Shown here piece after piece: positions 1-64,000 of a DNA stretch of 64,000 nucleotides (position 1 is its first letter; every line of letters begins with the position of its first letter). This DNA is from Brachyhypopomus gauderio. Taxonomy: Eukaryota > Chordata > Actinopteri > Gymnotiformes > Hypopomidae. The notes below the pieces were generated by a model. It was not told the origin of the DNA and searched no databases. It saw nothing but the letters and a program-made list of their open reading frames with translations. The stretch is taken from positions 124,001 to 188,000 of the forward strand of contig NW_027506977.1 of the NCBI RefSeq assembly GCF_052324685.1, in the 5' to 3' direction. The position numbers and the translations under genes are program-made.

Positions 1-1270
1 ACATAAAAATAAAGTTGTCCTCCAAAGAAGGTGTGGGGGGGTGGAGGTAGGCCAAAAAAAGAGAGTAGGGAGAGAAAAGTAAATTTTCTATTTTTGTTTG
101 CCAGTTATGGCTGTTGTGTTTTTGAAAGAGACACACTGCAAAAAGTACCATCTTGATAAGTTAAAATTGCTCAAGAATATTATTCTATTTCAAGTAGCTG
201 AGGGTTTTTTGTATAAATTTATGTAAAAATATCTTTACCTATACCTATTGACAGTTTTAACTACTTAAAATAAGGTTAAAAAATCAGAGCCATTTTGAAT
301 AATCAATATGCCACTATAATTCAAATATTATGTTTGTGTCAATTTCACATTATTTCAACCTTCCACAAATCAAATCTCAAACATGGTCCTGAGTTGAGCA
401 GACTTCTGCCAAGAGAGGTTGCAGTCTCATGAGGCAGCCAAAGGTGTGTATTGAAAGGTGTGTCAACAGCAACCACCTACAGCTGACACACGCCTCATTT
501 ACATAACACTGGAGGTAAGAAGGGCTTATCACACCTGCCAAGAGACCAAGAGTCTAGTTGGGATACTGTCGAAAGCAGGCGGCTTGGTAGTTCTAGTGGG
601 GTACTGTCGAAAGCAGGCGGCTTGGTAGTTCTAGTGTTATTGTGGGGTCACGGTGTACTATTGTTACCTGGAGATTCAGTGGGGTCACATATTCTGATGG
701 CTGGCGTCAGAATTGGTGACCCCAGTTAAAAAGGCTCACCTGTACATCCCATTCATGATTTCTTTGTTGGCTGCAATGGTGAGGGGATGGTAAATCTTGT
801 TTAAGTACATTTATGTAATTAAGAGACGATAAATGTAAATATAAACATCTGTCATATTTTGGCTCGTCGACACCAACAAAACGAGTAAAGAAAGTGCATC
901 AGCGTAGTTTACGTAGCATTCGTAAAGCGTTTGTGCCTCTGAACAGAAACTGTGAAATAGCGCCCCCTGTGGTCACAAAACTCGACGGTCACAGAATCTG
1001 GTGTAACGCCGGTCTGTGTCAGAAGGACGGAAATGAAATTAATGGGGCGCACTTTATAAATATTAATATGCGTTTTAAAATTTAGATTTGGGATTAAAAA
1101 AAAAAATCAAGTCTTTGCATGTAAACAGGTTCAAGTCCAATTCAAGTCCCAAGTTATTGGTGTAAAAGTCCAAGTCAAGTCTAAGTCTCTGAATATTTTT
1201 TCAAGTCAAGTCAAAAGTCTTAATATTAATGACTCGAGTCTGACTCGAGTCCAAGTCATGTGACTCGAGT
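1..1270. other. Non-coding repeat-derived stretch
   Basis: No gene is recognised here. A unit of about 37 bp (core TACTGTCGAAAGCAGGCGGC) is directly duplicated at roughly 563-599 and 602-637. From about 1110 to 1280 there is a dense run of CAAGTC and GACTCGAGTC words, the kind of simple repeat often seen at fish DNA-transposon ends. At 134 the word CACTGCAAAAA resembles a CACTA terminus, but no partner end was found nearby. The 63-codon frame at 894-1085 shows no family features. Confidence 0.5.
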
Positions 1271-1274
1271 CCCC

Positions 1275-1385
1275 ACCTCTGGAGTGTCTGTGTAAATTAG
1301 TGTACTAGAACAAACTTATTTAACAATATGTATGTACCTGTGTAAAGAACATGTAGGTCAAATAATAAACAATGTCAATGTGTGT
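1275..1385 (-). repeat. Inverted copy of histone-spacer sequence
   Basis: Read on the minus strand, this stretch matches two stretches near the other end of the window (about 56372-56735 and 57425-57550), including the words TTCTTTACACAGGTACA and AAATAAGTTTGTTCTAGT. The third copy lies directly upstream of a histone stem-loop, so this is probably spacer DNA of the histone repeat. Confidence 0.6.
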
Positions 1386-1736
1386 GTGTTATATGGCAGA
1401 TGTGGTAAATTGTGAGAAGGTTTTTTGGTTTTGTGTGGATAGCCTCGGTGATGTGAGCGTATTATGTCGCGCGAACAGAAAAATGGGTCGCGCGACTGAT
1501 ACTTCGTCACGAGACGTTCACGCGGTGCACAGCGGACACATTTCCCAATACCGCGCGCACGCTGGAGCACTGCAGCACTGCAGGCTCGAGGATGAAAACA
1601 CCCAGACACAAGCAGGCAAACCGTGACATATAAGACCAGGACATGGGCGGAGTAGTCTAAAACCTACGGAGCCCTGGAGGGGTTACTAGGGAGAAAGCTA
1701 CGGAGGCCCGGAGAAAGCAAAATCTGTACACACGTT

Positions 1737-1850
1737 TTATAAATCCGTGCGTACGGTTTATAAATCTGTGCGTATGGTTTAGTAATCCGTACGTACGGTT
1801 TATAAATCCGTGCGTACGGTTTAGTAATCCGTGCGTACGGATTTTGCTCT
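1737..1850. repeat. Short tandem repeat, about 21 bp unit
   Basis: Alternating units built on ATAAATCCGTGCGTACGGTTT and its TAGTAATCC variant are repeated about five times. Both strands stay open here and give repetitive peptides (NRTHGFI-like), which are by-products of the repeat and not genes. The flanks from 1390 to 3200 otherwise hold no gene that I recognise. At 2505-2590 there is a fragment resembling a fish LINE or SINE tail (CTTTATTGATCCCCGAGAGG). Confidence 0.6.
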
Positions 1851-3239
1851 TCAAATTTTTTTTTTCGCCAGTGACCCCTCCGGAGCTCCGTAGGAAATGT
1901 CCTTGTGATGCAAATTACTTTGTGCCAGTACACAAATATTTTTAACCCTTTCTCTGCCAGATAAAATTCCTTATGGTAACAGGGCTGCGCGCATGTTGTG
2001 GGACACAACTGAATAGTGTAAAAACTGTGACATGCAATACAATGTAAACCAAAGAAGTTGTTTTCATAAGTAAAGGAGATGCATTTCAACAATATACAAA
2101 AGGAAGTAATTTATTTAGAGCTTATTTTAATTGTTAAATTTGGCAAAGGATTTGGTCACCCAATGTTTGGAACAAGAGAAAACGGCCATTTGTTGAGGTG
2201 GTCCAAAGGTATTCGGTCTTTTAAATAATATCTAAGGTGCTTATTTTTCCACCAAATTTTACAGTTTGTCTTATAACATGTACATTGTTAAAAAAATAGT
2301 CATTTAGATATTTTGGATGTGTACATTTGAAATTTAAGTGGTGGGACAGGAAATGTACCAAAATCCTGGAATGACCCCTAAACAGCCTGTGTAAGGAGAG
2401 AAGAGAGAATCTATGAAGCAACAAAATGCAACACCTGAGCAATAAATGTACATAAATGTTTATACAATGGAGTTATCTGGGGGTGCTCTTCCAGAAAATA
2501 ATTTAACATAACATAACAAACTTTATTGATCCCCGAGAGGAAATTCAGTTTCCCCAGGACCCGGTGTAAAGCACCGAGAACCTAGAATGGCCACACATCA
2601 AGAGAGCGCCGCCGTACAGATTACGGGAGAAACATAGAGATAAACATCAGGAGGAGACAAAAAAATATGACCACAGATTATTCTCACAAACAGGACAACA
2701 GTCTGTGTGCATGCAAAAAATCTCCATCGCACATACAGCATTGATAACACAGACAGTAAGCAGTGAGAGGCGTGATCCATTCAGAGAGGGAGGGGGGGGC
2801 AGAGGCCTGGCACACAGTTTTTGTGTCAAAGTTCACGGTGGAAGGCGAGAGCCATCTCTGACAGTCTCTGTGTGGGGGTAGGAGCAGGCAACCAAGACGA
2901 CGACCTTCTGGGAGAAATTTGTTTGGGCGCCAATGCAGATAATCATGAATGAAGAATTTAGCAGGGAGCTCGTCCTTGAGTGTTTGAGCACACGAACTCC
3001 CCTTAAGTCAGCGGTCATATTTAAAGATCAAGTCAAATTTAGTGAATCCTGGTGAGTTTTAAAAGGTATGAGGCTCTCTTGTTTTTATCAGATTCACTAT
3101 CGTAAAAACACAAGCCGCGTGCGAAGTTACAAAATTCGAGAGGTGCACGACCTTGCGAATCGCCAGCACGCGATGCTCACGCGCACGGGTGGAGCCACCG
3201 CGATTACATCATTTTTGGCGCGCGAACCCTCGATTATAT

Positions 3240-3890
3240 ACATATATTATATTCTCTCACTGGCGCTCATCAGCGCTGGATGGATGACGGTGGTGTAGTC
3301 ATGTTTGCGGAGTTCATACACCTTTACAAGGTGCAATTCAAGCACTTGTACGTCACTTTCAAGGTCCATTTCAATATTTCCCAGCACGTTAAACTTAATA
3401 AAGTTAAATATTTATACATATGCTCGAAATGATTCGAAATAATTCGCTTTTTTATCACATTATTTAATGGTGGTTTATTTTCAAAATGCCCAATCTTAAC
3501 GTCTTCACGTTCTCTCATGTTTCGTCCTGGAATTACAAGAGGCTCGTATTTGTTAACATAATACAAGAGAACTGTTCAGTTAGACAGCTATTCGTTGTGA
3601 AACGAAGTAGTCACAATTTCAAGCATTTTCAAGTATTTTTGCCTAAATTCCAGCACTTTTCAAACGTGGAACACAATGCAACATTAAAATTCGTCAGGTT
3701 CATTCCCCTGTTTTTGAGGGGTGTTTCTTTCTACTAACACATCGTTTCGGAGACACGGTCACTCGAGAAAGTATAAGGAGGGAGGTAACTTTTCTACGTA
3801 TTGTCCAAAAATCTGAAGGCGGACCCGCAAGTCAATCAAATGACACCGCCGTCATCCATCCAGTGCTGATGAGCGCCAGTGAAAGAATCA
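3240..3890. mobile_element. Inverted-repeat (MITE-like) element
   Basis: A near-perfect inverted repeat joins about 3253-3296 (GCGCTCATCAGCGCTGGATG) and 3845-3890 (CATCCAGTGCTGATGAGCGC). The interior from about 3565 to 3740 closely matches the interior of the hAT MITE at 39459-40400, including CAGCACTTTTCAAA and CCCCTGTTTTTGAGGGG. It is most likely a non-autonomous hAT-related element, but I could not fix exact ends or a target-site duplication. Confidence 0.5.
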
Positions 3891-3972
3891 TATTTCAGCC
3901 ACAAAACAGATAGCACGCGCATGTGTGGTTTATTATGATTTGACGGAATTGAAATTTGACGGAATGATTTGA

Positions 3973-4164
3973 CGTCCCTGATAACGTTCTCCAGGAACAC
4001 TTTGAGCACACCACGGGTCTCCTCGTAAATCAGACCGGAGATACGCTTGACACCGCCACGACGAGCCAGATGGCGAATGGCGGGTTTAGTAATGCCCTGG
4101 ATGTTGTCACGGAGAACCTTGCAATGACGCTTAGCGCCTCCTTTCCCAAGACCTTTACCACCAT
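3973..4164 (-). pseudogene. Histone H4, internal fragment (locus 1)
   Basis: The minus strand reads H4 from Gly7/Gly8 (GGT GGT AAA GGT CTT) through the core to about Arg-Asp of ENVIRD near residue 69, then stops matching at 3973, so the C-terminal third is gone. Two arginines are changed (RHRK reads RHCK, and IRRL reads IRHL), as expected in an unselected copy. The upstream end at 4164 abuts the A-rich 3' end of a Tx1-like LINE. The first codons and promoter of the same gene lie 22 kb away at 25983-26260, so this is the body of an H4 gene split by retrotransposons. Confidence 0.93.
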
Positions 4165-5048
4165 TTATTTTTTTTATTTATTTAGAAATTTCAAAAGACT
4201 ACATACATAATACACAAACACAAAAACATACAATCATATCCTTATTACAAAAGCATCAAAGATCCAGATTGTCCCAATAGGCTAGAGTGTTGAAAGGGGT
4301 GTTTCCCATTCCTCACTTTTTTAAAATGTATTTTAACAGTCTTTAAAATCTGTTCACTAGGAATGTAGATGTGGTCAATTGTCATTCGTGTCCTAGTCTT
4401 CCACAATTTTGATTTCACAATATTAAGAATAAACCAAAAAAAATCTTTTTGCTGCTTAGAGAGATTTTCTTCAAAAATTCCATAACATATTGCATTACTA
4501 TTCATATTAATATTAACTCCCATATCATAAACTTTTTTCCAAACATCTTTAGATCGATTACATTTGAAAAGAAAATGATCCAAAGTCTCCCGTTCATGAC
4601 AACAAGGCATAGGACATTCAGTGGTTTTAACATAACAGCTCCACCTAACGACAACTCGTACAGGGAGCCTCCTTACTGCAATCAGCCACTGAATATCCCG
4701 AACCTCCTCAGACATATTTGCACTAAAAATGTTTTGTATACACAAGCCATTATTACCACTATCCAAATTCCTAAAATTAACTTTATCCCCATACGCTTCT
4801 TCACAGATCAGGCCATAAATACTTTTATTAGATAAATTCACCCAATCAATATTCAATTGTTCATATTTGTTAATAAAGTCACTTTTTCCCTTTAATTTTT
4901 TCTTTCCAGTTCGAGATGTTACCCACCCACTCAACCTGCCTATTAATTCCATTTGCTATAATCTTGCAGAAGGCTATTTTAAGTTTCAAAGATACATCTA
5001 AAGCTCCCAAACCCCCTAGGTGCCTACCTTTAAAAAGTAACTCTCTTT
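4165..5048 (-). mobile_element. Tx1-like LINE copy A, 3' segment
   Basis: This is the 3' end of a LINE on the minus strand. Its tail (T-rich on +) begins exactly at H4 codon 7. The frame 4245-4952 encodes the C-terminal part of ORF2, including RLPVRVVVRWSCYVKT, a C-x4-C-x7-H-x4-C cluster (CPMPCCHERETLDHFLFKC) and LWKTRTRMTIDH, which aligns with the same region of the intact copy at 48190-51480. Upstream coding sequence reads KRELLF up to 5048, where a CACTA element interrupts the frame. The frame resumes at 12943. This copy belongs to the family that occupies all three H4 sites in the window. Confidence 0.85.
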
Positions 5049-5598
5049 TACACTGCAAAAAAGGCTAGTTGAAATATAAGAAAAAAATACTTAATTCAAG
5101 CATAAAGTTAATCAATACTAGTCAAATTATCTGTCCATGCAGCAAGATAATTTTACTTGACAAGAATTCTCAAAATAAGTTTGTTCAAGTCTTGAAATTA
5201 GATTGCTCTGACAGGCTGCAAGAGCTTAAAATAAGTCAAAAGTACTAATATTTAGATAAAATTACTTGAAAACAGATGTGCTAGACCACAGTAACAAGTC
5301 TACTATTCTGAATATGAGCAAATAATGCTTATTTAGTTTTTGGAACTCTTAATATAGGTTTTCTAATGTAAGTGTAAAATACTTAGTACTAGGGTATTAT
5401 GACTACTTGAAACAAGTTGTCTCATCTTAAAACAGGTACTCTTAAAAACCACATTTTACTTGAAACTAGGTTTTAATCCAGGATCTTACATCTTAAAACA
5501 GGAAACCCATAAGTAATTCACCACCAAAACAAGTGAAAATTCTGTCAACATTTATTGACCGTACTGTAGACCATCAAACCACTTGTTTAAACACAGGG

Positions 5599-5681
5599 GC
5601 TTAATACACACTAAACAACTGAAGTACACAGCAACTGACTTAATACACACTAAACAACTGAAGTACACAGCAACTGACAGT
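5599..5681. repeat. 41-bp direct duplication plus (GA)n
   Basis: A unit of about 41 bp containing AACAACTGAAGTACACAGCA is present twice in tandem. A (GA)n microsatellite follows at about 5825-5862. Both lie between the CACTA end and the companion gene. The frames over the GA run are low-complexity by-products. Confidence 0.7.
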
Positions 5682-5815
5682 GAACAACTGCACATCATCA
5701 CTTTCCCAGTATACTGAGCAAACAGCAAGGTGAGGGAGGGAGGTAGGAGTGAGTAGAGAGAAAGAATGTGTGAATGAATGAGTGAGAAAGAGAGAAGAGG
5801 GAAAGAAAAAGATTG

Positions 5816-5861
<46 letters not shown>

Positions 5862-5938
5862 TGGAGGCATTTAAATACACAGTGAACAACTGCATTTGAA
5901 CATGACTTTGCCCACTAGTAAGCAAACAAAAAATGCAA

Positions 5939-8626
5939 CTACTTCTCAATAAATGATTTCCACTCTGCCATTGCCCTCTTATATGCACCTGTAGCATCTC
6001 GATCATGGATTGTGTCACACAGTACCTCAGTTTGAATGACCGAGAGGAGGGTTGCAACACATTTTGGGTACGTCAGGTGCATCGTATAGTAGTATGCCAT
6101 CAACATCAACATCCCATCAAAGAACTCCTCCTTTGGTATGGTGCTTACAGGTACGTTTCCCACGGCAAGGATGCAGACCTTTCCATCAAAGAGTAACACA
6201 GGACTGGTGAGAGGGCGCTTTTCCAAGTAAAGTGACGGATCCTCCATTGCCTTTAATTTGAAAGAAAAAGAAAAAATTTATAAATGTCTTTTTCTAAGAC
6301 TAAGAAAAATCAATACACCAACTGAAATGCACAATAACCTCACCTGAAGGACATGCAATAGTGCTTCACTGGGATTCCCGAGCCGTTTTGGTGGTGAAGT
6401 TGGTGAGGGAAAGAGTGATGGGAGACCAGTCAAACAGGCAATGGTGAAATCCGCTGGAAGAGGCATAATTAGATAAATTAACATCCGTGTATCAGAGGTC
6501 CTGCAGACACAAATAGGAAGCTGAAGGATTACAGTTTTACAGAGTTCAGATTTGGAATAGAACTGCAACATACCTTCACGCATATTCAAGGGTATAGGTG
6601 GTTTCAGGACTTTCTTCCACACACCATAGAACTGTACATTGGCACAGAAGGTTTCCCATCTTTTCTTTGTTTCATCAATGTATTTGGGGTTGGTGCCACC
6701 CAAGATTCGACGCAGCTCATCCATTGCCTAGGATAAAATTGTGCATTTAGTGCAGCTGATATCATTACACAGAAACAAGCACACAAAAGAGTGAGATATG
6801 AAACTTACATTTTTAGGGTCTTTGAAACATGGATATGCTTCAAATATCTGCGCAATCCTGTCTTCCTCCTTCAACACACTTGAGTCGATGAAGGCCCGCC
6901 TTGCATCAAACTCAAGGTCCAAAATTTGAGCAACATCACTTTGGTTAGGTTTTGAGTTGGGCTTGCTGTACATGTTGGAGAGTGTTTTGTAATGCCTTGC
7001 CTGCATTTTCAGGCTGTCCTGATGTTCTGAAATATAACAGTAGAGTTCAGAAAGTTTAATTATTTCTAAATATATTTTCTTGATCAGCCAAAGAACAGGG
7101 AAAACACATAAATAAAACTCACTGGTAAATATTCAAAGTGCCAGTGTAAAAGGTAAGCTCTTTTAAATTTTATATTTTATACACGCACACAATAAAAACA
7201 ATACTGCATGCAGTATTACCTGGATTTAAGTCATCATTGCTGACATCGCTCTCTGGAAGAATAACAGTTGAAGCAGTTGAAGCTGAAGAACTTGCAGTAC
7301 CTTCTTCTTCTGTACTCGTTTCAAAGAGTGATCTCTTTGCGGACCCTCTTTGTGGCTTTGGGCCCTGCCTCTTTCTTGGAGACTTAATATTTTGCAGTCG
7401 CTTATACATTTTAGAGTAAATCGTCAGCTGTGGCAAAGGAAAGTTGATAAGTTAAGCTGTCATGTCATCCACCAAGCCCTTTAATGTTTTAGATGCAAAA
7501 TAACTTACATATGGCAGATCTGAAGTGTCACGTAGCATAGGGTAATAGTCAACGATCTTCTGTGACACTGCTCTCAGCTCATGTTTTGAGGGGTATCTTT
7601 CCTCTTTTCCCAGGGGACTAGCACGCAGAATGGCAACCATGCTGGTGATTGTGTTTCTGATGAGCCTGCAACTTAGCTCCTTTGACATCTTGCAAACTTT
7701 TTCCTTTCCATTGCGGAGCAAATCAAAATACTGGCTGCGCACCATGTCCAACTCTGAGTCTGTGTACACTACATACTCTGGTGGGTCTGGCAGTTTCACC
7801 GTTTTGGCTGTAATTTCATGAACAGGGGTAGAGGTCTGAGGCTGGCTTGTCAACACTGCACAGGTAGCGGACACATTCCCACTTCCTCGATCTTGATCAG
7901 GATCACCATCCTATAAGAATTACAAAAACACACACAAAACATTCTTTAAAATAAATTAATTTTATGCTTTCCATAAACTTCCTGAGTTCCTCCACAGATG
8001 CATTACCTTTGGGCCAATCATGTCCCATAATTTCTTCCTCTTCAGAAAATTCTCTGGTCCAGGAAAGAGGTCTTTCAAATCTTCCCGACTTAGGGTTTTC
8101 AGAACCTCCTCATCAATATTTGCAGCTTTAAAAATATCAGTAACATGCCTGGCATCAGTATCACATTACACATGTTTTGGTACGAATTCTTCATTGAAAC
8201 ATAGCCTACAACTGTTCATATCTATGAATATTTGCTAGCAGCATGACCATGCTAACTGAACAAAAATGGCACACATTTTAAAATACATACAAAACGAGAT
8301 GAATACACGAAGAATTCTTACACATTGTCCATCCTGATGAGCAAATAACCCCTAACTTAACAGGTCTTTCTTAGAAGTGCCAGCTATTTAATTTAGGTTT
8401 ATCCTACATATTTCTGAAATGCTAACGTTAGCCTAGCTTGTGAACTTTATGTTGCTCCATCTGCGCATGATTCCATTAATGTACCAACTGACACCGTGCT
8501 TTGAAATAGCTTAGCTTAAACACAACTTACCCCGTAGCACCGACAGTGTAGTCTCATCTAAATCATCCATACCATCCAAGAAAGTGGCTTTTCTTTCTGT
8601 CTCTGTTCTCAAATGTAAGCAGTTAT
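5939..8626 (-). CDS. SAMD3-like companion gene of the CACTA element
   Basis: Eight minus-strand exons with consensus splice sites and compatible phases: about 8626-8531 (start MDDLDE at 8570), 8188-8007, 7910-7509, 7427-7220, 7026-6809, 6727-6574, 6453-6344 and 6250-5939. The second exon encodes a SAM-like segment (HVTDIFKAANIDEEVLKTLS). Later exons read IVDYYPMLRD, LDLEFDARRAFIDSSVL, PSLFPSPTSPPKRLG and HLTYPKCVATLLSVIQTEV. These match the sterile-alpha-motif, SAMD3-like proteins repeatedly annotated in fish genomes. One defect is visible: an in-frame TAA at 8166-8168 near the start of exon 2. The gene is divergent from the transposase gene, with a shared upstream region at about 8630-9158. 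Its role in transposition is unknown; association with this CACTA type is inferred from position. Confidence 0.8.
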
Positions 8627-9158
8627 CTGAGGACAAAACATATCGATAAGTTTGCTAATGATACCTAGCAAAAGCATTTAGCTTTGTAATGTAGACTTGC
8701 TGACTATGGCTAGCTTTCGATTATAACTTTAAGCTCCTCAGTCTCCAAGCTAGGAGAGCAGGTAAAATATTAAATAATATCGGAACAAATGTATACAATA
8801 TACTACACCAAAGATATCGTGAACATAATGTTAAATCCGTGCTTACCCCGACGTGCACTTTTCAGGCTTCCGTTGAACACTGCTGCTTTTTATCTGAAAA
8901 AGGCGGCAATTCTCTTCAACGTTGAACTGACGCATCTGTTTGACGTGCGGGTGAGCGGAGAGCAGGTCATAGAGCAGAGGTGTGAGCAGCGTGCGCAAAT
9001 ATTTTCTCATATATAAAATTGTACGACATAAGTTGTTGTAAAAATTCATATTCATATTTCTGGCAATTCATATTTTTGGTTAGCAAATAGGAAGCACAGG
9101 TGTAACCAATCCCACAGACAAGCACCAAAACGAGCCTACTAAATACTACTGGAGTGTC

Positions 9159-12100
9159 ATGGCGGTGTGGCGGTGCATGATCTGTTTCGTTTTTGTTGCG
9201 TTAAGTTTAAAATCGCTCCTCAGCCACATAAATGTCACGCATGGCCGTAGTCAGGATTTCTGGGTTCTTTGTGGAATTGATGGTTGTGAACAAGATTTTA
9301 GAGTTTACAACTCATTTTATCGCCATCTTAAACGAACACACCCTTTGTATTTGGCGACCGGATGCCCACCAAGCGGATGGAGGACAACACCTACATCAGC
9401 TGTACTTGGGTCAGAGAACTTTGGTGCATCTATCTTTTCTGAAGCCACTACTCCTGCAAGAACATACTTTGTAGAGGAACAGTCACACGGTAGTCAAATT
9501 GAAACTTGTATGGAAACAACTCCTGATTCCCATTCTATTCAGGTAAGTTTTGATTTGGCAAATTGCAAAGTTAATTTTAATCCATGAGGCATATTTATGA
9601 TTCTTGATTAAAATTACATGGTTTAGCCTACATGATTTCTGTATTTTGAAGTGAAGACAGTCAAAATGTATTCTATAAAATGTATTGTAGGTTATGAAAC
9701 TTAAGTTGAAATTTAATATGTATTATGGATTTGGATATGTGCATTTGTTATGACTATAATAATAATAATAATAATAATAATAAGTTAAACTTATATAGCA
9801 CCTTTCTAGTACCCAAGGACACTTTACAAAATTCCTATTTCAATTCAATTTCAATGTTTATTTCAAATATGGAAAACTAAAAACAAAACAAATGATAAAA
9901 CAGATAACAAAACAATTTATCAAAATTCCTATGAGAAGAGAAAAAAATAATAAATGAATAAATACGAAAGACTACTGAGATATTCAATTTTATTTATGAA
10001 AGGAAAATAATGGCGCTGGAACATCTGTAACCAAACCGGATATTGGCAAGTCTGCGGCAGCATTTGCAATCAGTGTCCGGGAGGAATGCCATTTGTCACA
10101 GGTCAGTTTTGCATAAAAAATGCATGCAGATGGAGTGAATGTAATAATAATTGATAAACTGACACCTTAATTGTAAAGTAGGCTCATTCTAATGCATCAG
10201 AATGTGTTGCATTTAATTCTGTGAGGTCATGACATTATATTAGTAAAAAATTAAGACCAATTGATGACTTTTCACAGAGGACTGTCAACAGAGTCATTGG
10301 GGGGGTGCAACAGTACCAAGCAACTCTCTTGGATACATTAAGGATAAGAATGAGAAGAATTTTTGACAGACATCCAGAGACAACCACTCAGCTTCAAAAT
10401 GAGGTTCTGAATACTTTTGATACTTTCAGAGATCCTTTCTCAACCACAGCATATGGACAGAATAGGACTATTTGTGAACTCTTCAGTCCAGTCTGCCCAG
10501 AGGAAGTTGTTGTCTCTCAGAAGATTTGTTGGGTGAAACAAGGTAGTTCAAAGGTTATGGCCATAAGAAACAAATGTTTTTACTATGTACCACTAATTGA
10601 AAGTCTAAAGCAGCTACTGACCAATTCTAGAATTTTCTCCATGTTGAACACTGTACCACAGAGAAGCAGAGAGGGATTCTTGTATGACTTTTCAGATGGT
10701 GCTCTATTTACATCTCATCCTTTATATTCTGTGAGGCCTAATGCTTTGCAGATCATTTTGTACTCAGACGATATTGAAATATGTAACCCTCTAGGGCCCC
10801 ATACTTCTTCAAATAAGTTGTTAATGGTTTACTACAGTTTAGGTAATATTGATCCAAAATTTAGGTCCAAGTTAGCAGCAATACGACTCCTTGCTATTGC
10901 AAAATCTGTTGATGTTTCTAAATGGGGTATAGATGTTATTTTACAAAGAATTATAAAAGATCTTAATCTACTTTATAATGGTGTCAAGGTTGAAACACCA
11001 CATGGTGAAATGAACTTGTTTGGAGCTGTGATAGCAGTATGTGGAGATACACTTGCTCAACATGAGCTTGCTGGCTTTAAAGAAGGGGTTGGCTTTGCCT
11101 ATAGCAAGTGCAGACACTGTGAATGCACCTTTGAGGATATGCAAATACATTTTGATGAGAATAATTTTGTCAGAAGAACACTAGAAAGGCACATTAGGCA
11201 ATGTCTTGAAATAGACAAGGCAAGCACAGATACTTTAAAGGCCTCCCTCAAAACTACTTACGGAATTAATAGAAGAAGCAGACTTATTGATGTTCCTGCA
11301 TTTGACCTAATCAGACAAACTCCACAGGACATAATGCATGTAATTTTTGAAGGTGTTGCACCAATGGAAATCAAGCTTGTGTTAAAAAGTCTTATACTGT
11401 CAGGTAATCTAGAGTTAGATGTGTTCAATTCAGCCATTCAGAGTTTTCCTTACTCGCCTCTTGATATACGTGATAAACCTTGCCCTGTTAGTGTCAGCAC
11501 TTTGACAGCAAGTGACAACAAATTAAAACAATCATGTGGGCAAATGTTAATACTGTTAAAAGTATTACCTTTTATTCTGTATGACTTGGACAATGAGTAT
11601 GTTACATTCATTGTTAAGCTGATTGAAATTGTACAGATTGTTCTTGCTCCTATTATTTCTTTACAGACAGTAATACGGCTTAAACTTATGATTGAAGAAC
11701 ACCTTAGTCAGTTCAAACATTTATTTCCCGAAACTAATGTAATACCCAAGCAACATTACATGTTGCATTTGCCCAGTCAAATTCAATCCCTTGGTCCTTT
11801 AATAAGAACTATGTGCCTGCGATTTGAGGCCAAGCACAGTTATTTCAAACAGTGGGCTCCAAAATTGAATTTTAAAAATGTGTGCAAGTCACTTGCCAAA
11901 CATAATCAATTTCTTGAATGTTGTCAGAACGAAATTGGCATTGAACATCCCATTTTCGCAACCGAGAGGGAATTGGGGCCTGTTACTGATATTTCAAATA
12001 CTGATTATGTTAAGGCCAAATTTAGAGATTTTTTAAATATGGACATCAGTCAATCTGTTGTCTCTGTGAAGTGGCTAATTCTCAATGGAAATAAATACAT

Positions 12101-12422
12101 CAGTGGCAGGTCTCTAATTATTGCAGATGTGAATGATACTTTGCCTGTGTTTGGACTGGTTAAAGACATCTTTTTAGTAGATTCTTCTTTTGTTGCTTTT
12201 GAATATCAGCGTTATGAAACATTGCATTTTGATAACAATTTGTTGGCATATGAAGTTACAGTTCCTACTATTGCCCAGGCAACAGAATTGGTGCATGAGC
12301 TTTTAGATCAAACCTCATATTTTCCAATAAATTTTAAGGATAGTGTGTTTGTGCCAATAAAATATACTCTCTGTGATGTTATTGTCATAGGAACGGCCCC
12401 AGGTACGTATAATGAGCTCTGA
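9159..12422 (+). CDS. CACTA transposase with N-terminal C2H2 fingers
   Basis: Three exons, all phase 0: 9159-9542 (donor CAG/GTAAGT), 10003-10101 and 10278-12422. Together they give about 875 residues. Exon 1 carries two C2H2 fingers (CMIC...H-x4-H and CGIDGCEQ...HLKRTH). Exon 2 reads KSAAAFAISVREECHLSQ. Exon 3 is the TNP2-like catalytic part, with LYSDDIEICNPLG, NKLLMVYYSLGNI, VCGDTLAQHELAGF followed by a CRHCEC metal-binding pair, and DIMHVIFEGVAPMEI. Acidic residues in these blocks are the likely DDE/D set, by analogy with the family. A possible donor (CAG/GTACGT at 12400-12408) just before the stop could extend the gene into a further exon. Intron 1 contains an (AAT)n run and a fragment of a LINE tail. 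Confidence 0.88.
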
Positions 12423-12942
12423 ATGAGATGTCCTCCTATACTGTACATTAGTTTGCTGTAGCTAGCTATGTATTGGCCAGTTGTAGGCTGTTTGTTTCAC
12501 TGATCCAATTCCATTGTTGAAAAGTGGCCAAAGCCAATCTTTTGTTGGTTTGCTTACTTTGTTCATCTAATTTCAATGATGAAATGGCATTTACCAATAA
12601 AAATTATTGTGAATTCTTCTCGAATTAAGAAATCAAACTTAAATCAAGAAATGTAATGTATGAATCAAACTCAGTTTATGTGGCTAAATCTTGAAATTAG
12701 TTTTATGTTGTGGAATAAAAGAGTATAAATTGATTCCTAAGGTATTTTTACCAATAATTTACTAAATTTAAGATTTCTTGACTAAGTAAGATAAGATGGA
12801 CACATTCATGATGAATTTTAAGATTATGCTATGGGACCAAATGTAAGAAACTAGTGAATAACACTTGAAACAAGATAATCAATATAAAATTTCCTAATGT
12901 AAGATTTTAAATCTTGGTAAGAAGACAAAAATTTGCAGTGTA

Positions 12943-13288
12943 GTCACTTCCCTTGTTGTATTCCAAATAAAATTACATAATATCTTATTAATCCTCTTGC
13001 ACCACCTGTCAGAGGGTGGAAATACGCATACTAGAAAAAGGATTTTAGAAAGAAAAAACATTTTTAAAATACCTATTCTTGCTTTATAACTCAAATTTTT
13101 ATATGACCATTTTTTTATTTCAACCTTAATTTCTTCTTGTTTCTGTTCCCAATTATAGTCTACACACTTTTGGTTATCTATCCAAATACCTAAGACCTTA
13201 ATCTGTGATCGTTCGGGGATATCAGTTTTAAACTTCAGATCCAGATCTCCAATCCAGAGACATTCTGATTTTAAAACATTTAGAACTG
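12943..13288 (-). mobile_element. Tx1-like LINE copy A, middle segment
   Basis: The minus strand reads VLNVLKSECLWIGDLDLKFK and continues through KARIGILKMFFLSKILFLVCVFPP to CNFIWNTTREVT, the thumb-proximal part of the reverse transcriptase. It aligns with intact copy C (KLNSNKTEVVWMG through VRFIWGSNREVTKREL). The segment is bounded by the CACTA element on one side and by the element at 13295-21057 on the other. Both junctions fall inside otherwise continuous ORF2 sequence. Confidence 0.85.
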
Positions 13289-13741
13289 CACCTGTATGGA
13301 ATCAGATTTGTGCCAAAATTATCAAACAAAACTTCTTAAATAGCAAACAAAATCAAGAACTCAAGAGAGAAATAATGTTACTGAAGTGATAAAAATGTCA
13401 GCTCAAAAGCAAAACTCATTATCAAAAGTGTAAATGACTACTGGTTTAAAGTATTGCAGAAATAATTGTTTTGCAAATATTATGTGCCCTTGCTTGCGAT
13501 TCTCTTTGCTTGTTTCTCACTGACCAGACGTTTGCTCTCGTTGTCACGTTTGCGTTGCCAGCTGTCTCCTTTGCGCTGCCTGACTTTTTGTTTGCAATTC
13601 TGACACAAAGATCTTGCGTGGGCGGGGTTTTCTAGGGGTGCGTTCCCATTGGCTAATGGGAAACTCGGTGACCCAGAAGAAGTTGTTTAGCACAGCAGGC
13701 CTGAAAACTCCTGTACGGACATAAGAGGACAACTCACAAAA

Positions 13742-13909
13742 TAACTTTATTAGTGTGTAAGTATTGATCTGTGTTCGTTGTATCTGCTGTACCAGACATA
13801 TTGTTTTGTTAAGTTTGAATTATATGTAAGATAAGCTCCGTGTTCGCTTTAAAATAATGACCTAACTAGACATCTATCATGATTTCTAGCTAGCTAATTA
13901 CCACGGTTG

Positions 13910-13966
<57 letters not shown>

Positions 13967-13975
13967 GTGATTGCT
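13742..13975 (+). repeat. Long inverted-repeat arm, left
   Basis: About 180 bp (TTTATTAGTGTGTAAGTATT through ATCATGATT) followed by a (TATC)n run at 13910-13968. It is nearly identical, in inverted orientation, to 20835-21052, which carries (GATA)n at about 20840-20883. The right arm touches the element end, whereas the left arm begins some 450 bp inside the left border. Confidence 0.85.
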
Positions 13976-14551
13976 AGTCTATCTATAACGATTCCTTGCT
14001 TGCTTACAAGTTAGCTATTTATCATGATTGCTTGCTAGCTAGCGCACTGTTATTGACCAAGTGAGCGAGTGAATAGACACGCTCGCACACAGACGTGTCA
14101 TCTCTGGGTAGATATGCATGCAACAACAGTTTTAGTTGTTCTCTCTGTAGAGCAGTTGTGACATCTGAGGAGGGCCTGAGCCAAGATGCAGTCCCAGGTA
14201 GGTCAATTATGGTCTGTTTTAAAGGATTAGGATAAAACCATTACATCTGTTTTGGCATACAATGAGAAACTTGGCTTATCTTTGGCTTATGTATTTCTAC
14301 ATACTACTTATACACGTACTTTTAGATCCCAGTGCCATTCTTAATTATGTCAGTTTAACTTAACTATGACAATGTTTTTTCTTACTGCTATAAAAAATGT
14401 AGCACAATCTGTGAGCGAGACTTTTTAAGAGTCATGTAATGAAATGTGTTTGTATAGACACAAATGTTTCTCAGTGCTGATTTGATAACATCTGTGCCTG
14501 CAGGATCAAGTATGTAATGAAATCTTGCAAAGGATTCAAACATGATTCAGC

Positions 14552-15016
14552 TTGATTCTCAGAAATGAAACACTAGATTTGGATTACCTTGTGAATGTTG
14601 CTCAGCAAGAGCTTTCCTTAGCCACAATGGCATCACATGTCCTAAATATTCCACTGGAACTTATTAACAGTCTACATGAGTTGATTAACACCCTTAGCTT
14701 TCATGATCAGTGGTCAGCTGTCACCTGTAACTACTACGATGTACTGCATACAATGGAAGAAGAGCGGTTGGTTGACTGCACAGATGAAATGCACCTCTTT
14801 TGTGTGCATTATGTGTTTCTTCCACGATTGAAGTCTGACCTGGAGTGCTTCCTGAGTAGCTGGAACAGGCATCCCATCAGAACAGAAGGAAACCTCTCTC
14901 CAGAGCAGCTGTGGCACATTGGGAACCTCCAAACACCTGTGGCTGAGCCAGATGTAGAGGTACACTTGAAGCATTGTATACACTTTACAATTTGCCCTTT
15001 AACAAGTTTTGACTAA
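14552..15016 (+). pseudogene. Integrase-like domain protein, C-terminal fragment
   Basis: The frame reads YYDVLHTMEEERLVDCTDEM, HLFCVHYVFLPRLKSDLECF and WNRHPIRTEGNLSPEQLWHI. These blocks match the C-terminal half of the widespread fish proteins with an integrase core-like domain. A possible short upstream exon (ATGCAGTCCCAG, donor at 14203-14204) and an acceptor near 14504 are present, but an in-frame TGA (14541-14543) precedes the recognised part and the N-terminal catalytic half is missing. It is therefore probably a relic of the transposase of the surrounding element. The reading frame ends shortly after the conserved region. Confidence 0.6.
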
Positions 15017-15849
15017 AATCTTCCTCAGCAGAGTAAATATGAGAGAATGCCAGTCCTTTTTGTATTATTCATTTTATTGGATTTTTTTAACAGGAGTATT
15101 CTACATTAAATTGGAACAGGCATAGTAAATGTATTAAACACTGCACAATAAAATTATCAACAGTGCAGTATGTTGTAAGAAAATATTTTATAACTATGAA
15201 ACCAACATTTAGTAATAACCATTTAATAACCATTTAGAGAGGTTAACAGGCTTTTTAGATTCTATAAAAGCCTGCACCACATTTGATTGCTGTTGCTATG
15301 TTTTCTTTAAATTCACAGTATAGCACAAAGTGTGCAGTAGGAAATGTGATTGTGTGTGTACATGCACTAACAAGTGGATAACAAATTGTGTGGCTTTGCA
15401 TGCGTTCTATGCAAGTGTGATCAAAGTGCACTACAATCTTAAAGTTCTCTCTTTCTGAAAGTAGTAGGTGCCTGTGTCACTGCCCAGTTAGTCACTGCAG
15501 CACTTGTGGTACAGAAAGTGGATCTTCATCTTCAGTAGTTCCATCTAGACAAATAAAAAACGAGAATGTCATAATAGCTGAGCAGAAATACGAAATTAAT
15601 TTAAGACCTGGTTTTGGGCCTGCCAAATTCCAAGATACTGTGCACTCATTTAAAATTATTAAATTGGCATAATTAAAAAATCTAGTTTAGGACCAGCTTC
15701 TGCTAGTACCTGGTGTCAAGTGATTTTTTAAAAGCAGGATAGTAATGCAAGTTCTCTCATCTAATACTGAAATAAGATAAGATTTCTCTTCTGTTCATAG
15801 CTTACATTGGCATGTACAGATTGATTCTAGCCCTTGTTACTTTTGTGAA

Positions 15850-18365
15850 CAGGGTATCTGCACATTTTTAAATCTCAAATTCAATGACATTTAAGACCTT
15901 TTTAATACCTCTCACAAGAAAAATTAATAACAGGTGGGGGGGACACAAATGGGGGTTCTGGTGTTTTCCAGATCGTAGACCGGGGGGGGGGGGGGGGTGG
16001 TGACCGCAAAGTGTTGACGCCGGGGGGTGTTGTGGGGGTGTTCACGTGTTATCGGAGCGGTTGTTTTCTGCATGGTCCTAGCGATAGGTTCGTCGCTATT
16101 TAAATATTTGTTTTTTTTTTTTTTAACCGTTAAAAACTGTGGGGGACCAAATCCAGCTTTTTAAAAAGTACCGCTCCCCCCCCCCCCCCCCCCCCCACCC
16201 CCAATTACGTCTGTGACTGTTGTAAAAAATGACAAACAAGGTAATAGTATACAAAACTTTTTACTTAACTGAAATAAATAATGCAGTCCACCTTAGGGAA
16301 CAAAAAACTAAAAAAAAAAATTTAAATAACTATTAAATAAATATGAAAGTGCACTGTTAAGAGAACTCTTTAAATAACTAAAGAACTTAAGAATTAAAGT
16401 TGTTCTATAAACAACTAAAATATCCAAACAACTAAAATATCCAACTTGTTCTGCACCATACTTCTGCCAGAGACAATCTATAGAGTTGTTTGACTGTGTT
16501 TGTCTCCCATGTTTCGCAGCTCGGCAGTCTTCTCTTCAATTTCACTAGAATAAGAATTAGTAACTGCTCTTTTTTCTTTTGCACGTCTCCTCAGTGTGTT
16601 TGACTTTGTTATAAGTGTTGCCATCTTGGTCCCTGCAGTATTCTCTGCTTGTTCTGCGAAGTTGTCTGCATCCTTTTGGAGACTCTCGCACACATTTTGT
16701 ATAGATGTTCTTCTCCTCTTTAGTTCTTCTATGCTTTCTTCTGCATTCTTTCTCTTCAGTTTTTGTTCAGCCATTTCCTTCTTGCTTTTTTCCTCTTCCA
16801 GGTAAGCTCTGTACCTGGTGCGTGCAGTTGCACAGTAGTTCAGCATCTCTTTTGTAAGTGGTACTTTGGACACTGAACCATACACTCGGACATGGTCACA
16901 GACAAGTCTCTGTGCAATAATGGTATCCTCTGCTATGTTGCATGTTTCCACCTCTTTGTTGACTGAGAACCCCCGTTCAACTTCTGCTTGCCCATGGGAT
17001 AAGAGCAGCAACTTCTTGCAAAAACTCCAGAGCTCAGGGTAAGAACTGCTGATGTGATGATGTAAAAATACATCAACTCTGGAGCCTTGGACTTGTGGAC
17101 TGAATGACATGAAGTCTTCAGCTCTGGCATTGTTAAACAAGAAGGTCTCAAACTGCTGTGAAATCATATCACCTGCAATTAGAAAAACATAAATATTCAT
17201 ACAACAACAATAGCAAAACACACAAAGTTTGAATGAATTAATAATGTCAGAACAAAATTAAAACCATAACATTAATAATTGATAACAATAATTTTAGCAT
17301 ATATTCAAAGACTTGTGTAACTAAATTAATCTATCACTCAACAAATACAAAAAGTGCCCCCTGCCTCTCAAGCTGTGACTGATCCCAAAACACCCAAATT
17401 TGTTATACACGGTTAATTGTGTATAATTTCAATTTGTGTCAAATATCAGCACTTAGTGAGGCACTCATGAACATGAATATACTGGCCAAGTGAATACTCC
17501 CTGTCAAAATAAGAGACTTGGTGTAGGAAATGTCATTTCAATGTTTAAAGAGAATATTAATATCCATGTGGGAATAAATATTATTTCTTAGCTAAGAAAT
17601 TAATGAACCTAATAGTCTATTCCATGATATTTCTATTTCAAAAATTTACCAGCAGATATTCCACCCGTCAACTGATTATCCTGCACAAACTTCTGGATGA
17701 AACACCTCATTTTCTGCAGGCACTCATCTGGCTTGGAGTACATTTTGTTTGGGTCCAAACACATCATGTTTCGTACTACAGAGTACTTCAGAGGGCACTT
17801 ATCCAAAGCTTTCTTGCAGATGCTTGAGAGGGCAATCTCACAGTCTTTCAGAAATTGCAAGACTCCATGCTCGTTTACACTACTTTTGGCCCCCGACAGT
17901 CCCTGGCAAAAATAAAGTGGTTTGTCAAATCTCCAGAACAACTCAAACAACTCTGAACATATCATATAACTCATGGACATACAGCTAAAACGTTCCTAAT
18001 TAGTCACACATCTATGACCTAACATCATGGTGCTTAGATATTCTGCAACAACAATTACTGAATTGTTCTGATTAAAAGGGATGAATATACTGGATGTCCC
18101 ACACCTGGATGACATACCTTGAGGATAGCTGCTGCCCCCATACCAATGTCGACCTCCCTTGGACTGACCCAAAGTTTCTGGTCTGTGACGTCAAGCCTTA
18201 CAAGCTTGTATGGAGTAATGTCCAGGGCATCCCGCTTGATAAAGCGTCTGAGAAGACTCTGAAAAGCAAAGTTATTTAAGTAAGTGTGTGTTTGAGTAGT
18301 TCCATTGTCAGAGGAGAATGTATGAGTGTGTGGGTGGACATCATATAATTTGCAGCTTTTGAAAG

Positions 18366-18429
<64 letters not shown>

Positions 18430-20458
18430 GTTTATATATAATGCTTATTATTATTATAATTATTATTAGTAATAGTAGTAGTAGTAATAGTAGTAATAGT
18501 CATAGTAGTAATAGCAGTACAATAATAATAATAATAATGAATTGAACAGTTACCTTGATCAAATTCTCCAGGTCATTCCAAAGGAATGGGATCATTGGAG
18601 CATCTGTCTGGTATTTTGTCAGAAAAGGTTGGAAGACCCTCGAAATGGCCATGAAGAAATGGAACTTGGTAAGAAGAAGTGGATCCATTCGGGCCACAGC
18701 AATCGTGTCATATGACGATGACCCTGGGTTGGGAAGCTTCTTTGTTTTGACCAGGTCCACATACTTCACAATAGAGGGCCAAACTTTAACTGCTCTTTCA
18801 ATGGCTGGCAAATTTTCAAGCCACCGGTGGCCACAGAAAGGTAAAGGGAACACTGATGATTTTGTTACAGAACTGAAGTCGTCTCTTCTTGCTGGTGCAC
18901 AGTTGAAGAGGGAGTGTAGGGCCCTGAGCACTTTCTCAATCTGCCACATCAGAAAACCACTCTTGAAAGAGTTGTGGAGTGTATGGAGGCCACAGCTTCC
19001 AACTATTTCGAGTTGAGCCCCAGCAAACTGCTCGCCATAATCTTTTTGTATTAGCTCGACAAACTTTCAGTTAACATTGGGTCCATCCATCGACAAGGAG
19101 ACCATGTTCTTAAGCATGAGTTCCTTTGTACCCTCCTGCAAATGTGAAAAATAAAAACAAACTATAAAAAAAAAACTAACAATACTAATATGCATTACAC
19201 TTTACCAAGTTATGTTATTGTCACATTATTTTAGATGTTTTGGTATTTTAATTTATTTCTTGTATGAAAATAGCTTGGCAATAAATATTCTTATTTTAGG
19301 CTAATAACAACAGGTCCATGCCAAACAAAACAGATCATTAACAGTAAAATAAATATCAGGTATCAATAATGTGTCTAATTGTGATAAGTTGCATAGCATA
19401 TGGCTTACCTTGAAATGTTCCAACAAATCATCTGCTGTCGAATGGCCCATGAATTGAGAGCCAAAGAAACGGGTCTGAACATGGGTGCCAGTCTCATCAG
19501 TTGTCCAGTATCTTACATGTAGATCCAATTGTTTATTTTTAGTGGTCCTATTCAGGCTCTCGTCAAACATAATGACAAACGAATCTTCATTCACTCGTGA
19601 GATGAGCTGCTTTTTTATGTAAGGAGCAAGTCCAAACCGCACAATGTATGCTGTCTTGTCCCTTCCACAAGTGAATGTTTTCGCAAGTTCGGAATCAGGA
19701 AACATTTCCCTGAAGACTGTGTGAATGTCGTCGTTTGAAGTATACGAGTGGTGTCTACTTATTGTTTGCAAAACCCAAACCCTTCTGCCTTCAGCGTGGC
19801 TGTTGTTGAAAAAGTACTGAACGGGTTCTGATACCCGGTAGCGGGGCCAGGAGGCTTTGCTGGAGCGGATATATTAACAGTAGACGAATGATTTTTGCCA
19901 CTTACAGTTAAACTGCCAGTAGCAGCGAATGACTCGATGTTCATATTACCTTTACGAGTGCTATCATATCGTTTGTGTTTTTCGGATTTCATATGCGAAT
20001 CCAGCGCTTTACAACCCATTGTGCCAAGTTTAAATGTTTTTCGGCACAGTTCACATCGCGCCTCATGGATCACTGCAAGGTTTCAGCCAGCCATAATATT
20101 TATCATCCTCCAGCCACTTCTCATTGAATCTACATTTACCCATGTCTGCATTGAATTTTTTTCCCGCCGCAGCCCTCAAATAAATAAGAAACGTAGCGTG
20201 CTAGGTAGTCTGCTGTTTCCGCCTGTTAGGTAACGCCATCTACCATGCGAAAAATACGACCGTTGCGGAAATGATCATTATTGTTGGATATACATATTGT
20301 CGGTAAAATAAAACAGAACAACTGAGCAACACACACTTATAATAATTTAATGCCTCCCCTCATAAAATTCCAGACATTTTAAGACATTTTTAGACCTTGA
20401 AAATGGAAAACTAAATTTAAGACATTTTAAGACTTTTTAAGGACCCGCGGGTACCCTG
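15850..20458 (-). mobile_element. hAT DNA transposon with degenerate transposase
   Basis: The left end begins CAGGGTATCTGCAC and the right end, inverted, begins CAGGGTACCCGCGGG. Both ends are followed by related A/T-rich sequence with repeated GACATTTTAAGAC-like words. A multi-exon hAT transposase gene lies between them on the minus strand. The flanks share only GTGAA, so the expected 8-bp target duplication is not clear. Long G and C runs occur at 15976-16030 and 16174-16200. Confidence 0.75.
16478..20143 (-). pseudogene. hAT-family transposase, interrupted
   Basis: Minus-strand pieces occur in order. About 20143-19790 has a BED/C2H2-like finger (CELCRKTF, then H-x4-H). About 19771-19412 has SFVIMFDESLNRTTKNKQLD with a catalytic-type Asp. 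About 19136-18554 has GGHRW-like FCGHRWLENLPAIERAVKVW. Small exons lie near 18262-18120 and 17910-17652. The last exon, 17174-16478, holds the C-terminal hAT dimerisation motif (LLLLSHGQAEVERGFSVNKE) and then a Lys/Glu-rich coiled coil. Donors and acceptors are recognisable. There is a frameshift near 20052, another near 19765, and an in-frame TGA near 19070. The gene therefore looks dead. Confidence 0.75.
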
Positions 20459-20469
20459 GTGAAAATTAC

Positions 20470-20740
20470 TGACAAAACTGATTGCACATCTTGCATGTAG
20501 CAACATGAATGTTCATCATTCATCATCAAACCTGCTTAATCCATCAGTCACAGGAAGGCTGGAGCCTATCCCAGCAATTTCATTCTCCAATTCACCTGAA
20601 CATACCATCTTTGGACTGTGGGAGGAAACCCACACAGAGAGCACATACATGCTCCACACAGAAAGACCTGGATCACCCCAGCCAGGAATGCAATACGAAT
20701 ATAATCATTCTTTAAAGACATTGTAATTAAATGGATCAAA
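20470..20740. repeat. Common teleost interspersed repeat fragment
   Basis: Contains GGCTGGAGCCTATCCCAGC and GGACTGTGGGAGGAAACCCA, words of a very abundant fish repeat whose fragments are found throughout teleost genomes. The two overlapping open frames here are incidental. Confidence 0.6.
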
Positions 20741-20834
20741 TGATGTACAGTGGAATATCATACATACAACAGATAGTATATGGTTTTGAACATGTTTAAT
20801 TACCACAAAACATGATTAATGTATTTTAAATATA

Positions 20835-20838
20835 ACGG

Positions 20839-20885
<47 letters not shown>

Positions 20886-21052
20886 CAATCATGATAATTA
20901 GCTAACTAGCAATCATGATAGATGTCTACTTAGGTCATTATTTTAAAGCGAACACAGAGCATATCTTACGTATAATTCAAACTTAACAAAACAATATGTC
21001 TGGTACAGCAGATACAACGAACACAGATCAATACTTACACACTAATAAAGTT
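20835..21052 (-). repeat. Long inverted-repeat arm, right
   Basis: Inverted partner of 13742-13975 with only a few mismatches over about 180 bp, preceded by (GATA)n. It ends four to five bases from the border with LINE A. Confidence 0.85.
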
Positions 21053-21620
21053 CCTTACACCTGATGCTTCCTCGTAAGTTTTAAAATGATTAAGTACACA
21101 CTGCATTTCTTCATTGCTTTTCACAAAGACAGTAATATCATTGGCATAAGCAGTAATTTTAACAATCCTATCACCGACTTTAACCCCTTTTATTTCATCG
21201 TCATTTTCAATTTTTTTTTATTAAAGGGCTGATTGCTAGAATATAAAGAGCCGCACTGAGGGGACACCCTTGCTTCATAAGTTCTAGAGACATAATCTAA
21301 TGCTTTTTTTTTATCCAAAGCTACAATAAAAAAAACTTTCATTACTTTCATACAGTGCCTCTCTGAGTGTGCAGAGGTTGTCCCATAACAGTTGCCCTTT
21401 TATGGCACATGTCTGTTCTTTGATAATCACTGAATCCAAAACCTTACTTAATCTGTTCATTAAAATTTTAGCAAAAATCTTATAATCCATATTCGTCATA
21501 GTGAGATGTCTATAATTATTTAATAGCCGCACGTCACCCTTTTTATATAATAAGGATAGAACACCATCATAAAAAGTGTCATGCATACACCCTTTTTTTA
21601 TACCTTCATTATACACCCAT

Positions 21621-22064
21621 TGTAATGTGGCTCGCGCCACGGAGCGAGGGGATGGACACAAACGCTGAGAAGAGCGAGATTTATTGCAGGACATACCATA
21701 ATCGTCGTCATAGTAACAGGCAGGGGTCGCAACGGGAGAGCCATCAAGGTTAGACAGATACAAGGGCATTACGAACAGAGAGTACACGAACCAAGGCAGG
21801 GCAACACAAAACAGAGAACATCCAAACAATCAAAATACCAGAACATCCAAACCTACCGACCAGGGACAAGGGACACTCAGGGATTATATATACACAGAAC
21901 ACCAAACATGGATCAGGTGCAAACAATGACGACAGGGGCGTGGTAACAAACGAGGAATCAGAGACAACGAGCTGGGCGGGATAAACAGGCAGGGAATAAC
22001 AAAACCAGGAGGAACAGAGACGTTGGAGTGACAGCGGGGAGAGGGGGCGTAGCCATACGTGACA
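21621..22064 (-). mobile_element. Solo LTR 1
   Basis: A 444-bp segment. Read on minus it starts TGTCACGTATGGCTACGCC and ends GCCACATTACA. It is flanked by the 5-bp target duplication CCCAT (21616-21620 and 22065-22069). A polyadenylation-type word AATAAA followed by TCTCGCTCTTCTCAGCG is present. There is no internal region, so it is a recombined solo LTR inside LINE A. Confidence 0.9.
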
Positions 22065-22220
22065 CCCATGTTAAAATTTCACACAATTCACCCTCACACA
22101 CCTGATAAAACTCAGATGGCAAACCATCTTTACCAGGAGCTCTTTTTTTTACTTAAACCTGTAATTGTGGCCCTTACCTCACATACCATGATATCACTTG
22201 CGAAATGATCATAAGAATCT

Positions 22221-22653
22221 TATAACGCTGCACGCGGAGCGGAGCGAGAGGACGGATACAATTGCTTAGAAGAGCGAGATTTATTAAAGGGCATACCATC
22301 ATCGTCGTCGCTAAACCAGTCCGGGTTCATAATAGGAGGGCAGTCCGAAAAGCAGGCATATATAGGCATGACGAAAGGGAAACACGATAACCAGACAATG
22401 AATCAAAACAGGAAGATGCTATGGGTAAACACAGCAAACAAACATCCAAAACAACCGACGAGGGACAAGGGACACTCAGGGACTTAAATACACAGGACTG
22501 AAACAAGGAACAGGTGGGAATGATAAAACAGGGGCGTGGTAACAAACGAGGAATCACTGAGACAACGAGCAGGGCGGGATAAACAGGCAAGGAGCACAGA
22601 CATGAGGGAACCCGGAGTGACAGCTAAGGGAGGGGGCGAGGCCATACGTGACA
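22221..22653 (-). mobile_element. Solo LTR 2, same family
   Basis: A 433-bp relative of the LTR at 21621. It shares the TGTCACGTATGGCC start, AATAAATCTCGCTCTTCT and GACGACGATGATGG-like stretches. It is flanked by AATCT on both sides (22216-22220 and 22654-22658), so it is a separate insertion and not a duplication of the first. Confidence 0.9.
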
Positions 22654-23708
22654 AATCTGAATGTTTATCAGTTAGAAAACTAGCCATGCTTTCGTTATCT
22701 ATATCAATACTTTTATACATATTCTCGCATTCTGCTTTAATTATTTCATTTATTTCATTCATGTCATTAACAACTATACCATCATTATTTAAAATACTAC
22801 TACTAAGAGTTTTATGTTTTTTATCAACAAGCTCTGCCACATGCTGCGGATTTAAATCAACATCAAGGTCCATTCCAAGCTGCACTTTCAGATTCACTAA
22901 TGAGTCATTATTATATTTATCAATAACTTTGTGTCTTCAATTCCATTATCTCAAGATCACTTAGTTGTTTATTATTTTTCAATGCTATAAACTTAATTAT
23001 ACTATTTTTGTATTCATTATTAATTTCTTTGTTTATTTCTAAACTTTTAATTTTACACCACGCCCTGCTACGTTTCTTTAAGACTTCCCACAAGGTGAGT
23101 GGTTCCACAAATTCACTCATTGATGTGATTTTCAATAAGTCACCTTTAAGATCCTCAACCACAGATGTAGATTGTAAAATTCTAGTGTTTAATTTCCAAT
23201 ATGATTTCGTTAAAGAACCACTTAAGTGAACCTTACACATGACTGCTAAGTAATCAGAATCCACAAGCATTTTAGTACAATAAAATTTAACATCTAAATT
23301 ATTACTATTATAAATTCGATCTATTCTGGTTTCAAATTTAGAATCACTCCGAGTAAAATCAGAGCCATTGGTGAATAACACCCTATAGGTGTCTTGCATG
23401 TTACCCTGGATCATTATTTGTTTTAACACTTTGCCTGCTAGTCCTAGTTAAAGGAAAAACATTGTTTCTATCCGTTACTGTATTACAATCTCCACAAACA
23501 ATAACATAAAACCCTACCGTCAATAATACTTTTATTTTATGAAATAAAGCTACCTTTCTTACTTTATCCTGTGCTGTATAAACATTAATCATTCTTATTT
23601 TATGATTATTTAAAATTACATCAGCAAACATTAATCTCCCAGGAATACATTCACGTACTTTGATTATATTAACTCTTTGATTTAATTTTCCCAAGTTAAT
23701 TTAATTTT

Positions 23709-23737
23709 CCTCCTTTCCCAAGACCTTTACCACCCTT
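23709..23737 (-). pseudogene. Histone H4 fragment between two LINEs
   Basis: Read on minus, 29 bp of H4 (codons 6-15, AAGGGTGGTAAAGGTCTTGG and on) lie between the 3' end of LINE B and the truncated 5' end of LINE A. The same 26 bp recurs at 4139-4164 on the far side of LINE A, so it is the target duplication made when A inserted just beside B. Confidence 0.92.
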
Positions 23738-25982
23738 TCTTTTTTTTTTTTTTAATTGAAGAAAAATATCAGATACAAAAACAATACACAATATACTCAA
23801 CCATACATAACATTACAAAATTATTATATCACCACATATCATCACTTGTACAGCAAATTATTATTATTTTATAGCAACAGGGAATTCCACAATGTAGGGT
23901 TTTTAAATATAATATTTAAAGATCTTGTCCTTTTTAAGTAACATAATATTTTTAAAAACTTGCTTACCTGGTACAAATTGCTGATCGATCGTCATGCGAG
24001 TTCCAGTTTTCCACAATTGATATTTAGTGACACAAACAATGAACCAATAAAATTCATGAAATGTAACGGGTACAGATTGATCAAAAAGTCCATATGCCAC
24101 AGATTTTAAATTAATATCAATTTTTAGACCAATGTCCTTCATGTCCCACACTTCACAAGATCGATAACATTCCATCAAAAAATTATCTAAAGTTTCTTCT
24201 TCATTACAGTTTAACATTGGACATTGTACAGTTTTAACAAAACAACTCCATCGAACTACAGCTCTAACAGGTAATTGGCAATTACCAGGCATTATCTCTC
24301 ATCTTTTCTTCTCTTCCAATACTTGATTTTTTTTATTGAGCTTTTATCTTTTATATCTGTCACTGCATTAAAATCACCACATTTAATTATATGAAAAATG
24401 AAAATAGTAATGTTCTAACTTTATTAAATATTTTTATTTTCCCTGTTCTATCTTGTGGTGCATATATATTAATAATTCTTGTTTTTTTATTTGCTAAATA
24501 AAAGTCAATATACATGATTCGTCCGGGGACGGGTTCTCTTATTTTAATAATATTGATCTTCTTAGTATAAAAGAATTAACCAATCCCATCAGCAGTGTTC
24601 TGACCTATTGATAAAAATCATTTCCCGATTTCCCATGATTCATATATATTATTGATATCATTAAGTGTTTTTAATCTGGTTTCTTGAACACATAATATAT
24701 CAAAATTTTGCTGTAATAAAATATTTATCTTTGTCCTTCTATTTTTGTCAGATTGTATACCTCTTAAATTACACGAGGCAACAGTAAGATAAGATGATGT
24801 TAACATGATAATTATTTTGTAAAAATTTGTTTTATATCAATTTGAATTTAATAAGAGTCTAGACATTTTCTTCATAACTAACGTTATGCTGGGATTAGAG
24901 CTTGCTGTTCTTGAGTCTGAGTTGTCTGTAGTTCTGAAGTGATGATCTCTTCAGAAGTTGAGAGCGGCGCTGAGTCAGTGCTGGGGACTCCGGGGTCACT
25001 TACTGCAGGTTGTTCAATAGTCAGGACAGATTCCCTCGGGTCTCTCCTTCGCTCACCGTCGCTGCCTCCGCTCTCCATAAGTAGACGTGTGGCTTCCTGC
25101 AAATCCGTTTCTTCTTCTTGGTTCCTGGGAAGGTGTTAACATCGGGCTGCTCCTTCGTCCTCTGCGCTTTCACCCGGCTACTGAAGGAACTGGGGCAGGT
25201 GAAATAGTTATGGCCCTTTAAGCCACACAGGTTGCACAGTTCTTCGTTTGTACAGTCTTTTCCCCGGTGGCCAAAGTTGCCACATTTCCAGCAACGCTGG
25301 AGTTCACAGTCCTTCACCTGGTGGTCTGCAGAGTGACAGATGTAACATCCTTGAGACTGACCTTGGTAAGATACCTTCCCATTATAGGGTCCAAGGGAGA
25401 TGGAATTAGGGATATGGCACAGAGCTCCATTGGATGACATGTCAGGTTTCACTTTATAGCGTCGAACTCCGTACCACATTCCAAACTGATCTACAGGTTT
25501 GAAAACTGGTTGCAGGATAACACAATATCTTCTGAGATATTGCTCCACATCGGCATCAGCGACTCTCCCGGTCCAGAATTTGATGTAAATGGTTTTGATG
25601 TCTTGTGGAGCTGAAGTTTGTAACTCCCAGTCCTTCCAAAAATCGCCACTATTAAAAATTTGAGCAAACATGCTCAAACCTCTTTCAGTGAAAAACATAA
25701 CTTCAAACATTTTGTTATTAGGGAGAGCAATGAAGGAGTAAATGTCTTTCACCGAGAGCCACTGACTAGACAGCAAGTTCGATCCGATTTCAGTGCGGCT
25801 GGGCGTTTCACCTGGACCAGTGTATTTAATTTTGGCCCAGTGTTTCCCCACTGCGTGAGGTGAAGCCGCCATTGCGGCTGTATTGTCACACCAAGCTTAA
25901 AGTCTTTAAGGTGTACGACAGCTTATATATAAAGCGTAGTTAGCAGTACAAAATGGCTTCAAGACCAAACAAGACAACACGA
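23738..25982 (-). mobile_element. Tx1-like LINE copy B, internally deleted
   Basis: From the A-rich 3' end at 23738 to a 5' end abutting H4 codon 9 at 25982. It has a short 5' UTR and ORF1 start at 25872. ORF2 begins near 24806 (VASCNLRGIQSDKNRRTKIN). It passes through a decayed endonuclease and jumps near 24300-24330 to the C-terminal region (QLPVRAVVRWSCFVKT, then the C-x4-C...H...C cluster). Most of the RT is missing, leaving 2.2 kb against 4.7 kb for copy C. The H4 word AAGGGTGGTAA is duplicated on both sides. Confidence 0.88.
24884..25872 (-). pseudogene. LINE copy B ORF1 (CCHC-knuckle protein), frameshifted
   Basis: Starts MAASPHAVGKHWAKIKYTG at 25872. The N-terminal nucleic-acid-binding-like domain is followed by three consecutive CCHC knuckles: CYICHSADHQVKDC, CWKCGNFGHRGKDC and CNLCGLKGHNYFTC. 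A frameshift in an A-rich run near 25105 ends the first frame. The second frame (24884-25102) carries the Ser/Thr/Glu-rich tail. By eye it is about 60% identical to the intact ORF1 at 46961, so the copies come from different lineages of one family. Confidence 0.85.
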
Positions 25983-26008
25983 TTACCACCCTTCCCTCTT
26001 CCAGACAT
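25983..26008 (-). pseudogene. Histone H4 start codons (locus 1)
   Basis: ATG at 26008 followed by TCT GGA AGA GGG AAG GGT GGT AA, which reads MSGRGKGG, then LINE B. Together with 23709-23737 and 3973-4164 this is one minus-strand H4 gene separated into three parts. Confidence 0.93.
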
Positions 26009-26375
26009 CGCCAAACGCTTCTTTAACTACTCACAGAAAAGTGAAACTAAAGCTGCAACAACCAGTGCGCCTCTGTTATACTTCTCTACAGGACCTGCTT
26101 GAAGACACTGGAGCACTGGAGGAGGCGGAGCTAAATGCCACGTTCCTCCAAAGCCTCCAGCACCACATTTAGACCAACTGGAACAAGGACTCCACGCTAA
26201 GTCACAAAAAGTACAATTTTACAATTTGAGATAGTTTAGGCAAGCACAACAAGCAGCAAATAAAAGGGAAAAGAGAAAGCAAAGAAAGACAGCAACAGTT
26301 TAAGAGCAACAAATGCGGGCCTAGAAATCTTACTGTTACTACTACTGCTAATAACAAGAATAAGAAGACTTGGCA
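26009..26375 (-). promoter_or_regulatory. H4 promoter, locus 1
   Basis: On minus, a TATAAC box (26075-26080) is preceded by GCAGGTCCTGTAGAG, which resembles the H4 subtype-specific element next to the TATA box. The whole stretch is a close inverted copy of the promoter at locus 2 (46485-46789), including GGCTTTGGAGGAACGTGGCA. Homology runs to about 26375, where a Tc1 element is inserted. Confidence 0.75.
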
Positions 26376-26381
26376 TAGAAG

Positions 26382-27218
26382 TACACTGTATTGCCAAAAG
26401 TATTCGCTCACCCATCCAAATGATCAGGATGAGGTATTTCAATCACTTCCTTGGCCACAGGGGTATAAAATTAAGCACCTTTGCATGCAGACTGTTTTTA
26501 CAAAGTATTTGTGAAATAATGGGTTGCTCAATGAATCCAGCATGAAACGGTGATAGGATGCCACCTGTGCAACAAATCCAGTCCTGAAATGTCCTTGCTC
26601 CAAAATATTCCACAGTCAACTGTCAGCTGTATTATAAGAAAATTGAAGTGTTTGGGAACGACAGCAACTCAGCCACTAAGTAGTAGGCCAGGTAAACTGA
26701 TGGCGCAGGGTCAGCGGATGCTGAAGCACATTGTGTAAAGAGGACATCCAAAATTCATGTGGCCTTCAGATTAACTCAAGAACAGTGTGCAGAGAGCTTC
26801 ATGGAATGGGGTTCCATGGCCGAGCAGCTGCATCCAAGCTATACATCACCAAGTGCAATGCAAAGCATCAGATGCAGTGGTGTAAAGCACTCCACCTCTG
26901 TACTCTAGAGCAGTCGAGGCGTGTTCTCTGGAGTGACAAATCACGTTTCTCTATCACGTTTCTGAAAATCTGATGGACCAGGCCTTCTCCTCCAACATCA
27001 GTATGTGACCTCACAAGTGCGCTTCTGGAAGAATGATCAAAATCTTCATGAACACACTCCTAAACCTTGTGCACAGCCTTCCCAGAAGAGTTGAAGCTGT
27101 TCTAGATGCAAAGAGTGGACCAACGTCAAATTGAACCCTATGGATTAGGAATGAGATGTCACTTAAGCTCATATGTGAGTCAAGGAAGGTGAGCGAATAC
27201 TTTTGACAATATAGTGTA
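26382..27218 (+). pseudogene. Tc1-like transposon remnant
   Basis: Terminal inverted repeats begin TACACTGTATTGCCAAAAGT and end TTTTGACAATATAGTGTA. The interior encodes the paired-type DNA-binding part of a Tc1 transposase in broken frames: VIGCHLCNKSS, then IPQSTVSCIIRKLKCLGTTA, then GLQINSRTVCRELHGMGFHG. The catalytic DDE region is mostly deleted (837 bp in total against about 1.6 kb for a full element). Non-autonomous and inactive. Confidence 0.85.
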
Positions 27219-28298
27219 GATCCTCAGCACTGGGAACTAGAGTTTCAAACATCTACGTTAGAGGAGTCCTGCTGTAAAATGGAGAAATATGCACTCTTTC
27301 TTTAAAATGAGAAGTCTGAAACCTGTTCCTCAGGGCAACCTGAACACAGCTCAGGAATTTTTTTTTTTATAATAATAAATATTATTATTGTTAGAGGGCT
27401 TGAAAAGCCCACTATTGTTATCCCACTGCTTCTTCTTATTATAGAGCTTGAAAAGTCTTATTTTGTTATGCCTCATACTTCTTCTTATTATAGGGCTTGT
27501 GCTATGTTTTTTTTTTTGAGTTGACAGGATTTGTAATTGTTTATGAATTTAAACATTCTAAAAGCCCCATAGAAATTAATGGCAAAATTTTCAGAATTAA
27601 AAATTATATTTGCCAGTTAGTGTGCTGTCGTGAAAAATGATCAAAAATCTCCTGGATAAACTGCTGTAAAATCCTTAAACATTTACCTAGAAGCTCCATT
27701 TAAATTTTACATAGGAGATAAACTTGTCCTTTCCGGCGGTCCTAAATATCTAAATCATTTGAATAATTACTTTTTAAGTTATGACCATTTGTTTGGCCCT
27801 ATGCACCACAAATTGCCCCATGGGCTCTCATGTAAACTTATCAAAATCAAAGTTAGGCTTTTTCTCAATTTGCCTCAGTGTTTTAACTTGTCATAAATCA
27901 GACAATACATACATACATCTCTCTCATACACACTCCACACAGACACACACATACCTACATCTCTCTCATACCCACGCCACGTACACAGACAGATACATAG
28001 CAAAGGAGGTGGTCATACACAATACACCTTCATACACACAACATATGCATCATATATGCCATAAACATACACACCACATACAGTCCCATGAACCATAACC
28101 AGACAAGACTCTACACACATTGCACTCTAATCCTGTCACAACAGGTAGCTCCCTCCACACACCCACACACATACTGTCTCTTACCCATTCCACACAGACA
28201 CACACACCACAGAGACACATACATACATATATCTTTCTCATACCCACAGCACACATACATACAGCACACTGTGCACCTTCATACACATCACACTATAC
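27219..28298. other. Non-coding, low-complexity stretch
   Basis: No gene seen. At about 27395-27505 a unit of some 60 bp with GGGCTTGAAAAG and CTTCTTCTTATTATA is imperfectly repeated. From 27900 to 28290 the DNA is CA-rich with imperfect ACACAC and CATACA runs that hold open several frames on both strands without real coding signal. Confidence 0.6.
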
Positions 28299-28969
28299 CA
28301 GTAGCGAACCGTGACCTTTAAACCTGGGCCCGCTACCCCCCCCCCCCCGAAATTTTTTTTTTCCTTTCTTAATAAACTAAATAAAGAAAAACTGAGACGA
28401 CAGTACAGCTTTAAAAACGCAATAAACAATAATATCTGTACTAGATAACATCTTAAGCAAAATAAGTTTCCAAACAAAATAAGGTTCACAGCTCCGTGGT
28501 TCTCGGAAGCGGAATATGTAAACAACGCGCACGAGGACGTCAAAGGGATGAATCGAAACTAGCTAGCGATGGTGCTAACGACAGCTAGCGTCGCCACAGC
28601 GGGCGGAAATTATCATACAGTTAAGCCCGCCCACTAAGAGAGAAGATATGATTGGTCAATTTTGCTGTCATTTGAAACTGGTATTGCGCTGAATTATAAC
28701 TGCCAGGCCCTCTGTAAACGAACAGCGGGCATCACAGTCCTGATAGGGGGAGACACAGGCTCACAGGCTTCCACTCAACCCCTCACCTTCCAACACAGAT
28801 TGAATAGACACGGGTGAATATTTTATTTGCTTATATTTTTGTAATTGTTTAGATGTCGAATGTCAAACTGTAAGTAGATAAAATAAAATTGGATAATTAT
28901 ATATATAATGCTTTAAGAATATTTTAGGCCCTCTGAGAGGGCGTAGAGGGCCCTGACGGTTCCCCACTG
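28299..28969. mobile_element. hAT-type MITE with 8-bp TSD
   Basis: Ends CAGTAGCGAACCGTGACC and, inverted, CAGTGGGGAACCGTCAGGG. The target duplication CACTATAC is exact (28291-28298 and 28970-28977). It is 671 bp with no transposase coding. Confidence 0.88.
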
Positions 28970-29149
28970 CACTATACACACTATTCACCTTCATGAACTA
29001 CACGCATCTGGGCTTTAGAAAGTCCTAGAGAGTCAGTAGCACCTAGTGTAGCAGGCCCGGTTTGCACAGCCGTAGCCAGCGAGCCCTCAGCTCCGATATT
29101 AGAGCCCTCGCAGCAGGGAGAATGGGTGACGTCTCGGCAGCATAGCTGG

Positions 29150-29790
29150 AGGGCTGAGCACCGTTAGACTCAGGTTCCCGTGTCAAACAGGTTTGCCCCA
29201 CTCAGTAATACACTGACTGAGCTGGTTATTGGAGACTCACAACTCTGACATGTGAATGTAGCAAATCCTTTAGAGACACCAGCGGCCATAGTCAAATGTA
29301 TTCCGGGGGCTAGAGCACCTGACATCAGGGCTAATTTAAAGGTGCTGGCTAGACGTAAATATTCCAAGATAGTTATACTCATCGTCACCAATGATGTGGG
29401 ATTGAGACAGTCTGAGATCACTAAGGATAACGTTAAAGAGGTGTGTGAGTTAGCGTGGACGATGTCACATGCCGTAATATGCTCTGGTCCCATTCCAGTT
29501 CGGCGTGGTGCCGAGACCTACAGCAGGTTATGGGCGCTACACTGTTTGATGTCTAAATGGTGCTCAGGAAACAAAGTGGGTTATATACATAATTGGACAT
29601 GATTTGAGGGCAGGCCTGGCCTTTTGAAGCGAGACGGCATCCTTGGGAAGGTGCTGCTTTCATTTCCAGTAGCATATCTGCTAGGCTTAATAGTGGTAGT
29701 GTAGGAGTAGTTAATGGGGATTGACAAACCAGAGCCGAGGCCAGGCAGCAGACACACAGGCTAGGCTGACTGTCTGCGAGCTGCAGGCAG
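29150..29790 (+). pseudogene. L2-type LINE ORF1 esterase-domain fragment
   Basis: A plus-strand remnant reads ELVIGDSQL, then a stop, then IVILIVTNDVGLRQSEITKD, ICSGPIPVRRGAETYSRLWA and NKVGYIHNW. This is the SGNH-hydrolase-like domain found in ORF1 of fish L2/CR1 elements (GDS block, N-D block). The catalytic GDS remains, but stops interrupt the frame. It lies immediately next to, and in opposite orientation to, the 3' end of the L2 copy at 29801. Confidence 0.6.
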
Positions 29791-29800
29791 ATGTCACTTA

Positions 29801-32390
29801 AAATCAAATCAAATCAAATTTTATTTATATAGCGCTTTTTACAACAGTTGTTGTCACAAAGCAGCTTTACAAGTGCCGAGTCCTAGCCCCCAGTGAGCAA
29901 GCCAAAGGCGACAGTGGCAAGGAAAAACTCCCTAATTTTTTGCATGAGGAAGAAACCTTGAGAGGAACCAAGACTCAGGGGGGGAACCCATCCTCCTCTG
30001 GCCGACAACGGTCACCATGACAACAACAACAATATAGACAGAATGTAGACAGAATGTAAAAGATGCAATAATGTCCATTTAGACAGAATATAAAAGATGT
30101 AATAATGTCCATCATGCTGTAGGCATCCGGTTAGGCAGGAGGTGGCCGGCCCAGGATGGATCGCTTGTCTCTCCTCATCTCATTATTCCTCAAGCAGGCG
30201 GGCAGCCATGTGGTGAAATGAAACAGGGAAAATTAGCTCTGTATGAGGACATGTACAGGACAGGTAAAATTATAAACATTTCTGGAGTGTGGCAGCAACT
30301 CCGGCATTAAGTTAAATTATTACAGCCTAGCTAAAAAAGGCAGAACCAGAAGGTAACATAGGCTTGGGGACATTCTGAGACAATGGCATCTGTCCACTGC
30401 ACTGTCAACAAACTTGAGTGACCACGAGCAGTGACAGGATGACAGCACCAGCACCCCAGTCTACCATAAAACCCTTCGTCTATGAACCCCTGGATCTGTA
30501 CCTTTATCTAAGGGGGATATTAATTATCAAACGCTAGACTAAATAAGTGGGTTTTCAACCTAGATTTAAAGATTGTGACTGTGTCAGAGTCCCGGACACA
30601 TTTAGGAAGATTATTCCAAAGCTGGGGGGCCTTATAAGAAAAGGCTCTTCCCCCTGCTGTTACCTTGTTAATTTGTGGAACTAATAACAGACCAGCACCC
30701 TGTGATCTTAGTTGACGTGGGGGTTCATAGTAGGAAATAAGTTCCTGGAGGTATTCAGGAGCAAGCCCGTGTAGTGCTTTATATGCTAATAATAGAATTT
30801 TAAAATCAATACGAAATTTAACTGGGAGCCAATGCAGGGCTGATAGGACTGGTCTAATATGCTGAAATTTTCTAGTTCTGGTCAGAACTCTAGCTGCGGC
30901 ATTTTGAACTATTTGAAGTTTATTTAGATTCCTATTTGAACATCCTGACAGTAGTGAATTGCAGTAGTCTAGTCTAGAGCTAACAAAGGCGTGCACCAAT
31001 TTTTCTGCATCATCCTGTGATAATGCATTTCTTAATTTGGCAATGTTGCGGAGATGTAGAAAAGCTATCCTAGTAGTATTATCTATATATTTATCAAATG
31101 ATAGGTCAGAGTCGAGTATGATGCCTAGGTTTTTGGCTACTGTGCCAGGTGTAATGGGATAGTCTGCAAGATTAAGCATTAAATTTGGAATTTTCTGTCT
31201 TGCGGCCTTAGGGCCCACAAGGAGAACTTCTGTTTTGTCCTCATTTAATTGTAGGAAGTTTAGAGACATCCAGCATTTAATATCTCTTACACAGGCCTCA
31301 ATTTTTCCTAAACTGAGTTTGTCATTGGGTTTGGCTGATATGTAAAGTTGAGTGTCATCCGCAAAGCAGTGAAAATTGACACCATGTTTGTTTATAACTG
31401 TGCCCAATGGTAGCATATATAATGTAAATAATAGTGGTCCTAAGATGGAGCCTTGCGAGACCCCATATTTAACCATTGTACGTTTGGATGAAATATTATT
31501 GAGCTCTACAAACTGATAGCGATTTGTTAAGTAAGACTGAAACCATGAAAGGGCTGTGCCTGAGACTCCAACCCAGCGTTCTAACCTTTCTAGCAAGATC
31601 CTATGATCAATTGTGTCGAAAGCTGCACTAAGATCAAGAAGCACTAACAGCGATACATAACCTTGATCTGAAGCAAGGAGGAGGTCATTTGTTACTTTAA
31701 CTAATGCTGTTTCAGTACTGTGATGGGGCCTAAAACCAGATTGGAACTTTTCAAATATGTGATGCCTATGCAGATATAGGCATAATTGCTGGGCAACAGC
31801 TTTTTCTATGATCTTAGATATAAATGATGTGTTTGAAATGGGTCTATAATTAGATAGTACAGTAGGATCAAGATTTGGTTTCTTAATCAGAGGTTTAATA
31901 ACTGCTAATTTACATGATTTGGGCATGTGACCTATTGTAATGGATGAGTTAACTATAGTTAGAAGAGGTTCAGTTACCGCTGGTAATACCTCTTTTAATA
32001 ACTTTGATGGAACCGAGTCTGCAGGTAGCACAATTTAAGGAAGATTTTTTTTTTCTAATTCTGATTGTGGGAGTGGATGAAAAGCATCAAGTTTTTCTCC
32101 CAGTATGCGATTTAAATCGATGTCAACCAAACCAGATGACATACCAGTTGTATTACTAATAAAAGGTTTTATATTTTGTCTAATATTCTCTATTTTATTA
32201 TCAAAAAAATCTATAAATACATTACTAGTGAGGTTTACTGGAATCTGAGGTTCTGCGCCTGCTTGATTTTTTGTAAGTTTGGAAATAGTATTAAAAAGAA
32301 ATCTAGGATTGTTTTTATTTTTCTCTATCAGTGAGGCTAGGTATGCTGAGCGTGCTTTAGCGAGTGCCCGTTTGTAGTCAATGACCACCT
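29801..32390 (-). mobile_element. L2-clade LINE, 5'-truncated
   Basis: The 3' end is an (AAATC)n tail at 29801-29820 next to TTTATTTATATAGCGCTTTT, which also marks the ends of the copies at 41892 and 44880. The coding part on minus includes the pre-RT region (LAKARSAYLASLIEKNKNNP) and the full RT. The 5' end is lost at about 32390, where a Rex1-like fragment on + begins. Confidence 0.85.
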
Positions 32391-32766
32391 TTGGAGGTGA
32401 CCGCCTACCAGGTGAAGAGGCAGTTGGAGAAGCTGAAGCCAGGAAAAGCTGCAGGCCCTCATGGAATTGTCCCAAGAGTCCTGAAGGTCTGTGCCTCTCA
32501 GCTGTGTGAGATCCTCCAGCAGGTGTTGGGGAAATCATCATGTCTGGTTCCTGTTGCAAAAAAAGTCTCAGACTTCCACTCTCAATGACTACAGACCAGT
32601 GGCTCTCACATCTCATGTCATGAAGGTCCTTGAAAGACTTGTTCTGACACATCTCAGACCTCAGGTCAGCCCTTTCCTGGACCCCCTGAAGTTTGCTTAC
32701 CAGCAGAAGGCTGGAGTGGATCATGCTGTGATCAGGCTCACTATCATCTTGACCAGGCCAACACAT
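30520..32766 (-). pseudogene. L2 reverse transcriptase, one frameshift
   Basis: A 503-codon frame (32031-30520) carries a nearly complete L2 [65 protein letters not shown], and the C-terminal [13 protein letters not shown] and [20 protein letters not shown] blocks. The upstream frame (from about 32390) ends LPQSELEKKNLP and is separated by a shift at an expanded T run at 32046-32054. Catalytic FADD is preserved. The frame upstream of 32390 is not L2. Confidence 0.82.
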
Positions 32767-32798
32767 CTGTGAGAGCCGCCTTTTTGACTTTTTCGTCT
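32391..32798 (+). pseudogene. Rex1-like LINE RT fragment
   Basis: VKRQLEKLKPGKAAGPHGIV, then NDYRPVALTSHVMKVLERLV and PLKFAYQQKAGVDHAVIRL, are spread over two frames. These are the fingers-region blocks of fish Rex1/Babar-type RTs. Its frame (…RAAFLTFSS) breaks off at about 32798 and resumes with GCCTTCGATACAAAC (AFDTN) at about 34404, on the far side of a palindrome-rich element. Confidence 0.7.
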
Positions 32799-34403
32799 CA
32801 AGTGCTTTTAAGATATCTAAAATGACGTCACTGGATTCGTCATTTTATGAGTCACACATCCGTAATTCTTATTCAAGATATCTCTAACGTAATTATGACT
32901 AGTCAAAATGACATTTTTAGATATCTGAATTAAAGAAGTACGTGCATTACGCCCCTTTTGCGATGTTGCCGAGTCGTCGAAACTGCTGCCTGCGGAATTT
33001 TGGGTGGGTAAAATGGCGTTAGCTGTTCTTGAAAAAATTGACAGAAAATGCCACAATCTTGAAAGAGCTCAACAGTATGGATTATGCGGCACTAAAAATA
33101 GTATTAAAAACGCGAGAATGTGAGTTCGACTGTCCTGACATCGCGTACAGACCACTGATTAGCTAGAGTGACCAGATGTCCTCTTTTTCCCGGACATGTC
33201 CTACTTTTGAGACCTAAATAAATGTCCGGGGGGAATTTCAAAATCGTCCAGGGTTTTGTTCGACTGACTCAATCATAATACATGTACAGTGCATTGTGAT
33301 TAGAATTGCCACTCCGTTCCATTCCACTTAATTCCAGGTTTTTCTGTATCGCAAATTAGTCACGTATTTCTCCTCAAATCTATCTACTTTATATTGTGTG
33401 TGTGTGAAGAAGAAAGTGTGGGCCTGTCAGTCTACCCCCGAGTGTTTACAAGCGAAAGCACGTGTGTCCGCCGGTTCTACGGCAATGCCGAAACTAAAGT
33501 GAACGTTTACGGAGGAGTTAAAGAAAAAAATTCCTGTGCTTCCGCCAGGGTCGTGAACCATATGAGGCAGAGTGCTTGATGTGTACGGCAGGTACTATGT
33601 GTAAAAATTGCATTTATTGAACACCACAAAACAACAGACACCATGTCATTTGTGTCATATCAAACACAGATACACCGATGACCCCGGCAAAAAAGGTGTC
33701 CTCCTTTTCAGAAACCCAAATCTGGTCACCCTAGATTAGCAAATACAAAGAGTGCCAAGTTTGGCGCCAAAATGCTACGTAAATCTGGGACGTATTGACT
33801 AGACAAAATGATTATTGAAGATATCTACAAACACATTCCGACTAGTCAGAATAATTATTCAAGATAACAGGAATAAAAAAAAACATCTAGATAAAAAATA
33901 TTCAAGATATCTGCAATTTATTTGTAGACATTTTTAAATGACTTTTGACTAGTCAAAAATACAGTTCTGGATATCTCTAACTTTGTTATGCCTAGTCATT
34001 ACTTACTTTCAAGATATCTGATATTTAATTTGCACTAGTCAAATCTTAGTTTAAGATATCTAAAAATATGTTTAAGATATCTTAAATAATGAGTATGTTT
34101 AAGATATCTTTAATTAGAATAATGAGTCAGAACAAAAAACGAGATATCTGTAATTGACTTTTTGACTAGTCATAATTGACTAGTCAGTAATTAATTGCAG
34201 ATATCTTGAACTTGAGCCTCCATACAAATCAACGGTGAATATGACGTAATTTAGTCAGAATGTAATTGGAGATATCTCAAATTGACATTTTGCCTAGTTA
34301 AAATATAATTAGAGATATCTTAAATTAAATATACAGATATCTGTAATGTAGTTACAGATATCTCGAATGTAAGTGGGGTGAAGCCCATTTTATGTTAAAA
34401 CGG
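32799..34403. mobile_element. Palindrome-rich non-autonomous element splitting Rex1
   Basis: Excluding a nested MITE, this insert has about sixteen copies of AGATATCT (for example 32810, 32876, 33905, 34054, 34313 and 34354), alternating with GACTAGTC-type palindromes (32896, 33838, 33946 and 34165). It encodes no protein. Its borders are inferred from the interrupted Rex1 reading frame. I do not recognise the family. Confidence 0.6.
33164..33733. mobile_element. MITE nested in the palindrome-rich element
   Basis: Ends TAGAGTGACCAGATGTCC and, inverted, TAGGGTGACCAGATTTGGG. A direct repeat GATTAGC flanks it (33157-33163 and 33734-33740). It is 570 bp. The open frame at 33394 inside it has no family features. 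Confidence 0.75.
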
Positions 34404-34411
34404 CCTTCGAT

Positions 34412-35154
34412 ACAAACAGGACAGAAATACAGTGTGAGTCAGGCCTTATGTGACATCACAAACAGGACAGAACTACAGTGTGTCAGGCCTTATGTGACAT
34501 CACAAACGGGACAGAACTACAGTGTGTCAGGCCTTATGTGACATCACAAACAGGACAGAACTACAGTGTGAGTCAGGCCTTATGTGACATCACAAACAGG
34601 ACAGAACTATAGTGTGAGTCAGGCCTTATGTGACATCACAAACAGGACAGAACTACAGTGTGTCAGGCCTTACGTGACATCACAAACGGGACAGAACTAC
34701 AGTGTGAGTCAGGCATTATGTGACATGACAAACAGGACAGAACTACAGTGTGTCAGGCCTTATGTGACATCACAAACGGGACAGAACTACAGTGTGTCAG
34801 GCTTTATGTGACATCACAAACAGGACAGAACTACAGTGTGAGTCAGGCCTTATGTGACATCACAAACAGGACAGAACTACAGTGTGAGTCAGGCCTTATG
34901 TGACATCACAAACAGGACAGAACTACAGTGTGAGTCAGGCCTTACGTGACATCACAAATGGGACAGAACTACAGTATGAGTCAGGCAATATGTGACATTA
35001 CAAACAGGACAGAACTACAGTGTGTCAGGCCTTACGTGACATCACAAATAGGACAGAACTACAGTGTGAGTCAGGCCTTATGTGACATCACAAACGGGAA
35101 AAAACTACAGTGTGAGTCAGGCCTTATGTGACATCACAAACAGGACATAACTAC

Positions 35155-35155
<1 letters not shown>
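34412..35155. repeat. Minisatellite, 44/46-bp units, about 16 copies
   Basis: Units of the form ACAAACRGGACAGAACTACA, then GTGTGAGTCAGGCCTTATGT, then GACATC, repeat from about 34412 to 35155. Two length variants alternate, with or without AG after GTGTG. A (TA)n run follows at 35156-35195. Open frames through it (repeats of GQNYSVSQALCD) are a consequence of the unit. There are no spacers, so this is not a CRISPR array. Confidence 0.92.
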
Positions 35156-35200
<45 letters not shown>

Positions 35201-35601
35201 AAGAATTTGGTTCCAAAACGCTATAAATCCATTTTGATCAATTTGAGTAAAAATGTGTTTTCTTTAGCAAGAAAGTGGTAGGCTAAAAACCACTGTTTTC
35301 TGTTTCAAACTATCAAATACCATACTAAGGTTAAAAAACACAAACAAATCAAATCAAGATTTTAATATTTAAAGATTTATTAAAAAAAAACAATTCGTTT
35401 TTTCGCAAAAACGCAATAAATCCATGCCATGTTTTTTTCAAAATGTCTTGTATATCCTTTGGCATAAATAGAACATTTTTTTTACTGAAAATGTGCAAAA
35501 TACAATAATAAATAACTGTAAATTGTACATCTTAATATAATAGTTTGACCCTTGGGCCTAAAAACACAAATTTCAAAACATTTCATTAACGAACAAGACA
35601 T

Positions 35602-36004
35602 TGTCACGCTACAGCCCCGAACCCCTCCCTTCGAGCGTGTGTTAATGTTCTCCGTGTCTTTGTATGTACGTCTGTGTGTGTGTGTGTGTGTGTTCACTTG
35701 TCTCGTTAGACTAATGTGTTTCACGCGGTGCTTGTTAGGCTACGTGTATATAGTGTGTGTTTGTATCGTTTGGTGCTCGTCTTTAACGTGACATTCGTTG
35801 TGTGTGTTAAACCGTGTCAGCACGCCGTGAGCGTGTACTGTTTAGTGTATTCTACTGGTGTTATGATGCGCCGTGAGCGTTTACTGTTCAGTGTGATTGA
35901 CACCTGTTTCAAGACGCCGTGAGTGTGTCCATCGTCAAGCTCAATACACGTAGCCTTTGAATGCACCTCGTCTTTGCATCCTCGACTCCCTCGCACCCGT
36001 TACA
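35602..36004 (+). mobile_element. Solo LTR 3
   Basis: A 403-bp segment starting TGTCACGCTACAGCCCCG and ending CTCGCACCCGTTACA, flanked by GACAT on both sides (35597-35601 and 36005-36009). It has the same TGTCACG start and CCCCTCCCTT motif as the LTRs at 53187 and 55000, so it is probably a related family. Confidence 0.88.
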
Positions 36005-36379
36005 GACATAAATAGTAAAATAGTATAACTATTAACATAAATAGTATAGCTGCTATACGAACAGGCTCCTCTATACCATCAAAACCGTTCATTTTAGCGG
36101 ACTTTGAGAGTGAAAAACGAGATATATTTTAACAAAGTAGGCTACAAGAAATGCCGGGCGGCTCAACAGGTCGCGTCTATGATGTTTCCATATGTGGTGG
36201 TGCGCTGTGATTGGATGAGTGGAGATGTGGCGTTCTGCGGGAAATCAGGATTGGCGTTTGTTGCATTTTGGAAAGAAAGAGAGAAAGCAGGGCAGTATTA
36301 CACGGCGGATGTGGCGTTTAGATCAAAATTGAATATTGGCTTTTCAAGAGTGGTGAAATGAAAAAAATGTGAAATGTGC

Positions 36380-36665
36380 CATATTTTGTCAATTGTGATT
36401 TTTACACCCCAATCGAAATTTGTCCTCCGCTTTTAACCCATCTGTGCAGTCAGAACACACACACACACACACTAGTGATTACTAGGGGGCTGTGGATCAC
36501 ACGTGCCCAGAGCGGTGGGCAGCCCTAGCCCGGCGCCCGGGGAGCAGTTGGGGTTAGGTGCCTTGCTCAAGGGCACCTCAGTCATGGCCTGTCTGGGAAT
36601 CGAACCCACGACCCTCCGGTCACAAGACCAGTTCCCTAACCGCCAGGCCATGACTGCCCCAACTG
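36380..36665 (-). mobile_element. tRNA-derived SINE
   Basis: On minus, the head TGGCGGTTAGGGAACTGG (A-box-like) and GTGGGTTCGATTCCCAG (B box) form a pol III promoter. They are followed by the body GAGCAAGGCACCTAACCCC. A close copy is at 55806-56030, and a relative with a different tail is at 38745. Confidence 0.8.
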
Positions 36666-36743
36666 TCACATACCATTCTGATTCCGGCTCTAACTAATTT
36701 TTTTTTAATGGCGTTTATCGCGTTTTGGAACCAAACTCTTCAT

Positions 36744-38280
36744 ATATATATAGTGTGTGTGTGTGTGTGTGTGGGTATTACGTGAAGGGACCTTTCTGGA
36801 CTTCCATAGCACAAAAAACATTTCTTGTTTGAAGTTACAGACCTATGTATGTTTTATTTAACTGCAGTAAATTTACAAAAAATTATTATTAATAAAATTA
36901 TAATAATTATTATTATTGTTTGTAATAAATGCAAAAATTGTATTTGATGTCTGGAAATTTATTTATTTGAGTGGTAGTTAAGGAGGCTTATATTTTAAGT
37001 AATACAAAAGCAAATAAATTAAGGCAAGTGTTTGCATGGATTTTTCTATGTTGGTAGAATTAAAAGAAATTAGTTCTGACAACTTAAATTTGAGTGACTA
37101 AACTTTGAATTCATTTAGTTGTGTTTATTTAAAAAACTAAGTATGTTCAACTTAATTTCCAGCCCTCCGTCAACTCAAAATATTTAAGTTAACTCAACAT
37201 ATTGATTTTAGTTATACTGTGATAATTTATTTAAGTGTATTTATGTTACTTAGATGGGTTACATATACAGCAAGTTAAATCAACTCAAAAAGATCCATGC
37301 AAACACTTGCCTTCATTTTTTTTAAAGTAATTTTAACACTTCATTTTTTACAGTGTAGGCAGGACAGTATCTCCGCCAGAGACCGTATCTCCGCCCCGAC
37401 ATTCGTTAGGATACGCCCACCAGTATAGACACTTGACGTTTTACAAAATAAACAAAGGTAAAAGGTTTTAATACTGTTGTCGAGAGTTTTGCTGTTGAGC
37501 GCGTTCACGTTTGAGCGTCTGGTATTAGATGTCAACCAACATCTAGGTCAATCACCTTATCGACACACCCCTTTAGATAACACTCAATAACTTCTATAAA
37601 ATCTGGGTCTTATAGAATTGACAAAATATAATTGCTCAAAAAACTTATTTTACGTGTAATAAAAATTCAAAGTTTCTCATCTGGCCCGTTCACTTACATG
37701 GGAATGGGCAGGGTTAAAACTTGTACTGCAGCCAGCCACTAGAGGGCAGCTGACACACGGAGGCTTCACTTTTCACTCGTGTCGTCCAGTCCACTTATAT
37801 ATACGGTCTCTGTTATGAACGTATGTAGAACTGTATTTTAAACACTAATTTGTCATTGTATGGTTTGGTAATGATACATATTGTGATGAGGTCAGAAGAA
37901 CCTGTCTCATCCCCATTATTGCAAATACTCTATGATGTGATGAATTAATGTTATCACATGTTTTATGAATCATGTTGTGCACTGGGAAATGTATACTTAC
38001 CTGTGTTGGAAATGCAAGGGAGTGCGGGCGCCTGTGTTGTGTATGTGTTATTATTTGTCATATGTGTGTTTTTTATGTTAAAGCCATTTTATTGCATACC
38101 CCTATGAACGCACCCCAGTCGGTAATTGGTTTGGTCCAATTAAGCAGATGGTGGGGTTATGGGTATATAGGGACAGAGTGCAGTGAGAAGAGAGGATTGG
38201 TTTTGTAGAGGTTGGTTTGGTTTCCTGAGTGTGTCCGTACTGGCTGCAGTAAGTCAGTGAGAAAGAGGTTGCTTTAACGT
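36744..38280. other. Non-coding stretch with an inverted repeat
   Basis: No gene recognised. AGGCAAGTGTTTGCATGGAT at about 37022 is repeated inverted at about 37291-37312. The downstream end, TTTTTTACAGTG (37346-37357), is CACTA-like, so this may be a small non-autonomous element. The remaining sequence is A/T-rich. Confidence 0.5.
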
Positions 38281-38288
38281 GCTATGGT

Positions 38289-39290
38289 TAGTGATGGGCA
38301 AATGAAGCCTCTTGAAGCAATGAAGCTTTCCAACCCTTTGCTTTGCAAAAAGGTTCATTACTCGAGGCTTCATTCATCACTCACTAGTGACATCTGCTGA
38401 TGAAAATAACAGCCTCGTCATTCAGTTGGATCATACTTTCAAAGATTTGTAAATGCAATATTGTCACAAAGTTTCAATCAAACTCATGTTTAGTAACAGG
38501 AGAATCAATTAAATCATGTTTTAATTATTAAAATGATTTGTAGCCAATCTAATCCTTGACCATTAGTGGTTGTGTTGGGTTTTCTTGTATGTCACATGGA
38601 CTTATTTGACAATGAAGATATGTTGTACTTTACTATATTGGGAATTGAGTGATTGTTGAGGCAGACTGAATATTTTGAGTTAGAAAATGATTTAAAAAAA
38701 AACAGAATGTGTTTAAAATAATTGCTTCTTGGGGGTTCTAGATCTGGTTTGGCAGTCATGGCCTGGTGGTTAGGGAAGGGAAGTGGTTAGGGAACTGGTC
38801 TTGTAACCGGAGGGTCGTGGGTTCGATCCCCAGACCTGAGGCCATGACCGAGGTGCCCCTTAACCCTCAATTGCTCACTTATATAAAAATGAGATAAAAT
38901 GTAAGTCGCTCTGGATAAGGGCGTCTGCCAAACGTAAAATGTTTTTAACATTACAAATAAGGTTTGCCTCTTCCAATGGTTTTTAGTCTGTTTTTGATGT
39001 GTGAATCTGATATACATCCTGATCAAACAAAAAAGAATTTAGAACGTTCCAGATTTTAAATTTAACCACCTACTACAACCCACGAAGCAACAGGGTTCAT
39101 AGCGCTTTTATTTAGAAAAACGATACGCAAAATGAAGCAATGACGTCGCCGATGTAATGCGAGGCCTCGTTTGTTGCTGATCACGTGATTTTGCTCAATA
39201 TGACACAAGCTCCGAAGCGGGGCTTCATCGGACACGCCCCTTTTTACTCGGTACACGTCTCGAAGCCTCGCTTCAGATGTCCCATCACTA
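38289..39290. mobile_element. hAT-type MITE with 8-bp TSD
   Basis: Starts TAGTGATGGGCAAATGAAGC and ends GATGTCCCATCACTA. The exact duplication GCTATGGT flanks it (38281-38288 and 39291-39298). It is 1002 bp including a nested SINE at 38745-38945. There is no transposase. Confidence 0.87.
38745..38945 (+). mobile_element. tRNA-derived SINE, second type
   Basis: The head GGTTAGGGAACTGGTCTTG and B box GGGTTCGATCCCC match the other SINEs. The tail GTAAGTCGCTCTGGATAAGG with GCGTCTGCCAAA is the common tail found on many teleost SINEs and LINEs. Confidence 0.8.
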
Positions 39291-39458
39291 GCTATGGTGC
39301 AGTTTAAAAATCTGATGATAACCTCAAGATTTTAACATTCGTTTGTTTTCTTTGTGTGTACAAGTTTTTCATTTCTTTTTGTCCACGGGTGCTGTGAATA
39401 AACTTACCCATTGGGATTAGAAACATATCCTTCAAGCTTGTCTAAATCTCTCTGCGAC

Positions 39459-40400
39459 CAGTGATGGCTTAGTTACCTTGAAAAAGTAATCCGATTACTG
39501 ACTACTGATTACACCTTTTAAAAGTAACTTAGTTACGTTACTGATTACTTGATTTTAAAAGTAACTACGTTAGATTACAAGTTACTTTAGTAGTTACATT
39601 CAGCAGCAAAATTAATTTTTCCAATACACACTTTATTGGAAGTGCATTTTAAACAGTAACAATGTATTGAAACAGGTTCGGTAACTGAGGCAGAAACTGC
39701 TTAACAGATAACAGGAGGGAAACTTTATTGATAACGCACCCCTGGCGCGCGCAGGCCCCGCCCCCCCAGTGTCACTTAAAAGGCTAAGACTCCTTGAGTG
39801 GCCAAGTGTCTGTCCGTTAGGGAATTCGCTGTGAGCAGTAGTAATCGCTACAGTATCTCCTGACATTACGTTTGTGTAGCTGCGCGGTATTATTTGTAAA
39901 TTTATTTGTAAACGTAATACAAGCGAACTATTCAGTCAGACACCTTGTGAAACGAAATACCATTACAAATTCAAGCATTTTAAAGTAGGCTACATTACCC
40001 AAAATTACAGCACTTTTCAAACATGGAACACAGTGCAACATTAAAATTCTATCAGGTAAATGTTCCTTCCCCTGTTTTTGAGGGGTATTTCTTTATACTA
40101 CCACGTATCGTTACGGGAGGAGACCAAAAAATGACTTGTAAAACGTGCTCGCGCTCTCACAGGGTCGCGCGCATCATGCGGAGTCGAGCGCTACGGTCAG
40201 ACTCAAAAGTAGAACTGAGCCAAGAAGAAAGCAAAAATATATATTTTTACTAGGGAAAATAAAAATAGTAACGCACAGTTACTTAGATAAGTAACTTTAA
40301 TCTGATTACTGGACTGGAAATAGTAGCGCGTTATATTACTCGTTACCGAAAAAAGTGGTAAGATTACGCGTTACTAAGTAACGCGTTACTGACATCACTG
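39459..40400. mobile_element. hAT-type MITE with 8-bp TSD
   Basis: Starts CAGTGATGGCTTAGTTAC and ends GTTACTGACATCACTG. The exact duplication TCTGCGAC flanks it (39451-39458 and 40401-40408). Both subterminal regions are full of GTAACTT and GATTACT words. The interior shares a module with the element at 3240-3890. Confidence 0.9.
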
Positions 40401-40408
40401 TCTGCGAC

Positions 40409-41890
40409 ATAGACTCAGCACTCCGCTTAGGAATCATTACGACCAAAGTCTGGTATTTGAACACAAGGGACCTGCGGGCGACCGATGTACCCCCTCTCCC
40501 GATGACACACATTTAAGTAACTTACACTTTATCATGGATTATGGGAACAATGTCACAACATTAGACATGGCGAGGAGACTGGGATTGTGTCTGTAAGGAG
40601 GATATATCTGTTTCACATGGAAAGCAGTCAATATTTGTGTCAAATTAAATGTGTTTTGTTATAGCACATATTTCTATTGCAAAATATGCTGTCACGAAAT
40701 GGAAAAGCATCACAAAAACCATAAAAACATTGTTTCTATATAATTCAGTCTGAAGGTGTTTTGCCATTATGGCCACTAGATGGTAGTCAAGCTACATTTA
40801 TTTGATCATAACCAAAGGTCATTTGTCTTCTAGACTGTTTTTTTATTTGAATTGTTTGAATATATTTTTAAAAATACATACACTGAAATGTATACAGCCT
40901 TCATAAGCATTAGAAATGTAAGGAGTGTTGAATGCATTCATTGCAGTAGTGTTGAATGCATTCAAGTAGTGTTGAATGCATTCAATTGATTAGAAACAAT
41001 AGTCTTGAATAGTTTTACCAACAAATTATATAAATAACAGTGAATAAGAATAAAATAACAAAACAACAACAAATAGAAACAAAACATGAAGCACATAAAT
41101 CAGTGAATCATAAAATTTTAATCAATTTCACTTACATTAAAGACATCGAAATGAACATTTATCTCTTAAAGGAGCCAATTACTCATCAATCATTACTTAA
41201 CGTGTGGTGTTGTAGACACTCCACCAACTTCTGTAAGGCCACAGTTTGCCTCTCACTTGACTTTTGACTATCAAATTATCACATTACTAGGCAAATGAGA
41301 ATATTTGCCCTTCTGCTCTCTCCCAGAGACTAGATGGAGCCTTTCCTTTTGACCCACACACACAAACCTATATCAGCCCACATGTCAGTCTCATTCAGCC
41401 CTTGGTTATCTAGTAGAGTGGTGTGGGTATTGGCACGTGGTGGGGGCCCTGGGGTCACCCTTGTGATTTTCTGTGCAGCCATCCTGCCCTGTCTGTCATA
41501 CTGGGAGTTGAATCATGTTTTTTTGCTATTTGAGGACAAAACACTTTCATTCAAAGGTGATAAACCATGCTGTGGGATGGACAGCTCTGCCGCCTCTTCT
41601 TTGTCATTGTCTTCTGCCTTCTGAAAACCTGAAAAATACACCCTGTGCCTAATTGAAATGATCACCCAGTTTCAGCACAGAGAGAACTAGGAGTAGTCTT
41701 CTGTAGCATGTTGACAGCCTCTGACTGCATATCCCCAATAGCAAACAACGATTTCAAGAAATGTAATTTTTACTTCTTTAGTCTGAAATTGCTTTTATTT
41801 TGTCTGAACTTGTGTGACCTATGTGTGAGGTCATAAAGTGGAATGTGTGGTATGTTCAGCAAGAGATTCTCTTTGTAGCAATAAGACCAT
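40409..41890. other. Non-coding stretch
   Basis: No gene recognised. A short tandem repeat of AGTGTTGAATGCATTCA occurs three times at about 40926-40985. The 96-codon frame at 41334 has no recognisable motifs. Confidence 0.5.
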
Positions 41891-41891
41891 C

Positions 41892-42920
41892 ATCAATCAA
41901 ATTTTATTTATATAGTGCTTTTTACAACAGTTGTTGTCACAAAGCAGCTTTACAAGTGTCCGAGTCCAAGCCCCCAATGAGCAAGCCAAGGGCGACAGTG
42001 GCAAGGAAAAACTTCCTAAGGGCATGAGGAAGAAACCTTGAGAGGAACCAAGACTCAGGGGGGGAACCCATCCTCCTCTGGCTGACGCCGGTCACCATGA
42101 CAACAATTTAAAGAACGAGAGAAAAACAGAAAAGATGTGAGGGATAAAATCCATCTTGGTGTAGATTTATAAACACGAGTCCTTCATGTTATTCCTGTTT
42201 AGTTCTATCCATCATCCTTTATCCATCATCCACACTGGTTAGTCAGGGCAGTGGGTTGATCCTCCCTCATATCTGGTTAGGCAGGAGGTGGCCGGCCCAA
42301 GATGGATCTCTGGAAAGGCTCGTCTCTCCTCATCTCGGTGTGCCTCGAGTAGGCGGGCAGCCATGTGGAGAAGATAGAACAGGGAAAATTAGCTCTGTAT
42401 AAGGACCTATACAGGACAGATGAGATTATAAACATTTCTGGAATGTGGCAAGAACTCCGGCATCAAGTTAAATTATTACAGCCTACCTGAAAAAGGCAGA
42501 ACCAGAAGGTAACAGACTTGGGAGCATTCTGAGACATTAGCATCCATCCAATGCAACAAACTTGAGTGACCACATGCAGTGACAGGATGACAGCACCGGT
42601 GCCCCAGTCTACCATTAAATCCTTCGCCTATGAACCCCTGGATCTGTACCTTTATATAAGGGGGGATATTAATTATCAAACGCTAAACTAAACAAGTACG
42701 TTTTCAACCTAGACTTAAAGATTGAGACTGTGTCAGAGTTCCGGACACATTCTGGAAGGTTATTCCATAGTTGGAGGGCCTTAGAAGAAAAGGCTCTTCC
42801 CCCTGCTGTTACCTTATTAATTGTTGGAACTAATAGGAGGAACCAGCACCCTGTGATGATAACTTCCTGGAGGTACTAAGGAGCAAGCCCGTGCAGTGCT
42901 TTATAAGTCAATAAAAGACT
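41892..42920 (-). mobile_element. L2-clade LINE 3' fragment
   Basis: Near-identical in layout to the 3' part of the copy at 29801: TTTATTTATATAGTGCTTTT at the end, then AGGAAGAAACCTTGAGAGG and the RT C-terminal codons, with many disruptions. It ends abruptly at about 42920, just before the piggyBac region. Confidence 0.8.
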
Positions 42921-42984
42921 TGGATCAGTCTGTTTTCAGAGCCCTCCACAGCACTGAATCTATGCGCTATGAGCATCCAGCAAA

Positions 42985-44844
42985 CTAACAGTTTCCACAT
43001 ATCCATGGCCCGTCCTTTCTACATTTTCGACAGGTGTACTTGGCACACACAGCACACCGCTCTGAGCTGTGATTTCTGTTGCAGTGTATCTGCACCTGAC
43101 ACTGCGTCTTCTTTCCAGGAGCAGGTGGAGGTCGTTGCTTTTTCGCCATTGTCTTTTCCTGTAAGAACCGACGCCGAAGTTCCTCAGCAAGACCATGTAA
43201 AAAGTCTCTTCTTCTCTCCGTGGACCCTGTGCATGCCTTGTATAAAATGTGTGCGTTCATTGCTGCCAAGTCTAGCATGTTGTAGAACACTGCAACTGGC
43301 CACCTGCGTGTTCCTGCGCGGACGGTATACCCACGCACCTTCTGGTCCATGACATCCACACCGCACTGCAAAGAAGTAAAAAGGTTATATATATGTTATA
43401 TGTCAGAAAAAATGTTTTCATAATGTATGACCAAAATTCAATAATGTGACATTTATCAACATACCTTCATGATGTTGTAGTCTGTGATCGTGTTTGGTTT
43501 CCTTTTGCGCCCTTCGGAGATCGTGACTTGTTTGTGCATTGTGCTGAGAATGCAGACTACTTTGTTTTTTTTCGCAGCGTACGTTGTCAGTATGACACTT
43601 CCTGATGTGTAAACATGTGTGGAGAATTCCTCACGTCCCATGGTGTTTTTTGCTGGAGGAGGAATTTCCCTTCTGATCTTGTTGATTGTCCCAAGCAGAG
43701 CTGTGTTGCGTGCTAGTAGTCTGTTGGCCAGAGACAGGGATGTGAAGAAGTTGTCGGTGGTGACTGTTCTGCCCTTGTCCAGATATGGCTCCATGAGTCT
43801 CATGACGACATTTTCAGGCAGTCTTTCTCCCTTGGAACGACTGGGGTCCTTTCCCAAATATGGAAGAGCATTGCACATGTACTTGGTCTTCAAATCAGCA
43901 GCAATCCAAAACTTTATGCCAAACTTGTCAGGTTTTGTAGCGATGTATTGCAGGAAAGGACAGCACACCTTAGTTGGAAAGAGCTGCTCATCAACGGTGA
44001 TGTGTTGTCCTGGCGTGTAACACAGAGTGCAGTTACGTACAAAACATTGCCAGATGTCCGAGATTGCAGCAAATCTGTCGCTCTTTACACGTTCTGCACG
44101 GGTGTCCTTGTCATCAAAGCGCAAGTAACGCATAATTTCTGTATAGCGGTCACGCGACATCGTGTCCCTGACTGCGGGCACAGCGTACTTCCTAGACCAA
44201 CAATCGGCCATCGCTCCAACTGGACAGAGTATTGCCCGCAGAAAAAGCACTGCGATGAAAGCCATCAACTCGCTGACAGACAGGTTCCAGCTCTGATCCG
44301 CTCTGTGGGCTTCATGGACCGTGCAGTGTGTGATGGTCCTCAGCATATCTATGTCGATCAAACACAGAAAGCTCTGCAACCTGCTTGTGATTCTGCGCTG
44401 TATGAGTAAAAGAAAAACATTACTTACATGCAATTAAAATAGCAGGCACAATTCAGTTTAGTGTTTTCTTCTATACATCTACAAAAACAGGAAATATAGC
44501 TGGCCAAATTCACCTCGGTACTTTTCTTGTATACATCTACGAAAAGAGTTTTACGTTACCTTGGCATGCTCTGTAGGTCCTGCGGTCTCACTGAACGTAA
44601 AAGTAGTGTTGTCGTGTCCACGACTGTGTACAATATCTGTCTTTTCCCAGGCGGTTCCATCTTTTGCGTTTATGTTTGTTGCAGGCCTACTGACATCCTT
44701 AGCAACAGAACGCTTCTTTCGTGGAGGGCTAAGGTTTTCATCATCCGATTGTCCACTCATATCTGTGCCACTTGAAAAAGCCAGATCAGAGTCTTCAGCA
44801 CTAAAAGAAAGTTCCTCTCCTCCATCGGAATCGCAATCATCCAT
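42985..44844 (-). CDS. piggyBac-like transposase, three exons
   Basis: Exons 44844-44560, 44397-43465 and 43365-42985 join in phase 0 with GT-AG introns and give 532 residues with no stops. Exon 1 is acidic (MDDCDSDGGEELSFSAEDSD), like most piggyBac N-termini. Exon 2 has HEAHRADQSWNLSVSELMAF, GQHITVDEQLFP and RTVTTDNFFTSLSLANRLL; the aspartates in DEQ and TDN are the expected first and second catalytic residues. NTITDYNIMK joined to CGVDVMDQ spans the exon 2/3 junction and supplies the third. Exon 3 ends in a cysteine-rich zinc domain (CAVCAKYTCRKC, then CGNC). I could not find the TTAA ends. It could be a live transposase or a domesticated copy. Confidence 0.87.
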
Positions 44845-44879
44845 GGCTTTCAGAAGAGTCAAAGCTTGCAAAGGAGTGC

Positions 44880-46340
44880 AAATCAATCAATCAATCAATC
44901 AAAGTTTATTTGTATAGCGCTTTTCACAACACATGTTGTCACAAAGCGCCTTACAGGATTTAAAAGGTTAACAATACTACGGGTCCAGAACCCTAATGAG
45001 CAAGCCAAGGGCGACAGTGGCGAGGAAAAACTCCCTAAGATAGTGGGGAATAGGAAGAAACCTCGGGAGAACCAAGACTCAAAAGGGAACCCATCCTCCA
45101 TTGGGCAGCCCGTTAACACACAGATTACACAAAATACAGACAAATACACAAGTCACACACAAATCACACAATCAGACTAAGTAAAGGTAAAAATGAAAGT
45201 TCTGGGTTATGATATTGTCACTGTAAATGTCTGTTGATGAACGCCAGGCTTTCATTCCGTGTCGGAGCAGCGATGCTGGTATTGTAGGCTCCGACTGCAA
45301 TGTTACTCTCCAGGTGAACCTCGGAGAAAAGATACGAGATGTAGTAAATATGTAACAGATTAATCAAAGGCCAAACTAAACAGATGAGTCTTTAATCGAG
45401 TTTTAAACATTGAGACTGTGTCTGAGTCCCGAATAGAGGCAGGAAGATTATTCCACAATTGTGGAGCTTTAAAAGAAAAGGCTCTTCCACCTGCTGTGAT
45501 CTTTTTGATCCTAGGAACAGTTAATAACCCTGCGTCCTGCGAGCGAAGTGAACGCGCTGGGTTATATTGTTCAATAAGTTCACTAAGATAGTCTGGAGCT
45601 AAGCCATGCAGCGTTTTATATGTTAATAAAAGTATTTTATAGTCAATACGGAATCTAATTGGCAGCCAGTGTAATGACGATAGTACGGGACTAATGTGAT
45701 CAAACTTTTTAGTTTTTGTTAAAACTCGTGCTGCTGCGTTCTGAACCAGCTGGAGTTTGTTTATCGATTTACCAGAACATCCAGCTAGGAGACTGTTGCA
45801 ATAATCTAAACGAGAGGATATGAATGCATGGATTAGTTTTTCTGCATCACTAATATTTAATATGTTTCTAATTTTGGCAATGTTGCGCAAGTGAAAGAAC
45901 GCTACCCTAGTTATATTATTAATATGTGTATCGAACGAGAGATCTGGGTCTATTGTGACGCCCAAGTTCTTTACCTCTGCGCTGGGGGTTATAGTAAAAG
46001 AATGTAGATTCAATGCTGCATTATGTATCTTGTCTCTCGCAGCCCTAGACCCAACTATTATCAATTCTGTTTTATCGGCATTTAGTGCTAGAAAGTTACA
46101 TGCCATCCAATGTTTTATCTCTTCTACACATTTCTCAATCTTACTGTTTGCGCCTAAATCATCGGGTTTTGCCGATAAATATAGCTGAGTGTCGTCTGCG
46201 TAGGAATGGAAACTGATGTCATGCTTATGCATAATTTCGCCTAAGGGTAACATGTACAGTGTGAATAGAAGTGGTCCTAGGACTGTCCCTTGTGGGACAC
46301 CATATTTAACCTGCACAGATTTAGAGGTTTTATTATTAAC
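44880..46340 (-). mobile_element. L2-clade LINE, 5'-truncated
   Basis: The 3' end is (AATC)n at 44880-44900 with TTTATTTGTATAGCGCTTTT. The 318-codon minus frame 46316-45360 covers [34 protein letters not shown] and the C-terminal LHWLPIRFRIDYKILLLTYK. It is truncated just upstream of the QG motif at about 46340. Within what remains the frame is open. Confidence 0.87.
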
Positions 46341-46484
46341 AGGATATTAAATCCTCTTGTGTGCCATCGTAGTGTCCGTGTCTTCCTCGCAGAACAGGAA
46401 AAATATATGAAACGATTCACCTGTGTTCGTCTGTCCTTTTTAATCCCAGCTTGGAGAAGACCACACCCCACCCATCTTCGACAG

Positions 46485-46789
46485 TCTTATTCTTGTGTTT
46501 AGCAGTAGTAGTAACAGTAAGAGTTGTAGGACGGCATTTGTCGCGCTTAACTGTGCTTGCCTAAACTATCTCATATTGTAAAATTGTACTTTTTGTGACT
46601 TAGCGTGGAGTCCTTGTTCCAGTTGGTCTAAATGTGGTGCTGGAGGCTTTGGAGGAACGTGGCATTTAGCTCCGCCTCCTCCAGTGCTCCAGTGTCTTCA
46701 AGCAGGTCCTGTAGAGAAGTATAACAGAGGCGCGCTGGGTGTTACAGCTTTATTGTTTCACTTTAAAGTAGCGTAAGAAACGTTTAGCG
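46485..46789 (+). promoter_or_regulatory. H4 promoter, locus 2
   Basis: A TATAAC box at 46720-46725 is preceded by GCAGGTCCTGTAGAG (46701-46715), an H4-type proximal element. The 5' UTR runs to ATG at 46790. The whole segment is an inverted copy of 26009-26375. Confidence 0.75.
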
Positions 46790-46817
46790 ATGTCTGGAAG
46801 AGGTAAGGGTGGTAAAG
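46790..46817 (+). pseudogene. Histone H4 start codons (locus 2)
   Basis: ATG TCT GGA AGA GGT AAG GGT GGT AAA G reads MSGRGKGGK. The last 15 bases (GTAAGGGTGGTAAAG) reappear at 51639-51653 after the LINE, so they are the target-site duplication of copy C. Confidence 0.95.
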
Positions 46818-46898
46818 CTTTGTTCACACGGCGCTGTTGTTAGAATTATGAGCGGCAGAGGGAAAACCGGTGGTAAGGCTAGGGCCAAGGCCAAGACC
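46818..46898 (+). pseudogene. Histone H2A 5' UTR and first 17 codons, fused to LINE C
   Basis: CTTTGTTCACACGGCGCTGT leads to ATG at 46848 and codons reading [17 protein letters not shown]. It matches the 5' leader and start of the intact H2A gene at 61885 base for base over most of its length, including the UTR word GCGCTGT-GTT-ATTATGAG. The match stops at 46898 and LINE 5' UTR follows. It lies between the H4 target duplication and the LINE, so it entered together with the LINE. Confidence 0.88.
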
Positions 46899-46960
46899 GG
46901 TGGACTGAACTTCTGAACTTGTCAGTGTGATGTTGAGGAGCTCCCTGTGGGCGTTGTGAA

Positions 46961-48193
46961 ATGGAGCCCAGGGGAGTTTCCCCACCAGTGGCCGCGAGGC
47001 ACTGGGTTAGACTCCGCTTTACCGGAGAAGGAGTCACACCGAACCGCTCCAAGGTCGGGGCGAACCTACTACATAGCCAGTGGATTAATGCAGCTGATAT
47101 ACATTCTTTTATTTTCCTTCAGAATAGAAAAGACTATGAGATCTGCTTCACTAATGAATCAGCTTTACTGAGATTCACAGACATTTTTAACAATTCTTCA
47201 GGAAATGAGTTTTGGAGATTGTGGGTTATGACAACATCAGCCCCACAGGATGTAAAGTACATTGTAGTAAAATTCTGGACTGGACGTGTCTCCGATGGGG
47301 ACATAGAGTGTTACATCACACGCTACTGTGAAATATTACAGCCTGTACACAAACCCGTAGATCAATTCGGTTTATGGTACGGAGTTAGGCGTTACAAAGT
47401 CAAGGTAAAGAAGTCTCCGGATGGAAGCTTGACCACAATTCCCAACTCCATCTCCATAGGCCCATACAACGGCACTATCTCATACCCAGGACAAGTGCAG
47501 AGATGTTTCGTGTGCATGAGTGCTGACCACCAGGCAAAAGATTGCGACGAAACCAAGTGTTGGAAATGCGGTAATTTTGGCCACAAAGGGAAAGAGTGTA
47601 CAAACACCGTGGTGTGCAACCTTTGCCAAACAGCAGGGCATCTTTATTTCCAGTGCCCGAATTCGTATAGCAACAAACTTAAAGCACTCAGGCCGACCGA
47701 GGAGGTGATCAATGAGATCTTGGAGGAAAACCGCACTATCGAGTCTACACAGCAAACAGCGCAGGAGACGGTGGCAGATCCGGACACCGGAACAGCAGAG
47801 ACACCGACGGAAGGACAGCTGATGGGCATCGACAGCTCATGGGAGAGTGACAAGCAGCAAACCAGCGCTGATGACTCCTCTACTTCAGCTACTACAACGA
47901 CCTCTACATCTACCAGCTCATCGGATGGTACAGAGGACTCCGTAGGAACCCAGTACACCCCGCTACCAGGGACCATCACCGTGGATAAGGAGACATCTAC
48001 ATCTCGCTCCGGATCATCCGAGACCGCGCAGAAACTTCAATGTAAACAAGGTGACGCTTTAAATTCTTCCACTGTGATAATAACTGCTGAAATTGACAAT
48101 AAGAGCGATAAAAGACGTAAGAGGGAATCCCCCTTGCAATCTATTTCTAAAAAAGCTCGTGAATGTCCTTCTGTTAAAAATAAAAAAAGATGA
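46961..48193 (+). CDS. LINE ORF1 protein, three CCHC knuckles
   Basis: 410 residues, starting MEPRGVSPPVAARHWVRLRF. Residues 1-175 form the family's N-terminal domain (QDVKYIVVKFWTGRVSDGD, VDQFGLWYGVRRYKV). Residues 182-245 contain three adjacent zinc knuckles: CFVCMSADHQAKDC, CWKCGNFGHKGKEC and CNLCQTAGHLYFQC. The rest is a Ser/Thr/Glu-rich, low-complexity tail ending in a basic KKARECPSVKNKKR. Tx1-clade ORF1 proteins have this layout and are thought to bind the element RNA. The start codon is the first ATG after the H2A leader, and the overlap with ORF2 suggests coupled translation. Confidence 0.9.
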   Translation: MEPRGVSPPVAARHWVRLRFTGEGVTPNRSKVGANLLHSQWINAADIHSFIFLQNRKDYEICFTNESALLRFTDIFNNSSGNEFWRLWVMTTSAPQDVKYIVVKFWTGRVSDGDIECYITRYCEILQPVHKPVDQFGLWYGVRRYKVKVKKSPDGSLTTIPNSISIGPYNGTISYPGQVQRCFVCMSADHQAKDCDETKCWKCGNFGHKGKECTNTVVCNLCQTAGHLYFQCPNSYSNKLKALRPTEEVINEILEENRTIESTQQTAQETVADPDTGTAETPTEGQLMGIDSSWESDKQQTSADDSSTSATTTTSTSTSSSDGTEDSVGTQYTPLPGTITVDKETSTSRSGSSETAQKLQCKQGDALNSSTVIITAEIDNKSDKRRKRESPLQSISKKARECPSVKNKKR

Positions 48194-51100
48194 CGAACCT
48201 TAATGTAACCTCTCTAAATATAAGAGGTATACAATCCGAAAAAAACCGAGTAAAGAAAATAGCTGCTCTTTTGCAGAAGAAAACTGACATTTTTTGCCTT
48301 CAAGAACTAAGACTGACCTCTGCACAGGATGTGGAAGATGTTAAAAAAATGTGGATTAATGAAAATATCATAATTTCTATTGGTGAAAACCGAGCAGATG
48401 GAGTTGCTGTACTGTTTAACATTGATGTAGAAATAATTAAGATTCGGCATATTATACCAGGAAGACTGCTGATGGTTGATTGCTATATAAAAAACCAAAA
48501 GATTAGAATAATTAATGTGTACACCCCACCAGATAGAGCAGGAAAAATGAGGATCCTTCACAAGCTGTATGAATTATCTGTTGGATACAGTACTATATTA
48601 TGTGGAGATTTTAACACCACCACACACAGAAATGATAAATTTCCACCTAGCAACTCCATTTCTAGAGAGGGTAAACTGCTGAAAAGGGTTTCAGAAACAT
48701 GTAAACTCAAAGATTCATTCAGAGAAAAATTCCCGGAAGATTTTGGGTTTACTAGATTTGACAAAAAAATAAAAACTAGAATAGACAGGATCTATGTATC
48801 TGACAAAATCCATGTCATGATTTATAAAACTGAATACCTGGTCGAGTCGGATCACCTAGGTGTTTCTGTTAAATTAAGCTTTGACAACAGAGCTCAAATT
48901 GGGTATTGGAAATTAAATACAAACTGTTTAAAAAATAAAGAATTAGTTGGTGAATTAACAGACGAAATAAATAGAATTAAGGATCTAAGAGTTTTAACGA
49001 AATCAGACAACCACATGTGGGCTATTTTTAAAAAACAAATAACTGCTTTCTTTAAAAGGAAATGCAAAGATCTTAACATTCAAAAAAATGAAAAATATTA
49101 CTCATTGATTTCAAAATACATAGAACTCCAGACTAAACAGATTAGAGATGAAGAAGAAGAGGAGGAATTATACAAAATCAAATCAGAAATAACGCAGATA
49201 AATGATGATCTTACTTTAAATATTCAAATACAAGCCGGTGTAGATACAATTCACTCAGGAAATTTACAAACCATCATCAAACAGTTACAAAAACGCAAAG
49301 AAAGTAAGTATATAAAAGGCATTAAGGATGATTTAGGTAATGTGATAACTGATGAAAATGATAAACGGAACTTAATAGCTAAGACATGTCGTGAAGGTTC
49401 GACTAGGGTTAACGTCGATGATCATGACATTTTGAAATTTTTAAGCAATTGTAAAATAACACCAAGCATAAACGATGATGGTCTGACAAACCCAATCACC
49501 ATTAAAGAAGTTTTAACTGCTATATCTGAGTTAAACGTAGGGAAAAGCCCTGGCCCAGATGGCCTTCCATCAGAATTTTATAAATTATGCAGCTCAAACA
49601 TCGCCGACTTATTGGTTAAAATGTATAACGAAGGTATCAAAACAGGAGAGATGCAAAAAGATTTTTATCATTCTGTTGTCTCCTTGATCTTTAAGAAGGG
49701 AAATGAGAATGATTTGGACAACTGGAGACAAATAAGTGTAATGAATATTGATTATAAGATTTTAGCAAAAATTGTGATGAACAGAATGACTAAAACATTA
49801 CAGAATATAATAGATAGTGAACAAACATGTGCAATTAAAGGAAGATTCATGTGGGATAATCTTGGTATGTTAAGGGAATTGATTACAAACAATATTGGAA
49901 GAGAGTTTTTTATTGTTGCCTTAGACCAAAAGAAAGCTTTTGATTTTATATCAAGAGAATATCTGTGGTGTGTGTTAAAATATTATGGCTTTCCTGACAA
50001 ATTTATTAACATTATTAGATTGCTGTACATGAGATCCAATGTTCAGATTAATGTGAATGGGATTTTAACTGAAGGATTTGAGGTACAGAGAGGGGTTAAA
50101 CAGGGCTGCCCTTTAAGCGCAGCTCTGTATGTTATTGCAATCAGTCCTCTTTTAAACATTATTAAAAATGATAATAGGCTCCAAGGCGCCCGAACTGCCT
50201 CTAACCAAATAATAAAGGTCTCTGCCTATGCAGATGACGTGACTATATTCATCAAAAACCAAACAGAATTAGAGGTGATTAAACAGCTTTTTAAAGAATA
50301 TGAAAGTGTCTCAGGAGCCAAACTCAATTCAAACAAGACTGAAGTTGTGTGGATGGGTAAAAATCCAGCTCCTCCTTTAGATATGGAGTGCAAAAAAGAG
50401 ATTAAAATTTTAGGTATAATATTAACAAACGGAAAGTGTGCTGAAGAAAACTGGAAACAGAAAGAAATTGAAGTCCAGAACGAAATTGACTTGTGGAAAG
50501 TATCAAATTTTAAAAGTAGAATAAAAATAATTAAAACCTTTGTGCTCTCAAAATTGTTGTTTTTAGCCACTGTCTTTCCACCAGATAAAAAAACCATTAA
50601 CAGATTGAACAAAATGTGCGTCAGATTTATCTGGGGCTCAAACAGAGAGGTCACAAAGAGAGAACTATTGTTTAAACCTATTGAGAAAGGAGGCCTGAAC
50701 GCAATGGAAATGGGAAACAAATTAACGATAGCCTTTTGTAAAAATGTGGCACAGGCTATAGATAGACGCGCAGATTGGGTAGGTGACAGAAAAGACTGGA
50801 CTAAAAAACGAGGGAGAGGGAGACACAAAATACCTGATTTTAAGCTTTTATATGGTGACTTTATATCAAAACACTCTGAAACCAACATAGACTGGCTAAA
50901 TATGACAAACAAAGTAATCTATAACAAAATCATAGCAAAAGAATACGGGGGTAATTTTTGTTTTAAATACCTTACACCTAACGAAATGGATGTAGGGATA
51001 AAAAACCTCAGATGTAAAGATCTCTCAGAAAATATGAGAGACGTAATGTGGTTGATTGGTGTGGGTAGATTATCAGTCAGGTGCGTTGTGAAATGGAGTT

Positions 51101-51480
51101 GCTACGTTACCACCAAACTGTGCCCTATAAATGGATGTAACAACGATGAGACTGTTGAGCACCTTTTGCTATATTGTCCCCGCTCAGCAGAGATATGGCA
51201 ATACATGAAAGAAATCGGGCTTAATATTACCATAAACGAAAAAGCTGTCATGCATGGCATATTCATAGAAACACTTCCAAAAAAAGTTCACAACCTGTTT
51301 TGGCTAACAATCTGCATAATAAACAATAAAATTTGGAAAACAAGATGCAAAATGATAATAAACCAGTGCCATATCTCTGCTGAGACGGTTTTTAAACAGA
51401 TAAAAATCGAATTGAGGAGACAACGGACGGTCGATAGAAGGACAATTAACACACTGCCATGGGACATTTTGGATTTTTGA
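48190..51480 (+). CDS. LINE ORF2: APE endonuclease and reverse transcriptase
   Basis: 1096 residues. The N-terminal APE-type endonuclease has LNIRGI with Asn10, LQELRL with Glu39, CGDFN with Asp140, RIDRIYVS and ESDHLG with Asp221-His222, so the catalytic set is complete. The RT carries GKSPGPDGLPSEFY, VALDQKKAFDF with Asp579, QRGVKQGCPLSAALY and the YADD box at 680-683. The C-terminus has a CCHC cluster, C978-x4-C983-x7-H991-x4-C996, as in Tx1/L1-type elements. The frame is uninterrupted. The endonuclease would nick the target and the RT would prime on it. Given the repeated H4 junctions, this endonuclease, perhaps with the C-terminal cluster, is inferred to recognise the H4 5' coding sequence. 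Confidence 0.93.
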   Translation: MTNLNVTSLNIRGIQSEKNRVKKIAALLQKKTDIFCLQELRLTSAQDVEDVKKMWINENIIISIGENRADGVAVLFNIDVEIIKIRHIIPGRLLMVDCYIKNQKIRIINVYTPPDRAGKMRILHKLYELSVGYSTILCGDFNTTTHRNDKFPPSNSISREGKLLKRVSETCKLKDSFREKFPEDFGFTRFDKKIKTRIDRIYVSDKIHVMIYKTEYLVESDHLGVSVKLSFDNRAQIGYWKLNTNCLKNKELVGELTDEINRIKDLRVLTKSDNHMWAIFKKQITAFFKRKCKDLNIQKNEKYYSLISKYIELQTKQIRDEEEEEELYKIKSEITQINDDLTLNIQIQAGVDTIHSGNLQTIIKQLQKRKESKYIKGIKDDLGNVITDENDKRNLIAKTCREGSTRVNVDDHDILKFLSNCKITPSINDDGLTNPITIKEVLTAISELNVGKSPGPDGLPSEFYKLCSSNIADLLVKMYNEGIKTGEMQKDFYHSVVSLIFKKGNENDLDNWRQISVMNIDYKILAKIVMNRMTKTLQNIIDSEQTCAIKGRFMWDNLGMLRELITNNIGREFFIVALDQKKAFDFISREYLWCVLKYYGFPDKFINIIRLLYMRSNVQINVNGILTEGFEVQRGVKQGCPLSAALYVIAISPLLNIIKNDNRLQGARTASNQIIKVSAYADDVTIFIKNQTELEVIKQLFKEYESVSGAKLNSNKTEVVWMGKNPAPPLDMECKKEIKILGIILTNGKCAEENWKQKEIEVQNEIDLWKVSNFKSRIKIIKTFVLSKLLFLATVFPPDKKTINRLNKMCVRFIWGSNREVTKRELLFKPIEKGGLNAMEMGNKLTIAFCKNVAQAIDRRADWVGDRKDWTKKRGRGRHKIPDFKLLYGDFISKHSETNIDWLNMTNKVIYNKIIAKEYGGNFCFKYLTPNEMDVGIKNLRCKDLSENMRDVMWLIGVGRLSVRCVVKWSCYVTTKLCPINGCNNDETVEHLLLYCPRSAEIWQYMKEIGLNITINEKAVMHGIFIETLPKKVHNLFWLTICIINNKIWKTRCKMIINQCHISAETVFKQIKIELRRQRTVDRRTINTLPWDILDF

Positions 51481-51503
51481 TAGTGAGTAATTGAATGTAA
51501 AGG

Positions 51504-51547
<44 letters not shown>

Positions 51548-51638
51548 GTATGTGTGTATTTTGTTTATTGGTGTATATTCCCACATGTTTTTTTTTTTGA
51601 ATAGCTGCTGAAAACCAATAATAAAGATTCAGTAAAAA

Positions 51639-51929
51639 GTAAGGGTGGTAAAGGTCTTGGGAAAGGAGGGGCTAAGCGTCATCGCAAGGTTCTCCGTCCA
51701 GGGCATTACTAAACCCGCTATTCGCCGTCTGGCTCGTCGTGGCGGTGTCAAGCGTATCTCCGGTCTGATTTACGAGGAGACCCGTGGTGTGCTCAAAGTG
51801 TTCCTGGAGAACGTTATCAGGGACGCGGTTACCTACACCGAACATGCCAAGAGAAAGACCGTCACCGCTATGGATGTGGTTTATGCTCTGAAACGCCAAG
51901 GACGCACTCTGTACGGATTCGGAGGTTAA
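51639..51929 (+). pseudogene. Histone H4 body (locus 2)
   Basis: Resumes H4 with GTAAGGGTGGTAAAGGTC and runs to FGG-stop at 51929. In addition to the upstream LINE there is an 8-bp loss after codon 24: KVLR is followed directly by the end of the Ile27 codon and QGITK, deleting Asp25, Asn26 and two bases. The rest ([20 protein letters not shown] through [14 protein letters not shown]) is otherwise canonical. The frame starting at 51645 reads out of phase before the deletion and in phase after it. Confidence 0.93.
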
Positions 51930-51954
51930 ACGCTTAACTCAACACGAAACCAAC

Positions 51955-51970
51955 GGCTCTTTTAAGAGCC
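51955..51970 (+). terminator. Histone 3' stem-loop (H4 locus 2)
   Basis: GGCTCTTTTAAGAGCC followed by ACCCA, 25 bp after the H4 stop. This is the canonical SLBP-binding 3' end of replication-dependent histone mRNAs. Confidence 0.95.
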
Positions 51971-51975
51971 ACCCA

Positions 51976-53181
51976 TATACTCATTTAAAGAGCTGTTTCA
52001 GGCGTTTACTGGTAACCACAAGCGTCAATTACTTAAACGCGCACAGAGAACGTTTTGTCCGACTTTGCTTTTTGAATGTACTTTTATTAAAATCATGGAA
52101 GGGTCAATACACAATCATTGCAAGATTCATAATGTCAAACATACTATTAAAACACAGCATACACATTAAACCATTTACATTTTATAGGCTACATGAACTC
52201 TTGTTACTTGTTATTTCCCCATATAATTTCTACACAATTTATCACACACAATGTCCGACTTTGCCGTGACCTACAACAATTTTAAAATGCACGTTGTAGT
52301 CTCTGAATCCTAAAACATTTAAATGAATGGACATATTGAATAAATGAAGACGCTTTATGACGAATAATGCAATAATAACCAACGTTATGACCTAACTAGT
52401 TTAGAACCTCATCCAAAGAATTTTAGTATAATAAAATGATAAAATAGAAATTCCTTTTGTAAGCAAAACTAATCAGGAGGTTTTGAGGCTCTATTATAGT
52501 TTTTGTTTGAAAATTGAAGGCAGAAATGGCTGGGGCAGGATTAAGAGGTAAACGTTATGGCTCGTTTATATATATATATAAATTTGAGTTGACTTGACTA
52601 GATATTAGATTATTAGACTCATTTTCTTCACTATAGTGAATGTAAAATTTAGTTCATTGAAAACGAGTGTTTTGTGAGACGAAAAGTGAATGGAACAAAA
52701 TAACATTCAAAAAGGTCTTTACGTGGATTTAAATACATAGGCTACTGTTATCTAAGGGGTGACTAACAACATCGGATGATGTTGTTTTTGAGTATTTTCA
52801 AGCTGATTTGAATTGGGTCAAAACTAACCCGCTAACACCAAAGATGTGTGCAGTTTTCTAATACAATACAAGTTAAAGATCTACACCAATCAAGGTTCTG
52901 ATTCCTATATTTAAATTGAAAGTCCCCATATACTAATTTATTTAGGTTCTTTTAATGTTTTTATTTATTTATTCTGTATAAACGATATTTAACTGTCTTC
53001 CAATTTCTACAGCTCCGAAGCTTACATTATTCCTCATTTTATACATTCACTCAATCTTTGTTACTTCTGTTATTTCCCCAGATAAACCGTACACACAATT
53101 TATCACCCAAAATGTCCGACTTTGCCGTGCACTACTACAATTTGCCACAATTTAAAATGCACGTTGTAGTCTCTGAATCCT
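51976..53181. other. Histone spacer with a duplicated segment
   Basis: No gene. The segment 52225-52550 (AAAATGCACGTTGTAGTCTC, then ACCTCATCCAAAG and AATGGCTGGGGC) is repeated as 53085-53186 plus 55338-55800, the repeat being split by the LTR element. A run of TATATATA lies at 52566-52578. Confidence 0.7.
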
Positions 53182-53186
53182 AAAAC

Positions 53187-55337
53187 TGTCACGTTGAGGA
53201 CCCCGGCCCCTCCCTTTTGGGCGTGTTTACGTAGTCTACGTGCATCTTCTGCGTCTGTGGATATTCCGTGGTGATGGCTATGTCATGTGATAATCCGTCT
53301 CACCTGTGAATCGTCTCGTAATCACGTGGGGTTAATGTGGTTTGTCTATTTAATGTGCGCTCGCGCAGTGTCCTGTGCTCGTCGTTGTCTAGAGTCTACA
53401 CGTTTCTGTGTAAGTGTCAGATGTTCCTCGTGCGCTATTGCGCAATCTATGTGTGATTCATTAAAAGTGACGTCCCTGCAAGGATTGTGTGTCTCGTCCT
53501 TCGCTCCACCCCGATCGTCACAGAACGACGAGCCGAACAGAGACACCCGAACATGCCAGGATACGCCACCCGGCCTAAGAAGGCGTTGCGTCCCAGCAAA
53601 AGGCACCACCGCTCTTCCTCCTCGCCCCCGCGCCGCATAACCTCGCCGACTCGGGAACAGCTGATGTCAGACCCTGTATGCGCCCTCCAGCTGACCTCAG
53701 CCCAGAAGGTCGAGGAGAGAGACCCTGATCTGGCAGAGATCTTCCGGCAGGGCGCGGTGAGAATCTGGAGGGAGAGAAACGCTCCTCCAGCCCGCGCTCT
53801 CTCGCCTCTGAGGGTGGGCTCGTTCGTCATGGGTGCTACCGAGTCCACCCCAGAGAGCGAGTTCGGAGAGGAGGACTCCGACGAGGAGCAGGAGGAGGAG
53901 GGAGAGTACCCCCCCTCGATGAATGACGCATCCACGGTGGACTATGGTGGAGAGGAGGAGGACTACCCCCCATCTCTGGACGATACCTCCACCGTGGACT
54001 ACTGTGGAGACGGAGAGGGCTACCCCCTGTCGCTGGAAGACGCGTCAGGACTCGACTACGGGTCAGAGGAGGAGGAGGAGTCCGAGGAAGAGGACTACCT
54101 CCCTCCGCCCGTTGGTTCCTCTTCCGTCAAAGGAGAGGGGGAGGAGGTCGACGTTGGAGACTACCCTCCGTCGGAGCACTCGGCATACCCCGCCGATTAC
54201 GGTGAGGAAGAGGAGGAAGAACGTCCGCGGTCCGTGCACTCGGATGTCTCAGAGTGCACGGACAGCGACATGTACTCCGAGGAGGAGGTCAGTCCACCCC
54301 CCTCTGAGTGTTCGGTTGGGACGGTAAAGGGAGGGTGGAGTACACCCTCCGGTCGCTCCGGAGGAGAGAACATGGACTGCTCTCGGGGTGGCAGTCCGGA
54401 GCAGCCCATGAGTTGGAGCCGGGGCAGCGAGGCGGAAGACATGGAGGTGGAAGAGCCCACAGCCGACTCCGGAGAGCGGTCGCGAGGCGAGAGGGACATC
54501 CCCTACGACCAGCTGGGGGGAGAGTCCACCCGCCGCGCTGCGCCGGGCACGTCCGCCAGCCGCACTGCGTCCGGTGGAGGGACTGCAGCAAGGGCAGGAG
54601 GAGCACCGCCACCCGCAGTGCCAACTGCACCAGTAGCTCCCGACCTCTCGCCCCTCATCACTCTCCTGCTGGCGCGCAGCCTGGCGCCCATGTCGTGTGT
54701 GTGTGTTCCCGTGTTTGTCAGTCTTGCCCTTTGTGTACCAAACCCGTTTTTCCCTCTTGTGCCACTGTGTGTGAACGTGCCTGTGTGTGTGTTTGTGAAT
54801 GTGCCGTTTAATGTGTTTAACGTCTTTTCCCCCGTCTTTCCAGGGAGGGTGTGCTAGGCGATTCGTGACGGACGCTTCGCCAAGGGCAGTCACCTCCCAG
54901 ACGCAGGACTGAGCGCGTCGGATCCGCCCATCGTCGTGGGTTCAGGGCACTCGGTCCTGTTGGCACCCCGGGACGGGTAGTGCCCTTGGAGGGGGCGTCT
55001 GTCACGTTGAGGACCCCGGCCCCTCCCTTTTGGGCGTGTGTTTACGTAGTCTACGTGCATCGTCTGCGTCTGTGGATATTCCGTGGTGATGGCTATGTCA
55101 TGTGATAATCCGTCTCACCTGTGAATCGTCTCGTAATCACGTGGGGTTAATGTGGTTTGTCTATTTAATGTGCGCTCGCGCAGTGTCCTGTGCTCGTCGT
55201 TGTCTAGAGTCTACACGTTTCTGTGTAAGTGTCAGATGTTCCTCGTGCGCTATTGCGCAATCTATGTGTGATTCATTAAAAGTGACGTCTCTGCAAGGAT
55301 TCTGTGTCTCGTCCTTCGCTCCACCCCGATCGTCACA
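53187..55337 (+). mobile_element. LTR retrotransposon, non-autonomous
   Basis: Two LTRs (53187-53522 and 55000-55337) are nearly identical, start TGTCACGTTGAGGACCCC and end CGATCGTCACA. The target duplication is AAAAC (53182-53186 and 55338-55342). A purine-rich tract (TTGGAGGGGGCG) precedes the 3' LTR. The internal 1.5 kb carries one ORF and no protease, RT or integrase, so the element must borrow these. High LTR identity indicates a young insertion. Confidence 0.92.
53553..54857 (+). CDS. Acidic repeat-rich protein of the LTR element
   Basis: 434 residues from the first ATG after the 5' LTR (MPGYATRPKKALRPSKRHHR). A basic head of about 60 residues is followed by a short helical-looking part (SAQKVEERDPDLAEIFRQGA). 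Then comes a long acidic stretch built from about four repeats of the form EEDYPPSLDDTSTVDYxG, mixed with runs of Glu, and a Gly/Ser/Pro-rich region. The final 70 residues are hydrophobic (VCVPVFVSLALCVPNPFFPL). I recognise no domain. It is in the position of gag but has no zinc knuckle. The extension upstream to 53487 lies within the LTR and is unlikely to be translated from an ATG. Confidence 0.6.
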   Translation: MPGYATRPKKALRPSKRHHRSSSSPPRRITSPTREQLMSDPVCALQLTSAQKVEERDPDLAEIFRQGAVRIWRERNAPPARALSPLRVGSFVMGATESTPESEFGEEDSDEEQEEEGEYPPSMNDASTVDYGGEEEDYPPSLDDTSTVDYCGDGEGYPLSLEDASGLDYGSEEEEESEEEDYLPPPVGSSSVKGEGEEVDVGDYPPSEHSAYPADYGEEEEEERPRSVHSDVSECTDSDMYSEEEVSPPPSECSVGTVKGGWSTPSGRSGGENMDCSRGGSPEQPMSWSRGSEAEDMEVEEPTADSGERSRGERDIPYDQLGGESTRRAAPGTSASRTASGGGTAARAGGAPPPAVPTAPVAPDLSPLITLLLARSLAPMSCVCVPVFVSLALCVPNPFFPLVPLCVNVPVCVFVNVPFNVFNVFSPVFPGRVC

Positions 55338-55805
55338 AAAACACGTTTTATAAAATAAATGGAGACGCTTTATGACAAAATAATGCAAGGAAACTGCATT
55401 ATTGAAACTCTAATGGTAAATAATTTTATGACAATATGACATTATTTAACATTCTATGTCTGTTCTAATTATTTCAAGTCTTGCCATCTTATTTACTTTA
55501 TTACATTACTTTGTCTATTTTAATAAATTGTCATTTTATTATTTTATTTTATTATGTATGTTTCCTTTTTTTAGGTTCTTTTAATGGTTTTATTTATTTA
55601 TTCTGTAAAGCACTTTGAGTATAAATGAAAGGTGCTATTCAAATAAAGATTATTATTACGTTTGTAATGATAATCAAAGTAATGACCTAGCTAGTTTGAA
55701 CCTCATCCAAAGTATTTTAGTATAATAAAATGATAAGATATTCCTTGTGCAAGCAGAACTAAAGAGGAGGTTGAAGGTAGAAATGGCTGGGGCGGGAGTT
55801 AAATG

Positions 55806-56030
55806 TGTCCATCTGTGCAGTTAGAACACACACACACTAGTGATTATTAGGGGGCTGTGGATCACACGTGCCCAGAGCGGTGGGCAGCCCTAGCCCAGTG
55901 CCCGGGGAGCAGTTGGGGTTAGGTGCCTTGCTCAAGGGCACCTCAGTCATGGCCTCAGGTCTGGGAATCGAACCCACGACCCTCCAGTCACAAGACCAGT
56001 TCCCTACCACCAGGCCATGACTATGTTTTC
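55806..56030 (-). mobile_element. tRNA-derived SINE
   Basis: A near copy of the SINE at 36380: on minus, TGGTGGTAGGGAACTGGTC, a B box GTGGGTTCGATTCCCAG and GCCCCGGGCACTGG-like body sequence. The open frame over it (107 codons) is a by-product. Confidence 0.8.
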
Positions 56031-56371
56031 TTTTACAGTATCTCAGCTTGAGTATATGTGCGTGTGTGTTCAAATACACCTGTATGTTGACGTGTGAGAA
56101 ATAGTGCGAGAGTATATTTAATATACTACAGGTGGAGAGTTGTAACACCATGAATTCCACCGATCATGGATCAGATATGAATCATATGATCATTCCAGTA
56201 TTTACCCAATTCCTCCCTGATCCCATATGGTGAATATCAAGGATGGAAACAGGCACATGCAGATTCCATTTAGAAAAAACTGATTTCGAGGTAATAAAGA
56301 AGGGCAAGTCAGTCAGATCAGTTGTGAAGGCACATAGTATCTGTGATATAACACACACACACACACACACA

Positions 56372-56761
56372 CATTGACATTGCTTATTATTTGACCTCCA
56401 TGTTCTTTACACAGGTACAATGTATTAGAGTGTTCATCAGGGCCGGCGCCAGAACATATACAGTGAGGGGGCGTCAGAAAATTTCGGGGGGGGCGAACGT
56501 AAGTTAACAAGCATGTAACGATTGTCGAGCGGCCGAGGGGGCACCATGTAGCGATTGTTGTAAAATAAATGGGTCTTATTTTTTACATTGAGGGGGCGGG
56601 ACACCTCGCCTGAGGGGGCGACGCCCCCATTCGCCCCCCCGTGGCGCCGGCCCTGGTGTTCATTAAGTATAATGAACCTATATTGTTAAATAAGTTTGTT
56701 CTATTACACAAATTTACACACACACTTGAATAAAACCAAGTGGATATGAGTTATGGTCAGT

Positions 56762-56796
<35 letters not shown>

Positions 56797-57550
56797 TGTT
56801 CTGGATTGTTCTTTCTTTATTTTATTTCAAAAACCTCTTTTTAAAGCATATTGCATGGTGTGGCCTCTGTTGTTGCTTGTTTTGTCTAATTGTTACAATT
56901 TACCCCAGCATGTGTTGTAACCTACCCTGGTAGTGGGGTAGATTGTAACAAAGGAACACAATGTATTCAACTCACGAGGCCAGTGCTATTTGAATTGAGT
57001 TGCCATTTGGTGCCATTTGTAGTAAACACATGTGTGTACTTTGTATAAAAGTTTGAGAACTCTAGCTTAACCCTCCTATTATGTGCATCCTTGTAAAACA
57101 GCCGTACTGTTTAGGGTCACTTTAACCCTGGTGCATGTTTAATTGTTCAAAAGATGTCTGAAACCAAAAAAATCCTAACAAACAGTGTGAATATTTAATT
57201 ACTAACTACATTACTAATTATTCTATCAATATTTAGTGCAATGGTGTTCCTTAGTTGTAACAGGTAATGGTTCAATTAGGATCGTTTTTCATAAAAATGT
57301 GAAAATTTCCATGTTCAAACTATGATACCAAACACACACAACAATCTCATACACTTATACACACACAAAAACACACAGACAAAAACACACACACACAAAC
57401 ACACACACATACACATACACACACACACATTGACATTGCTTATTATTATTCTTTACACAGGTACATTGTATTAGAATGTTCATTAAGCATACATATTGTT
57501 AAATAAGTTTGTTCTAGTACACTAATTTACACAAACACTCCTGAATAAAA
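56372..57550 (+). repeat. Duplicated histone-spacer segment, two direct copies
   Basis: About 56372-56735 and 57425-57550 share TTCTTTACACAGGTACA, GTTCATTAAG-AT and GTTAAATAAGTTTGTTCTA. The first copy is split by a hAT MITE. An (AC)n run lies at the start of each. A third, inverted copy is at 1275-1385. Confidence 0.8.
56438..56653. mobile_element. Small hAT-type MITE with 8-bp TSD
   Basis: Starts CAGGGCCGGCGCCAG and ends TGGCGCCGGCCCTG. The exact duplication GTGTTCAT flanks it. It is 216 bp and GC-rich, with no coding. Removing it restores continuity with the second spacer copy at 57425. Confidence 0.9.
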
Positions 57551-57589
57551 CAAGTAAATGGCCGAATAGTGCAACTTAACCAACCCAAA

Positions 57590-57605
57590 GGCTCTTTTAA
57601 GAGCC
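57590..57605 (+). terminator. Orphan histone stem-loop
   Basis: GGCTCTTTTAAGAGCC followed by ACCCA in + orientation, but no histone coding sequence lies upstream for several kilobases. It marks the 3' end of a lost histone gene. Confidence 0.85.
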
Positions 57606-57610
57606 ACCCA

Positions 57611-59119
57611 CACTTTTCACTGAAAGGTATTTAAATCTTATGGTCCATGTACAATGAATATTTCCATCTTCTCCTTCCTGGGTACTTTAAAGGTGGGTAC
57701 ATGCTGAACACACCCCCATTAGCCTTGTGTTAATATGCTTAGGCTATGTGACATATATAATATATATTTGACTATAGGCTCTGCTCTAGCCTACAAGCAC
57801 ATCAAATCATCTTGCACACTATTATGTTGTAATGTCCATTGCCCACATTGACATGATTTCCATTTGTTACATTTCATTAGTTGTAAATTCTTTGTACAGC
57901 CCTCCATAACTTATAGAATCACAGCATATAAAATCCTTTACTCCTTATTTTTTAAATAGAACTTCAAAATGTTCTTTAGATTTTTTTTTTACATAGAATG
58001 AAGAATAATAAGGCAATAATGTTAGCAGTTTTCAAACACAACATCAATTCAAAGTACAGAACACAATACAGAAGGTGAGGGGTAAACAAATGAGAAGGCC
58101 TCCCAGTATTATTCTAATGGATTTACTGTTATTGTAAGAGTTCAGCTGTCTGCTATCTTGTGGATAACTTTTCATAATTTGTTTTCTGTCATATCTTGGT
58201 TTCTCAGATTTCATGTACACATTTGCTGACATGGACACAAACAAAACATACTAACAGTGATAATATTACAAAATAATTTTCATTCTTCAATTTTCATTTC
58301 ATTCTTATTCTTTCTACAGTGGTTCTGTAAAACCAACTATTGCTCCTGACATCTCTGATTCAATGGGTCATTTATGAATGGTTAGGAATGTTATTAATTG
58401 TGTTCTTCGTTTTTTGTCATCTTCCTTCTTTATCAAAACCCAATTCACAAAACCTCTATAAACACAATATTTATTGTCCACAAAAGCAAATGCTGTTCAC
58501 TGTAAAAACAAAACTCTTGTTTTGCAAAAAATAATAATTATGTATTGTGCATTATATAGATTGTATTGAACCAAGGCTTCCCTGTACAGTTGCTTCATGC
58601 GAATTTTGTTGCGTATCAGGATTCGATCACTGGTGTCTATGGTGAATCTACTGTATGTTGGAAATGACACAAAGGACACATCATTTTAAATTGAAGGGCT
58701 CATCTCATCCTGCTTACCAGATTTGTTGCCTACACACTTTCTCAAAAATAATTCTCCCTATAGCAATTGATCCTTTACTAAATAAATAAAAAACTCTTCC
58801 CTGAACATTTGCTATGTATCCAAGTCATTCAAATGAGCAGTAATCCTACCACTTATCAAAACGACTAAACTTGACAGGCCATTTATTTCAAAGATCTGAG
58901 AAAGTTTTAGCTTAACAACTAAGCTCATGAATACCTGATTCAGAACAAGTTAAAGGAAATCTTTCAGTCAGGGTTTAGGCCTCAACAGCAATGCTGATCA
59001 AAATAATTCATTCATACTAGATGTGAAAACAGCAATTTCCTGGTTTAAATCTTATTTAGCTTCAGAGAATCATTCCTCTGCTGAGTGAACTTGCTCGTTT
59101 TGCAGTGAAACAATTAGGT
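57611..59119. other. Spacer between the orphan stem-loop and H3
   Basis: A/T-rich DNA with no gene recognised. The three open frames of about 60 codons (58044, 58340 and 58497) have no family features. Confidence 0.6.
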
Positions 59120-59135
59120 GGCTCTTAAAAGAGCC
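59120..59135 (-). terminator. Histone 3' stem-loop (H3)
   Basis: On minus GGCTCTTTTAAGAGCC followed by ACCTA, about 35 bp after the H3 stop codon. Confidence 0.95.
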
Positions 59136-59169
59136 TTTGTGTTTTTGGGGCTTTTACTCCGAGCTCAGT

Positions 59170-59760
<591 letters not shown>

Positions 59761-60480
59761 AAAAAAAACGCCTACTTTTCAGGCGGGTTCACGGCAAGAC
59801 TTTGTTTGGATTTTTCTGCCCATAATGTACCATAATCAGTCTCCTTAATTCGCATACAATCTGCTAGAGCTCCTAGAGAAGCGAAAAATTTCACAGGGCT
59901 TGGTAGGGTCCATGTAGCCCACTCCCCTGCTGTGAAGGGATTAACGCCCATTGTCTTGGTAATGCGATGTAAGCGGCTCACCCCCAGCTCATACGCCTGC
60001 CAAAGCACAAGCTGGCTCACCCCCAAGCTCATATGACCAAAACACCAAACGTGATACTTCACAAAAAAGTTGAAGTTACAAGCAGACTGTATGTTACCGA
60101 TACTACAACAAACGGCAGAAAATTTGTAGACTCGTGTTTCAAAAGTTACAATTCAATCGCACGTAGAGACGACAGTTTCTCTAATGAGTCCCGTCAAACA
60201 ATAAAAATAAATAAAAATGTTTGAATCTTGCTCTTTGTATATTTCATATACTATACTATATAATATTTGTTGTAATCAAACACTTTCTGTTTCCGCGTTT
60301 GAATTCGCGTTTGAAAAGCTAAGAAATTATATGGCGCAGTTAGCTTGATGCTAATGTTATATAGGAAATCCCATATCATTGCTAGCGAAAATTAGCATGG
60401 TCGCGTTGCATCACTGCATCACTGATAAATGTTGTGATCTAAACAGCAGGCTGGAAAAGGAGAGGAAAAGACAGGAAAAC
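59761..60480. other. Non-coding spacer
   Basis: No gene recognised. The 96-codon minus frame at 59772-60062 shows no motif or homology that I can name. Confidence 0.55.
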
Positions 60481-60489
60481 AAATTCATG

Positions 60490-60734
60490 TGCTCTCTATC
60501 TATCTATCTATCTATCTATCTAGATAGATAGATAGTTAGAAGCATTTGATAGAAGCATTTGTGTTTCTGCTTGTTTGTGATCTAAACAGCAGGCTTGAAT
60601 CTTGCTCTTTGTACATTTCTTATACTATCTATCTATCTATATTTGTGTTAGAAGCATTTGATAGAAGCATTTGTGTTTCTGCTTGTTTGATCTAAACAGC
60701 AGGCTTGAATCTTGCTCTTTGTACATTTCTCATA

Positions 60735-60798
<64 letters not shown>

Positions 60799-60985
60799 GT
60801 GTTAGAAGCATTTGATAGAAGCATTTGTGTTTCTGCTTGTTTGTGATCTAAACAGCAGGCTTGAATCTTACTCTTTGTACATTTCTTATACTATCTATCT
60901 ATCTATATTTGTGTTAGAAGCATTTGATAGAAGCATTTGTGTTTCTGCTTATTTGTGATCTGTGATCTCTGTGATCAGAGACTTT
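60490..60985. repeat. Tandem units with embedded (ATCT)n
   Basis: A unit of roughly 100 bp containing TTAGAAGCATTTGATAGAAG, TTGTGTTTCTGCTTGTTTG and TAAACAGCAGGCTTGAATCT is repeated about four times (starting near 60536, 60648, 60800 and 60912). The copies are separated by (ATCT)n runs of different length, the longest at about 60737-60796. Confidence 0.85.
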
Positions 60986-61455
60986 CTGGGTGAGGCTGCT
61001 GCCTCAGTCTTGCTCTGTGAATTAACATAATAAAGGGTGATGTTTGGCTTTGCTAATTGCTGGCAAGAAGGAGAAGAAGGAGGGGTGATGTCCTCAGAAT
61101 CCTGAATTCTCAGGAGCTCTAGTGTTAAAAACAGACTCTGCACATAACACTGTTATTTTATGTCTCTGGTACCATATAATCCTACATTTCTCACCTGCCA
61201 ACACTGCTGGCTTTCATTAGTTGCCAGCAGCTTATGCTTACTGTCCTATATTCTGTTCATAGGAGCAACATCATGTCTGTCTTTATGCACACGTATAAAT
61301 TCATATGTGCATATGCAACATTACTGAGTGATTGTGCGCATTTAAACGAAGTGTGCGAATGCTTAGACGTGAAACAGCAGCATCCAATAATGACACAAGA
61401 GCACATACTAAAATCTGCATGAATGAAAAGTTGCACTTCATAAGTCGATGTGGGT

Positions 61456-61471
61456 GGCTCTTAAAAGAGCC
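61456..61471 (-). terminator. Histone 3' stem-loop (H2A)
   Basis: On minus GGCTCTTTTAAGAGCC followed by ACCCA, 28 bp after the H2A stop. Confidence 0.95.
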
Positions 61472-61498
61472 GTTGGATTCTGAAAACAGAAGGGAAAT

Positions 61499-62030
<532 letters not shown>

Positions 62031-62833
62031 AGCCTCCATCTCTTTACCCTGCAACACTCCATGTGGCACGTCTTTTCTTGTCCTTCGTATATGCATTTCA
62101 ATATTGAATCAAGTTTTAGAAATCTTCTAAGCTATTCAGGGTACACGCATATGTATGACAAGGACAGGAGAGATTGGCAAATTAAAAAATATCATACAAT
62201 AGAATATTACTGTGTACATGTCCATATGTTGAATGAGATGCAAAATGTTTTACGCGCGTTTACTCTACAAAACTCCCTCTCGTAATAACGTTTTTCTATA
62301 TGTATGCACTTCAATTTAATGTAGAAATGTACTCAAGTTATTCAAGCTACGTACATGTATGACAAGGAGAGGAGAGATGGGCAGACTAATGTATTCATAG
62401 CATACAATAAAATCTTATTATATACAATATTTCTGTGAATAATGAAATGCAACATGTTTACTATGGATACAGTAAGAAAAACTGATTTTCGTTGGACCCT
62501 AATAGATATATAAAGTTATATATATGTTGTTTTACCGTCATATTGATATTGTAATGTTATGAGTATGGATTGCTTGAAATGCTTGTGTATTGACTTTTCA
62601 TTCTCCATTTTAATAAAGTACACTTGGGCAAATAAAACATACGTATATAAAATAGAATCTTATTCTACACAGTATTTCTGTATTTAGGACGGGATGAATG
62701 TTTTAGGTTGTCATTTTTCTTCCCAATGTCCACGCACTTAATGTAGAGCAATGGATGAAACTGCACCTTAAAATCCACCAACGACACAAAATATTTAGTT
62801 TAAAGAAAAGCGCTCTTTAGAAAAAAAGGTGGG
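62031..62833. other. Spacer between H2A and H1
   Basis: No gene recognised. Two loosely similar stretches (about 62085-62260 and 62300-62440; both contain ACATGTATGACAAGGA-like and TATTCAAGC-type words) suggest an old local duplication. Confidence 0.5.
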
Positions 62834-62849
62834 TGGCTCTTAAAAGAGC
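62834..62849 (-). terminator. Histone 3' stem-loop (H1)
   Basis: On minus GGCTCTTTTAAGAGCC followed by ACCCA, 35 bp after the H1 stop. Confidence 0.95.
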
Positions 62850-62884
62850 CTTTTGGGGAGACCAAGACATGAAAACATGCACGT

Positions 62885-63499
62885 TTACTTCTTCTTGGGG
62901 GCTGCTTTTTTCGCCTTTGCTGCTTTTGGCTTGGCGGTCTTGGGCTTCGCAACCTTTGCCTTCTTGGGGCTCTTGGCTGCTTTCTTCGGAGCGGCCGGCT
63001 TCTTCGCTTTCTTGGGACTCTTGGTAGCTTTGGCGGCAGCGGGCTTCTTCGCCTTCTTGGGCGACTTCTTTGCAGCGGCGGCGGGCTTCTTTGCCGCGAC
63101 CTTCTTGGGCTTTTTAGCCGCGGCAGGCTTCTTAACGGGGGACTTTTTCGCCTTAGGCGCGGCTTTCTTGGCGGGCTTCTTCTTAGTTTCCGCTTGCTTG
63201 TTGATCTTAAACGAGCCAGACGCTCCGGTGCCTTTGGTCTGCACCAAAGTCCCTTTCGTCACTAGGCTCTTGATGGCGAGCTTGACGCGAGAGTTGTTCT
63301 TCTCCACGTCGTAACCGCCAGCAGCCAAAGCTTTCTTCAGCGCGGCGAGAGACACGCCGCTCCGTTCTTTGGAAGCAGAAACAGCTTTAACGATAAGCTC
63401 ACCGACGCTGGGTCCCGCTTTCTTGGGTCTAGCAGCAGCTTTCTTCTTGGGCGCTTTAGCCGGCGCGGCAGCGGTTGAGACTGGAGCCACTTCTGCCAT
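62885..63499 (-). CDS. h1: Linker histone H1
   Basis: 204 residues starting [20 protein letters not shown] at 63499; an upstream in-frame ATG at 63523 (MFLLENSR) is less likely, because H1 begins with a short acidic-alanine head. Residues about 30-105 are the winged-helix globular domain ([51 protein letters not shown]). The remaining half is a Lys/Ala/Pro tail with repeated [10 protein letters not shown] units. It binds linker DNA at the nucleosome dyad. Intronless, with a stem-loop 3' end. Confidence 0.97.
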
Positions 63500-63670
63500 C
63501 CTTGAATTTTCTAAGAGAAACAAACACTGAACGAACTGATCTGTGAATGTGAACCTCCCTCCTCGCGACGGACTGTGGTCTTAAAATACACATGAGGACG
63601 GTGTAGACTCAACTCGCCCGACACTGCGTGCCTGTGCTTCCGTGAGTAGATGGTACTTGTGTTTTCTCAC
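63500..63670 (-). promoter_or_regulatory. H1 promoter
   Basis: On minus, AAACACA (63664-63658) is the H1-specific box. A TATTTTAAG TATA-like box lies near 63590-63581, about 70 bp closer to the gene. Confidence 0.6.
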
Positions 63671-63838
63671 GACAAATCTCGACCTAAATATGCATCCAAA
63701 CACTATTTGCAGTGCATCAAAAAACGCGAATGGCAAGAGAAGGCTCTCTCGTTTATTTGCGTGCCAGGGAAGCCCATGCAGTTTCGGGTCGTTTTTCACA
63801 ACTGCCACAAAAACGCAACCTGCGACTGTCGCACCTAA
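63650..63838 (+). other. Unrecognised 62-codon open frame
   Basis: Plus-strand frame reading SKHYLQCIKKREWQEKALSF, then GKPMQFRVVFHNCHKNATCD. Composition looks protein-like, with clustered Cys and His, but it does not match a family I know. It overlaps the H1 upstream region and could equally be chance or an exon of a gene outside the window. From 63839 to 64000 nothing further is seen. Confidence 0.25.
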
Positions 63839-64000
63839 GAAGACATGCTGTGTTTTGTGTGATGTGTGGGGTGAAATTGACAGAAATGAAGGAGTAGGTC
63901 TAACAGCTCATAGTGTGTGCTATGAAGGAGAGTCTGAGTAAAGGCATGGAGGTGTTTTGAACGTGGCAATGGTGTGTTTATTAGTTAAAAAATCCCTTGT

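What the first reader, a model, noticed from the sequence alone, without database searches (positions are those of the whole stretch)
3973..51929. A LINE family that inserts at one site in the histone H4 coding sequence
Seen directly: three LINE copies (A, B and C) each have H4 codons joined to both ends, all within a few bases of codons 5-10. Copy B is flanked by AAGGGTGGTAA, copy C by GTAAGGGTGGTAAAG, and copy A by a 26-bp duplication starting GGTGGTAAAGG. All three point in the H4 sense direction. B and C differ strongly in ORF1, so this is not one insertion that was duplicated. Known from the literature: site-specific LINEs (R1/R2 in 28S, and Tx1-clade elements in 5S or U2) favour multicopy RNA genes. 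A target in a protein-coding histone gene is not one I know of. Inference: the multicopy histone cluster provides a safe, repeated target.
Basis: partly seen in the sequence, partly recalled or inferred. Interest (0 to 1): 0.95.

Follow-up and report, generated by a model that had tools for sequence, protein, structure and literature searches.

The report
LINEs that insert into histone genes
Several related jumping elements in this (probably fish) genome insert at one spot near the start of the histone H4 gene, and at the matching spot in histone H2A, and seem to be copied from the histone genes' own promoters; such site-specific elements were known mostly from RNA genes and simple repeats.

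Summary
In the window, LINE copies A, B and C interrupt H4 at codons 5-15. Genome-wide, 18 family-C 3' ends were found: 8 abut H4, 6 abut H2A at the homologous nucleotide (both genes encode SGRGK), and 4 (two events) lie elsewhere in histone contigs, at G^YAA sites. Families A and B, about 40% identical in ORF2, use the same H4 site. Nine of nine half-H4 genes over 400 bp start at nt 14-16 despite different 5' truncations (one rearranged 380-bp piece starts at nt 82), as target-primed reverse transcription from one nick predicts. One H4 site holds not a LINE but a spliced, polyadenylated copy of host UBE2W mRNA, so the site belongs to the enzyme, not the RNA. Some copies begin with H2A or H4 leaders starting near the expected transcription start, implying histone-promoter transcripts. 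The nearest intact relatives found include copies beside U2 snRNA genes, as Tx1-clade Keno does. The listed results of seven paper searches showed no LINE aimed at a protein-coding gene; Repbase and other fish genomes could not be checked. Verdict: a real site-specific LINE lineage with a new class of target.

The parts
46790..46817 (+). H4 nt 1-28 (codons 1-9), 5' flank of LINE C
46818..46897 (+). H2A leader plus about the first 50 nt of the H2A coding sequence at the 5' end of LINE C (5' transduction)
   Evidence: 86% match to the window H2A gene at 61913-61836; same piece at query 88-165
46961..48193 (+). LINE C ORF1 (410 aa; two ZCCHC3-type RNA-binding domains and a CCHC zinc knuckle)
48190..51480 (+). 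LINE C ORF2 (1096 aa; apurinic-type endonuclease and reverse transcriptase); its ATG overlaps the ORF1 stop (ATGA)
51481..51638 (+). LINE C 3' untranslated end, ending AATAATAAAGATTCAGTAAAAA
51639..51929 (+). H4 from nt 14 to the stop codon, 3' flank of LINE C (carries an 8-nt deletion)
25983..26008 (-). H4 nt 1-26, 5' flank of LINE B
23738..25982 (-). LINE B (ORF1 at 25872-25021, internally deleted ORF2)
23709..23737 (-). H4 nt 16-44 between LINE B and LINE A (3' flank of B, 5' target duplication of A)
4163..23708 (-). LINE A, 5'-truncated and interrupted by other sequence (ORF2 pieces 23679-22664, 21628-21053, 13295-12915, 5049-4278)
3973..4162 (-). H4 nt 19-208, 3' flank of LINE A
61600..62000 (-). 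H2A promoter, leader and start of coding sequence (ATG at 61885), the type of gene the transduced leaders come from

Best explanation
These are non-LTR retrotransposons (LINEs) of an APE-endonuclease, Tx1-like lineage whose endonuclease nicks the H4 coding sequence at a fixed point, opposite G^YAA after the first codons (Ser-Gly-Arg-Gly), and cuts H2A, which encodes the same SGRGK, at the homologous point. The nick primes reverse transcription of the element RNA, so the 3' junction is constant (nt 14-16) while the 5' end varies by truncation and the target duplication runs from 7 to 26 bp. [Junctions shown; nicking inferred from them.] The element then lies just behind the histone start codon and is transcribed from the histone promoter; copies made from H2A-resident elements carry the H2A leader into H4. 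[Leaders shown; promoter use inferred.] The enzyme also works in trans: a spliced UBE2W mRNA was inserted at the same point. [Product shown.] Many H4 and H2A genes stay intact, which probably makes the disruptions tolerable. [Inferred.]
For: Family-C 3' ends: 8 of 18 at H4, 6 of 18 at the homologous H2A nucleotide, 4 of 18 elsewhere. H4 query: 9 of 9 three-prime halves over 400 bp start at nt 14-16. H2A query: the three 3' halves at 90% identity or more start at nt 14, 14 and 16, and the 5' halves facing the first two end at nt 20 and 22. Different 5' truncations share one 3' junction: H4 5'/3' nt 28/14, 24/14, 27/14, 26/16, 26/16, 27/14. Families A, B and C are 38-44% identical in ORF2 yet share the site. 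UBE2W retrocopy without introns, with polyA and duplication of H4 nt 14-27 (parent on C19). H2A leaders at element 5' ends start at -39, -34 and -28; an H4 leader starts 34 nt (counted by hand) after a TATA-like box. ORF2 carries EN and RT domains and aligns with human L1 ORF2p. Four C copies differ by 3-6 of 3138 nt in ORF2.
Against: Four of 18 family-C ends (two events) and one A-related end (L073, C20) are not at the canonical site. Degraded relatives on C1 (34-43% identical to the L026 query) showed no H4 in the roughly 600 bp read past their ends (L076, L077). Two of the six H2A ends (L049, L051) abut an H2A fragment inside a composite, not a whole gene. In the H2A search a 69%-identical C20 match starts at nt 50 and was taken as a divergent gene. 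Segment duplication inflates copy counts. L026 has no target duplication and L024 lacks an H2A 5' flank. Transcription starts are predicted from TATA-like boxes only; no RNA data. Template switching onto histone mRNA could also give the leaders. No other species was tested.
Confidence: 0.93

Rival explanations
1. One or two LINE insertions in H4 were multiplied by duplication of the histone cluster, giving a false look of site specificity.
For: Several copies are clearly duplicates: L046/L048/L053, L041-L043, and B in six segments.
Against: Eight H4 insertion events remain after merging duplicates, told apart by family, 5' truncation, duplication length or inserted sequence, plus H2A insertions on C10, C17 and C20 and the UBE2W retrocopy (counted among the eight).
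Confidence: 0.03
2. The LINE inserts anywhere, but histone clusters are open chromatin or tolerate insertions, so survivors are seen there.
For: The two off-site family-C events also lie in histone contigs.
Against: The 3' junction is fixed to within 2-3 nt, and among the 18 family-C ends only the two off-site events (4 ends) fall outside the H4/H2A site. Survivorship cannot fix a nucleotide.
Confidence: 0.03
3. The histone leaders at element 5' ends come from template switching onto H2A/H4 mRNA during reverse transcription, not from transcription of the element by the histone promoter.
For: Template switching at the 5' end of LINE cDNA is known (recalled). The shared junction of H2A nt 50 with CGGTGGACTG could be an old switch.
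Against: The C70 composite carries H4 leader, H4 nt 1-29, H2A leader, H2A nt 1-27, truncated LINE, H2A nt 15-50 and full LINE in one unit; read-through from resident promoters explains this more simply, and the H2A pieces flank the truncated LINE exactly as an H2A insertion would.
Confidence: 0.25

Closest known systems
Keno (Tx1-clade LINE specific for U2 snRNA genes)
   Same: APE-type endonuclease plus RT and site-specific insertion. The nearest intact relatives found in this genome (27-29% identical in ORF2) include copies beside U2 snRNA genes (4 of 8 loci searched), as Keno is (PMC6136364, passages).
   Different: The target is a protein-coding histone exon (H4, H2A). In the tree the B and C families form their own fully supported group.
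R2 (28S rDNA LINE)
   Same: Fixed target in a multicopy gene and transcription with the host gene (R2 thought to be cotranscribed: PMC2881922, passages).
   Different: R2 belongs to the clades with a restriction-like endonuclease (PMC4640811, passages); this ORF2 has an apurinic-type one. The target differs.
Human L1
   Same: ORF2 domain order and EN/RT alignment (E 2e-75). L1 also mobilises host mRNAs in trans (recalled).
   Different: L1 uses a loose A-rich target (recalled); these elements use one nucleotide position in H4/H2A.

Membership tests
Tx1-clade site-specific LINE | APE-type endonuclease and reverse transcriptase in ORF2 | tested here: met
   PF03372 E 4.2e-12 and PF00078 E 9.7e-35; aligns with L1 ORF2p
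Tx1-clade site-specific LINE | ORF1 with CCHC zinc knuckles | tested here: met
   zf-CCHC E 4.5e-6 plus two ZCCHC3 RNA-binding domains; that this is typical of Tx1 is recalled
Tx1-clade site-specific LINE | Sequence-specific insertion | tested here: met
   14 of 18 family-C 3' ends at the homologous H4/H2A position; fixed junction
Tx1-clade site-specific LINE | RT phylogeny inside Tx1 with named reference elements | tested here: inconclusive
   No named reference sequences to hand; tree of 11 rows from this genome only, with long branches and uneven letter make-up flagged
Keno | Insertion at U2 snRNA genes | tested here: not met
   Insertions are in H4/H2A
R2 | Restriction-like endonuclease, 28S target | tested here: not met
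   Apurinic-type endonuclease at the ORF2 N-terminus; target is H4/H2A
L1 | Non-specific insertion at A-rich sites | tested here: not met
   Fixed site

The most novel reading that the evidence does not exclude
A LINE lineage has specialised on the codons for the SGRGK tail shared by H4 and H2A. It depends on replication-dependent histone promoters for its own expression, alternates between H2A and H4 as hosts, and as a side effect writes host mRNAs into H4; one result is an open reading frame that fuses the H4 tail to most of the E2 enzyme UBE2W behind an H4 promoter. As far as I could see, it would be the first site-specific LINE known to target protein-coding genes.
Probability: 0.55. Interest if true: 0.93.

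Novelty: new variant of a known kind. Interest (0 to 1): 0.88.

Why it matters
[quoted passage not shown] A lineage fixed on an exon of one of the most conserved proteins would show that a protein gene can serve if it is multicopy. It would tie the element to S-phase histone promoters (inferred), leave readable records of promoter-driven transcripts, and offer a natural endonuclease aimed at a widely conserved sequence. The UBE2W retrocopy is unusually direct evidence that target choice lies in the enzyme.

Tried and rejected
Duplication-only and open-chromatin explanations were rejected on junction evidence. I first read the H2A piece in copy C as a second target site; it is better read as a leader carried in with the RNA, while H2A insertions exist elsewhere. 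Of 81 rows of the tail-pattern search, 63 (1-2 mismatches) were set aside as background (reversed-pattern control: 54 hits); I read the flanks of 12 of the 63 (L056-L058, L060-L068) and none was a LINE end. The other 51 were not read. The C1 hits (24-43% identical) had no H4 in the stretches read (L076-L078). Cross-species tests were not possible: the sequence collections held are prokaryotic, viral, phage, plasmid and metagenomic, and the scans for related loci were not used. No structure prediction was run because the question turned on junctions. Paper searches: (seven answered). I saw listings only, and some were cut (20 of 292, 20 of 2,081, 15 of 319); no listed title or abstract start described an H4- or H2A-targeted LINE. 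Repbase and subscription papers (for example Kojima and Fujiwara 2004) were not readable here.

Full report
WHAT IS THERE. The window is G000:C133:124001-188000 of a 796.5-Mb genome in 840 contigs (organism not named, probably a teleost by inference). It carries H1, H2A, H3 and broken H4 genes. With nt 1 the A of the H4 start codon, copy C follows nt 28 and is followed by nt 14 onward; copy B follows nt 26 and is followed by nt 16; copy A is flanked by a 26-bp duplication of nt 19-44. A and B share one H4 gene: H4(1-26)-B-H4(16-44)-A-H4(19-208). A is 5'-truncated and interrupted.

ELEMENT. Copy C has ORF1 (410 aa, two ZCCHC3-type RNA-binding domains, a CCHC knuckle) and ORF2 (1096 aa, apurinic-type endonuclease and RT); the ORF2 ATG overlaps the ORF1 stop. 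ORF2 aligns with human L1 ORF2p over residues 3-838 (E 2e-75). B is 57% (ORF1) and about 42% (ORF2) identical to C; the C-terminal piece of A is 38% identical to C and 44% to B. The next intact relatives, 27-29% identical, include copies beside U2 snRNA genes: U2 was found in 4 of 8 loci searched (L029, L033, L034, L036; U5 also in L034 and L036). Keno of the Tx1 clade is the known U2-specific LINE (PMC6136364, passages). In a tree of 11 rows B and C group with full support apart from these elements, though long branches and uneven letter make-up were flagged. Degraded fragments on C1 are 34-43% identical to the B query and were not seen at H4.

SITE. A pattern for the family-C 3' end gave 81 places at up to 2 mismatches (reversed control: 54). 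Of these, 18 are C ends (17 exact, one with a mismatch). Their 3' flanks are H4 in 8, H2A at the homologous nucleotide in 6, and other sites in 4. One of the 8 (L050) and two of the 6 (L049, L051) abut histone fragments within the C70 array rather than whole genes. The four others are two events: L040/L047/L055 share one site (duplication GCAAAGTCAGACA read for the L047 copy), and L052 lies antisense in an H4 fragment with duplication AGTAATGCCCTG. Both sites read G^YAA, as do H4 and H2A. An H4 gene query gave 44 matches from 40 scored candidates, so counts are lower bounds: 30 span the site uninterrupted, and 9 of 9 three-prime halves over 400 bp start at nt 14-16. One 380-bp piece, C70:149952, starts at nt 82, at the L052 insertion. 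An H2A query gave 43 matches: the three 3' halves at 90% identity or more start at nt 14, 14 and 16, and the 5' halves facing the first two end at nt 20 and 22; a 69%-identical match on C20 starts at nt 50. All six B 3' ends read (window, L026, L069-L072) and all three A ends read (window, L074, L075) are at H4. One A-related end on C20 (L073) is not.

INDEPENDENCE. Duplicated segments multiply copies: B occurs in six segments, one truncated C in three, another in a three-unit tandem. After merging, eight H4 events remain, with 5'/3' nt 28/14 (C), 24/14 and 27/14 (truncated C), 26/16 (L023), 26/16 (window B), 13/16 (L026, no duplication), 44/19 (A) and 27/14 (UBE2W); two H2A events give 20/14 and 22/14, besides H2A insertions on C10 and C20. 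A fixed 3' junction with variable 5' truncation is what target-primed reverse transcription from one nick predicts. H4 genes on C17 with the upstream flank of copy C (96% identical) but no insert show the empty site. Four C copies differ by 3-6 of 3138 nt in ORF2, so activity was recent.

TRANS MOBILISATION. At C17:1512007-1513990 the H4 site holds a copy of host UBE2W mRNA: 96 of 99 residues match human UBE2W in the best PDB alignment (E 2e-67), then stop, 3' untranslated region, polyA and H4 from nt 14. A gene on C19 has introns at two points where the copy is spliced, and its 3' region is 99% identical. A duplicate lies on C70. H4 codons 1-9 are in frame with the UBE2W part, an open 107-codon frame (Pfam UQ_con). 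It lacks about 52 N-terminal residues of the enzyme, so function is doubtful.

PROMOTER USE. Copy C begins with an H2A leader and about 50 nt of H2A coding sequence. Leader pieces begin at -28 (window C), -34 (two places on C70) and -39 (C20:11246281, at an A-related LINE) of H2A. A TATA-like TATATC at -68 predicts a start near -38. On C70 a composite starts with an H4 leader, 34 nt after a TATA-like box of the C20-type H4 gene, then H4 nt 1-29, the H2A leader, H2A nt 1-27, a truncated C, H2A nt 15-50, full C, then H4 nt 15-29 and a second unit. Its two ends, about 10.6 kb apart, share the duplication AGTAATGCCCTG, and the C17 duplicate of the same H4 fragment (L079, same TATACCC variant) is the empty site. 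So it entered as one piece with the H4 leader at its 5' end. The simplest reading is successive transcripts from an H2A and then an H4 promoter. No RNA evidence exists here, and template switching is the rival.

KNOWN OR NEW. [quoted passage not shown] The word histone does not occur in the main text of PMC4640811, PMC8869645, PMC2881922 or PMC5753468 (term counts). PMC6136364 (passages) reports short ERV1 and Gypsy pieces within H1, H3 and H4 clones of a characiform fish, and Keno with U2, but no LINE in a histone gene in the passages seen. Seven paper searches (listings, some cut) showed no LINE aimed at a histone or other protein-coding gene. Repbase was not available, so a database-only entry is possible. 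The element works like, and probably belongs to, the Tx1 group; its target class is new to what I could see.

Noticed in passing
L082/L079, C17:1512007-1513990 minus; duplicate C70:162162-162458: In-frame fusion of H4 codons 1-9 to most of UBE2W, an open 107-codon frame behind an H4 promoter, made by retroposition at the LINE site.
   Followed up: partly
L027-L038; contigs C26, C113, C215, C621, C778: Arrays of LINE copies, some beside U2 (and U5) snRNA genes, many with open ORF2 over 1100 aa: a Keno-like family.
   Followed up: partly
L040, L047, L055 (C17, C133): Family-C insertion at a non-coding site near H4 with duplication GCAAAGTCAGACA, present in three places.
   Followed up: partly
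L083 and L073, C20:11240500-11246420: An A-related LINE with an H2A leader at its 5' end but a 3' flank that is neither H4 nor H2A.
   Followed up: no
window 51639-51929: The H4 remnant behind LINE C has an 8-nt deletion relative to intact H4, so this gene is broken twice.
   Followed up: no
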